Source of the DNA: Tachypleus tridentatus
Taxonomy: Eukaryota > Arthropoda > Merostomata > Xiphosura > Limulidae
DNA: 64,000 nt
NCBI RefSeq assembly: GCF_004210375.1
Contig: NC_134835.1
Span: 68,788,447-68,852,446 of the forward strand
Reading direction: 5' to 3'
The first letter of the stretch is position 1. Every line of letters starts with the position of its first letter. Shown piece by piece: positions 1 to 64,000 of the stretch. Both the position numbers and the translations under genes were made by a program. Under the pieces are notes generated by a model that was given only the letters and a program-made list of their open reading frames with translations, had not been told where the DNA came from and searched no databases.

Positions 1-2022
1 CACACGATAACATGCAAAAATGTTTATTGACCTGATGTTTTTTTCTTTACTAGAAATCTGAGTGCAATATTCAATAACTAGGGAGAAAAACAATAAATAA
101 AAATAGAACAGATAAGACGAGAAGTTATGCAGGAAGACAAACAAGTGCTAAAACCTAGCACTAAAATGAACAAAAGCAAAATAAAAAGTAATTATGTAGC
201 TTCCCTTTGAAAAACAACAACACGACGTAACATAACTTATTCATATAACCTATATATAAACAAAATAAGAACAAAAACATTGATGCTTCAATTCCATATA
301 ATAAACAGATGGAAGTATATATGGTCGAATATCAATGTGTAGGAAAACTAAAAATTACATGAAAGTTAGAAAGCATTTGATCATTATTTGGTTACCCTTG
401 CTAATAACGATACTTTCAGCTATTTTCCAGATGCTCTGCGTGCTCGTACAATATGTTGCAGGTCAATCAATACTCACGGCAAAATTAACTAATAAAATCA
501 ACAGTATGTTCATCTGTGAGACGCCGTTAACATGTTCAAGTTAAATATGACTACTGTTGTCCTGTAACAAACCTTACCTAGATTTAGATTGCAAAGTCCA
601 ATCATAATTAATCTTTCACCATTTGATAAATTCCATTTTAGCGTATTCATTTTCATAGTGTGTCTGCATAAATGGTCAAATTCACTGACGAACTTTTCTT
701 TCAGGCTTGGAAATTGCCCTGATAAACAGCTCAGCTCTCTACTTGACTGAAATGATCATACGACTCGGCTGCAATTGCATTCCAGTTCTGTAATTGTGCC
801 TTACTTAACTATGTCATTTTTTTAACTTCTGTCACAGATACGAGATGTTTTAGGTATTAGGGTTTCAGTGTAGTAGACTTGTTGATGAATCCCCAATGCT
901 TGAACATATGCTAGCCCCCTGCCCTAGGACACAGAATAGCAAATTATCAGATATCATTTGACTCTTCATAACCTCAGGCTTTTCCATGACTGTAGTTGCT
1001 CTAGTATTATATCTTCTGGCAAGATGAGGTCAAAACTGCCCCACATATCACCACATTTGCTAGTCTGTGATATCTATCTCACTTGATGACAAAATACCTC
1101 GAACTGGTTGATTTTGTCCACCGACAGTACCATCACTCTCTATATTTCAGCTAATCTTAGCACTGACTGTAGCTGTGGTTCAACTAAACTTTTCAAATCA
1201 TCGTGTTTTTAATTCGCTAGATCATGCACCTTTACGGCTATCTTCAGTCCCACATGCTTCCTGCGCTCTAAAATTAAGCTTCAGGAAGAAAATCCAACAA
1301 GCTATTCTGGGTTCACCAGATCCTGACAGTTTCTTTCCTAGGTTTATGACCTCAATGAAGATGTTATGGATCTTTTAAACAATGACAAAAATCTGATGTC
1401 CAAGAGAAGACTTCTCCCATACTTGACAACTGTTCCTAATGGTTTTCATTCATTTATCACCTTCTGACTTTTCCTCTTGATGATAAGTCATCTAATTCAT
1501 ATATAGTGAGATACAAAACTTCCATAACACAAAAGTTTAGAAGAACACAGGTAAACACACACCTCAAGAGAAACAGAAACAATGCAATAGCAAATATCTT
1601 AGTCTACGCACCACTGTTTTGCTTCCTGTGTACTGTGTCGATTTCCCAGTTTTAGCATAATTTTTAAGGACAACGTGGGAACTACTAGTCCGTCTTGGTT
1701 CTCCAATACTCTAAACTAAACTAAGACTATCAAATAAATAATATGCTTAAGATAATTTCTCCCCGTTTCTGGTGGATTTGATACCACTGGAACTTTGTTT
1801 TGTTAACATATATTTACCTATTATAGATATCATTTAATTCTAATGCAATGAACTTTAAATATCCACACACATGAATAAATGTATATAACGAGAGAGGGAA
1901 TGAGAAAAATATTTATATATATCTACGCAAAAGAAAAACAATTTAACTTTATCTTTCATAAAATATGTTGGGTAACTTATAAATCGGCATATTTATTCAA
2001 TTAGGTTAAAGTTATGTAAACT
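1..2022. other. Unassigned AT-rich flank
   Basis: I see no gene, RNA gene or known repeat here. The open frames are short (under 70 codons), start at random methionines and lack splice-site context or recognisable protein motifs. The stretch around 900-1400 is less AT-rich than its surroundings and could be an old repeat or degraded exon, but nothing identifies it. Confidence 0.5.
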
Positions 2023-2544
2023 GTGTACCACAAAGCCTGAGAAAATATTGATGTATGGTCTATAGCTGTTCGTTTTTAGCTTTTTGCATTATTAATTCTA
2101 TTGTCTTAAACTTGAGAATTTGTTTAAATAAATTAAAGATGTTTTTCTCTGAATATACACATGTTGGCATGCTTGTCTGGGAATACAGGGAAATGAAGTA
2201 AATATATCTGAATAAAATCTCTTCCCATTACACTTTAAAGTTCAATATCTTTATGTCTTGTACAACAATATCAGATTCATATTAAACTGTTCTTATTCAC
2301 CTGTATTTTTAAAAAATTTGCAATATAAAAATTCACACGCCACTGGTTATAAAATTAACAAAAAAGTTGGAAACCTTTCTGCCTTCTCATTTACATTTGA
2401 GATGGAAACATTCGCAGTGAGTGGTGACGACTTACTGCCTTTACTCTAGTTCTACACTGCTAACTTTGGGACGGCTAGCGCAGATAGCCCTCGTGTAGCT
2501 TTGCGCGAAATTCAAAAACAAACACGCAAACATTCTATCCTGCG
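2023..2544 (+). repeat. R520 dispersed repeat, copy 1
   Basis: About 520 bp that recurs at 24209-24743 with roughly 90% or better identity by eye, including the same start and the same end (cattctatYctgcg). The last ~120 bp (from about 2412) is the 3' half of SINE-1: ggacggctagcgcagatagc followed by the gcgcgaaattc tail. The rest has no coding signal I recognise. It may be a larger repeat with a SINE-like 3' end, or a segment copied together with a SINE. Both copies lie upstream of a Jockey-like LINE fragment. Confidence 0.75.
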
Positions 2545-2730
2545 AAGTTATGAGAAAAATAATGCCAGCCTGAAAGATTGAAAGTTGTCATAAAAAGATA
2601 TAAGTATTGCAAGAAAAATTATCTCATTGTCTAATTTTGAACTTCATGAACAAAAATCATGAAAATATGTTCCAAAAACGTTGGTTATACCGTCCTTTAG
2701 CTAAAATTGACAATTTATTAGTTATCAAAA

Positions 2731-2963
2731 GGGCCCCGGCATGGCCAAGCGTGTTAAGGCGTTCGACTCGTAATGTGAGAGTTGCGGTTTCGAATCCCGG
2801 TCGCACCAAACATGCTCGCCGTCCCAGCCGTGGGGACGTTATAAAGTGACGGCCAATCCCACTATTCGTTGGTAAAAGAGTTGGCAGTGGGTGGTAATGA
2901 CTAGCTGCCTTCCCTCTTATACTGCTAAATTAGAGACGGCTAACGTAGATTGTCATCGAGTAA
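2731..2963 (+). repeat. SINE-1 (tRNA-derived)
   Basis: Head with a tRNA-like A box (tggccaagcgtgttaagg) and B box (ggtttcgaatccc), then the shared body containing tcccactattcgttggtaaa and the gactagctgccttccctc block. The tail is cut short where a different SINE (SINE-2) begins. This is the only SINE-1 between R520 and the LINE fragment at this locus. Confidence 0.85.
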
Positions 2964-3032
2964 CCCCCCGCTAGTACAGCGGTATGTTTCCGGATTTACA
3001 ACTCTACAATCAGGAGTTCGATTCACCTCAGC
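2964..3032 (+). repeat. SINE-2 head fragment (tRNA-like)
   Basis: ccccccgctagtacagcggt followed by a B-box-like gttcgatt. It matches the first ~70 bp of the full SINE-2 at 22859-22974. It joins SINE-1 on the left and LINE coding sequence on the right, so the head was truncated by, or truncates, its neighbours. Confidence 0.75.
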
Positions 3033-4200
3033 CTTACCAGCTGTGTAGGCAAAATTCTTGAAAGAATAATCAGTGATAGACTCTCCACATTCTTGGAGAT
3101 AACATCAAAATTACCAAAAGAACAAAATGGATTCAGGAGATTTAGACAAACGACAGACCACCTAATCAGATTAACCGAAATCATAATAGATAGCTTCAAT
3201 AAAAAAGAATGTACTGTCGCTTGTTTCCTTGATATCGAGAAAGCATTCGACACTGTATGGCACGATGGTTTAAGGTTCCGAACGAATGAAATGGAACTAC
3301 CACGAGGAATTATTCGCTGGTTATCTAACGTTTTGGAAAATAGAAAGTGTAGAGTAAATGTTGAAGGAACATTTTCTGAATACTTTACTCCTGAAGCTGG
3401 TGTCCCTTAAGGAGGGGTGGTTAGCCCTATACTCTTCATCATGTATGTAAACAATATGCCACTGAGGGATCCGAATTATGGATTCTCTTCACAGTTCGCA
3501 GATGATGTGGTAGTCTGGAAAAGTGCCGCAACACCCACGATAGCAGCCACTAACATACAACCGCAACTAAATAGAGTAAGTGAATACTGTCAAAAATATA
3601 GAATAACAATAAACACAGCAAAAACACCACTCGTAGTCTTTACGAAATTGACAAAACACGAAAAACAACAGCCAGAATTATATATGAATGGCACACTACT
3701 CCAGATTGCCCCATCGGCAAAATTTTTAGGTCTGACCTACGATTCAAAACTAACTTGGATCAGTCATGTGAACGAAATTAAAAATAAAGTCTGGCGAAGA
3801 ACTACCTATGCTAGAAGTCTAACTGGTAAAAACAGTGGAGCATCTACAGATAACATACTAAAAATCAATAAAACATATATTAGACCTGTAATAGATTATG
3901 CAGCTCCAGCATGGATAACTGTAAGCAATAAAATAATTAAAACCAAACTACAAACAATCCAAAACACACTCCTCACAACTGCATACAGAGTTCCAAGAAC
4001 TATATCATCTCAGTTCATTCACAAATACTCGAACATACCAACCATACCAGATAGACTCCTACATAGTACAATAATACTATGTATTAATAAGAATTAGATG
4101 AAAAACGAATTACTATGCGAACTAGACAGGAACCTCATACATGATGAAGCTAGTCCTAAATATCTCTCCCCAGTTAACTTAAATTTTAAATATAAAAATA
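3033..4200 (+). mobile_element. Jockey-like LINE fragment, ORF2 reverse transcriptase
   Basis: The translation covers the reverse transcriptase core of a non-LTR retrotransposon: SCVGKILERIIS, then FLDIEKAFDTVWHDGL (first catalytic Asp), GVP-GGVVSPILF, the catalytic QFADDVVVW, FLGLTYDSKLTW and the thumb-like INKTYIRPVIDYAAPAW. The endonuclease and the 5' half of ORF2 are missing. An in-frame TAA replaces the Gln codon of the usual GVPQG motif (about 3408-3410). Otherwise one frame stays open from 3093 to 4097 on either side of that stop. A second, related fragment lies at 24744-26427 (about three quarters identical protein by eye). Jockey-superfamily assignment rests on overall pattern, so CR1 remains possible. 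The 3' untranslated tail probably runs into the AT-rich stretch that follows. Confidence 0.85.
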
Positions 4201-4295
4201 AATTTAAATATATATATATATATTAAATAACAAAAAATAATAATAATAAAAATATATATATGCATATATATATATATTAAATAATAATAAAAAAA
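4201..4295. repeat. AT-rich simple repeat
   Basis: Runs of (ta)n, aataataataa and (at)n directly after the LINE fragment. Probably a low-complexity tail or microsatellite seeded by the LINE 3' end. Confidence 0.8.
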
Positions 4296-4750
4296 TGCCA
4301 CCAACAAACTTGACATTCTGCTGATAGAATAAAATAATCACTATATATGAGCCACAATACACGGACATTGCCCTGAAAAGGATCAAAATAATATTCAGTT
4401 CTACAATTATAAATACCAATTCGTCAAGAACATAAGTACGGTAAGGAGAAAGAGGTCATAGAGAACCTGACCCTCCAGGGTATGAACTTTACTTACCCAA
4501 ACACCGACAGACATTTAAAAGGGCAAAGATAACTATGTAATTTGACGCTCAAAATATTTGTCAAATTTCACTTCTACTTTATATCAACGTTTATCGAAAT
4601 CAAATTGAAAAGAGTAATTTTAATACCATATATAATGCCTTTAAAATGTTTATTTTACTTTTAAGCAATAAAAGTGAAAGTGTTGTGCGAAATTTTCTTA
4701 TATCTCACGAAACGGTTTCACAAGCAGCGCTTTTCTCTCTCAAGGTCATT
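4296..4750. other. Upstream flank of ALDH1, unassigned
   Basis: The first ~240 bp may still be LINE 3' untranslated sequence. The remainder is AT-rich single-copy-looking sequence leading to the ALDH1 promoter. No coding signal was seen. Confidence 0.4.
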
Positions 4751-4760
4751 CTAAAATAGG

Positions 4761-4767
4761 TATAAAA
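4761..4767 (+). promoter_or_regulatory. TATA-like element of ALDH1
   Basis: TATAAAA lies 60 bp upstream of the first in-frame ATG of ALDH1. A start site about 25-30 bp downstream would fall near 4790 and give a 5' leader of about 30-50 nt. This is inferred from position and motif only; no clear initiator element was identified. Confidence 0.45.
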
Positions 4768-4820
4768 CTTGTTGTATACGGAAGAACGCTTTGAGTAGCG
4801 TGGTTGTGAGTTGTGACTAC

Positions 4821-7800
4821 ATGCGAAAGAATATTGGAGCCATGAGGAATCCTGAAGTAAAATTTACCGAGGTTTGTATGATTTTAGTTTTTTGATTCTG
4901 GTGGTAGTTTATAAGGTCTTAAACGTGTTTATTAATTTTAAGGTATTCATTTTAGAGTACGTTTTATAATATGTTTAACTTCATTTTCAAAGAACTTTGG
5001 TATTAATTTATTAAGTTCTTTGTGGACAAAGTTGAATTGTATTGATGGTGATTTCGTATGATTTGCCCATCTTATGTTGCTAAAAATCCAAAGATTTAAT
5101 AATGTTAGTGGTAAGTTTTTGAAAGCTCTACAGTAAATTCAGTGTGGTATGACATACTTTGCAATTACAGATCTTTATCAACAATGAATGGCATAAGTCT
5201 GTGAGTGGAAAAGTGTTTCCAACAATCAATCCTGCAACAGGAGAAAGGATAACGGATGTACAGGAAGGAGACAAGGTTTGAAAAATTTTCAGATCCATAT
5301 AACTTCAATTTCTAGATGAGCTCTTCAATAGAAGTTTGAAGACTACAATCTAATTACTCCAATAAATTAAATTGAGACAACTCGTTTTATGTTCAGGTTT
5401 TAGATTTCTTCTTTTTGTAACCGTTTTGATAAACAATTTTTTTAAAAATATTGTTTTTATAGGCAGATGTTGATAAGGCAGTACAGGCAGCTAAAGAGGC
5501 ATTTAAGTTGGGTTCTGCATGGCGTACTATGGATGCATCTGAGAGAGGAAGGCTACTCAACAGATTTGCTGACTTGCTGGAACGAGATAAGGACTACTTA
5601 GCTGTAAGTAGGCTAAGTTTCTGTAAACTTTGGATGTTTTTTTTTCTTTTATTTTGGTTGAATGATGGAAAAATTAATTCAAAAACATGATGCATAAAAC
5701 CTTAAGTGTAAATTGTATTTTTAGAATAAAAATATTTTTAAAGAAATTTTGTTTCAGTGGCCTCTTAATATTTCTAGTTAAATTCTTGATAGCAAGAATT
5801 TCTGTACAGAGGATATCATGCAACTCTCAATTATTAAATGCTTTTTTATTTCTACACCTGCATTAGTTGTTTTTGAATAATGTACTGACTTCAGTACATT
5901 TTAACTTCATTTAGTATAATTTATTCTAATTTCTATTATCCCTGAGCTCTATCATTTATATCTAGAGCCTGGAAACTACGGATTGTGGAAAGCCATTTAA
6001 AAATGCTTTAGAAGATATGGAAATGGGAATAAAATCTATTCGTTATTTTGCCGGATGGGCTGACAAGATTCATGGAAAGACTATACCAGCAGGTAAGTAA
6101 AGTAAGGTAGAGAAACCTCATTACAAATGTTTTTTTAAATATCTATTCGGTATTGTAAATTACATAGAAATGCTCCTGTTTGTTTATTTAAGAAATTATC
6201 TTTCAGAATTTGTTTTTGTAATTGTTCCTGCTACTAAGCACTCAAAAAATGAATCTCCTTATTATAATTTGTAGGCAAAAAATTATGCTGATTTATTTTT
6301 TCTAAGGAATATTAGTTATTATTTATAACTTTTGTAATATATTTAATTTTTTTGTTTTTCATTAGTAAAACCACTCCTAAAGTACCATTTTACTTAAAAC
6401 CAATAAAAGTATTCTGAGTATATTGTTAATGGAAGGATGTACTTGATCCTGAATTGAAGTGCTGTAAAACCATTCCTTCTGTGTACAGAAATGTACTCTT
6501 TGTGTGAAATCTTCCCTGAAGAAACTCCTCATTTTGTCAAGAAAAGGTGTATAGTTAGTGTACATGTGGAAAATTTGCCTTTTTCAACTTTTATCCTTTT
6601 ACACTCCCAACTTAATTTTTAAACATTTAAAATATTCTTTAACTTTAGTTTTATCTTTTCAGAATAAACATGTGTTGTCTTTACTTTTTCAGATGGTAAT
6701 CTTTTCAGCTTTACAAGAATTGAACCAGTAGGAGTCTGTGGCATGATTATTCCTGTAAGAAATTCTTTGTACACTTTACTTTTCAAAACTAACATAATTT
6801 TTACTATATCATTCCTTTAAGTAACCCTTTTTAATACAAACATTGAGTACCTACATACTCAACAGGTGTGTGACTTCTTAGTACAGAAATGTAATGTTTT
6901 CTTGGAAACATACTGATGGGCATGAAATTATTCTTTAATGTAATTTATGTTCTTCAATGTAATTTAAGAACAGTTCTTTACTAAGTGACTTTTAATATGT
7001 ATCCATTTTTTGTTTTGTTTTTTTAACAGTGGAACTTCCCTCTCTTACTGATGACAAATAAACTTGGGCCTAGCTTGGCTGCTGGAAACACTGTTGTACT
7101 CAAGCCTGCTGAACAAACTCCTCTAACAGCTCTGTATGCAGCAAGTTTAATTAAAGAAGCTGGCTTTCCTCCTGGTGTTGTTAACATTATTCCCGGTTAT
7201 GGACCGACTGCTGGGGCAGCTATTTCTGAACATCCTGATATTGATAAGGTTTCTTTTACAGGTTCAACTGAGGTGAGTTTATTTCTTAGTAGTTCTGTTA
7301 CACTAATATAAAAGAACAAAATCTATCTTCAAAGCCTGACTTTTGTTACAAGTTTATCTCTCCCTTTCAATGTTTTTAAATTTAGGTTGGCAAGTTAATT
7401 CAGGAAGCAGCAGGTAAAAGCAACACTAAACGAGTGACTCTTGAAATGGGAGGAAAAAGTCCTTTGGTAGTGTTTGCAGATGCTGACTGTAAGTACTAGA
7501 TACTCTAATCTTCTGGTTTCCTATATCTTAACTATCTGCTGCTACAACTACCTACTCTTAAACAATCTTATTTTTAACCTTCTTTTTGTTTTTAAATATT
7601 ATTCCTTCACTTCATATATTCCAACTTTACAATATAAAACTACTTGAGCATTTGTAGGAATGAGAAATAGTATGTTTATAAATAACATACCTCCAAAGTG
7701 GGGTAGTATCTCAAATTTAGTCCAATATTATTTCATCTTTAACCTTCACTTTTGTACTTCCATTTCTTGTGACCACATTAAACTGCACTATTATTGCAGT

Positions 7801-10217
7801 GGACAAGGCAGTTGAGGTTGCTCACTTTGCATGCTTTGTCAACCAAGGAGAATGTTGTTGTGCTGCATCACGTACTTATATACAAGAGGAAATCTATGAT
7901 GCATTTGTACAAAAGAGCAAAGAACGGGCAATGAGAAAGATAGTTGGTGATCCATTTGATGATAAGACTGAACAAGGTCCTCAGGTATTGCAAAAGTTTA
8001 ATTTGTACTTCTTACATCAAACGGAACTGACCCTAACTTGCAGAGGGAGAGAGTATCGTATAGTAAATTTTCTCTTTTCATAGTAATCTTAAATTGTTTC
8101 TCTGTAAATTGTTGTTTTGGAATTTGTTTAGTCTTTGAGTATTAAGTTTAAAACAATTTTAGGTATAACTTTTTATAATTGGTTTTGAAACTTGGATAAA
8201 TTGGCATACAAATTTTACTCGGTAAGTTTACTGTCTAAATGGTTGTTTTTTTAAGGTTGATAATGAGCAGTTTATAAAAATCTTGGACCTCATTGAATCT
8301 GGCAAAAAGGAAGGAGCAAAAGTAGAATGTGGTGGTGGGCGTCTTGGAGAAAAGGGGTATTTTATCCAGCCAACAGTATTTTCTTCAGTTACTGACAACA
8401 TGAAAATTGCTAAAGAGGAAATATTTGGACCTGTGCAACAGCTGATAAAATTTAAAACATTGGATGAGGTTATTGAAAGAGCTAATAATACTCATTATGG
8501 TTTAGCAGCTGGTATTTGCACTAATAATGTGGAAACTGCTTTGATGTATTCTCAAGGTGTCAGAGCTGGAACCATATGGTAAATATATTCCTAATAAGTA
8601 TACAACTTTTACACTGTCTTTATTTTGAAGAATGTAATTTCTACATTTTGTAACAAACATTTCTTCTGCTATGAACATTTCACCAAATAATGGCATGTAA
8701 ACTAAATGCAAATAACTTGATTGATAGAAATTAAGGCAAATTTTTAAACTTCTTAAAAGTACTACACTTAACTTACAAAATATTTTATTTTATTTGTAAC
8801 ATTTAAATTACAATCTTGACTTCCTTTCTATGCAATAGAAAGTATATACTAGTCAAATATCGGAGCTTTTAGTTGTCTTTACCTCCTGATATATTATACA
8901 CTTCAAATATAATATTTAATTCTTTTTGTATGTTTAACATAGTAAAATAAAATAGTTTGAACATATTTTGAATAAATTTATTTTTCAGGGTAAACTGTTA
9001 CTTAGCACTTAAGCCACAAACACCCTTTGGAGGATATAAAATGTCTGGTCAAGGTCGTGAATTGTAAGTTTATATGCTACATGTTTGTGTGTACATGTAT
9101 ACTTCAACCAAAGAATGTTGTATATTTAATCAAACATTTGATAGCTTGTACATAATATCAACAAGATTTTATATGAATCAAGAAAATATACCCCAGCATA
9201 ATTAATTTATATCTTGTTTCTCCTATTTTATTTTATTAAAAATTCTTAAGGATAACCAATTTATTTTCCATACATTTAATGTTGTTGTTTTTTTTTATAG
9301 TTTGTTAAATTTCTATTAAACACTGATTATTTATGTTTTCAACAGGTGTTTGTATGAATGTCTTTTATGTGAAGTTGTTTTCAGTACAAACAAGTTTTAT
9401 GAGTAATAGCATAAATTACTTTATTTTGTGACTTAATCAGTACTTAATTCCAAGTTTTATACTCTACAGTGGAGAAGATGCTCTTCATGAATACACAGAA
9501 ATTAAAACGGTAAGTAATGTATGTGCAAATACATGACCATATTTATTTTTAAATTAATGCAGGGCCTCCATCACAAACTTTTGAGGGGGAGGGGAACCTC
9601 TAACAGATAGCTGTTTATATGTTGTGTTGACGAGGTATGTTTCCCATTGTCTAAGCTCTTCACTTACTTGGATATAGTGCATAGTGGTGGAATACATGTG
9701 ATCTGTATTGGCAAACTATTTAATTATCATGTTGGTCTAATTATGGGTTTTTTAGTATAAGCTTCCCCCTCACTCCATGCACCTTCAATTTTCAAAAAGT
9801 ATAGGAAAGAAAACCATATCCTTTGTTAAAATCCATACTGTAATTCAACAGCTTGTTGGTGGATTTAGGTGCAAAAATTAGCAATGACCTCGAGCAAATA
9901 TCTTGTACTTTGGTGTAGACAGATTCTATCTGGACATTGAAGAATACAAGATAGCATAATGGTAAATGGCCTGTGGTCAGCCATGATTATAAGTGGTTAT
10001 AAATATACAGCCATTTTCAAAATAAATGATGATTGTATATTGGATGCTTCAGTAATTTTGGTTTAGTTATCAATGTTGAAGTTGTTAAAGTTTTTTCTTA
10101 ACTATACCTTGTTATATAACTTTCCTACTATGTGACTACTATTATCACTACTGATTGCTATTTTTTTTCTATTTCAAACTCCAGGTTACAATTCAACTTC
10201 CACAAAAGAACTCTTAA
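4821..10217 (+). CDS. ALDH1A1-like: Aldehyde dehydrogenase, class 1 cytosolic type (ALDH1/retinal dehydrogenase-like), 12 exons
   Basis: NAD-dependent oxidation of aldehydes to carboxylic acids. Exons: 4821-4871, 5171-5275, 5463-5603, 5966-6092, 6693-6754, 7030-7272, 7386-7488, 7800-7984, 8256-8578, 8989-9063, 9470-9509, 10185-10217. All introns are GT-AG and phases join into 495 codons, the usual family length (about 500). Key residues (numbered from the 4821 ATG): catalytic-site Asn164 (WNFPLL), NAD-contacting Lys187 and Glu190, FTGSTE at 238-243, general base Glu263 (LEMGG), nucleophile Cys297 (NQGECCCA) and Glu394 (EEIFGPV). The protein ends in QLPQKNS. It has no mitochondrial presequence, which favours ALDH1 over ALDH2. 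The ATG at 4842 has a better initiation context (gccATGa) and would give 488 residues. No frame damage was seen. Its last two exons recur at about 29 kb and 50.6 kb. Which aldehyde (retinal or other) it prefers cannot be read from sequence. Confidence 0.97.
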
Positions 10218-10369
10218 ATATTCATCTCCAGTTTCACATCCTTCAATATATGGATAATTTTTTTTTTTATACCTAACAAGATGTATTTTCAGTATGTTCC
10301 TATTCTACATATTGTGGTGCTTTGTTCATAACTAATAATTTGGAACTTGTTAAAATCCTATTTGTCTGC

Positions 10370-10375
10370 AATAAA
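10370..10375 (+). terminator. Candidate ALDH1 polyadenylation signal
   Basis: AATAAA about 150 bp after the ALDH1 stop codon. The same hexamer is preserved after the duplicated stop codons in the other two copies. Other AATAAA hexamers exist downstream in this AT-rich sequence, so the choice is positional. Confidence 0.45.
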
Positions 10376-13121
10376 TCATACTTTGTTTCTGTATATGAGA
10401 TACTTTGTAACTTCTTTCTTTCAGTTACAAGGGGGGGGAAGAACAAAAAAAATTGTACCATTTGAAAAAAACCCACAGCTGCAAACAAATACTACGTTAC
10501 AATTGTGTCCTAAACGAAAAGACAAATGCATACATACATAAAATCTAAAATTAATGAATATACAACTAAAAAAAACTATTGTGGGATATCTGTCTTTAGA
10601 TAAAGAATATACTAGAACTCATTTTGGATATAATGCATAACCAGGCTTTGTGAATAAATAATGAAAGAAAACTATTTTGTCATAGGTTTTGTTATATGTG
10701 TACGTGACATTATTTATGATTTAAAGAAGGAAGTTCAAAGGAGAAACGTTAGTTTTAGAAATATACTTTCTAATTATGGTATATGTATTTACAAACTGCC
10801 TCTTGTTTTAAAATACTCCTGTTTGTCTCTAACCACTCCTTGTGAAGTCCAAAATTTGCTAATATACCATATTTCCACTAGTTAATGCATAAAACAAGCA
10901 TAGGAAATTTGTTTTACAACAGCTAAAATCTTAAATTTGTTAAAGGTTTAATTTTCAAAAGAGGGGAAACCTTTTTTATTTGTTAATGTTTGTTTCATGG
11001 TTGAATTTAATTTTCTTGTCCTTAAAATTGACTGTCATTTAATATTAGGAAAGCTTTTTAAAAAACAAGAAACTCCCTATTCTTCCTTTTTAGATGTAAT
11101 CTGTTGTAATTACTTTCTAGCTTTTCTAAATACCTGATAAAAGCATTAAAGTTTTAAAGTATAAAAGTCGAATGGTTGCTTGAATCCTTCATGAGTATAA
11201 ACTTTTTAATCTTTATGCGGCTGAACTGCCACTTTCCTTTTGGCAAACGCAAACTAACGTGGCAGGGGTTTAATTTAGAGAGAGAGAAATCAGAAGAGTT
11301 CTCTCTCCAACTGGGGTGTTCAGGAACGTTGTGGTTCCTCTTTCCTTTTTGCGGGATTTGGACAACCTTTTATTCCTTATTAATCTCGGAGCAAGTTTTC
11401 TGACTTGTATAATAGACAAAGGGAGAGGAATTGACGACAAATATTGCACTCTTCGAAGAAAACGTATCCGTAAATGTACAATTTTAATTATTTAAATTAC
11501 GCCACATTTCGAAATAATAGTGACTTTAATTCCTAACAATTTAATATAGAATATCCTAATTGTGAAATAAAACTTTTTACCAGTATTACTCATGTCTGGC
11601 CTCCCGCCACATCAAAAGTTTTTCTTGTTTTTAGAATTTCGTGAAAAGCTACATGATGGCTAGCTGTCCTTAACTTAGCAATATAAAACCAGAGGGAAGA
11701 CCGTTAGTAATCGCTGCCAAAGCTTTATATGTAAAGTTGAGTAATAAAACATAACAATCGATACATGTAACATCAAAAAGCTTATTACAGTTTCATAAAT
11801 TAATTGATTAAAACGCACGAAACTTTATTTAAAGCAACATCTTAGTCATAGATGATTCGTAGGATTTCGTTAATTGGCGTATTATGGCACAAACAACTAG
11901 ACTATCTCCGCCGTTTTATACGAAAATGCAGCTTTCTACTTGTAAAATCTTATACGCGCTTAATGAGGGCTGTCTTTAATATAGGCATATGCTCATTGCT
12001 ATGTTTTATATATAGAGAATTTAGTTACACCGGAACTATATATATTCTCACTATATTCTCAGACAAACGTCAGTGACAATCTTCAGCTATAGCTCAACTA
12101 ATGAGATAAAATAGTCAATGGTTACAGTAGTTCATTATGAATTGTATCATCTAGCTACTAGATATGTTTACTATCATGACAATGTGTAAAGGTAGCCACC
12201 GTTTAAAATAATTCTTTGCTCATAGTTGAACATAAAAACAAAAACCAGGAAACAAGATGAATAAAAGGAAAAACATTGGAAGTTTAAAAAATTGCAAATA
12301 AGGCACGTAAAAAAAAAAAAAATGGAAACAACGTCGTAGATACTGCATACATTACTCAAACTACAAATCAATATTTTAACCCTTCTACCTAGTAGCACAG
12401 CGGCACGTCTGTAGACAGAGAATAGATAGCCCATTGTACTTAATTCCAGATAAGCAAAGAAATAACGTAACTTGCATCAGTGATATTGTGCCTAATCTCT
12501 CCAGTTTTTGAAATTCACTGTAATGGTGCTTTTAACTCCACTTATAAACCCCATTTTGACTTTATAATTTGAATAAATAATACCGATAGTAGCTCAAGCC
12601 TTTTTTTTTTTTTTTTTTTTACGATCCTTATTTCCAGGTTTTTAATTTCATCTTTCATTTATTCTGTTGTAAACATCTCAAGGAGACTGTGTATACCCAA
12701 GGTAAGAAATATTGAGACTAATAATAATAATAAAAAAACTACAAACATTTTGCTGAAATGTTAGTGCCATCTGTGATGTGTTCATAAAACTAATTATTAA
12801 GACACTTGTAAAATAAAGGTAATCTCAAAGTTTCAGCTACAACTGAAATTACAGACTATAACAGAATGTGGTTACTGAACGAATGACTTATACTCGAACA
12901 TTCATTCGAATATAGTGGGATAATATTAGAGTTAAAACCGTATTTAATGGCAAAATATAATGGGTATGACAGAATAATTTGAAAGTGAGAATTATTTTTC
13001 AAGTTGAAAAACAAGTAGAAATTATTTTTAATACAACATACAATGGGACAACCAAAGTTGTTGGTTGGTCTTATGTTTTGTGTAGGAAATGCAACATCGA
13101 TGTTCGAGATTGTAAAGATTT
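10376..13121. other. Unit A intergenic sequence, mostly unassigned
   Basis: 3' flank of ALDH1. It holds one diverged SINE tail (11613-11725). A 75-codon open frame at 11176-11403 is identical in all three copies but has no recognisable motif, so I do not call it a gene. The rest shows AT-rich sequence and short homopolymers (for example a T run near 12601). Confidence 0.5.
11613..11725 (-). repeat. Diverged SINE-1 tail
   Basis: Read on the minus strand, it matches the SINE-1 3' half: the tagtc/ttacactgctaa region, ggacagctagc, and gtagctttt before cgaaattc, with many substitutions. An older insertion than the other SINEs. The same relic is found at about 31535-31645 and 52997-53105. Confidence 0.65.
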
Positions 13122-13373
13122 AATTTGTTTTGAATTTCGCGCAAAGCTAAACAAGGGCTATTTGCGCTAGTCGTCCCTAATTTAGCAGTGTAAGACGAAA
13201 GAAAAGGCAGCTAGTTATCGCCACCCACCGCCAACACCTGGGCTACTCTTTTACCAACGAATAGTGGGATTGATCGTCACTTATACACCTCCACGGCTGG
13301 GAGGGCGAGCATGTTTAGCGCGAACCCTCAGATTACGAGTCGCACGCCTTACGGGCTTGGCCATTCCAAGCCT
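13122..13373 (-). repeat. Chimeric SINE-1 (recombination product)
   Basis: The left part and left flank match the SINE at 33071-33316 of unit B. From about agcagtgtaagac onward, the body and right flank (ccaagcctcaaagctatcag) match the SINE at 34297-34552. The 1.2 kb that lies between those two SINEs in B is absent here, so this is a hybrid made by recombination between two SINE copies. Confidence 0.85.
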
Positions 13374-16003
13374 CAAAGCTATCAGAGCAGTATTTTTTGT
13401 CGTATCATACGGTGGTGACACCTGAAAGTATGAGAAACTTAAAAACAACAACCTATCAAAAAAATCCACAACTGTTTTCAATATATATCTATTATATTGT
13501 GTCAAAGTAAATGTGCTAAAGTTTTAAATATAAATTAATGATAAATATTTTAACAACTATTTCAACAGTATAAAGAGCATTTTTTTTTTTTTTAAATTAT
13601 CTTGATGTGAAGAACATACTTTGTTCCAATGTTTCTGAAAATAACTCCGACAGATGCGACCGGTTTTCAAAGTGTCCTTTTCCTTTAGTTTCTTTACTAC
13701 GTTTTGCCACGAAAAATTCTGAAAAATACACCTTTTCTCGAACTGAAAAATGTATTCGCGTATTTCATTCTTACAAATATATCCAGATACGAACACACAC
13801 ACTTAATCTGGGTATTTTCCACAGTGTAGTGATAAAAACAGTTAACTATATTTCTCCATTGTTCTTTATTCCTCGCGCCAATTTTCCTAATTCAAGTTTT
13901 TAATTTCGTGATAACTTTTAATGACGTCGAGTAAAATCTCGTTGCTCTTTCTTTTACCCTTCACGTCAAAATCTACTGATCTGTTTTCACATCTATGTAC
14001 ATAAAGTAGTTCATTTCACGGTTCCCACGTATGTCCAGTAATTGTCGTTTTTGTTTGTTTCTTTTAAACATATGGGACTCAATACGTGGGTTTTCGCTGG
14101 AGTAATTGGACCATGCTTTGTTCCGATACATCAGCTGTCTTTTTACTTGTCAGGCAACGAGAAAGAATTTGATTTCCGATAATTGGTTCTAGACCTCTCA
14201 CTGTGTCTTTTGTCTACTTCTACCTGATGAAAAATGTTTCGCAAACACTGTAAAAACGTTTTCAAACTCTGTCATATCATCCTTTCTTTATTAAAAAAAA
14301 AACAACAACAAAGCAACAACAAAAGAAACTTCGCTGTAGTTAGTTTGAGAAATTGCGCGGGTAAAATCACGCACAGCAGTTGTTAATAGATGCCACCTGG
14401 CAATAAAAATAAGTGTTATCTGCTGTATTTCTTCCTCTGTTTCAATTTTCCTTCCCTTCAAATCGCCAAACTTGTGATACAGTAAAACGACTGAAACGCA
14501 GAAGATGCTTTCCAAGGGAGGTGCACAACTTAGTGTGAGGTCGCTGTTTTCGAGGAAAAAGTACCGCGGGAGAGTGAAAACAGCATGTGGAAGAGTGAGG
14601 CAAACGGTCGATGTAGAAGCAGCTACTGCTACAGCACCTAGACGACGTTAAGATTTATTTTTAGAAGATAGCTGGGTTGGAATAATGTGTTTTCTCGAAA
14701 CAAACGTTGGACTGAAAAATCGTGACTTTCCGGAAAATCCTCAGAACGAGCCGTTTTGTGGTAAACGAATATGAGCAGTGCTCATAGCAGTGCACCTGAG
14801 TCCAAAATAATGGCATGATTATGTAATAATATTTTGAGCTTTAAGTCCAAAGTTATGCCACGTTAATACATTACGATCGATTTCAAGCGTATTGTAATGT
14901 TCTTTGATCACCAATAAATAAGATTAACATGAATTATTTATTGTCAAAGCGAAGTAATGGTGTTTTAGTATAGTTTGTTTTTACAGGAAATGTACGATAA
15001 TTACAAAGATTACATTTCTGTCATGTTGGATAATCGTATTTTTATAACGATCTGTTTATTCACGATTGTCGTGAATCTACTACTAAACACAGTTTATCAA
15101 TAGACACGGTCTACTAAATAAGGCAAGAGTTCAGGTTTCCAAATTTTCAAGAATGTTAGGTTCATGTTTCACTTAATGTGTAACAGTGAGAAGTCAAATC
15201 AGCAAGGTTAAAATATTTGATAAGGAAGATAATTCAACCCCTACTTTCTAGCATGCTAATCATCGAGTGCAGCTTATCACTCATCGTGAAGATCATATTT
15301 ATACAACTAAAACCATCGAAACTTACAATGGGAAATTTATATTGCACAAGTGTATCATGTGATTCGTGGTTTTTGTCTGGTAATCATAATGATAACGAAG
15401 TACTTCTATGATAATTTTTTCAAGGTTACTTCTATAAAATAGGTTACGCTCTTAACTACACGCGAGTTGACGAGGTATACCATATATGGAAGTGTTTTCG
15501 TAAAACATCGATCAACTAATGTTGATTTATAGACATTTTTATTTCAAGAGAATATTAGCATTTATATACAATATCAGGAACTGCAGTTTCATTGAACACG
15601 TCTACGTTATGAACAGTATACAAGAACCTCGTCATGTGCACAATATAAAATAAAGAAAACTACAAGTATATATTTTTTTTAATTCGCGGCTTTTCTTGCT
15701 CATATATGACAGTCAAGAATCTTTATTTCTGAAAATAAATGTGTAACTCATTATATCATAAAAATCAAGCAAGTCTTATTTCCAGTGTTTATATATTGTT
15801 CTCTTTCCTTATTGAAACGTATATCAGTAAATTTCGCAATTCAAATCAATTATTTGAAAAATGTAATTAGACGAGCGAAATAGGGTAATTTGGTGTCAAG
15901 GCAATGTAAGTTTTGGTCCTTTGAAAAAAAGCTTAAATTTAAATTTCACTTTAAACCAAATATTTCCTAGAATGGTAATTGCAGCATCCAACATATAATA
16001 ATT
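13374..16003. other. Unit A intergenic sequence with a GC-richer patch
   Basis: No gene recognised. About 14480-14780 is less AT-rich than its surroundings (accgcgggagagtg, gacgacgtt) and is well preserved in unit B (about 35960-36235). It could be a former promoter or noncoding exon, but no open frame with recognisable homology spans it. The rest is AT-rich and featureless. Confidence 0.4.
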
Positions 16004-16281
16004 GGCCCAGCATAACCAGGTGGTTAAGGCACTCGACTCCTCATCTGAGGGTCGTGAGTTCGAATCCCCGTCACACCAAACATGCTCGTCCTTTCAGCCG
16101 TGGGGGCGTTATAACGTGACAGTCAATCCCACTATTCGTTGGTAAAAGAGCAGTGTAAGAGTTGGCGGTGGGTGGTGATGACTAGCTGCCTTTTCTTTAG
16201 TCTTACACTGCTAAATTAGGGACGACTAGCGCAGATAGTCCTAGAGTAGCTTGGCGCGAAATTATAAACAAACAAACAAAC
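16004..16281 (+). repeat. SINE-1
   Basis: A-box-like accaggtggttaaggcactc and B box gagttcgaatcccc, a complete body, and a tail of (aaac)n. It is slightly diverged in the head (ggcccagcataacc). Present at the same place in unit B (37470-37736), so inserted before the older duplication. Confidence 0.9.
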
Positions 16282-16911
16282 CAAAACACTACAGGAAATG
16301 AATAATTATCATTGTTGGCCTAACTGTACGTGATATTTTCGAAAACGAAATTGTTTTTTGTTTGTTTTTTTAGAACAAATATTGACTACAAATATATACT
16401 GTTTTGCTGCAGTTTAAGGGATTGTCGCAGTATTAAAACATTTGTATAAATTGGAGAATAAGCAATGTATTGTCGTGTATCGTGTTACATTGGGAGAAAG
16501 TATTCAATATGTTATTAAAAATATATTTTTATTGTGAAGAACTAGAAAGAGCTAACATTTGAGGTAGTCACTCGATGTCCCTTTAAAATAAAATGTTCAA
16601 ACTATGGTAAGCTGTATCCTTCAGTAACATTTTATACGTTAATAGTAATTTAATGAAATAAAATAAGTTTTAAGTTATTTCAGAACACATAATTTTAGGC
16701 AGCGAAGGAACAAAATATATAGTTTTTGTCAGGTGAATAAAATATCAAAATCCTAAATGACGTGTTACCATTTACAAGCTATTACAAATTTTGGTGGCTG
16801 ACCACGTCGTTACAGGCCATGTCGTCACGTTCGATCATACTAAATCTGAAGGTTGTGCTTCTTAACAATACTCCAGCAGCTAGGAAACGTTTTAAAATCT
16901 CGTTGTGTGTG

Positions 16912-16972
16912 AACTCAGCAGATAGCTTAATGTGGCTTTGCTATAAGAAAACACACACAATAGTGTGTGTGT
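16912..16972 (+). repeat. SINE-2-like tail with CA repeat
   Basis: gcagatagc..aatgtggctttgctataag matches the 3' end of SINE-2 and is followed by acacacac and a tgtgtgtg run. The head is not recognisable. Shared with unit B at 38373-38433. Confidence 0.6.
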
Positions 16973-17424
16973 GATTTGACTAGAATTTGCAGTTTCGGAA
17001 TGATAGTTAGCCCCGTCCTTATCTGTATGGTAGTTTCTATTTATAATCTATTCAAACCTTTTGAAAAATACAGAGGTGCAGGCTATTCAAAGAATAAATC
17101 TCAATTTTTAGTTTTTCTCACTATGTAATGAGATAAAACAGACACTAAGGCTTTTCATGCCTGTACTTTAAAAAAGACGTGCCTAAAGATTATTGCTTGA
17201 AAAATGCATAAATCTTTTTTTATTATTTTTATGTCGATTTATAAGTCTTATTTTTAAACACAAGCAGTAAGTCGTGTTCCCCAGGAAAACAGTTGTTATG
17301 AACAGCATATTAAACGTAACCAAAGGAGGCACCAGAGGCTATATGCCTGCATCTTTGACCTGGTAACGAAGTGCCCCTTGAGTGGGAAATTTAGACTTGA
17401 ATAAACTCATCATTGCTCTTTCAG

Positions 17425-17497
17425 TTTTGTTTGTTTCTTTACTTCAAGTTTAGCACAAAGCAACACAATGGGTTATATGTGCCACTAGGAGGCTTCG
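17425..17497 (-). repeat. SINE-3-like fragment
   Basis: On the minus strand it reads as a tail with acccattgtgttgctttgtgc, then a run similar to aaacaaacaaa. It resembles the SINE-2/SINE-1 tail design (gcagatagccc..gctttgtgc) but differs enough to be a separate subfamily. Unit B copy at 38885-38964. Confidence 0.5.
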
Positions 17498-17639
17498 GTT
17501 TTGAATTAAGTAGTCAAAGTTCACTTAGAAAGTAAAATGCTCCCCCTACAACTAAAATATCTTTTACCGTATACTTTTAAAATAAGTAAAACCGAAAATT
17601 AAAAAAAAACATTATTATGTAACTAATATTAAATTAATA

Positions 17640-17887
17640 AGGACTCGTAATCCAGGGTCGTCGCGGGTTCGAAACCCAATCGCACCAAACATGCTTGCCC
17701 TTTTCGCCGTGGGGCGTTATAACGTGACTGTCAATCTCACCATTCGTTGGTAAAAGAGTAGCTCGAGAGTAGGTGGTGGGTGGTGATGAGTAGCCGCCTT
17801 CCTTCTTGTCTTACACTGTTAAATTAGGGACGGCTAGCGCAGATAAGCCTCGTGTAGCTTTGCGCGAAATTCCAAAACAAATACACA
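17640..17887 (+). repeat. SINE-1, 5' truncated
   Basis: Starts within the tRNA-like head at ggactcgtaatcc and keeps the B box (gcgggttcgaaaccc), body and tail (gcgcgaaattccaaaacaaa). The A box is missing. Unit B copy at 39105-39350. A hairpin element begins directly after it. Confidence 0.85.
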
Positions 17888-17890
17888 ATA

Positions 17891-18069
17891 GGTATGTTTT
17901 ATTCTAATTGGTTTTAATTTTATTACTGAGTTGCATCACTTCCAAGAAAATCCTCCCTTATAATTTATCAAAAGTCTAAGTACGTACAGCACAGAAAAAT
18001 CAGGGAGAATTTTCTTGGAAGTAATGCTACTCAGTATTAAAATTAAAACAAATTAGAATAAAATATACC
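17891..18069. mobile_element. Hairpin MITE (TA-flanked), unit A copy
   Basis: Two ~68-bp inverted arms, starting ggtatgttttattctaat and ending attagaataaaatatacc, about 90% complementary, separated by about 40 bp. TA lies immediately outside each end, as for Tc1/mariner-type insertions. No coding capacity, so a non-autonomous foldback/MITE. The same element sits at 39357-39538 in unit B. Its ends do not match the TIRs of the nearby Tc1 element, so its mobilising transposase is not in this window. Confidence 0.75.
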
Positions 18070-18188
18070 TACACAGCATTCACTGGGTAAGCAAGTTTCT
18101 AAAATATGCGTAAAGGTCTAATATCATAGAACTGTTAATAACAAGACACATGACTGAATCATAATTTCATGTAATAATACTCAAATCG

Positions 18189-18460
18189 TTTGTTTGTTTT
18201 TGGAATTTCGCACAAAGCTACTCGAGGGCTATCTGTGCCGTCCCTAATTTAGCAATGTAAGACTAGAGGGAAGGCAGCTAGTCATTACCATCCACAGCCA
18301 ACTCTTGGGCTACTCTTGTACCAACGAATAGTGGGATTGACCGTCACATTATAACGTCCCCATGGCTGGGAGGGCGAGCATGTTTGGCGCGACTGGGATG
18401 CGAACCCGCGACCCTCGGATTACGAGTCGCACGCCTTAACGCGCTAGGCCATGCCGGGCC
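18189..18460 (-). repeat. SINE-1 with target-site duplication
   Basis: Complete minus-strand copy from the (tttg)n tail to the head (ccatgccgggcc). It is flanked by an 11-bp direct repeat, atactcaaatc, on both sides. Shared with unit B (39659-39930), so older than the A/B duplication. Confidence 0.92.
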
Positions 18461-19298
18461 ATACTCAAATCAGTGGGATGCAAATTGTTCTTGCTTTAAG
18501 TTTCCATTTATACCAGCAAGCCCGTATTAATTAAATTAGTTTGAGTCCCCTTGAATTGGGTACAAGCAAATTTGAAGTTAATTATAATTAATACACATGG
18601 AGAAACTTAGAAACATTTAGGCTAGATAAGGTTAAATTATGTGATACATATAATATAATTTTAATAATAATAATTGTTTTTCTACGAGGTTCACTCGCTT
18701 GGAGAAACAACTCAGGGGTAGCACAAGCTTTATGTAATTTGCTTAATGTAACATTTTCTTCACAGTACCGCATAATTCAACACTTCTTATTGTGGAAAGT
18801 TTAAAAGTCATGACCCAAGAGGCACTAAAACAATAAAATTTAATTACAAAGAGTTGTATAAGTTTAAACTATTTAGTGTAAATAAATGTTGTTTCCTGCA
18901 ATAATTAGATGTAACTACAGAAAGGGGAAAATGGTAATTTTGATTTATTTTGTATTTTTATAGTGGTGACGAGGTCGATCGAATTGATCTAGTCTGTATT
19001 GGGTAACAATAGAACAAATAACACATAAAACATGAAAAAACTGGTGGTCAGCATCGTCAGTAAGGGCTTTGGCGTAATAACGCCAGTTGGTGTGGCTCTG
19101 CATGCTGGAGGTTAGTTTTTATGATTAGTAAACCAAGTGATAACTTGAAATATTATTCCATTAGATACAAAAAAAAATGCAAACTTTAAGCTGAAACTTC
19201 GGAAATGCACAGAAAGTAGCATTTTTGGTCACATGATAGGTAAAGAAGGAATTTCCATGGATTCTGCTAAATTTTACCAATTGTAAAAGCTGAATTTA

Positions 19299-20701
19299 CA
19301 GATACGACAGAAAGTGTTGTACCCCTGCGTCGTGAGTAGTTTTTTCCTCATAACTTAAAAAAGCATCACGATTAGGATAATGAAAGGAAATTGTATTATA
19401 CATATTATACTAACACACATCTACATAAATTTTTATGTAAATTGAATAACGAATAAACTGTTTATAAACAAATAACCAAACATAGGAGGTGCAGTATTTG
19501 CTCGTGTGTCTACTTTAATGGTCAGTTGTGCAGTCTTTCAGGTAAATTACTTGGCGCAATCTCTCCTTATAGCCCTCCATGATCGTTTGACAGTACTCGA
19601 CTGACATTTTCTTCCATTCTTCCTTACAGAATGCCTCCAACTCTTGCACGTTTTTCGGATGACGCTGATGAACCCTGTTCTTCGACCCTTGCCAAACGTT
19701 TTCAATCGGGTTGAGATCGGGTGACTGCGATGGCCACTCAAGAACGCTTATATGGTTCCTCTGCAACCAGAATTGTTCACATTTCGATGTGTGCTTAGGG
19801 TCATTGTCATGCTGGCAGATCCAACGATGCCCAAGCCGCAAGTTCCGAGCATCATTCTTGATATAAGTGCCTAATATATCAACATACTCTTCTTTTTTAA
19901 TGATTCCGTTGACGCGGTGAAGGCTGCCTACACTAGAAGAGCTGAAGGAACCCCATAGCATGATCGAGCCCCCTTCGTTCCCTCTTCTTACGGAAAATAT
20001 TACAAACATCATTGTGGTCGAAAAGCTCGAATGTGGAGTTTTACGAGGACGGCATGATTTGAACCCAGAAGAGCGTAACATGTTCGTAACTGAAGAGGTG
20101 CTCACTTCAATTGCTCTTGGTTCTCTCTGGAATTTTGGTGGGCCGTCCGAAACGAGGGAGGTTAACAGTTGATCCTGTCAGCTTAAACTTGGCAATTATG
20201 CTTTGAACAGTATATTTCGGCACATTAAATTGTGTAGCAATACCGGAAAGAGACACACGAGACTTGTATTTTAGAATAATTCGGTATTTTTAAATCACTG
20301 GACAGTTATATCCTGTTCTCCATGATGACCAAGCAAAAAATGACGAAGACGGCGCTACATTGAAGGAAGTACATTTTTTCCTGGTTAAATTCCAATAATT
20401 ATGAACCCAGTGCCAAGTTCCGAATGTTATAATGTAGTTTATTTACCAAACTAAGCACAATGTTTACGGGAATATCAGTTTTTCACACGTTCTGAAATGT
20501 ACCAATACTTTCTGCTCCTCCTATTTTTGGTTATTTGTTTATAAACAGTTTATTTGTCATTTAATTTACATAAAAATGTATGTAGATGTGTCTTAGCATA
20601 ATATTTGTAATAAACTGTATTAGCCTAATCGTGGTACTTTTTAAGTTATGAGCAAAAAACTACCCGTGACGCAGGGGTACGAACACTTTCTGTCGTAACT
20701 G
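19299..20701 (-). mobile_element. Tc1-type transposon, unit A copy (internally deleted)
   Basis: Terminal inverted repeats of about 200 bp start CAGATACGACAGAAAGTG and end in the complement; outer bases are CAG/CTG. The left flank is TA. The right flank is tg, whereas the unit B copy still has TA on both sides, so this copy's right TA has mutated. It carries a minus-strand transposase. At 1403 bp it is about 130 bp shorter than the unit B copy (1533 bp) because part of the middle of the transposase is deleted. Inserted before the older duplication. Confidence 0.93.
19515..20300 (-). pseudogene. Tc1/mariner transposase (DD34E), broken
   Basis: The C-terminal 196 codons (19515-20105) are open: MLWGSFS, QHDNDPKHTS (second catalytic Asp), VLEWPSQSPDLNPIENVW (catalytic Glu exactly 34 residues after it), then EEWKKMS. 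Further upstream on the minus strand the paired-like helix-turn-helix region is legible (GIATQFNVPKYTVQSII and VNLPRFGRPTKIP), but in other frames. The segment with the first catalytic Asp (SDETKIELF in copy B) is partly deleted here: the arginine-rich RPRKTPH is fused to SSFSTTMM. Transposition function is therefore lost. Confidence 0.9.
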
Positions 20702-22126
20702 TGCTTGTGAAATGTATTACTCTCCACCTACGACTCTGTTGTGATATGTGTAACAGTTAATGACATAGCACTGTGCTCTCTTCATTTCTTTGGGTCTTGA
20801 CTTAGATAGTTGATTTCACTCTTAGTCGTTTTACCTAGTCTACCAATTCAGACTTAACATATAGCAATGGCAGTCACATTGGCACATGTCACTCAATGAT
20901 AAAAGTATTAACTGTTTCATTTTTTATTTTTATGGCTAGATATTCACCAGAATCGGAAAGAAGAACCAATAATAATGCTGGCACTGTATCTTTGATATTT
21001 ATAGCATGACATTACTCCTGTAGCATTCCTCGAGCCAAACCAGTGAAGAAGACGCCATTAACCCTAATTTTGTAATTTATGTAATTTAGCAAATACAATT
21101 TACTTATGAACTTCTTGGTGAATAAGTACATTATCTTCCAGCTGACTATACCATTTTACATATTTTGGGGCTTTGTCATAATGCAAACAATGAAGATACG
21201 ATGAATTATAATAATCTTTCAGTAGAATTAATTCCAAACGTGATTTTAAACAACAACAACAAAAAAGGAGTTGATATCGGATGGAGTGGCGATTTTGTAA
21301 TTTTGTTGTAAAATTCAAAGATATGTAGTGAGTTATTTTTGCTTTGTTCATCAGGGGTATAAACAACTCGATATTTAGCTTTATACGGCCGTAGACTTAA
21401 CACTGGGTACCAAGGAAGCTATTCATGATATACGTGTATTAGATATTTGTGCTTCTTCCTAAAACAAATATAACTAGAGAGGGACTCAGTAGAACAAATA
21501 CTCTTGCTTTGCGATGTTAATCATATTCGGCTCTCGAGTAGTTTTGCGCGAAAGTCAAAAACAAAACAGAACAGATACCCCTGCTTTCTTGTGTTAATCA
21601 TATTCGGCTCTCAAAAAATACGAAAATGTGTCTATATGTCCATTATTATCAAAGGACACGAATTATTTCTGGCAGGATAATGAGGAATAACATTCTATGT
21701 TATTTATCAAGCTTTATCAAAATCCAATCAGTTTGTACTGAGTTATAGAGAAAAATAGTGCGGAAAGAAGGTCCCCATAAAAACAGATAAGAATTTTTTT
21801 ATTTTAATAACCTTGACCTCTCCAAAAACTAGTTGAGTCATAGTCCAAGTGATTACCAATTTTAGTCTAATTCCATTCAACTGTTTTCCATAAATCCTGC
21901 TAACAAACACACGCACGCACACACACACACAAGAGTAAAAATATAACCTCTGATACCTTCAGTGGCAGTATTAATTATAAGAAATAAACAAATCTTGAAT
22001 GTTTTCCCTAAAACATTACCATTTTTTACTTTTAGAATAGAACTTATTTTATGTCATTGTTTAATATTTTCCACTTGGACAAAAAAATCCAATAATAAAG
22101 CTCAACTTTACCACCAGTTACAATAG
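20702..22126. other. Unit A intergenic sequence, unassigned
   Basis: AT-rich sequence with a short SINE-tail scrap near 21530-21565 (ctcgagtagttttgcgcgaaag) and a CA repeat near 21910. Open frames of 60-88 codons are present and conserved in unit B but carry no motif, so I do not call genes. Confidence 0.5.
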
Positions 22127-22138
22127 GTTTGTTTGTTT

Positions 22139-22403
22139 GTTGGAATTTCGCACAAAGCTACTCGAGGGCTATCTGTGCTAGCCGTCCCTAATTTAGCAGT
22201 TTAAGACTAGAGGGAAGGCAGCTAGTCATCACCACCCACCGCCAACTCTTGGGCTACTCTTTTACCAACGAATAGTGGGATTCACCGTCACATTATACAC
22301 CCCCACGGCTGGGAGGGCGAGCATGTTTAGCGCGACGCGGGTGCGAACCCGCGACCCTCGGATCACGAGTCGCACCCCTTATGCGCTTGGCCATGCCAGG
22401 CCC
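22139..22403 (-). repeat. SINE-1 insertion private to unit A
   Basis: Full-length minus-strand SINE-1 flanked by gttacaataggt on both sides (22127-22138 and 22404-22415). The matching place in unit B (about 43698-43709) has one copy of the target (ataacaataggt) and no SINE. A clean filled/empty site pair: inserted after the A/B duplication. Confidence 0.95.
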
Positions 22404-22858
22404 GTTACAATAGGTCTGTATTAAATCCAGAAATACAACCACAATTAGGGGCATACAAGTTACTAACTAAAGGAAGTTTACTATTAGAATAAATAATGTA
22501 CTCTGAGACGGAGGTTTTAATATTAAATAGATATTTTAGCTTAGAGCTTTCAAATACAAAATTCTGTTTCCTTATTAATCAACTATATTAGAATTCTTAT
22601 CAGGTTTTCTATGATTCTAAACATATTTTGATTCAACTGTTAGCAGCCAGTTAAACTGATATATTTCAACCTTTCTATTATTATACTTTTTTATACAAGC
22701 TTCTTAACTATGTTACTAGATTTGAGAGAAATAGCAATAGCAACTAACATCAAGGTTGGAATAGTGTTTTGGCTTCATTGCAAGCTTGAAAGTTTCGACG
22801 TCTTTTACAGACTTTAGCTAGAGAGAGATCTCTTCATTTTCCAGTAGGCTTTACGGAG

Positions 22859-22974
22859 GGCCCCCGCTGGTACAGCGGTATGTCTCCGGATTTACAACGC
22901 TAAAATCTGGGGTTCGATTCCCCTCGGTGGGCTGAGCAGATAGCCCTATGTGGCTTTGCTATAAGACAAAACAC
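22859..22974 (+). repeat. SINE-2 insertion private to unit A
   Basis: 116-bp tRNA-like SINE: ccccgctggtacagcggtat, B-box-like ggttcgattcccc, tggctttgctataag tail. It is flanked by the 11-bp repeat gctttacggag (22848-22858, 22975-22985). Unit B has the empty site (about 44140-44150). This is the best full copy of SINE-2 in the window. Confidence 0.93.
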
Positions 22975-22985
22975 GCTTTACGGAG

Positions 22986-23639
22986 AGCTGATTTTCTTTA
23001 CTGGGAGACCTACAGTTTCTCAGCTTCAAGAAGACCTTTGGAGAGAACTGAACATTTCAACTCAAACAAGTATTCTTGCGAGTGTCCAGATAGTATCTGC
23101 ATCTACCTGCAAGTAGATCTAACATTTTATTGGACAATTTGTACAAACTCTTTGGTTTTCCCAGAACGAAAACCAAAACTCTTTTTGACTCGTTGCAGTG
23201 AGAGTCCATAATTAGATTTTGCTAATCTAATTCTAACAAAAATTAACACTTTCACAACTACAATGTCTCTTCAAGAATCATCATTTCAAATACAAATCTG
23301 GCTAACTGAAATACAAAAATAAACAAGAATATATTATTAAGGTAAACTCGTTATAAATTAAAACTTGGTTTTAACTGCCACTTAAACAAGGTGTAATAGA
23401 AATAATTTTACTTTAAAAATAAATCAAACTTACCACACACTATATAACACAGAAATTTTGTAAAATTTAAAATAAATCTTTTAGCAGAAATATGTAACAC
23501 AATTAGAAGAACACTTCACTTTGATATACCTGAGTGGATGAAGGTATACGAGTTAGAATAAAGCAAATTATATTTGCATCATTAAAGGAAGTAGTCCAGT
23601 TTAATGTGAAACTAGAATCCATTAAAGTCATAGATAAAC
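22986..23639. other. Unit A sequence, unassigned
   Basis: AT-rich, no recognised gene. Within it, near 23205-23225, unit B carries an additional ~1.25 kb block (44363-45612). Confidence 0.4.
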
Positions 23640-24006
23640 AAATAAATTCATCCTCAAGGAATTATGCCTCCAAAAGAATAACAGGATATTTTTAGTGTGG
23701 AAAACATGACAATTGCATTCAAATTTTTTTAGATACAGTTGTTGGTAATATGGAAAGAAGACAATATCCTTAAGATGAAAATTCTCTATCTATCAAAATA
23801 CCAAAATATCAAAATGAATTGTGTTTTATAAAAATACCAGTCCAAAAGTCAATGGATTCATTGATGGGAAGTCTTACAGTAGTATGTTGTTGAACACCGA
23901 TTCTACAGCTTTAGTTATTCGAGCTGATCTCGTAACGAATGGTGGGAAATTGCCTCCTGAAAATGTATTAATAAAACGAATTGATGTGAAGAGCGTGTGG
24001 TCATAA
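23640..24006 (+). mobile_element. LTR-retrotransposon fossil (Gypsy-like), small gag-pol fragment, unit A
   Basis: Short fossil with a zinc-knuckle-like stretch (CGKHDNCIQ) followed by a retropepsin-like stretch (VNGFIDGKSYSSMLL, then ALVIRADLV). The order knuckle then protease fits Ty3/Gypsy-type elements. No LTRs, reverse transcriptase or integrase are seen. It is broken and only a remnant. It is shared with unit B (46034-46400), so it predates the A/B duplication. The family call rests on two short motifs and is tentative. Confidence 0.4.
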
Positions 24007-24149
24007 AACTCCTGCAAAAGAAAACGCATCACCAATAATAGATATAACGAATATAGTGAGGTTGGAATAATATCATTATACACTTTAAATTCCCTAAGGA
24101 ACTAAATGAAGAATGTTTTATTTTAAAATATAATGGGCCATTATATTTT

Positions 24150-24208
24150 AACCCGCGACACTCAGATTACGAAGCGCACGCCTTAACGCGCTAGGCCATG
24201 CCAGGCCC
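24150..24208 (-). repeat. SINE-1 head fragment
   Basis: Minus-strand tRNA-like head only (acccgcgacactcagattac to ccatgccaggcccg). It begins exactly where collinearity with unit B stops and abuts R520 copy 2. Confidence 0.85.
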
Positions 24209-24743
24209 GTGTACCACAAAGCCTGAGAAAATATTGATGTATGGTCTATAGCTGTTCGTTTTTAGCTTTTTGCATTATTAATTCCATTGTCTTAAACTTG
24301 AGAATTTGTTTAAATAAATTAAAGATGTTTTTTCTGAATATACACATGTTGGCATGCTTGTCTGGGAATACAGGGAAATGAACTAAACATATCTGAATAA
24401 AATCTCTTCTTATTACACTTTAACGTTTAGCATCTTTATGTCTTGTACAACAATATCAGATTCATATTAAACTGTTCTTACTCACCTCACCTATATTAAA
24501 AAAACAACAACTTGCAATATAAAAATTTAGCTTTTCAATTCACACGCCACTGGTTGTAAAATTAACAAAAAAGTTGGAAACCTTTCTGCCTTCTCATTTA
24601 CTTTTGAGATGGAAACATTCGCAGTGAGTGGTGACGACTTACTGCCTTTCCTCTAGTTTTACCCTGCTAAATTAGGGACGGCTAGCGCAGATAGCCCTCG
24701 TGTAGCTGTGCGCGGAATTCAAACACAAACATTCTATTCTGCG
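24209..24743 (+). repeat. R520 dispersed repeat, copy 2
   Basis: Collinear with 2023-2544, including the SINE-like 3' end. Absent from the matching place after unit B (46542 onward). The Jockey-like LINE follows within a few bases. Confidence 0.8.
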
Positions 24744-26427
24744 TACAAAAACACTACACAACAACTCACTCATGGGAACCACATAAAGACATAATACACT
24801 TAATAAAAGACAGACGTATACTCCGCAGACAGTACATACAAAATTGCAACCCCACACTTAAAACACAGATCAACACTATAAGGAATAAGATACGACATTT
24901 AATCCGACAACAAAAACAAGAAACCTGGGACACCTTCTGTTCAGAACTGAATCACAAAACTGATCCAAAACAATTTTGGACACACTTAAAAAGATTTACG
25001 AATACAGGAACAACAAACACAGTATATCCACCACTTGAACTGGATGGAGAAACAACGTACACTAACATAGAAAAAGCTGAGATATTTAGGAAACACGTTC
25101 AAGACACATCATGAACCAGACATGAACAGATACTTCTATAATACAGTTAATAACTTTATTGATCACAACAAAAGCGTATACACATCCATATTTCCAGTCA
25201 ACACTATTATACACCAAGAGAAAACAAAAGACTGGAGCACTCATCAACTGATTAAAGATATCACTGTAACGGAAGTCGTAACTGCTATTAACAACACAAA
25301 AAACAAAGCCCCTGGAGAAGACGGTGTTCAAGCTATCCTCCTAAAACACGGCACTCAGAGATTATATGAACACCTAACAGCATTATTTAATCTATCATTA
25401 TCAGCTGGATATATCCCCGTTTGTTGGAAGGAAGCAATAATATTAATGTTCCAGAAAGAAGGAAAGCCAGCGAATAAACCAAACAACTACCGCCCAATCA
25501 GCTTAACCAGTTGTATTGGCAAAGTATTAGAGAGGATAATTAGTAATCGTCTCTCAGTATACTTAGAAGAAAATTAAAAAATACCAGAAATTCAAAACGG
25601 ATATCGAAAATACTGCCAAACTTCAGACCACCTGATTCGACTTACAGAATCAATTACTGACAGCTTTAACAAAAACGAATGCACTGTAGCTTGCTTTCTC
25701 GATATTGAGAAAGCTTTTGACACAGTGTGGCATAATGGTTTGCGTCATAGATTGCATGAAATGGCTCTACCCCAGGAAACTATTCGTTGGCTGTCCAACT
25801 TTCTGGAAAACCGAAAGTGCAAAGTAAATGTGAATGGGGCCCACTCAGTGTCCTTTTCACCTGAAGCAGGAGTTCCGCAGGGAGGGGTTGTTAGCCCTAT
25901 ATTATTTATCATGTATGTGAGTAATATGCCTCTGTCCGACCTAAATTTAAGTTATGCATCACAGTTTGCTGACGATGTAGCAGTCTGGAAAAGTGCCCCA
26001 CTCCTTCAATTGCAGCAACGAACCTACAACCAGTTCTAAATAACATCGAAGAATACTGCCAGAAATACAGAATTAAAATCAATATTCCGAAAACCCAAGT
26101 GATATTATTCAGCAGACTCAATAAGCTGAAAAAAGATCCACCAAAGCTCAACATGAATGGATCACTTTTACTGACTGCTACTTCTGCTAAATTTCTAGGT
26201 CTAACCTATGATTCAAAATTAACGTGGTTACCGTATATTAAAAATATACTGAAACGAATCTGGAAAAGAGCAAACTATGCAAGAAGTCTTTCAGGTAAAA
26301 ACCGAGGAACATCACCAGACAATATACTTAAAATCTACAAAACGTACATTAGACCCATAATAGAATATGCATCACCTGCCTGGATTAACATAGCACCCAC
26401 ACATTTACAGAAACTTCAACGACAATC
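24744..26427 (+). mobile_element. Jockey-like LINE ORF2 fragment, first copy
   Basis: Longer relative of the 3.0-4.2 kb LINE. The pre-RT region (LIKDRRILRRQYIQNC, about 24800-25110) lies in one frame. Then comes KAPGEDGVQAILLKHG, NNYRPISLTSCIGKVLERII, FLDIEKAFDTVWHNGL, AGVPQGGVVSPILF, catalytic QFADDVAVW and FLGLTYDSKLTW. Visible breaks: a frame change near 25110, a TAA after LSVYLEEN (about 25575) and a frame change near 26000. The 3' end is cut where the Penelope-like element begins (after THLQKLQR). The last ~870 bp is repeated at 47021-47889. Confidence 0.9.
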
Positions 26428-28992
26428 TATTTTATTCAACAATGTAGAAAGGAACAAGTAACCCCTAATTTTGTAAAGGTAAAACTTTAAAAATTTTAAT
26501 AAATACACAAACATTATCCAAAATTTACAGAAAAACTACTTAAAGCCATGTTGAACACACAATACAAAGAACTACATGACTTACAAAAACAAAAAATGAA
26601 CCTAGACCATCAACTGGCATGCTGCATTAAACCAGAGATTTACGGACTTATACAACGAAACATAAACCAAATCAATACTAAGAACAATAGAGACAAAAAG
26701 ATCTGCCACAACAACAAGAAAACTAAAAACTAAGATGCAAACAACAGAAAAGACATCAACATGACAAACCGTTGACTAACCTCATAATTAACAGATCCGA
26801 CCGACAATTAAACACAGACGAGATACATCTACTTAACAAAGGACTAAACTTCGCAATAGCACCTTGGTACATTCCAACCATAGAAATCAAAACATGTTTA
26901 GAAGATCTAGCCAGGAGACTTGTGATACTTTCTACAGAAAACAACCAACAGAAAGAAGACAACTTAGATAATTTTGTTTTCATCCAACGGCCAAACTTCC
27001 CAGGTAAAATTAAAAAATTTATATTTTCCAGAAACGCCTAAAAACATCTTAAACGATTTTTTCAAAATTTTCTCACAAAACCATCAACATAATTTCACAA
27101 AACAGAAAACTAAAAAACAATCTTACAAAAAGAGACATTAATTCCATTAAAAACCTAAAACAAGACAGAAACATAAATTCGAAAAGCAGCTAAAGGTAAC
27201 GCTATAGTCATAATGAACACGAATGAATACATCCAAAAAATGAAAAACATCCTATCAGACACGAACAAATTTAAAGTAATGCACACAAATCCAACAAAGA
27301 CACACGAGATGCAACTGAACAAATTACTACTACAAATGAAAAAAAGCCAACACAATTTCACAAACACTTTATTCCTACCTACGTAAACACCGACTCACGC
27401 ACACCACAAGTATACGGCATCCCCAAACCTCATAAACCAGATTGTCCATTACGACCAATAATGTCCACATATGAATCGTTTAATTACAATCTTGGTAAAT
27501 ACATAGCATGGGCATTCTCCAAATATGTAACATCAGCCAGCTCATTCATCAAAGACTCTTTTAATTTCAAGTCTAATCTAAATCAACTTAATTATAAAGC
27601 CTTAATGGCCAGTTTCGATGTTATATCCCTCTTTACAGAAGTTCTAACCGTTGAAGCCTGCAAGATAGCCTTAGAACTCTATATCCGAGACCCTAACCCA
27701 TCTATAGACATTCCCAGCAACCAATTAGCAACCCTCATAGAATTCACCACGATAAAGACAAACTTCATGTTCAACAACCACAACTATATACAAACAAATG
27801 GCCTAAGCATGGGCAACCCAGTATCATCAGTTCTAGCCAATATTTTTGACACAAGTTGAAACACAAGCAATTAACACAGCATTACATCCACCACTGTACT
27901 GGTACAGATATGTGGATGACACGGTTGCGGGATTCAGATCTACAGAACACACACTTAATTTTTTCAATCACATTAACTCTAGACATCCCAACATTAACTT
28001 CACATGTGAACAGGAAGAAAGCAATCAAATATTATTTCTTAACCTCAATTATAAGAACCGACACACAATTCAAAACAGAAATCCGCCGAAAAATCACCCA
28101 TACTGGATTATACATTCCTTGGGACTCAGCACATGAAACAAAACAAAAAATTCAACATAATAAGAAACCAAATAAACAGCCATAAAACTATGCTCACCAG
28201 ATAAAATTAACGATGAATTAGACAAAATAAAACAATACTTCATCAACATCAATAAGTTTCCTCCGCAAACCGTAGAAAACGTAAAATGCACACACCTAGA
28301 CAGAAAGCAAAATCAACCAACAAAAGTAAATATATCTCACGAATCAAAAAATCACGAAACCATATACTGCTGCATACCATATATTCCTGACATCAACAGA
28401 CAAATAACCAACATTTGGCAAAAAACTAGTAACAAAATATGACATTCCAGTTAATACCAAATTTATTCAAAAGCCAGGCACAAAACTGAGGTCTATACTA
28501 TGTAAAAACTACACTGACAAACACCACACCAACATTATTTATAAAATACAATGTGATAACTGCCACGACTTCTATATTGGAGAATCATGTAGAAAAATGG
28601 AAACCAAATTCAAAGAACACAAGTCACCTTCACACGTTTTCGAACACAGCAAGTCAAATAACACAACATAACCATAGAAAACACTCAAATACTAAATAAA
28701 CAAACGCAAAATTAAAGAAGCCTTATTTATACAACAACTTAAACCCAAAATAAACCAATATAAAGGAACGACTTTATACCTATATTTAATATAATAAAAT
28801 AAAATTATATATTCAAACATCTAACACCGCTCTCTACATTCCGACACTCGGTTACACAACCCCTTCCAAACATGTGGTCAGCTTTCGGTCAGTTACCTCT
28901 TTCTTTGTGAACCTCACGATGACCGAAGGTCGAAACGTTGTATGCTCTTCTATGTAAAATATTTTCTCAACCCAAACGAGCCGTTTTTCATA
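26428..28992 (+). mobile_element. Penelope-like element (PLE), first copy
   Basis: Coding relic with the PLE hallmarks in order: the N-terminal region, KGNAIVIMN, GIPKPHKPDCPLRPIMS, the RT motif ASFDVISLFTEV, NGLSMGNPVSSVLANIF, the catalytic YRYVDDTVAGF, then a C-terminal GIY-YIG-type endonuclease stretch (IIYKIQCDNCHDFYIGES). The reverse transcriptase plus GIY-YIG combination defines endonuclease-bearing PLEs. The element is broken by several frame interruptions. It interrupts the Jockey-like LINE, and its 3' edge lies about 20 bp from the start of duplication unit B. Confidence 0.9.
28916..28937 (+). ncRNA. Hammerhead-like core in PLE 3' end
   Basis: cacgatgaccgaaggtcgaaac: a GATGA box, a self-complementary gacc/ggtc stem with a short gaa loop, then CGAAAC. 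PLE terminal repeats are known to carry hammerhead ribozymes (CTGATGA..stem..GAAA). Here the first box is degenerate (acgatga), and I could not identify stems I and III, so activity is doubtful. The same bases occur at 50368-50389. Confidence 0.35.
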
Positions 28993-29141
28993 TATACTGC
29001 TTGTATTTGTTTTTAACAGGTGTTTTTATGAATGTCTTATGTGAAGTTGTTTTCAGTACAAACAAGTTTTATGAGTAATAGCATAAATTACTTTATTTTG
29101 TGACTTAATCAGTACTTAATTCCAAGTTTTATACTCTACAG

Positions 29142-30022
29142 TGGAGAAGATGCTCTTCATGAATACACAGAAATTAAAACGGTAAGTAATGTATGTGCAA
29201 ATACATGACCATATTTATTTTTAAATTAATGCAGGGCCTCCATCACAAACTTTTGAGGAGGAGGGGAACCTCTAACAGATAGCTGTTTATATGTTGTGTT
29301 GACGAGGTATGTTTCCCATTGTCTAAGCTCTTCACTTACTTGAATATAGTGCATAGTAGTGGAATACATGTGATCTGTATTGGCAAACCACCTAATTATC
29401 ATATTGGTCTAATTATGGGTTTTTTTAGTATAAGCTTCCCCCTCACTCCATGCACCTTCAATTTTCAAAAGTATAGGAAAGAAAACCATATCCTTTGTTA
29501 AAATCCATACTGTAATTGAACAGCTTGTTGGTGGATTTAGGTGCAAGAATTAGCAATGACCTCGAGCAAACATCTTGTACTTTTGTGTAGACAGATTCTA
29601 TCTGGACATTGAAGAATACAAGATAGCATAATGGGAAATGGTCTATGGTCAGCCATGATTATAAGTGGTTATAAATATACAGCCCAATTAACATATAAAA
29701 AACAAAGGCCAGGAAAAAGCCTTTATAATTGGGCTAATCTTGAATGCTGTCTTCAAGTGCTTACTCTACCTTTTTTAAGTATAGTAGATTAGTACAAATA
29801 TAATCTCTAAGTAGATTACTCTAACAATTTTGAAAATAAATAATTGTATATTGGATGCTTGGGCAATCTTGATTGATTTATCAATGTTGAAGTTGTTAAA
29901 GGTTTTTCTTAACTAACCTTGTTATTTAACTTTCCTACTATGTGACTATTATCAGTACTGATTGCTATTTTTTCTATTTCAAACTCCAGGTTACAACGCA
30001 ACTTCCACAAAAGAACTCTTAA
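29142..30022 (+). pseudogene. Duplicated ALDH1 exons 11 and 12, copy B
   Basis: Exon 11 copy at 29142-29181 ([13 protein letters not shown]) with ctacag acceptor and gtaagt donor. Exon 12 copy at 29990-30022 (VTTQLPQKNS then TAA; the functional gene has [10 protein letters not shown]). Both keep frame and splice signals. No other ALDH exons lie nearby, so on its own this is a gene fragment. It could still serve as an alternative 3' end if exon 10 (donor at 9064) splices about 20 kb downstream. No selection test was possible. Confidence 0.93.
29691..29735. repeat. Small hairpin in a block absent from unit A
   Basis: agcccaatta ... taattgggct form a perfect 10-bp outer stem, with aaaggc/gccttt inside. 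It lies in a ~150-bp block present in B and in the recent copy (51140-51194) but missing from A at about 10005. Could be part of a short inverted-repeat element. Confidence 0.6.
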
Positions 30023-30607
30023 ATATTCATCTCCAGTTTCACATGCCTCAATCTGTGGATAATTTTTTTTTTATACCTAACAAGATGTATTTTCAGTATG
30101 TTCCTATCCTACATATTGTGGTGCTTTGTTCATAACTAATAATTTGGAACTTGTTAAAATCCTATTTGTCTGCAATAAATCATACTTTGTTTCTGTATAT
30201 GAGATACTTTGTAACTTCTTTCTTTCAGTTACAAGGGGAGAACAAAAAAAATTGTACCATTTGAAAAAAACCCACACAGCTGCAAACAAATACTACGTTA
30301 CAATTGTGTCCTAAACGAAAAGACAAATGCATAGATACATAAAATCTAAAATTAATGAATATACAACTAAAAAACTATTGTGGGATATCTGTCTTTAGGT
30401 AAAGAATATGCTAGAACTCATTTTGGATATAATGCATAACCAGGCTTTGTGAATAAATAATGAAAGAAAACTATTTTGTCATGGTTTTGTTATATGTGTA
30501 CGTGACATTATTTATGATTTAAAGAAGGAAGTTCAAAGGAGAAACGTTAGTTTTAGAAATATACTTTCTAATTATGGTATATGTATTTACAAACTGCCTC
30601 TTGTTTT

Positions 30608-30845
30608 AAAATACTCCTGTTTTGTCAAATCTCTAACCACTCCTTGAAGTCCAAAATTTGCTAATATACCATATTTCCACTAGTTAATGCATAAAACAGG
30701 CATAGGAAATTTGTTTTACAACAGCTAAAATACTCCTGTTTTGTCAAATCTCTAACCACTCCTTGAAGTCCAAAATTTGCTAATATACCATATTTCCACT
30801 AGTTAATGCATAAAACAAGCATAGGAAATTTGTTTTACAACAGCT
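30608..30845 (+). repeat. 119-bp tandem duplication
   Basis: Two adjacent 119-bp copies starting aaaatactcctg (30608 and 30727). Unit A has a single copy (about 10808-10926). The recent copy has both (52071-52308). The duplication therefore happened in B after it split from A and before the 9.87-kb copy was made. Confidence 0.92.
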
Positions 30846-31534
30846 AAAATCTTAAATTTGTTAAAGGTTTAATTTTCAAAAAAGGGAAACCTTTTTATTT
30901 GTTAATGTTTGTTTCATGGTTGAATTTAATTTTCTTGTCCTTAAAATTGACTGTCATTTAATATTAGGAAAGCTTTTTAAAAAACAAGAAACTCCCTATT
31001 CTTCCTTTTTAGATGTAATCTGTTGTAATTACTTTCTAGCTTTTCTAAATACCTGATAAAAGCATTAAAGTTTTAAAGTATAAAAGTCGAATGGTTGCTT
31101 GAATCCTTCATGAGTATAAACTTTTTAATCTTTATGCGGCTGAACTGCCACTTTCCTTTTGGCAAACGCAAACTAACGTGGCAGGGGTTTAATTTAGAGA
31201 GAGAGAAATCAGAAGAGTTCTCTCTCCAACTGGGGTGTTCAGGAACGTTGTGGTTCCTCTTTCCTTTTTGCGGGATTTGGACAACCTTTTATTCCTTATT
31301 AATCTCGGAGCAAGTTTTCTGACTTGTATAATAGACAAAGGGAGAGGAATTGACGACAAATATTGCACTCTTCGAAGAAAACGTATCCGTAAATGTACAA
31401 TTTTAATTATTTAAATTACGCCACATTTCGAAATAATAGTGACTTTAATTCCTAACAATTTAATATAGAATATCCTAATTGTGAAATAAAACTTCTTTTA
31501 CCAGTATTACTCATGTCTGGCCTCCCGCCACATC

Positions 31535-31645
31535 AAAAGTTTTTCTTGTTTTTAGAATTTCGTGAAAAGCTACATGATGGCTAGCTGTCCTTAACTTAGC
31601 AATATAAAACCAGAGGGAAGACCGTTAGTAATCGCTGCCAAAGCT
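31535..31645 (-). repeat. Diverged SINE-1 tail, unit B
   Basis: Same relic as 11613-11725, almost unchanged between the units. Confidence 0.6.
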
Positions 31646-33070
31646 TTATATGTAAAGTTGAGTAATAAAACATAACAATCGATACATGTAACATCAAAAA
31701 GCTTATTACAGTTTCATAAATTAATTGATTAAAACGCACGAAACTTTATTTAAAGCAACATCTTAGTCATAGATGATTCGTAGGATTTCGTTAATTGGCG
31801 TATTATGGCACAAACAACTAGACTATCTGCACCATTTTATACGAAAACGCAGCTTTTCTACTTGTAAAATCTTATACGCGCTTAATGAGGGCTGTCTTTA
31901 ATATAGGCATATGCTCATTGCTATGTTTTATATATAGAGAATTTAGTTACACCGGAACTATATATATTCTCACTATATTCTCAGACAAACGTCAGTAACA
32001 ATCTTCAGCTATAGCTCAACTAATGAGATAAAATAGTCAATGGTTACAGTAGTTCATTATGAATTGTATCATCTAGCTACTAGATATGTTTACTATCATG
32101 ACAATGTGTAAAGGTAGCTACCGTAGAAAATAATTCTTTGCTCATAGTTGAGCATAAAAACAAAAGCCAGGAAACAAGATGAATAAAAAGAAAAACATTG
32201 GAAGTTTAAAAAATTGCAAATAGGGCACGTAAAAAAAAAAGGAAACAACGTCGTAGATACTGCATACATTACTCAAACTACAAATCAATATTTTGACCCT
32301 TCTACCTAGTAGCACAGCAGCATGTCTGTAGGCAGAGAATAGATAGCCCATTGTACTTAATTCCAGATAAGCAAAGAAATAACGTAACTTACATCAGTGA
32401 TATTGTTTCTAACCTCTCCAGTTTTTGAAATTCACTGTAATGGTGCTTTTAGCTCCACTTATTATAATTCTAGGTCACAGCATGAAGTCAAAATGGGGGT
32501 TTATAATTTGAATAAATAACACCTATAGTATCTCTAGCCTTTTTTTACGATCCTTATTTGCAAGTTTTTAATTCCACTTTTTTATTTACCCTGTTGTAAA
32601 CATCTCAAGCAGAATGTGTATACCACAGGTAAAAAATATTATTTAAGACCGTAATAATGTTATTAAAACTTTACAAACATTTTACTGAAATGTTAGTGCC
32701 ATCTGTGATGTGTTCATAAAACTAAGTGTCAAGGCATTTGTAAAATAAAGGTAATCTGAAAGTTTCAGCTACAACTGAAATTAGACTATAACAGAATGTG
32801 GTTACTGAACGAATGACTTATACTCGAACATTCATTCGAATATAGTGGGATAATATTAGAGTTAAAACCGTATTTAATGGCAAAATATAATTGGTATGAC
32901 AGAATAATTGGAAAGTGAGAATTATTTTTCAAGTTGAAGAACATGTGAATGAAAATGCACCAAAGTAGAAATTATTTTTAATACAACATACAATGGGACG
33001 ACCAAAGTTGTTGGTTGGTTTTATGTTTTTGTGTAGGAAATACAACATCGATGTTCGAGATTGTAAAGAT

Positions 33071-33316
33071 TTAGTTTTGAATTTCGCGCAAAGCTAAACG
33101 AGGGCTATCTGCGCTAGCCGTCCCTAATTTAGCAGTGTAAGACTAAGAAGGTAGCTAGTTGTCGCCACCCACCACCAATTCTTGGGCTACTCTTTTACCA
33201 ACGAATAGTGGGATTGACTGTCACATTATAATGCCCCCACAGCTGAAAGGACAAACATGTTTGTGACGGAAATTCGAACCCGCGACCCTCGAATTTCGAG
33301 TCGAGCGCCGGGCCCG
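33071..33316 (-). repeat. SINE-1, left partner of the SINE pair
   Basis: Minus-strand copy from tttgaatttcgcgcaaagc to gagcgccgggcccg with a shortened head. It is flanked by gattgtaaa on both sides, its target duplication. In unit A its left flank is joined to the right flank of the next SINE. Confidence 0.88.
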
Positions 33317-33941
33317 ATTGTAAATAAGTTTAACTTCCCAAATTAAGTATATAGTATATCAATTATTTTTATTGTTTTTTAAAAGTTTTGCTTGATGATT
33401 CGTCTGACTCTCATAGGTGTATTTTAAAGAACATTATTTTCAACACTTGTCACAAATTAAATTGAGATGTTATGGTTTGTATATATAATTTGTTTAATGA
33501 GTAACTTTTAATTATATAAATTAATTTAAAATAGCACTTTCAAGATAGTTTTAGTTTACATTATTATCCTATAATTTGTAAGCTTTATTAAGCAATAAAA
33601 AATTTTAAAATAAAGTTGCTAAAAGTTATTCCAACAAGACTATGGGATGTGGCAGCTTTTACCTAGAGTGAAATAATTTAGAAGACTAAATACAAGTGAA
33701 CCAGACTGGTAAAATCTGATGGTACACTAGAACACTGAAAAAGAACCCTTCCTCTCCCCTTCGGTGGCTCCGGGTTTCGATATTTGCGTGTGAAGAGCAC
33801 AGATAACCCATTGTGTTTGTTTTTAACAAACTAGAAACTAATTGCAAATCTGATGTTCTGAAATACTATAATATGTATATTTATTACGTAGACAACGAAG
33901 TTTGTTTTATTTTGACTCATAATTATTCTCAACCCTTATCA

Positions 33942-33970
33942 CCCCCCCCCCCACACACACACACACACAA
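33942..33970 (+). repeat. C-run plus (AC)n microsatellite
   Basis: A run of about 12 C followed by (ac)n. The recent copy near 55397-55418 has a much shorter C run, a typical slippage or sequencing difference. Confidence 0.85.
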
Positions 33971-34296
33971 GTGGAACAACTTCCTTGAAGCTTCTCTGAA
34001 CGTTTATTTAAAATTTAAAAAGTAATCGTGAACAAATAATCTCTCTAAAACTGTTTTTTTGGCAGGGGGCACGCGTGTTTGCATAACTATTACTTAATGT
34101 AAGTAACACCAGGAAGGACACACAAAAGTTCAAACAAAATGTTCGCTGCTTTTGTAAATACGAGTAATAGATGAAGGTCACGCTATAAGCCAACCATTTT
34201 GGTTACAACGGTGACAAGTAAGGAAACTGTCAATACTCCAGAACAAATAATAGAGAAATAAGATCCAGATCTTAGTAACGAGATCTACAGTTTGAA

Positions 34297-34552
34297 GTTT
34301 GTTTGTTTTGGAATTTCGCCCAAAGCTACTCGAGGGCTATCTGTGCTAGCCGTCCGTAATTTAGCAGTGTAAGACTAGAGGGAAGGCAGCTAGTTATCGC
34401 CACCCACCGCCAACACTTGGGCTACTCTTTTACCAACGAATAGTGGGATTGATCGTCACATTATACACCTCCACGGCTGGGAGGGCGAGCATGTTTAGCG
34501 CGAACCCTCAGATTACGAGTCGCACGCCTTACGCGCTTGGCCATGCCAAGCC
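34297..34552 (-). repeat. SINE-1, right partner of the SINE pair
   Basis: Minus-strand copy from tttgtttgttttggaatttc to ggccatgccaagcctc. The stretch after agcagtgtaagac and the flank match the right half of the chimeric SINE in unit A. Confidence 0.88.
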
Positions 34553-35171
34553 TCAAAGCTATCAGAGCAGTATTTTTTGTCGTATCATACGGTGGTGACA
34601 CCTGAAAGTATGAGAAACTTAAAAACAACAACCTATCGAAAAAATCCACAACTGTTTTATTTTGTTTTTCAATATATATCTATTATATTGTGTCAAAGTA
34701 AATGTGCTAAAGTTTTAAATATAAATTAATGATAAATATTTTAACAATTATTTCAACAGTATAAAGAGCATTTTTTTTTAAATAATTATCTTGATGTGAA
34801 GAACATACTTTGTTCCAATGTTTCTGAAAATAACTCGCAGACAGATGCGACCGGTTTTCAAAGTGTCCTTTTCCCTTAGTTTCTTTACTACGTTTTGCCA
34901 CGAAAAATTCTGAAAAATACACCTTTTCTCGAACTGAAAAATGTATTCGCGTATTTCATTCTTACAAATATATCCAGATACGAACACACATACACTTAAT
35001 CTGGGTATGTTCCACAGTGCAGTGATAAAAGCAGTTAACTATATTTCTCCATTGTTCTTTATTCCTCGCGCCAACTTTCCTAATTCAAGTTTTTAATTTC
35101 ATGATAACTTTTAATGACGTCGAGTAAAATCTCGTTGCTCTTTCTTTTACCCTTCACGTCAGAATCTACTG

Positions 35172-35445
35172 GGCCTGGCATGGCCAAGCGCGTAAGGCGT
35201 GCGACTCGTAATCCGAGGGTCGCGGGTTCGCGCCCGCGTCGCGCTAAAACATGCTCGCCCTCCCAGCCGTGGGGCGTATAATGTGACGGTCAATCCCACT
35301 ATTCGTTGGTAAAAGAGTAGCCCAGGAGTTGGCGGTGGGTGGTGATGACAAGCTGCCTTCCCTCTAGTCTTACACTGCTAAATTAGGGACGGCTAGCACA
35401 GATAGCCCTCGAGTAGCTTTGTGCGAAATTCCGAAACAAAAAAAC
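35172..35445 (+). repeat. SINE-1 insertion in unit B
   Basis: Full copy: ggcctggcatggccaagcgc (A box), cgcgggttcgcgcccgcg (B box), full body and A-rich tail. Flanked by agaatctactg on both sides (35161-35171 and 35446-35456). Unit A has the empty site (about 13970-13980). The recent 9.87-kb duplication ends inside this SINE. Confidence 0.95.
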
Positions 35446-37469
35446 AGAATCTACTGATCTGTTTTCACATCTATGTAGATAAAGTAGTTCATTTCACGGT
35501 TCCCACGTATGTCCAGTAATTGTCGTTTTTGTTTGTTTCTTTTAAACATATGGGACTCAATACGTGGGTTTTCGCTGGAGTAATTGGACCATGCTTTGTT
35601 CCGATACATCAGCTGTCTTTTTACTTGTCAGGCAACGAGAAAGAATTTGATTTGCGATAACTGGTTCTAGACCTCTCACTGTGTCTTTTGTCTATTTCTA
35701 CATGATGAAAAATGTTTCACAAACACTGTAAAAACGTTTTCAAACTCTGTCATATCATCCTTTCTTTATTTAAAAAAAAACGACAACAAAGCAACAACAA
35801 AAGAAACTTCGCTGTAGTTAACAGTTTGAAAAATTGCGCGGGTAAAATCACGCACAGCAGTTGTTAATAGATGCCACCTGGCAATAAAAATAAGTGTTAT
35901 CTGCTGTATTTCTCCCTCTGTTTCAATTTTCCTTCCCTTCAAATCGCCAAACTTGTGATACAGTAAAACAACTGAAACACAGAAGAGGCTTCCCAAGGGA
36001 GGTGCACAGCTTAGTGTGAGGTCGCTGTTTTCGAGGAAAAAGTACCGCGGGAGAGTGAAAACAGCATGTGGAAGAGTGAGGCAAACGGTCGATGTAGAAG
36101 CAACTACTGCTACAGCACCTAGACGACGTTGAGATTTATTTTTAGAAGATAGTTGGGTTGGAATAATGTGTTTTCTCGGAACAAACGTTGGATTGAAAAA
36201 TCGTGACTTTCCCGAAAATCCTCATAAAAAGTTTTGTGGTAAACAAATAAGAGCAGTGCACCAGAGTCCAAAAATTGTGGCATAATTATGTAAATATATT
36301 TTGAGCTTTAAGTCCAAAGTTATGCCACGTTAATACATTACGATCGATTTCAAGCGTATTGTAATGTTCTTTGATCACCAATAAATAAGATTAACATGAA
36401 TTATTTATTGTCAAAGCGAAGTAATGGTGTTTTAGTATAGTTTGTTTTTACAGGAAATGTACGATAATTACAAAGATGACATTTCTGTCATGTTGGATAA
36501 TCGTATTTTTATAACGATCTGTTTATTCACGGTTGTCGTGTATCTACTACTAAACACAGTTTATCAACGGACACGATCTACTAAATAAGCCAAGAGTTCA
36601 GGTTTCAAAATTTTCAATAATGTTAGGTTCATGTTTCACTTAATGTGTAACAGTGAGAAGTCAAATCAGCAAGGTTAAAATATTTGTTAAGGAAGATAAT
36701 TCAACCCCTACTTTCTAGCATGCTAATCATCGAGTGCAGCTTATCACTCATCGTGAAGATCATATTTATACAACTAAAACCATCGAAACTTACAATGGGA
36801 AATTTATATTGCACAAGTGTATCATGTGATTCGTGGTTTTTGTCTGGTAATCATAATGAAAACAAAGTACTTCTATGATAATTTTTTCAAGGTTGCTTCT
36901 ATAAAATAGGTTACGCTCTTAACTACACGCGAGTTGACGAGGTATACCATATATGGAAGTGTTTTCGTAAAACATCGATCAACTAATGTTGATTTATAGA
37001 CATTTTTATTTCAAGAGAATATTAGCATTTATATACAATATCAGGAACTGCAGTTTCATTGAACACGTCTACGTTATGAACAGTATACAAGAACCTCGTC
37101 ATGTGCACAATATAAAATAAAGAAAACTACAAGTATATATCTTTTTTAATTCGCGGCTTTTCTTGCTCATATATGACAGTCAAGAATCTTTATTTCTGAA
37201 AATAAATGTGTAACTCATTATATCATAAAAATCAAGCAAGTCTTATTTCCAGTGTTTATATATTGTTCTCTTTCCTTATTGAAACGTATATCAGTAAATT
37301 TCGCAATTCAAATCAATTATTTGAAAAATGTAATTAGACGAGCGAAATAGGGTAATTTGGTGTCAAGGCAATGTAAGTTTTGGTCCTTTGAAAAAAGCTT
37401 AAATTTAAATTTCACTTTAAACCAAATATTTCCTAGAATGGTAATTGCAGCATCCAACATATAATAATT

Positions 37470-37736
37470 GGCCCAGCATAACCAGGTGGATAAGACACTC
37501 GACTCCTCATCGGAGGGTCGTGAGTTCGAATCTCTGTCACACCAAACATGCTCGTCCTTTCAGCCGTGGGGCGTTATAACGTGACAGTCAATCCCACTAT
37601 TCGTTGGTAAAAGAGTAGCGTAAGAGTTGGCGGTGATGACTAGCTGCCTTCCTTCTAGTCTTACACTGCTAAATTAGGGACGACTAGCGCAGATAGCCCT
37701 AGAATAGCTTTGCGCGAAATTATAAACAAACAAAAC
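37470..37736 (+). repeat. SINE-1, unit B partner of 16004
   Basis: Same insertion as 16004-16281, with small deletions in the body (ttggcggtgatgac). Confidence 0.9.
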
Positions 37737-38372
37737 AAAACAATACAGAAATGAATTATTATCATTGCTGGCCTAACTGTACGTAATATTTTGTGAAACG
37801 AAATTGTTTTTTTGTTTGTTTTTTAGAACAAATATTCATTAAAAATATATACTGTTTTGCTGCAGTTTAAGAGATTGTTTCAGTGTTAAACCATTTGTAT
37901 AAATAGGAGAGTAGCCAATGTATTGTCGTGTATCGTGTTATATTGGGAGAAAGTATTAAATATGTTATTAAAAATATATTTTTATTGTGAAGAACTAGAA
38001 ACAGCTAACATTTGAAGTAGTCAGTTGATGTTCCCTTAAAAATAAAATGTTCAAACTATGGTAAGCTGTATCCTTTAGTCTTCAGTAACATTTTATACGT
38101 TAATAGTAATTTAATGAAATAAAATAAGTTTTAAGTTATTTCAGAACACATAATTTTAGGCAGCGAAGGAACAAAATATATAGTTTTTGTCAGGTGAATA
38201 AAATATCAAAATCCTAAATGACGTGTTACCATTTACAAGCTATTACAAATTTTGGTGGCTGACCACGTCGTTACAGTCCATGTCGTCACGTTCGATCATA
38301 CTAAATCTGAAGGTTGTGCTTCTTAACAATACTCCAGCAGCTAGGAAACGTTTTAAAATCTTATTGTGTGTG

Positions 38373-38433
38373 AACTCAGCAGATAGCTTAATGTGGCTTT
38401 GCTATAAGAAAACACACACAATAGTGTGTGTGT
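38373..38433 (+). repeat. SINE-2-like tail, unit B
   Basis: Partner of 16912-16972 with the same CA/TG runs. Confidence 0.55.
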
Positions 38434-38884
38434 GATTTGACTAGAATTTGCAGTTTCGGAATGATAGTTAGCCCCGTCCTTATCTGTATGGTAGTTTCTA
38501 TTTATAATCTATTCAAACCTTTTGAAAAATACAGAGGTGCAGGCTATTCAAAGAATAAATCTCAATTTTTAGTTTTTCTCACTATGTAATGAGATAAAAC
38601 AGACACTAAGGCTTTTCATGCCTGTACTTTAAAAGACGTGCCTAAAGATTATTGCTTGAAAAATGCATAAATCTTTTTTTATTATTTTTATGTCGATTTA
38701 TAAGTCTTATTTTTAAACACAAGCAGTAAGTCGTGTTCCCCAGGAAAACAGTTGTTATGAACAGCATATTAAACGTAACCAAAGGAGGCACCAGAGGCTA
38801 TATGCCTGCATCTTTGACTTTGTAACGAAGTGCCCCTTTGAGTGGGAAATTTAGACTTGAATAAACTCATCATTGCTCTTTCAG

Positions 38885-38964
38885 TTTTGTTTGTTTCTTT
38901 ACTTCAAGTTTAGCACAAAGCAACACAATGGGTTATATGTGCCACTAGGAGGCTTCGGTTTTGA
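38885..38964 (-). repeat. SINE-3-like fragment, unit B
   Basis: Partner of 17425-17497. Confidence 0.5.
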
Positions 38965-39104
38965 ATTAAGTAGTCAAAGTTCACTTAGAAAGTAAAATGC
39001 TCCCCCTACAACTAAAATATCTTTTACCGTATACTTTTTAAAATAAGTAAAAACCGAAAATTAAAAAAAAAACATTATTATGTAACTAATATTAAATTAA
39101 ATAA

Positions 39105-39350
39105 GGACTCGTAATCCAAGGGTCGTCGCGGGTTCGAAACCTAATCGCACCAAACATGCTTGCCCTTTCCGCCGTGGGGGCGTTATAACGTGACTGTCAA
39201 TCTCACCATTCGTTGGTAAAAGAGTAGCTCGAGAGTAGGTGGTGGGTGGTGATGAGTAGCCGCCTTCCTTCTTGTCTTACACTGTTAAATTAGGGACGGC
39301 TAGCGCAGATAAGCCTCGTGTAGCTTTGCGCGAAATTCCAAAACAAATAC
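39105..39350 (+). repeat. SINE-1, 5' truncated, unit B
   Basis: Partner of 17640-17887; the same truncation point shows it is one shared insertion. Confidence 0.85.
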
Positions 39351-39356
39351 ACAATA

Positions 39357-39538
39357 GGTATGTTTTATTCTAATTGGTTTTAATTTTATTACTGAGTTGC
39401 ATCACTTCCAAGAAAATCCTCCCTTATAATTTATCAAAAAAGTCTAAGTACGTACAGCACAGAAAAAATCAGGGAGATTTTTCTTGGAAGGTATGCTACT
39501 CAGTATTAAAATTAAAACAAATTAGAATAAAATATACC
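39357..39538. mobile_element. Hairpin MITE, unit B copy
   Basis: Partner of 17891-18069, with the same inverted arms and TA flanks. A few indels in the loop and right arm reduce the pairing slightly. Confidence 0.75.
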
Positions 39539-39658
39539 TACACAGCATTCACTGGGTAAGCAAGTTTCTAAAATATGCGTAAAGGTCTGTAATATCATAG
39601 AACTGTTAATAACAAGACACATGACTGAATCATAATTTCATGTAATAATACTCAAATC

Positions 39659-39930
39659 GTTTGTTTGTTTTTGGAATTTCGCACAAAGCTACTCGAGGGC
39701 TATCTGTGCCGTCCCTAATTTAGCAATGTAAGACTAGAGGGAAGGCAGCTAGTCATTACCATCCACAGCCAACTCTTGGGCTACTCTTGTACCAACGAAT
39801 AGTGGGATTGACCGTCACATTATAACGTCCCCATGGCTGGGAGGGCGAGCATGTTTGGCGCGACTGGGATGCGAACCCGCGACCCTCGGATTACGAGTCG
39901 CACGCCTTAACGCGCTAGGCCATGCCGGGC
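39659..39930 (-). repeat. SINE-1, unit B partner of 18189
   Basis: Same insertion with the same atactcaaatc target duplication. Confidence 0.9.
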
Positions 39931-40754
39931 CATACTCAAATCAGTGGGATGCAAATTGTTCTTGCTTTAAGTTTCCATTTATACCAGCAAGCCCGTATTA
40001 ATTAAATTAGTATGAGTCCCCTTGAATTGGGTACAAGCAATTATAATTAATACACATGGAGAAACTTAGAAGCATTTAGGCTAGATAAGGTTAAATTATG
40101 TGATACAAATAATATAATTTTAATAATAATAATTGTTTTCTACGAGGTTCACTCGCTTGGAGAAACAACTCAGGGTAGCACAAGCTTTATGTAATTTGCT
40201 TAATGTAACATTTTCTTCATAGTACCGCATAGTTCAACACTTCTTATTGTGGAAAGTTTAAAAGTCATGACCCAAGAGGCACTAAAACAATAAAATTTAA
40301 TTACAAAGAGTTGTATAAGTTTAAACTATTTAGTGTAAATAAATGTTGTTTCCTGCAATAATTAGATGTAACTACAGAAAGGGGAAAATGGTAATTTTGA
40401 TTTATTTTGTATTTTTATAGTGGTTACGAGGTCGATCGAATTGATCTAGTCTGTATTGGGTAATAATAGAACAAATAACAGATAAAACATGAAAAGCTGG
40501 TGGTCAGCATCGTCAGTAAGGGCTTTGGCGTAACAACGCCAGTTAGTGTGGCTCTGCATACTGGAGGTTAGTTTTATGATTAGTAAACCAAGTGATAACT
40601 TGAAATATTATTCCATTAGATACAAAAAAAAAATGCAAACTTTAAGCTGAAACTTCGGAAATGCACAGAAAGTAGCATTTTTGGTCACATGATAGGTAAA
40701 GAAGGAATTTCCATGGATTCTGCTAAATTTTACCAATTGTAAAAGCTGAATTTA

Positions 40755-42287
40755 CAGATACGACAGAAAGTGTTGTACCCCTGCGTCGTGAGTAGTTTTT
40801 TCCTCATAACTTAAAAAAGCATCACGATTAGGATAATGAAAGGAAATTGTATTATACATATTATACTAACACACATCTACATAAATTTTTTATGTAAATT
40901 GAATAACAAATAAACTGTTTATAAACAAATAACCAAACATAGGAGGGGCAGAAATTGTTCGTGCGTCTACTTTAATGGTCAGTTATGTAGCTTTTCAGGT
41001 GAATTACTTGGCGCAATCTCTTCTTATAGCTCTCCATGATCGTTTGACAGTACCCGACTGACATTTTCTTCCATTCTTCTTTACAGAATGCCTCCAACTC
41101 TTGCACGTTTTTCGGATGACGCTGATGAACCCTGGTCTTCGACTCATGCCAAACGTTTTCAATCGGGTTGAGATCGGGTGACTGCGATGGCCACTCAAGA
41201 ACGCTTATATGGTTCCTCTGCAACCAGGATTGTTCACATTTCGATGTGTGCTTAGGGTGATTGTCGAGCTGGCAGATCCAACGATGCCCAAGCTGCAAGT
41301 TCCGAGCATCATTCTTGATATAAGTGCCTAATATATCAACGTACTCTTCTTTTTTAATGATTCCGTTGACGCGGTGAAGACTGCCTACACAAGAAGATCT
41401 GAAGGAACCCCATAGCATGATCGAGCCCCCTATAAGGACGGTGTTCTTTGGAAGATTTTGTTCCCCCTTCTTACGGAAAATATTGCAAACATCATTGTGG
41501 TCGAAAAGCTCGATTTTAGTCTCGTCTGATTAAAGAATATTCTCCCAATACGTAAAGGGTTTATCTACATGCTTTCTTGCATACCTCAATCGTGCTTCTA
41601 AATAAATAGGATTCAAATGTGGAGTTTTACGAGGACGGCATGCTTTGAACCCAGAAGAGCGTAACATGTTCGTAACTGTAGAGGTGTTTACTTCAACCGC
41701 TCTTGGTTCTCTCTGGAATTTTGGTGGGCCGTCCGAAACGAGGGAGGTTAACAGTTGATCCTGTCAGCTTAAACTTGGCAATTATGCTTTGAACAGTATA
41801 TTTCGGCACATTAAATTGTGTAGCAATACCGGAAAGAGACACACGAGACTTGTATTTTAGAATAATTCGGTATTTTTAAATCACTGGACAGTTATATCCT
41901 GTTCTCCATGATGACCAAGCAAAAAATGACGAAGACGGCGCTACATTGAAGGAAGTACATTTTTTCCTGGTTAAATTCCAATAATTATGAACCCAGTGCC
42001 AAGTTCCGAATGTTATAATGTAGTTTATTTACCAAACTAAGCACAATGTTTACGGGAATATCAGTTTTTCACACGTTCTGAAATGTACGAGTACTTTCTG
42101 CTTCTCCTATTTTTGGTTATTTGTTTATAAACAGTTTATTTGTCATTTAATTTACATAAAAATGTATGTAGATGTGTCTTAGCATAATATTTGTAATAAA
42201 CTGTATTAGCCTAATCGTGGTACTTTTTAAGTTATGAGCAAAAAATCTACTCGTGACGCAGGGTACGAACACTTTCTGTCGTAACTG
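40755..42287 (-). mobile_element. Tc1-type transposon, unit B copy (longer)
   Basis: TA on both sides, ends CAG/CTG, TIRs of about 200 bp. It keeps the central transposase segment deleted from the unit A copy, making it the better template for the family consensus. Length of 1533 bp fits Tc1 elements. Confidence 0.93.
40972..41900 (-). pseudogene. Tc1/mariner transposase (DD34E), broken, unit B
   Basis: The C-terminal 148 codons are open (40972-41418): LDNHPKHTS and VLEWPSQSPDLNPIENVW keep the second Asp and the Glu at 34-residue spacing. Just upstream, SDETKIELFDHND holds the first catalytic Asp, preceded by TAA where Trp is expected. Then come NLPKNTVLIGGSIMLWG and, further upstream, the helix-turn-helix region. 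All three catalytic acids are thus present in sequence, but the frame is interrupted, so no functional protein is expected. Confidence 0.9.
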
Positions 42288-44362
42288 TATTGGTGGAATG
42301 TATTACTCTCCACCTATGACTTTGTTGTGATATGTGTAACAGTTAATGACATAGCACTGTGCTCTCTTCATTTCTTTGGGTCTTGACTTAGATAGTTGAT
42401 TTCACTCTTAGTCGTTTTACCTAGTCTACCAATTCAGACTTAACATATAGCAATGGCAGTCACATTGGCACATGTCACTCAATGATAAATAGTATTAACT
42501 GTTTCATTTTTATTTTTATGGCTAGATATTCACCAGAATCGGAAAGAAGAACCAATAATAATGCTGGCACTGTATCTTTGATATTTATAGCATGACATTA
42601 CTCCCTGTAGCATTCCTCGAGCCAAACCAGTGAAGAAGACGCCATTAACCCTAATTTTGTAATTTATGTATTTTAGCAAATACAATTTACTTATGAACTT
42701 CTTGGTGAATAAGTACATTATCTTCCAGCTGACTATACCATTTTACATATTTTGGGGCTTTGTCATAATGCAAACAATGAAGATACGATGAATTATAATA
42801 ATCTTTCAGTAGAATTAATTCCAAACGTGATTTTAAACAACAACAACAAAAAAGGAGTTGATATCGGATGGAGTGGCGATTTTGTAATTTTGTTGTAAAA
42901 TTCAAAGATATGTAGTGAGTTATTTTTGCTTTGTTCATCAGGGGTATAAACAACTCGATATTTAGCTTTATACGGCCGTAGACTTAACACTGGGTACCAA
43001 GGAAGCTATTCATGATATACGTGTATTAGATATTTGTGCTTCTTCCTAAAACAAATATAACTAGAGAGGCACTCAGTAGAACAAATACTCCTGCTTTGCG
43101 ATGTTAATCATATTCGGCTCTCGAGTAGTTTTGCGCGAAAGTCAAAAACAAAAACAGAACAGATACCCCTGCTTTCTTGTGTTAATCATATTCGGCTCTC
43201 AAAAAATACGAAAATGTGTCTGTATGTCCATTATTATCAAAGGACACGAATTATTTCTGGCAGGACAATAAGGAATAACATTCTATGTTATTTATCAAGC
43301 TTTATCAAAATCCAATCAGTTTGTACTGAGTTATAGAGAAAAATAGAGCGGAAAGAAGGTCCCCATGTTAACAGATAGGAATTATTTTATTTTAATAACC
43401 TTGACCTCTCCAAAAACTAGTTGAGTCATAGTCCAAATGATTACCAATTTTAGTCTAAATCCATTCAACTGTTTTTCATAAATCCTGCTAACAAACACAC
43501 GCACGCACGCACACACAGGAGTCAAAATATAACTTCTGATACCTTCAGTGGCAGTATTAATTATAAGAAATAAACAGATCTTGAATGTTTTCCCTAAAAC
43601 ATTACCATATTTTACTTTTAGAACTTATTTTATCTCGTTGTTTAATATTTTCCACTTGGACAAAAAATCCAATAATAAAGCTCAACTTTACCACCAATAA
43701 CAATAGGTCTGTATTAAATCCAGAAATACAACCAGAATTGGGGGCATACAAGTCACTAACTAATGGAAGTTTACTATTAGAATAAAGTATGGGCTCTGAG
43801 ACGGAGGTTTTAATATAAAATAGATATTTTAGCTTAGAGCTTTCAAATACAAAATTCTGTTTCCTTATTAATCAACTATATTAGAATTCTTATTAGATTT
43901 TCTATGATTCTAAAAATATTTTGATCAACTGTTAGCAGCCAGTTAAACTCATATATTTCAACCTTTCTATTATTATACTTTTTTATACAAGCTTCTTAAC
44001 TATGTTACTAGATTTGAGAGAAATAGCAATAGCAACTAACATCAAGGTTTGAATAGTGTTTTGGCTTTATTGCAAGCTTGAAAGTTTCGACGTTTCTTAC
44101 AGAATTTAGCTAGAGAGAGATCTCTTCAATTTCCACTAGGCTTTACGGAGAACTGATTTTCTTTACTGGGAGACCTACAATTTCTTCAAGAAGAACTTTG
44201 GAGAGAACTGAACATTTCAACTCAAACAAGTATTCTTGCGAGTGTCCAGATAGTATCTGCATCCACCTGCAAGTAGATTTGACACTTTATTGGACAATTT
44301 GTACAAACTCCTGGGTTTTCCCAGAACCAAAACCAAAACTTTTTGACTGGTTGCAGTTAGAG

Positions 44363-45612
44363 TCCGTAAACTGGCAGCCTGTTCACTTGTACCACTCCTA
44401 TCTTCTCTTGACATCAATCCTGCTTCAAATTTCTGACTCCATCCTCTGTCATAAACTTTTTCTGTAACTTTTACTCTGCTACGATGATGTCAGTTTATTA
44501 AAGACAAGCTCATGCCTTGCCCTTCACCTACGTGTTCTTATAACTGTGGTAGCATCACTTTTGTAACTGTTAATCTGGAACGTACTGTTCTCTCTCCCTC
44601 TTTATCAAACAAGCATTGTTATGTAACTGTCCTTGCTCTGCATTTTCTGCATTCCACATTATCGTTTCTTATAACTCATATTCTTGTCAAGCTGGGCTTA
44701 CATAATTTCATTAATTCCTGAAGCATTTAACATGTAATAACTCCTTAAATATTCACAAATATTTCACATTCATACATTCATTCACAAATTATCCACTGTT
44801 ACAACTGGTATGAGTGACTTTTTATGATCATTTGAGGGTGTTCTAATGGTGATCTTGTGACTCTGAATCCAAGAATCCATAGTTTGTATTTCGATGCTAC
44901 ATGTTCAAGCTCTACACTTTGGATCATGGATGAACTGAAGTGACAATCAAATTCCTTTATTCAACCAGACAGTAGTCACCCAAGCATTGGTACTTGTCTT
45001 GAAACCTAGTTGTCATTTTCGATTAAATCTTAGTTTCTTTGTTCTGGTGGTGTCACAAGATGATTTGTCACTCTCTTCTAATACTTATCAAAAAAACATT
45101 CACCTAGTGGGACAATAGGCCTTTGTCATTTTCCCAGGTCAAGAGAGTGATATCTTACGTGACAGCAAGTCATATGTTTTGTGTCAACCTGCACATATTC
45201 ATGACTAAATAATACTACTAGATAAAAGAATAGAGCCAGTGGTATATACCACACTTTCCTGTCTTCCTTAATTTAGGCTTAACCAAGCTGATAATTAACT
45301 TTGATCTTAAAACTAAATAGCATTCAACTAACGACATGAACAAGAAGCGTATTAACGATTCCTTGTTCGTAAAACATACCACACGAACGCCGTAATCCTT
45401 CAATACTTACATAAGTTAAATATTGTTTAACGTTGAAGTGACACAAAACACATAAACATAGATTTAACATGCAAGTATATAGAGTAAAACTAAACAAAAA
45501 AGAAGGAAAGAAAACTAAACCAAACAAAAATTCAGAAATACGCCGTTTGTTTTAAACCTGTACAAACTAATGATACAATAAGTAGAAAAAAACATATAAA
45601 ACCCCTGAATAT
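44363..45612. other. 1.25-kb block present in unit B only
   Basis: Unit A runs straight from gagtccataa to gattttgct, whereas B has about 1.25 kb between the equivalent points. I found no terminal repeats, target duplication or coding motif at its edges. It could be a deletion in A or an unknown insertion in B; a few shared bases at the edges slightly favour deletion. Confidence 0.5.
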
Positions 45613-46033
45613 TGATTTTGCTAGTTCTAACAAAAATTAACACTTTCACAACTACAATGTCTCTTCAAGAATCATCATTTCAGATACAAATCTGGCTAAC
45701 TGAAATACAAAAATAAACAAGAATATATTATTAAGGTAAACTCGTTGTAAATTAAAACCTGGTTTTTACTATAACTTAAAGAAGGTGTAATAGAAATAAC
45801 TTTACTTCAAAAATAAATCAAACTTACCACACACTATATAACACAGAAATTTTGTAAAATTTAAAATAAATCTTTTAGCAGAAATATGTAACACAATTAG
45901 AAGAACACTTCACTTTGATATACCTGAGTGGATGAAGGTATACGAGTTAGAATAAAGCAAATTATATTTGCATCATTAAAGGAAGTAGTCCAGTTTAATG
46001 TGAAACTAGAATCCATTAAAGTCATAGATAAAC

Positions 46034-46400
46034 AAATAAATTCATCCTCAAGGAATTATGCCTCCAAAAGAATAACAGGATATTTTTAGTGTGGAAAACA
46101 TGACAATTGCATTCAAAATTTTTTAGATACAGTTGTTGGTAATATGGAAAGAAGACAATATTCTTAAGATGAAAATTCTCTATCTATAAAAATACCAAAA
46201 TATCAAAATGAATTGTGTTTTATACAAATACCAGTCCAAAAGTCAATGGATTCATTGATGGGAAGTCTTACAGTAGTATGTTATTGAACACCGATTCTAC
46301 AGCTTTAGCTATTCGACCTGATCTCGTAACGAATGGTGGAAAATTGCCTCCTGAAAATGTATTAATAAAACGAATTGATGTGAAGAGCGTGTGGTCATAA
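46034..46400 (+). mobile_element. LTR-retrotransposon fossil (Gypsy-like), unit B
   Basis: Partner of 23640-24006, with the same knuckle-like and retropepsin-like stretches. Broken remnant, no LTRs seen. Confidence 0.4.
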
Positions 46401-46541
46401 AGCTCCTGCAACAGAAAACGCATCACCGATAATAGATATAACGAATATAGTGAGGTTGGAATAATATCATTATACACTTTAAATTCCCTAAGGAACTAAA
46501 TGAAGAATGTTTTGTTTTAAAATATAATGGGCCATTATATT

Positions 46542-47020
46542 TTATACTTAAACGGATGAAGATAGCACAGTGTCAACAGAAGAAGACTAATATTTTGTTG
46601 TTGTTTCTTAAGCATAAAACTAGAAATGGGCTTCTTTGCTTTGCACGCTGCAGGTTTGAAACACGATATTTAATATTATAAGCCCACAAACTTAATGTTG
46701 AATTACCGGGAGGTAGAGCAACTGCATTTATGACTGTAAACATGAACGTGTAGGTGAAAGTAAATTGCAGAGTACAATAATATGTCAACCACACTACAAC
46801 GTCTGTATCCATTGCCAACGACTCCTTTCACTTGAAGAAAAGACTATATAATTCTAGAATATTTATGTGTTTAAACATCATGCAGTAACAGACAAACAAC
46901 AGATTTATTGATGGTGAAACATACTGCATGTTTTGAGAGAACATTGGCCTGTCTTCAGGTAAAAGAAAGGCTGAAAGGAGATGTAAACGCATCCCCCCCC
47001 ACTTTATTTAGCTCACCATG
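46542..47020. other. Sequence between unit B and the recent copy, with a PLE-like tail
   Basis: Not related to the sequence after unit A. On the minus strand about 46865-46990 reads cctgaagacaggccaatg then ctctcaaaacatgcag and caataaatctgttg. This resembles the 3' ends of Penelope-like elements (a gaagac..gaaac pattern), but of another family than the PLE here. The remainder is unassigned; a C run (46993-47001) precedes the breakpoint. Confidence 0.4.
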
Positions 47021-47889
47021 GTATACTTAGAAGAAAATTAAAAAATACCAGAAATTCAAAACGGATATCGAAAATACTGCCAAACTTCAGACCACCTGAT
47101 TCGACTTACAGAATCAATTACTGACAGCTTTAACAAAAACGAATGCACTGTAGCTTGCTTTCTCGATATTGAGAAAGCTTTTGACACAGTGTGGCATAAT
47201 GGTTTGCGTCATAGATTGCATGAAATGGCTCTACCCCCAGGAAACTATTCGTTGGCTGTCCAACTTTCTGGAAAACCGAAAGTGCAAAGTAAATGTGAAT
47301 GGGGCCCACTCAGTGTCCTTTTCACCTGAAGCAGGAGTTCCGCAGGGAGGGGTTGTTAGCCCTATATTATTTATCATGTATGTGAGTAATATGCCTCTGT
47401 CCGACCTAAATTTAAGTTATGCATCACAGTTTGCTGACGATGTAGCAGTCTGGAAAAGTGCCCCACTCCTTCAATTGCAGCAACGAACCTACAACCAGTT
47501 CTAAATAACATCGAAGAATACTGCCAGAAATACAGAATTAAAATCAATATTCCGAAAACCCAAGTGATATTATTCAGCAGACTCAATAAGCTGAAAAAAG
47601 ATCCACCAAAGCTCAACATGAATGGATCACTTTTACTGACTGCTACTTCTGCTAAATTTCTAGGTCTAACCTATGATTCAAAATTAACGTGGTTACCGTA
47701 TATTAAAATATACTGAAACGAATCTGGAAAGAGCAAACTATGCAAGAAGTCTTTCAGGTAAAACCGAGGAACATCACCAGACAATATACTTAAAATCTAC
47801 AAAACGTACATTAGACCCATAATAGAATATGCATCACCTGCCTGGATTAACATAGCACCCACACATTTACAGAAACTTCAACGACAATC
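47021..47889 (+). mobile_element. Jockey-like LINE fragment, second copy
   Basis: Same as 25557-26427. It starts at the duplication breakpoint, so the upstream half seen in the first copy is missing. It shows extra homopolymer indels (for example taccccca for tacccca). Confidence 0.9.
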
Positions 47890-50444
47890 TATTTTATTCA
47901 ACAATGTAGAAAGGAACAAGTAACCCCTAATTTTGTAAAGGTAAAACTTTAAAAATTTTAATAAATACACAAACATTATCCAAAATTTACAGAAAACTAC
48001 TTAAAGCCATGTTGAACACACAATACAAAGAACTACATGACTTACAAAAACAAAAAATGAACCTAGACCATCAACTGGCATGCTGCATTAAACCAGAGAT
48101 TTACGGACTTATACAACGAAACATAAACCAAATCAATACTAAGAACAATAGAGACAAAAAGATCTGCCACAACAACAAGAAAACTAAAACTAAGATGCAA
48201 ACAACAGAAAAGACATCAACATGACAAACCGTTGACTAACCTCATAATTAACAGATCCGACCGACAATTAAACACAGACGAGATACATCTACTTAACAAA
48301 GGACTAAACTTCGCAATAGCACCTTGGTACATTCCAACCATAGAAATCAAAACATGTTTAGAAGATCTAGCCAGGAGACTTGTGATACTTTCTACAGAAA
48401 ACAACCAACAGAAAGAAGACAACTTAGATAATTTTGTTTTCATCCAACGGCCAAACTTCCCAGGTAAAATTAAAAATTTATATTTTCCAGAAACGCCTAA
48501 AAACATCTTAAACGATTTTTTCAAAATTTTCTCACAAAACCATCAACATAATTTCACAAAACAGAAAACTAAAAAACAATCTTACAAAAGAGACATTAAT
48601 TCCATTAAAAACCTAAAACAAGACAGAAACATAAATTCGAAAAGCAGCTAAAGGTAACGCTATAGTCATAATGAACACGAATGAATACATCCAAAAAATG
48701 AAAAACATCCTATCAGACACGAACAAATTTAAAGTAATGCACACAAATCCAACAAAGACACACGAGATGCAACTGAACAAATTACTACTACAAATGAAAA
48801 AAGCCAACACAATTTCACAAACACTTTATTCCTACCTACGTAAACACCGACTCACGCACACCACAAGTATACGGCATCCCCAAACCTCATAAACCAGATT
48901 GTCCATTACGACCAATAATGTCCACATATGAATCGTTTAATTACAATCTTGGTAAATACATAGCATGGGCATTCTCCAAATATGTAACATCAGCCAGCTC
49001 ATTCATCAAAGACTCTTTTAATTTCAAGTCTAATCTAAATCAACTTAATTATAAAGCCTTAATGGCCAGTTTCGATGTTATATCCCTCTTTACAGAAGTT
49101 CTAACCGTTGAAGCCTGCAAGATAGCCTTAGAACTCTATATCCGAGACCCTAACCCATCTATAGACATTCCCAGCAACCAATTAGCAACCCTCATAGAAT
49201 TCACCACGATAAAGACAAACTTCATGTTCAACAACCACAACTATATACAAACAAATGGCCTAAGCATGGGCAACCCAGTATCATCAGTTCTAGCCAATAT
49301 TTTTGACACAAGTTGAAACACAAGCAATTAACACAGCATTACATCCACCACTGTACTGGTACAGATATGTGGATGACACGGTTGCGGGATTCAGATCTAC
49401 AGAACACACACTTAATTTTTTCAATCACATTAACTCTAGACATCCCAACATTAACTTCACATGTGAACAGGAAGAAAGCAATCAAATATTATTTCTTAAC
49501 CTCAAATATAAGAACCGACACACAATTCAAAACAGAAATCCGCCGAAAAATCACCCATACTGGATTATACATTCCTTGGGACTCAGCACATGAAACAAAA
49601 CAAAAATTCAACATAATAAGAAACCAAATAAACAGCCATAAAACTATGCTCACCAGATAAAATTAACGATGAATTAGACAAAATAAAACAATACTTCATC
49701 AACATCAATAAGTTTCCTCCGCAAACCGTAGAAAACGTAAAATGCACACACCTAGACAGAAAGCAAAATCAACCAACAAAAGTAAATATATCTCACGAAT
49801 CAAAAAATCACGAAACCATATACTGCTGCATACCATATATTCCTGACATCAACAGACAAATAACCAACATTTGGCAAAAACTAGTAACAAAATATGACAT
49901 TCCAGTTAATACCAAATTTATTCAAAAGCCAGGCACAAAACTGAGGTCTATACTATGTAAAAACTACACTGACAAACACCACACCAACATTATTTATAAA
50001 ATACAATGTGATAACTGCCACGACTTCTATATTGAGAATCATGTAGAAAAATGGAAACCAAATTCAAAGAACACAAGTCACCTTCACACGTTTTCGAACA
50101 CAGCAAGTCAAATAACACAACATAACCATAGAAAACACTCAAATACTAAATAAACAAACGCAAAATTAAAGAAGCCTTATTTATACAACAACTTAAACCC
50201 AAAATAAACCAATATAAAGGAACGACTTTATACCTATATTTAATATAATAAAATAAAATTATATATTCAAACATCTAACACCGCTCTCTACATTCCGACA
50301 CTCGGTTACACAACCCCTTCAAACATGTGGTCAGCTTTCGGTCAGTTACCCCTTTCTTTGTGAACCTCACGATGACCGAAGGTCGAAACGTTGTATGCTC
50401 TTCTATGTAAAATATTTTCTCAACCCAAACGAGCCGTTTTTCAT
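47890..50444 (+). mobile_element. Penelope-like element, second copy
   Basis: Near-identical to 26428-28992, with the same RT (FDVISLF, YVDDT) and GIY-YIG-type stretches. Broken like the first copy. Confidence 0.9.
50368..50389 (+). ncRNA. Hammerhead-like core in PLE 3' end, second copy
   Basis: Identical to 28916-28937. Confidence 0.35.
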
Positions 50445-50594
50445 ATATACTGCTTGTATTTGTTTTTAACAGGTGTTTTTATGAATGTCTTATGTGAAGT
50501 TGTTTTCAGTACAAACAAGTTTTATGAGTAATAGCATAAATTACTTTATTTTGTGACTTAATCAGTACTTAATTCCAAGTTTTATACTCTACAG

Positions 50595-51481
50595 TGGAGA
50601 AGATGCTCTTCATGAATACACAGAAATTAAAACGGTAAGTAATGTATGTGCAAATACATGACCATATTTATTTTTAAATTAATGCAGGGCCTCCATCACA
50701 AACTTTTGAGGAGGAGGGGAACCTCTAACAGATAGCTGTTTATATGTTGTGTTGACGAGGTATGTTTCCCATTGTCTAAGCTCTTCACTTACTTGAATAT
50801 AGTGCATAGTAGTGGAATACATGTGATCTGTATTGGCAAACCACCTAATTATCATATTGGTCTAATTATGGGTGTGTTTTTCTTAATATAAGCTTCCCCC
50901 TCACTCCATGCACCTTCAATTTTCAAAAAGTATAGGAAAGAAAACCATATCCTTTGTTAAAATCCATACTGTAATTGAACAGCTTGTTGGTGGATTTAGG
51001 TGCAAGAATTAGCAATGACCTCGAGCAAACATCTTGTACTTTTGTGTAGACAGATTCTATCTGGACATTGAAGAATACAAGATAGCATAATGGGAAATGG
51101 TCTATGGTCAGCCATGATTATAAGTGGTTATAAATATACAGCCCAATTAACATATAAAAACAAAGGCCAGGAAAAAAGCCTTTATAATTGGGCTAATCTT
51201 GAATGCTGTCTTCAAGTGCTTACTCTACCTTTTTTAAGTATAGTAGATTAGTACAAATATAATCTCTAAGTAGATTACTCTAACAATTTTGAAAATAAAT
51301 AATTGTATATTGGATGCTTGGGCAATCTTGATTGATTTATCAATGTTGAAGTTGTTAAAGGTTTTTCTTAACTAACCTTGTTATTTAACTTTCCTACTAT
51401 GTGACTATTATCAGTACTGATTGCTATTTTTTCTATTTCAAACTCCAGGTTACAACGCAACTTCCACAAAAGAACTCTTAA
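50595..51481 (+). pseudogene. Duplicated ALDH1 exons 11 and 12, copy C
   Basis: Exon 11 copy at 50595-50634 and exon 12 copy at 51449-51481 (VTTQLPQKNS and TAA), identical in sequence and splice sites to copy B. Part of the recent 9.85-kb copy. No upstream ALDH exons nearby. Confidence 0.93.
51140..51194. repeat. Small hairpin, copy C
   Basis: Partner of the 29691 hairpin, with the same 10-bp outer stem. Confidence 0.55.
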
Positions 51482-52070
51482 ATATTCATCTCCAGTTTCA
51501 CATGCCTCAATCTGTGGATAATTTTTTTTTTATACCTAACAAGATGTATTTTCAGTATGTTCCTATCCTACATATTGTGGTGCTTTGTTCATAACTAATA
51601 ATTTGGAACTTGTTAAAATCCTATTTGTCTGCAATAAATCATACTTTGTTTCTGTATATGAGATACTTTGTAACTTCTTTCTTTCAGTTACAAGGGGGGG
51701 GAGAACAAAAAAAATTGTACCATTTGAAAAAAACCCACACAGCTGCAAACAAATACCACGTTACAATTGTGTCCTAAACGAAAAGACAAATGCATACATA
51801 CATAAAATCTAAAATTAATGAATATACAACTAAAAAACTATTGTGGGATATCTGTCTTTAGGTAAAGAATATGCTAGAACTCATTTTGGATATAATGCAT
51901 AACCAGGCTTTGTGAATAAATAATGAAAGAAAACTATTTTGTCATGGTTTTGTTATATGTGTACGTGACATTATTTATGATTTAAAGAAAGAAGTTCAAA
52001 GGAGAAACGTTAGTTTTAGAAATATACTTTCTAATTATGGTATATGTATTTACAAACTGCCTCTTGTTTT

Positions 52071-52308
52071 AAAATACTCCTGTTTTGTCAAATCTCTAAC
52101 CACTCCTTGAAGTCCAAAATTTGCTAATATACCATATTTCCACTAGTTAATGCATAAAACAGGCATAGGAAATTTGTTTTACAACAGCTAAAATACTCCT
52201 GTTTTGTCAAATCTCTAACCACTCCTTGAAGTCCAAAATTTGCTAATATACCATATTTCCACTAGTTAATGCATAAAACAAGCATAGGAAATTTGTTTTA
52301 CAACAGCT
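52071..52308 (+). repeat. 119-bp tandem duplication, copy C
   Basis: Both 119-bp units present (52071, 52190), as in unit B. Confidence 0.92.
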
Positions 52309-52996
52309 AAAATCTTAAATTTGTTAAAGGTTTAATTTTCAAAGAGGGAAACCTTTTTATTTGTTAATGTTTGTTTCATGGTTGAATTTAATTTTCTTGT
52401 CCTTAAAATTAACTGTCATTTAATATTAGGAAAGCTTTTTAAAAACAAGAAACTCCCTATTCTTCCTTTTTAGATGTAATCTGTTGTAATTACTTTCTAG
52501 CTTTTCTAAATACCTGATAAAGCATTAAAGTTTTAAAGTATAAAAGTCGAATGGTTGCTTGAATCCTTCATGAGTATAAACTTTTTAATCTTTATGCGGC
52601 TGAACTGCCACTTTCCTTTTGGCAAACGCAAACTAACGTGGCAGGGGTTTAATTTAGAGAGAGAGAAATCAGAAGAGTTCTCTCTCCAACTGGGGTGTTC
52701 AGGAACGTTGTGGTTCCTCTTTCCTTTTTGCGGGATTTGGACAACCTTTTATTCCTTATTAATCTCGGAGCAAGTTTTCTGACTTGTATAATAGACAAAG
52801 GAGAGGAATTGACGACAAATATTGCACTCTTCGAAGAAAACGTATCCGTAAATGTACAATTTTAATTATTTAAATTACGCCACATTTCGAAATAATAGTG
52901 ACTTTAATTCCTAACAATTTAATATAGAATATCCTAATTGTGAAATAAAACTTCTTTTACCAGTATTACTCATGTCTGGCCTCCCGCCACATCAAA

Positions 52997-53105
52997 AGTT
53001 TTTCTTGTTTTTAGAATTTCGTGAAAAGCTACATGATGGCTAGCTGTCCTTAACTTAGCAATATAAAACCAGAGGGAAGACCGTTAGTAATCGCTGCCAA
53101 AGCTT
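52997..53105 (-). repeat. Diverged SINE-1 tail, copy C
   Basis: Partner of 11613 and 31535. Confidence 0.6.
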
Positions 53106-54524
53106 TATATGTAAAGTTGAGTAATAAAACATAACAATCGATACATGTAACATCAAAAAGCTTATTACAGTTTCATAAATTAATTGATTAAAACGCACGA
53201 AACTTTATTTAAAGCAACATCTTAGTCATAGATGATTCGTAGGATTTCGTTAATTGGCGTATTATGGCACAAACAACTAGACTATCTGCACCATTTTATA
53301 CGAAAACGCAGCTTTTCTACTTGTAAAATCTTATACGCGCTTAATGAGGGCTGTCTTTAATATAGGCATATGCTCATTGCTATGTTTTATATATAGAGAA
53401 TTTAGTTACACCGGAACTATATATATTCTCACTATATTCTCAGACAAACGTCAGTAACAATCTTCAGCTATAGCTCAACTAATGAGATAAAATAGTCAAT
53501 GGTTACAGTAGTTCATTATGAATTGTATCATCTAGCTACTAGATATGTTTACTATCATGACAATGTGTAAAGGTAGCTACCGTAGAAAATAATTCTTTGC
53601 TCATAGTTGAGCATAAAACAAAACCAGGAAACAAGATGAATAAAAAGAAAACGTTGGAAGTTTAAAAAATTGCAAATAGGGCACGTAAAAAAAAAAGGAA
53701 ACAACGTCGTAGATACTGCATACATTACTCAAACTACAAATCAATATTTTGACCCTTCTACCTAGTAGCACAGCAGCATGTCTGTAGGCAGAGAATAGAT
53801 AGCCCATTGTACTTAATTCCAGATAAGCAAAGAAATAACGTAACTTACATCAGTGATATTGTTTCTAACCTCTCCAGTTTTTGAAATTCACTGTAATGGT
53901 GCTTTTAGCTCCACTTATTATAATTCTAGGTCACAGCATGAAGTCAAAATGGGGGTTTATAATTTGAATAAATAACACCTATAGTATCTCTAGCCTTTTT
54001 TTACGATCCTTATTTGCAAGTTTTTAATTCCACTTTTTTATTTACCCTGTTGTAAACATCTCAAGCAGAATGTGTATACCACAGGTAAAAAATATTATTT
54101 AAGACCGTAATAATGTTATTAAAACTTTACAAACATTTTACTGAAATGTTAGTGCCATCTGTGATGTGTTCATAAAACTAAGTGTCAAGGCATTTGTAAA
54201 ATAAAGGTAATCTGAAAGTTTCAGCTACAACTGAAATTAGACTATAACAGAATGTGGTTACTGAACGAATGACTTATACTCGAACATTCATTCGAATATA
54301 GTGGGATAATATTAGAGTTAAAACCGTATTTAATGGCAAAATATAATTGGTATGACAGAATAATTGGAAAGTGAGAATTATTTTCAAGTTGAAGAACATG
54401 TGAATGAAAATGCACCAAAGTAGAAATTATTTTAATACAACATACAATGGGACGACCAAAGTTGTTGGTTGGTTTTATGTTTTTGTGTAGGAAATACAAC
54501 ATCGATGTTCGAGATTGTAAAGAT

Positions 54525-54770
54525 TTAGTTTTGAATTTCGCGCAAAGCTAAACGAGGGCTATCTGCGCTAGCCGTCCCTAATTTAGCAGTGTAAGACTAA
54601 GAAGGTAGCTAGTTGTCGCCACCCACCACCAATTCTTGGGCTACTCTTTTACCAACGAATAGTGGGATTGACTGTCACATTATAATGCCCCCACAGCTGA
54701 AAGGACAAACATGTTTGTGACGGAAATTCGAACCCGCGACCCTCGAATTTCGAGTCGAGCGCCGGGCCCG
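54525..54770 (-). repeat. SINE-1, copy C left partner
   Basis: Partner of 33071-33316, with gattgtaaa on both sides. Confidence 0.88.
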
Positions 54771-55746
54771 ATTGTAAATAAGTTTAACTTCCCAAATTAA
54801 GTATATAGTATATCAATTATTTTTATTGTTTTTTAAAAGTTTTGCTTGATGATTCGTCTGACTCTCATAGGTGTATTTTAAAGAACATTATTTTCAACAC
54901 TTGTCACAAATTAAATTGAGATGTTATGGTTTGTATATATAATTTGTTTAATGAGTAACTTTTAATTATATAAATTAATTTAAAATAGCACTTTCAAGAT
55001 AGTTTTAGTTTACATTATTATCCTATAATTTGTAAGCTTTATTAAGCAATAAAAAAATTTTAAAATAAAGTTGCTAAAAGTTATTCCAACAAGACTATGG
55101 GATGTGGCAGCTTTTACCTAGAGTGAAATAATTTAGAAGACTAAATACAAGTGAACCAGACTGGTAAAATCTGATGGTACACTAGAACACTGAAAAAGAA
55201 CCCTTCCTCTCCCCTTCGGTGGCTCCGGGTTTCGATATTTGCGTGTGAAGAGCACAGATAACCCATTGTGTTTGTTTTTAACAAACTAGAAACTAATTGC
55301 AAATCTGATGTTCTGAAATACTATAATATGTATATTTATTACGTAGACAACGAAGTTTGTTTTATTTTGACTCATAATTATTCTCAACCCTTATCACCCC
55401 CCACACACACACACACAAGTGGAACAACTTCCTTGAAGCTTCTCTGAACGTTTATTTAAAATTTAAAAAGTAATCGTGAACAAATAATCTCTCTAAAACT
55501 GTTTTTTTTTGGCAGGGGCACGCGTGTTTGCATAACTATTACTTAATGTAAGTAACACCAGGAAGGACACACAAAAGTTCAAACAAAATGTTCGCTGCTT
55601 TTGTAAATACGAGTAATAGATGAAGGTCACGCTATAAGCCAACCATTTTGGTTACAACGGTGACAAGTAAGGAAACTGTCAATACTCCAGAACAAATAAT
55701 AGAGAAATAAGATCCAGATCTTAGTAACGAGATCTACAGTTTGAAG

Positions 55747-56001
55747 TTTGTTTGTTTTGGAATTTCGCCCAAAGCTACTCGAGGGCTATCTGTGCTAGCC
55801 GTCCGTAATTTAGCAGTGTAAGACTAGAGGGAAGGCAGCTAGTTATCGCCACCCACCGCCAACACTTGGGCTACTCTTTTACCAACGAATAGTGGGATTG
55901 ATCGTCACATTATACACCTCCACGGCTGGGAGGGCGAGCATGTTTAGCGCGAACCCTCAGATTACGAGTCGCACGCCTTACGCGCTTGGCCATGCCAAGC
56001 C
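55747..56001 (-). repeat. SINE-1, copy C right partner
   Basis: Partner of 34297-34552. Confidence 0.88.
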
Positions 56002-56617
56002 TCAAAGCTATCAGAGCAGTATTTTTTGTCGTATCATACGGTGGTGACACCTGAAAGTATGAGAAACTTAAAAACAACAACCTATCGAAAAAATCCACAA
56101 CTGTTTTATTTTGTTTTTCAATATATATCTATTATATTGTGTCAAAGTAAATGTGCTAAAGTTTTAAATATAAATTAATGATAAATATTTTAACAATTAT
56201 TTCAACAGTATAAAGAGCATTTTTTTAAATAATTATCTTGATGTGAAGAACATACTTTGTTCCAATGTTTCTGAAAATAACTCGCAGACAGATGCGACCG
56301 GTTTTCAAAGTGTCCTTTTCCCTTAGTTTCTTTACTACGTTTTGCCACGAAAAATTCTGAAAAATACACCTTTTCTCGAACTGAAAATGTATTCGCGTAT
56401 TTCATTCTTACAAATATATCCAGATACGAACACACATACACTTAATCTGGGTATGTTCCACAGTGCAGTGATAAAAGCAGTTAACTATATTTCTCCATTG
56501 TTCTTTATTCCTCGCGCCAACTTTCCTAATTCAAGTTTTTAATTTCATGATAACTTTTAATGACGTCGAGTAAAATCTCGTTGCTCTTTCTTTTACCCTT
56601 CACGTCAGAATCTACTG

Positions 56618-56872
56618 GGCCTGGCATGGCCAAGCGCGTAAGGCGTGCGACTCGTAATCCGAGGGTCGCGGGTTCGCGCCCGCGTCGCGCTAAAACATGC
56701 TCGCCCTCCCAGCCGTGGGGCGTATAATGTGACGGTCAATCCCACTATTCGTTGGTAAAAGAGTAGCCCAGGAGTTGGCGGTGGGTGGTGATGACAAGCT
56801 GCCTTCCCTCTAGTCTTACACTGCTAAATTAGGGACGGCTAGCACAGATAGCCCTCGAGTAGCTTTGTGCGA
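56618..56872 (+). repeat. SINE-1 truncated at the duplication breakpoint
   Basis: Partner of 35172-35445 but missing the last ~19 bp; after gtgcga the sequence changes to unrelated taaaacctttt. The expected right-hand target duplication agaatctactg is absent, which shows the truncation is a breakpoint and not an insertion end. Confidence 0.92.
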
Positions 56873-57289
56873 TAAAACCTTTTCATTTCACATTTATAAT
56901 AAAAATACCATGAAACTGTATCACTATCAAATGTGTGGCATTTTTCTTTAATTATACAGTGTTAATGGAACCGAAAGAAGTTTCACTGAATTGTTCATAA
57001 AAAAATTCAATGATATTAGATTAGTAATATCAGAATATTATGTACAAAATTGTTTGAAAAAATTATATTCTCATATTTTGAAGTAAGGAATTTAAATGTA
57101 CATATGATATGATACAATATTAGTAGGTTGATAATTAGTTTGTAATTGCAATATACTATTTGACCAGACAGAAGTATCTAATAAACAACTTTTGAATGAC
57201 GTTAGGTTTCTTTCTCATAAGAAAATAATTATCAAGGCAAATTTTAGTTACTAAAGTGGGTGAGACATTTATGGAAATAAGAGTTCAAA
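56873..57289. other. AT-rich sequence beyond the breakpoint, unassigned
   Basis: No similarity to any other part of the window that I can see, and no coding signal. Confidence 0.4.
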
Positions 57290-59360
57290 ATTTTTTTAAC
57301 TGTATCTTTAAAGATTCAGTTGGGAGGATGTTATGCTGGTTTAGTTATATAATAAGGAATAGTTACTGAAGTTAATTAGATTTGATGTTTGGCTACATCT
57401 TGACATGAAAGAAAATATAATTTTTACGGCAAAATTTTAAGAGAGTTAATATTTCGGCCATAAGGTATGAATAATTTTGGTCAACTTGCTAGTTGAGTTT
57501 ATAGGGGAAGAAATGTGGAACATTTCAGTTACTAAGAGATTTTAATATAGCGTAGGTGAATTTAGTCAACATACAAAAACATGTATACATATGTGAGAAA
57601 GAGTTGGCCTAATTTAGAGAGAGAGTATTGGAGATGTATATTATTTATAGATTTAGGAAACATAAATTGATGGCCAGGATGGTAGATTTAGAAAATTAGA
57701 GATTAGGGAGTTTGTAAAAAGAAGAAGAAAAAAGGTTATTATAAAGGGCCTATCAAGAAATTTGTTTGTAATATTAGAATTAACTGTAAGAAGTTCTTTA
57801 GATATATTAAAAGTAAGTAGAATATAATGGGAGCATGACCTTTGAAGAATGGGGGTGGTTTTTCTTGGTAACTGAGATTTTTGAGCTTTAAAATGTTTTC
57901 CTATCAACTTTATTTGGGAAGGATGTTGAATGGAGTTTTTAACTGGTACTTTGTGTGGAGGAAATGTTTCAGAATTAATTTTATTTACTATTTACCTTTA
58001 AGTTGTAAAGGAAGTTGAAGGACCAAATATTGTAACTACTTGATAGGTAATTGGTCATTTGGCTAACTCTAGAAATCTAAAGGGTGATTAATATTATTCC
58101 ATTTACTGGGTTTTTGAGGACTTTTTAACTTGCCATATATTAACTTAAATTAACTGAGGTGTGCATGTGTGTATGAATATTGTGGTATTGTTATATAATG
58201 TACAGAGATGATCCTTCCTTATTAAAGTATTATCGTTTTGGTAATGTTACTTGTTATCCAGAAGAGAGTGAAGGAGTTTGTTTGGTTTACTTGAATTCTT
58301 TTAAAGCTTTTAATTAAGTGTTGCACAAAAGGCCAGGTTAGTTATTACCATAGTCAGAAGTATATTGATAGGGTTACAGATTGGCTGATTGAGAGAAAAC
58401 TATTATTTAATGAAGCTTCATCTAACTGAACTAGTGTTATAAATGGTATGTCTAAGAGATTTGTTCTGATCTATTACTGTTCCTCATTTGCATTCATTAC
58501 ACTGAAAGAAACAATTGGAAAATTGGTTAAGGTTGTACATGATATCAAAATGTTTTGTAGATTTGGTTGGGTGTAACCAGGATGCTACAGTTTTGTTTGA
58601 GAAAGACAAAATCTGTTGATTACCAAAGTAATCACTTTGGCAGACATCTTGTAACTGTGATAGGTTTCAGATAGTCAGAAATTACTCATATAATTTAGAT
58701 AGGGGGATCATCTTAATTATGTGATAGAAGAGGATTTTCATTTACTGATTGGTACAATTTCTAAACCTTTGCAGCTATGTTCTGTTACAAATTACAAGCC
58801 AAACAAAATTCTGGATTTGTAATACATGTATGAATATTGAATACATATCTAGAGAGACCACAATCTAGTTCTAAAAATAATTAGTTAAACCTTAATCAGG
58901 TTATTGTGTCCTCCTTGGCTTGTAAAGATTACTGAGTTGTTGTTGAGTGTTATACTAGAATGATACCAGGGGAAGAGAGGTTTTTGTATGAGAGTGTGCT
59001 GAAATTTCATGGCATTTTTTCTTTTGAAAAGAAAAGAACCAAGGAAAATTATATTGAAATATTAAAAATACTTGAGGGAATTGATATGATTGTGACAATT
59101 TTCTCATTTTGAATTCTCAGAGGTTATAATTTTATACTTAGAAGAATTGGAGAAGTTTTATTTTTGCAGTAAGGGACTAAATCTGTGTAACAATCTTACA
59201 TCTAAAGTGGAAAAGACCCTGTTTTGTAGGAGTTGAGAAAAGATATGATTAATATTGGGATCAGAAATTATTTAGTAGTTAGTTTTCCATTTGTTGACAA
59301 AGGTTGGAAATTGGAATGCCTTTAATGTCATGTAAGTTTTATCATCTTAATTTTAAGGTT
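57290..59360 (+). mobile_element. Old CR1-like LINE relic
   Basis: Heavily decayed non-LTR element read across all three plus frames. An endonuclease-like LLRDFNIA lies near 57510. Then KKFVCNIRINCKKFFRYIKSK (compare CR1 linkers of the type KLANNIK..FYSYI-SK) near 57760 and PLKNGGGF near 57840. GVCLVYLNSFKAFN-VLHKRP near 58280 is the first RT aspartate region. WLIERK, LVKVVHDIKMFCR (a decayed ADD box) and RMIPGEERFLYESVLKF near 58950, then FSFEKKRTKENYIEILKIL, complete the order. Many stops and shifts. The order and spacing fit a single ~2-kb CR1 insertion, far older than the I-clade LINE next to it. Confidence 0.75.
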
Positions 59361-59423
59361 AAAATATAAGTATGTTTTTCTGGTCTATCCTGAGGTAGTA
59401 ATTGTTAGATATAATTTCTTTAG

Positions 59424-60701
59424 GGCTGACATGTACAGAACAAAATTTCATTCAGAAAGCTGGAGCACAACGAAATTCTGCAGAAGCTGGTTTGATGATT
59501 GTCTGCCCAGACACTAGTCCACGTGAGTTACATTTAAGTATAGTAGAATATTCCAGAGTCTCTTTTTTTTGGCAAGCTAATCAATTTGACATCTAATTTT
59601 AGTTTTGATAACAATATGTTCCTTTTTTTCTCTCCCTTGAATCTTATTAAACTAAATTTTCATATAATGGATGCAAGAAAATAATAAAAAGCCTATAAGT
59701 ACATGTCATATAGTTTTACTTTTTAATTGTTCTTATGTTAAGTAATATATCAATCAAGTCCTAAAACATAGGTTAAGTTTAGCATTGAAGCTGACAAGCA
59801 AAGAGAGAAATTTGCATCATACAATTTTGATAAAGTATTAAAAGAGAAAATTAATTATTTCATTGAATGAACAGTAATTTTTCTTTACAAAAACTTCATT
59901 GTGAGTCAGTCTTTATGGTCCATCTCTGTTAAGACATGGACCTCCTTTAATGATGGCATGGTTGGTCTAGATGTTTGCAAGATCCTTTATTTCAGTCCAG
60001 CAACATTGTCGAAGAATTAGGTTGCATAATGCTTAACGTGACAAAAAGTACATGGTAAATTAATCATCTCTGAAAGAAACTCAAATGTGAAGTTCTGCTT
60101 TAAGAAAATGTGAAATGCATGACAAAGATAAACATGAAACTTTATTTTCATTGCTCCACTTCAAGAGTTGGGCAATTTAATAGTTTGTCAGCTACCTATG
60201 AGTCACTATTACTTTGATAAATGTCACGCAAAGTAATTGATTAATCAGGATGAGGTGCTTATTCCAACAATTAATTAATTAACTTCTACTTTCAGTTATT
60301 CCATTTATCCAAGTAATCAAAATATTGCCACCAAACTTCTTCAATGTCTGTTTGTTATGGCAGTGTTTCTAAGGCTCTCTCTTGAACTGTTGATTAGAAG
60401 GAAGGTAACTTACGGGAACATCAATTACCAATATTTTGTTTGTGTGTGTATTAAGTGATCACAAGATTTGTAAAGTATTCAAATAGCAAATCTACTGATA
60501 GCCTAGCTCTTTTTACTTCTTTTGTGCTTTTATATTCATTTTTGTAATATATAACTTTGCTGAAATAGGAGGAGTGAACATTGAAGGAGAAGATGATAGT
60601 TATGACTTTGGGTCAGGTGCTGGGTTTTATGTTGATGCAACTGAAGAAAAGTAAAAGAACCATTATAAAATGTATTCCTATGTAACTAAAGAAGTGGACA
60701 G
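59424..60701 (+). pseudogene. ESD: S-formylglutathione hydrolase (esterase D), two exons, probably a broken copy
   Basis: The enzyme hydrolyses S-formylglutathione in formaldehyde detoxification. Exon 59424-59522 encodes [13 protein letters not shown]...VCPDTSP with an ag acceptor and gtgagt donor. The next exon starts at 60569 and joins in phase: [20 protein letters not shown] then YVDATEEK, a TAA at 60652-60654, then KNHYKMYSYVTKEVD in the same frame. Human ESD has Trp at the TAA position (DPWKTNYRMYSYVTEEL, from memory), so this is a nonsense change inside a conserved exon. After about 60701 homology stops without a clear donor. The N-terminal exons and the GHSMGG nucleophile region are not found in the window. 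Could be a pseudogene, a decayed allele or a base-call error in a real gene continuing to the right. Confidence 0.8.
59523..60568. other. Intron between ESD exons
   Basis: AT-rich, with gtgagt donor and aaatag acceptor. Some less AT-rich sequence near 60180-60420 is unassigned. Confidence 0.6.
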
Positions 60702-60799
60702 ATTTAAATATTTCTTTGTTTTATGCATTTTTTATTATTTCATACACTAATATCTGACACAGCAATACAATCAAGTTACTTTTAAACATTTTATAGTTC

Positions 60800-61360
60800 A
60801 TGATAGCAAGTATTGGGGATATACCCATTAAGGTTACTCATCATTCTACATTGAATTCTTCCAGAGGAGTTATAGTTGAGAGAAATTATAAAGACCATTC
60901 CAGAGTCAGAGATCCTCACAGGTTTCACTAGCCAAGGTGTTATAGCATTGCACCGAATTTTTATTGTATTATGGATTATGGAGCCAACAAATGTTCTAAT
61001 ATTAACATTTACAACATTGCTTCCTCCTACCACAATCAAGGCAGGAAACCTGAATTGTAAGGTATGGTCTTATATTTCTAACCCTGTTAGATGTTTTCAT
61101 TGTCAATGATTTGATCATTCGAAAACATCTTGCTGTGGTTCCTTGACATGTGTCTGTTGTGCTGGTGAAGACCATAATGCTTTTGAATACCAACTAGAAC
61201 TGCATTGTGTTTACTGTAATGGTCCACATCCTTCCTATTTTACTTCTTGCCCTAAATGGGTGGAAGAGAAGTACAAAGTCTCAAGGCAGTTCATTAAATT
61301 ACTTACCCAAAGGCTCGGAAATTACTATTCCCAATTCCATCTCGGACTTATGCTGCTGTA
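60800..61360 (+). pseudogene. LINE ORF1 gag-like protein fragment
   Basis: GDIPIKVTHHSTLNSSRGVI (about 60816-60875), then in the next frame EILTGFTSQGVIALHRI, TNVLILTFTTLLPPTTIKAG, and YISNPVRCFHCQ-FDHSKTSC, CVCCAGEDH, CVYCNGPHPSYFTSCPKW. This arrangement of three CCHC-type knuckles is typical of ORF1 of I-superfamily LINEs, an RNA-binding protein. One stop interrupts the first knuckle (Q-FDH), and there are frame changes at its 5' edge and near 61090-61150. Confidence 0.85.
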
Positions 61361-61761
61361 ATCCATTCCACTACTACAGTAGGAGTCCAGACAGACCTCT
61401 CCATGCCTCCTACAGAATCCTTAACAACGCATCTTAATCTAGTTCCCTCCAAAATCAACAAAGTTAACAAATCAGTATCTACATCTTTCTCTGTCCCTAC
61501 CACATCTTCCAGTCATTGCCCAACCTCACCTTGTTCAAGCCCAGGTGTTTCCATGGGGTCTTCCACTCTTGACACCCCAAAAATTAAACAACCCATTCAT
61601 TCACATCCTCAATCACTGGAATGTGTGTCTACAAACTCCGACCTGCCTACTCGATCCAGAGCAGGATCACTAGAGAGTGACTGACCCACATCCAGTAAAG
61701 AAAAAAGCACAGTTGCAAGCAGAAGGTCTTCGTGCCAAATTCTCCTCCAAAGTAAAGAAAA

Positions 61762-63440
61762 ATGGCCATGCTAATTCAATGGAACTGTTGGGGTTTTCAA
61801 TCAGATTTGATTGACATCAAGGATTTGATTGATTTTTATCATCCCAAATGTCTTTCTTTACAGGAAACATTTTTAAAACCTAATGATACAGTTAAAATTC
61901 TACAATACTTTTTATACCGAAATGACAGGTCGTGCAGGACAAGGACATGGGGGAGTAGCATTGCTGGTTGATCAACATGTGCCCACCCGGTCCTTGTAAT
62001 TGAATATGCCCTTGGAGGCTGTAGCCATCCATATCTCCTTGGGTCATACCATCACTGTTTGCTCTCTGTACCTTATCCCTGGAAAAAATTATCATCCCTG
62101 AGATCTTGATGCCCTTATTGAGCAAGTGCCTTTTTAATTTTGGGGGATCTTAAAGGCCATAATATCCTCTGGGGTGGTTCTAGCATATACTCCTGAATCA
62201 CAACCTATCTCTCTTCAATACTGGCTTTTACACATATTTTCATGCACCCAGTCAGTCCATGGGGTAGTGATCATTTTCCTATTATATTAAGAGAGATTGG
62301 CTGTGGTCAGTGCCACCTGACCCGTGTGTCTCAGTGGAAGATGGACCAGGCCAACTGGCCCTCTTTCACTGCTCTCTTAGAACTTGATCTTGCCATCTTA
62401 TGTAAATCATTCATAGATGATTGTGTTGCAGCAGTAACTAACTGTATTGTCCAAGCAGCTGCTGAGTGCATCCCCAAAACCTTAACAACTTTCCCATGGC
62501 ATCCCTGTCCTTGGTGGAATTCTGCTTGTTATATAACACAAAAAGCTCAGAAACATGCTTGGGATAAATATTGTAGATATCCCATGCTTACAAACTGCAT
62601 TGCACATCAGCAAGACTGTGCACAGGCTTGGCGAGTTAGACATCAAAGCCAGAAAGAATCTTGGATTAAATTTGCCTCCAGCATTTCCTCAACCACCATT
62701 TCAAAAGTCATATGGGACAAAATCCGAAAGATGAGTGGATGGCATACTTCTGCCCCCCCTCTACCTTAATATTCAATGTCCATGAAGTTGCTGATGCTCA
62801 GAGTATTGCCAGTACTTTTGGTGAACGTTTCTCTTATTTATCTACCACTTCAAACTCATCCCCTTCCTTCTTAGCTATTAAAACACAAGTTGAACATCTG
62901 CCTCTTTCCTTTTTGACTTATCATCCTTGTGACTACAATCAACCTCTTACACTGGTGGAACTCACACTTGTGCTTCATCGGTCTGGCAATACATCAGTTG
63001 GACCTGATGATATATATTATGAGATACTACACCACCTTTCTCCTGCCTCTCTTACTATTCTCCTGGCTGTCTTTAACCAGATATGGCATGAAAATATCTT
63101 TCCTGATGCTTGATGCTAAGATATTGTACAACCTGTTCTTAAACCTGGGAAGGATCCACAGATTTCTTCGAATTACCGTCCCATTGTTTTGATGAGTTGT
63201 CTCAGTGAGATCTTAGAAAGGATGATTAATGCTTGTCTTGTTTGGTTCCTTGAATCAATCAACCTTCTCTCACCTACGCAGTGTGGGTTCTGAAGACAAC
63301 GCTCCACAATAGACCACTTAATTTGCCTTAAAACATAAGTTAGAGGAGCCTTTTTAAAGCGACAGCATGTTGTTTCTATTTTTTTTATATAGAGAAAGCT
63401 AATGATACAACATGGAGATATGGTATCTTGCGAGACCTTC
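61762..63440 (+). pseudogene. LINE ORF2 endonuclease and partial reverse transcriptase
   Basis: MAMLIQWNCWGFQSDLIDIK and KCLSLQETFLKPND (endonuclease start, metal-binding Asn and Glu), GGSS-like remnants, then SPWGSDHFPIIL (the conserved SDH catalytic end) near 62260. The RT region shows GNTSVGPDDIYYEILHHL, LTILLAVFNQIW, then NYRPIVLMSCLSEILERMI, QCGF-RQRSTIDHLICLK. At least four frame interruptions (for example near 61935, 62140, 62760, 63110). Confidence 0.88.
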
Positions 63441-63546
63441 ACTCATACGGATTACGTATTTTTACCTTCATTTCCATATACCATAACAGTGTACTACATC
63501 TTGTTTGGCACAGATAGTCTAGATGCTTTGTACCAATATATATGAA

Positions 63547-63563
63547 ATACCTACCTACCTACT
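63547..63563 (+). repeat. CTAC microsatellite at LINE 3' end
   Basis: ctacctacctac followed by taaataaaaatt; the tail of the I-clade LINE. Confidence 0.7.
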
Positions 63564-64000
63564 AAATAAAAATTATTGGAATTATACCAGAGATAAATCC
63601 TTAAATCATTGTTCAAAACAAGTTTTCTATCTGCAGTGGGTATTAGAAGAAACAGAAAATTCATCAACACTCATTTTTTATGGCTAATTTTATAAAGAGC
63701 ATACTTCAGCTTCATATACCAGTGTTCATAGGAAAAACTTGAAACACAGATTAATTGGACATAATCTGCCTATTTGCATATATATATTATAAAAGGATTT
63801 AAAATAAATGTGACTAATTCTCTTTATGAAAGAGTTGAGTACATACAAATATGGAACTAACAAATGTTTTTACTGATTAAAATTTGTATTTTTTTAATTG
63901 CTTGCTTTTTGTCATTATCAATTATTCTTTTAATACCTTGAATGATCATTTTGAGTGATAATTATAGAAATATTATTTTCTTCCATCCATGTAGCTTCCT
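63564..64000. other. AT-rich right flank, unassigned
   Basis: No recognised exon or repeat. Further ESD exons, if the gene continues, must lie beyond the window. Confidence 0.45.

Follow-up and report, generated by a model that had tools for sequence, protein, structure and literature searches.

The collinear segments A and B belong to a tandem segmental duplication of three units that spans an aldehyde dehydrogenase (ALDH-like) gene of Tachypleus tridentatus. In line with this species, the genome gives matches to the coagulogen family, for which 14 control genomes (all prokaryotes) have none, and two exon stretches agree with the coagulogen chain 1aoc of T. tridentatus over 42 and 51 residues, except for one and three residues at the exon edge. 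Positions refer to the window, i.e., the whole stretch of 64,000 nucleotides that was analyzed; zero and negative positions lie upstream of it and positions above 64000 downstream, as the array has been traced by adding 50 kb upstream and 110 kb downstream. We give an even chance to the reading that this array carries a recent, real 9.85-kb copy (block X and the first part of unit 2), which replaced a segment G in unit 3. This real rearrangement is ranked slightly above the explanation that the array is real and the copy a false duplicate of the assembly, which we hold to be quite possible, if under an even chance; either would be an event of an ordinary kind.

The full unit has the order T-G-H-M, in which H and the beginning of M bear the ALDH-like gene. 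Unit 1, T-G-H-M(A), is the most complete of the three. Unit 2, T-X-M(B), is without G and H, including nearly the whole ALDH gene, and has X there instead, and unit 3, T-[B2]-H-M(D), is without G and has B2 in its place. The features are as follows.

7021..9509, + strand: 3' exons of the unit 1 ALDH-like gene (Pfam PF00171), at ~7021-7278, 7790-8000, 8256-8579, 8990-9070 and 9470-9509
9322..24150, + strand: A, segment M of unit 1 (BLAST and blockwise divergence against B), with the ALDH 3' exon at 9470-9509 and the first 620 bp of T at 23529-24150
24151..28995, + strand: X, read from the junctions as a SINE fragment (by eye), a LINE (RVT_1) and an element named Penelope-like, standing where G and H of unit 2 are expected
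25557..35426, + strand: B1, the source of the recent copy (part of X and the start of B); the LINE and the SINE run on beyond its ends
28996..47020, + strand: B, segment M of unit 2 and then T (45923-47020), with an orphan ALDH 3' exon at 29142-29181
47021..47022, + strand: left junction, T to B2, with 2-bp microhomology GT
47021..56872, + strand: B2, the near-identical copy standing where unit 1 has G (BLAST, junction alignment)
56871..56872, + strand: right junction, B2 to H, with 2-bp microhomology GA, within the SINE of B2
56873..64000, + strand, and on to ~83996 beyond the window: start of H of unit 3, with the second ALDH-like gene inside

The original prediction had rejected a simple three-unit tandem array, which turns out to be the actual framework: T stands at three places (-24571, 23529, with 620 bp only, and 45923) and H at two (-19628 and 56871). 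The T at the end of B (45923-47022) recurs at -24571..-23338, where 45923-46831 matches -24571..-23661 and 46832-47022 matches -23527..-23338, with a partial recurrence at the end of A (23529-24150); ~130 bases in the T of unit 1 are absent from the T of unit 3. Units 1 and 3 (I/III) are collinear, as -19628 to ~18187 recurs at 56871 to ~98186 with an identity of 87-98% in blocks of at least 500 bases (a single exception at 80%); some I/III blocks in M lie at 80-90% identity, and the I/III head shows 3.4% substitutions over 24,865 aligned bases. Both the I/III head and A/B are adjacent, collinear, direct copies of more than 1 kb and more than 90% identity, as expected of a tandem segmental duplication, and their content is not confined to transposons, since it comprises unique H sequence and the ALDH exons of units 1 and 3. 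Strong matches of the first 3,000 bases of H (56873-59872) have been found only to itself and to unit 1, with all 13 candidates scored, and the other 11 matches extend over at most ~206 bases at 69-82% identity; the long matches of T are confined to this array among the 40 of 112 candidates scored. Neither a second T-G-H place nor an extra T or H has been detected among the candidates scored in the genome. From G (3,709 bases in unit 1), 2,401 bases have been searched and give a close match in unit 1 only, among 40 of 3,401 candidates scored; the main matches of the other 39 have 68-90% identity over at most ~1.1 kb, as dispersed repeats would. The 224 kb examined around the locus contain 0 N bases, and thus no scaffold gap lies at the joins of B2. 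Elsewhere in the array region, a 3-kb element is common to -15190..-12142, 60811-63445 and 156246-159199, the third place being ~95 kb further on at 84-86% identity.

Regarding the older duplication, A (9341-24149) and B (29015-46541) had been described as collinear and a few percent apart, and this description stands: self-BLAST yields several collinear blocks of 9322-24150 against 28996-46544, with 305 substitutions in 12,892 aligned bases (2.37%, 8 non-overlapping blocks) or 359 in 14,200 by a second set of 9 blocks of at least 400, and the first set further contains 55 indels, 25 of them homopolymer lengths. The uniform divergence that had been predicted for windows of A/B has not been observed, as 1-kb bins span 0.4-4.9% (0.6-11.7% for I/III) and the variance of divergence exceeds the Poisson expectation 7.4-fold in A/B and 7.6-fold in the I/III head. 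The longest substitution-free runs, 944 bases in A/B and 687 in the I/III head, have not been reached in 2,000 shuffles, in which the A/B run averages 264 bases. We infer patchy gene conversion from this unevenness, although exon constraint may account for part of it in I/III; such patchiness is expected from repeated exchange within an array and has accordingly been counted in favor of a rearranging array. A unit of 119 bp, the only one used among the 10 rows of a tandem repeat scan of the window, is doubled in tandem (99%) in B1 (30607-30850) and B2 (52070-52313), and A appears to hold it once, because 10809-10929 of A serves two BLAST blocks. Scans of the window for tRNA and Rfam families have given no match. 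Part of the B-specific insert (44247-45925) has an inverted copy 58 kb away at 102463-104525 (minus strand), and its stretch 44247-44996 is 98.9% identical to this copy, closer than A is to B.

ALDH family matches are located at 7.0-8.6 kb of the window (unit 1) and at contig positions 68870135-68871694 (unit 3), among the 14 matches listed for 12 of 112 candidates scored, and the main ALDH exons are present in only two of the three units. The five exon stretches differ between units 1 and 3 by 8 bases with 0 gaps, and stop codons at two of their edges are read as probable intron. A 40-bp ALDH 3' exon with its GTAAGT donor is identical in A, B1, B2 and D (9470-9509, 29142-29181, 50595-50634 and 84145-84184). 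B and B2 therefore carry orphan ALDH exons, this being the single ALDH exon recognized in unit 2. Two scans disagree on the exons of unit 3, one giving an open frame of 532 aa and the other none of at least 150 aa in that 10-kb piece, and the frame has been left unused.

Within X, RVT_1 has been assigned by Pfam at 25578-26036 and, weakly, at 25071-25574. The putative Penelope-like element at 26.4-29.0 kb, so named in the original prediction as well, has no Pfam match, and a PDB search has returned hits at chance level only; parts of 26420-28990 recur at 90-95% in 38 other genomic copies, among 40 scored.

The pair B1 and B2 is far younger than A/B. As a single self-BLAST alignment of 9,885 columns at 99.4%, it contains 10 substitutions in 9,837 aligned bases (0.10%) and 43 differences in total, of which 33 are indels and 27 of these homopolymer lengths; for scale, the heterozygosity reported for Carcinoscorpius is 0.8% (PMC7210998). 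The near-zero divergence expected between 25557-35426 and 47021-56872 has thus been confirmed, and the proposal of two duplications of different age is supported. In base-level alignments with 200 bases on either side, the identity ends abruptly at both ends, the left one inside the LINE reverse-transcriptase frame (RVT_1, 25578-26036) and the right one inside a SINE at ~35171-35446, in agreement with the predicted ends of the copy in a LINE (47021) and a SINE (56872). The predicted direction of copying, from 25557-35426 to 47021-56872, is likewise supported, because LINE and SINE are continuous past the ends of B1 and cut in B2. That collinearity should stop at 47021 and 56872 holds for B1 and B2 themselves, but homology continues there with a third place, outside the window.

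This third place is the corresponding junction of unit 1. In a single-base alignment, the flanks of B2 (T on the left, H on the right) agree with unit 1 as far as the two junctions, the match from 56871 onward being to -19628 onward, and between the same flanks unit 1 contains the 3,709 bp of G and unit 3 contains B2. The copy has thus not simply been placed downstream, as had been assumed: since B2 occupies the exact place of an unrelated 3.7-kb segment, the geometry present in the assembly looks like a replacement of G, not a plain insertion. Presumably unit 3 lost G, and unit 1 did not gain it, with one G-bearing copy known here. G itself seemingly begins with a SINE, as -23261..-23158 matches 56736-56839 at 79%. 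The joined parts have only 2 bp in common at each junction, a length that a simple estimate expects by chance in ~18% of junctions. A nearby identical template (11.6 kb upstream, end to start) and microhomology at the junctions (GT and GA), by which templated insertions are recognized, are both present, although 2 bp is weak. A retrotransposed copy has been rejected, as no target-site duplication is seen by eye at the junctions of B2 and both of its ends lie inside elements.

The inferred mechanism, provided that the patch exists in the animal, is as follows. Array units may have misaligned, followed by microhomology joining with 2 bp at each junction. By one route, a 21.5-kb tandem duplication (25557-47020) would have been followed by a 15.3-kb deletion; by the other, 9.87 kb would have been copied in a single replication template switch that rejoined on the far side of G. 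The two junctions come out the same by either route, and both fit equally well. A pairing of the T of unit 3 with that of unit 2 would set the start of the template 1.4 kb beyond the paired T, a possible reason for the choice of this template.

The differences between B1 and B2 have an unusual composition, with 27 homopolymer changes against 10 substitutions, compared with 25 against 305 for A/B (Fisher p 1e-18), and homopolymer changes per substitution are 33 times as frequent as in A/B and 135 times as frequent as in the I/III head. For polarizing, the outgroups were A, D, L054 (another copy of the 26.4-29.0 kb element) and six copies of the LINE, and the differences have been sorted by hand into 32 length events and 11 substitutions (33 and 10 in the BLAST alignment). 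Of the 27 length events assigned (5 were left unassigned, and most of 26.4-29.0 kb has been polarized with L054 alone), 22 fall to B2 and 5 to B1 (p 0.0015), where those at 33597 and 34771 among the B2 events are uncertain, since B1 also departs from an outgroup there. The polarized substitutions are roughly balanced, with 7 on B2 vs 4 on B1 (p 0.55). Relative to A, 8 of 9 homopolymer changes in B2 are losses of length, as are 3 of 5 in B1; relative to L054, the figures are 7 of 7 for B2 and 4 of 7 for B1. D, on the other hand, shows no difference (B1 shorter in 8 of 12, B2 in 7 of 11), which speaks against a bias to B2; the B2 excess consequently derives from the comparisons with A, L054 and the LINE copies. 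Single A/T losses in B2 comprise 17 A and 2 T, with A runs constituting 145 of the 251 A or T runs of at least 4 (p 0.004, in a test picked after the list had been seen). In the flanks of B2, compared with their paralog, homopolymer changes that are shorter in B number 0 in 1.4 kb on the left and 1 in 3.9 kb on the right, where 3.0 and 8.4 are expected at the B2 rate (P 0.05 and 0.002), and the excess is thus absent from the flanks. Homopolymer indels of A/B amount to 9 in 3,497 bases at <1% divergence vs 3 in 3,673 at >3% (p 0.09, not significant alone), and in I/III the order is reversed, with 1 in 3,998 (<1%) and 10 in 12,739 (>3%).

The B1/B2 differences look largely technical, as the pattern of length changes fits near-identical sequence that has remained unpolished and is not expected from mutation. 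Given that the length changes fall mainly on B2 and the losses mainly on A runs, B2 may be supported by few reads of the same strand. A false duplicate could have resulted, for example, from joining a contig that ended at 47020 to an alternative-haplotype contig that starts at 25557 and in which 35426 is connected to H by a 15.3-kb deletion. Dispersed repeats (LINE, SINE), where assemblers err most, contain or adjoin every break, and this location of all four ends in or near repeats counts against a real copy and for an artifact, as do the skewed composition, the bias of the length changes to B2 and to A runs, and the lack of this excess in the flanks. The T. tridentatus assembly CNA0000821 (Gong 2019), with 2,167,470,406 bases, 204 scaffolds and 34,966 genes (PMC7815833), matches the present genome nearly, not exactly; it was made with Nanopore reads and has been reported as redundant and misassembled, with 4,855 of 34,966 proteins duplicated at identities of at least 98% over at least 70% (PMC7210998), and other genomes are known to contain false duplicates within one scaffold (PMC9516828). 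The original claim of a real genomic copying event is, in view of these technical differences and the reported redundancy, unproven. Gaps between copies are, however, among the hallmarks listed for false duplications (PMC9516828), and neither join has one; the absence of a second T-G-H place or of an extra T or H among the candidates scored and the near equality of B1 and B2 relative to D also disfavor an artifact. Moreover, real near-identical repeats keep homopolymer errors too, since short-read polishing is unreliable there, as found in a bacterial study (PMC8812927). A graph error induced by repeats is expected at shared sequence, whereas the joined parts share only 2 bp, which argues for a real join, and the balance of the polarized substitutions is that of two real loci.

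Other histories are less probable. The clean 9.87-kb insertion at 47020, without loss, that had originally been proposed to follow the old A/B duplication agrees with the direction and relative age of the copies, but unit 1 has G between the same flanks and A/B belong to a larger array; it could stand only with a gain of G in unit 1 instead of a loss in unit 3, and we consider it improbable. Overwriting of an old X + M copy of unit 3 by gene conversion from B1 would suit the patchy divergence of A/B and I/III with their long substitution-free runs, but needs older homologous flanks, and the flanks at 47020 and 56872 correspond to T and H of unit 1, not to the flanks of B1; such an event is very improbable, and simple gene conversion of B2 has been rejected since the flanks of B1 and B2 are not homologous to each other. 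Scarcely credible is a single, very recent replication template switch between misaligned tandem units by which 9.87 kb were copied and 3.7 kb replaced, with strand-biased homopolymer deletions of one base left along the whole copied strand. Frameshift rates of break-induced replication seem to be far below the ~2 per kb seen here, and this replication is very improbable as the source of the homopolymer changes. Frameshifts of this kind do have support in the literature (PMC3039667). If true, the trail of strand-biased deletions would record error-prone break-induced replication as it occurs naturally in the germline of an animal.

A damaged tandem array can pass for two unrelated duplications within one window, and homopolymer spectra flag assembly duplicates for checking before gene-family counts are trusted. 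Should the preferred reading of a real patch apply, it provides a well-bounded case in which a nearby template supplied the replacement, and both unit 2 and the patch hold an orphan ALDH exon. Known templated insertions are short compared with 9.85 kb. The nearby template, the direct copy, the 2-bp microhomology at both ends and the apparent loss of the target resemble templated insertions by MMBIR (PMC8421209), although the 2-bp microhomology is not significant here and the two-step route fits equally. False assembly duplications (PMC9516828) are similar in their near-identical copies on one scaffold, their apparent sequencing-type errors and the reported redundancy, but here no gap separates B1 from B2 and the joined parts share 2 bp per junction. 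The array as a whole is like the tandem segmental duplications and gene clusters of horseshoe crabs in carrying gene copies on direct repeats that are tens of kb long, and unlike them in that the main ALDH exons occur in only two of the three units.
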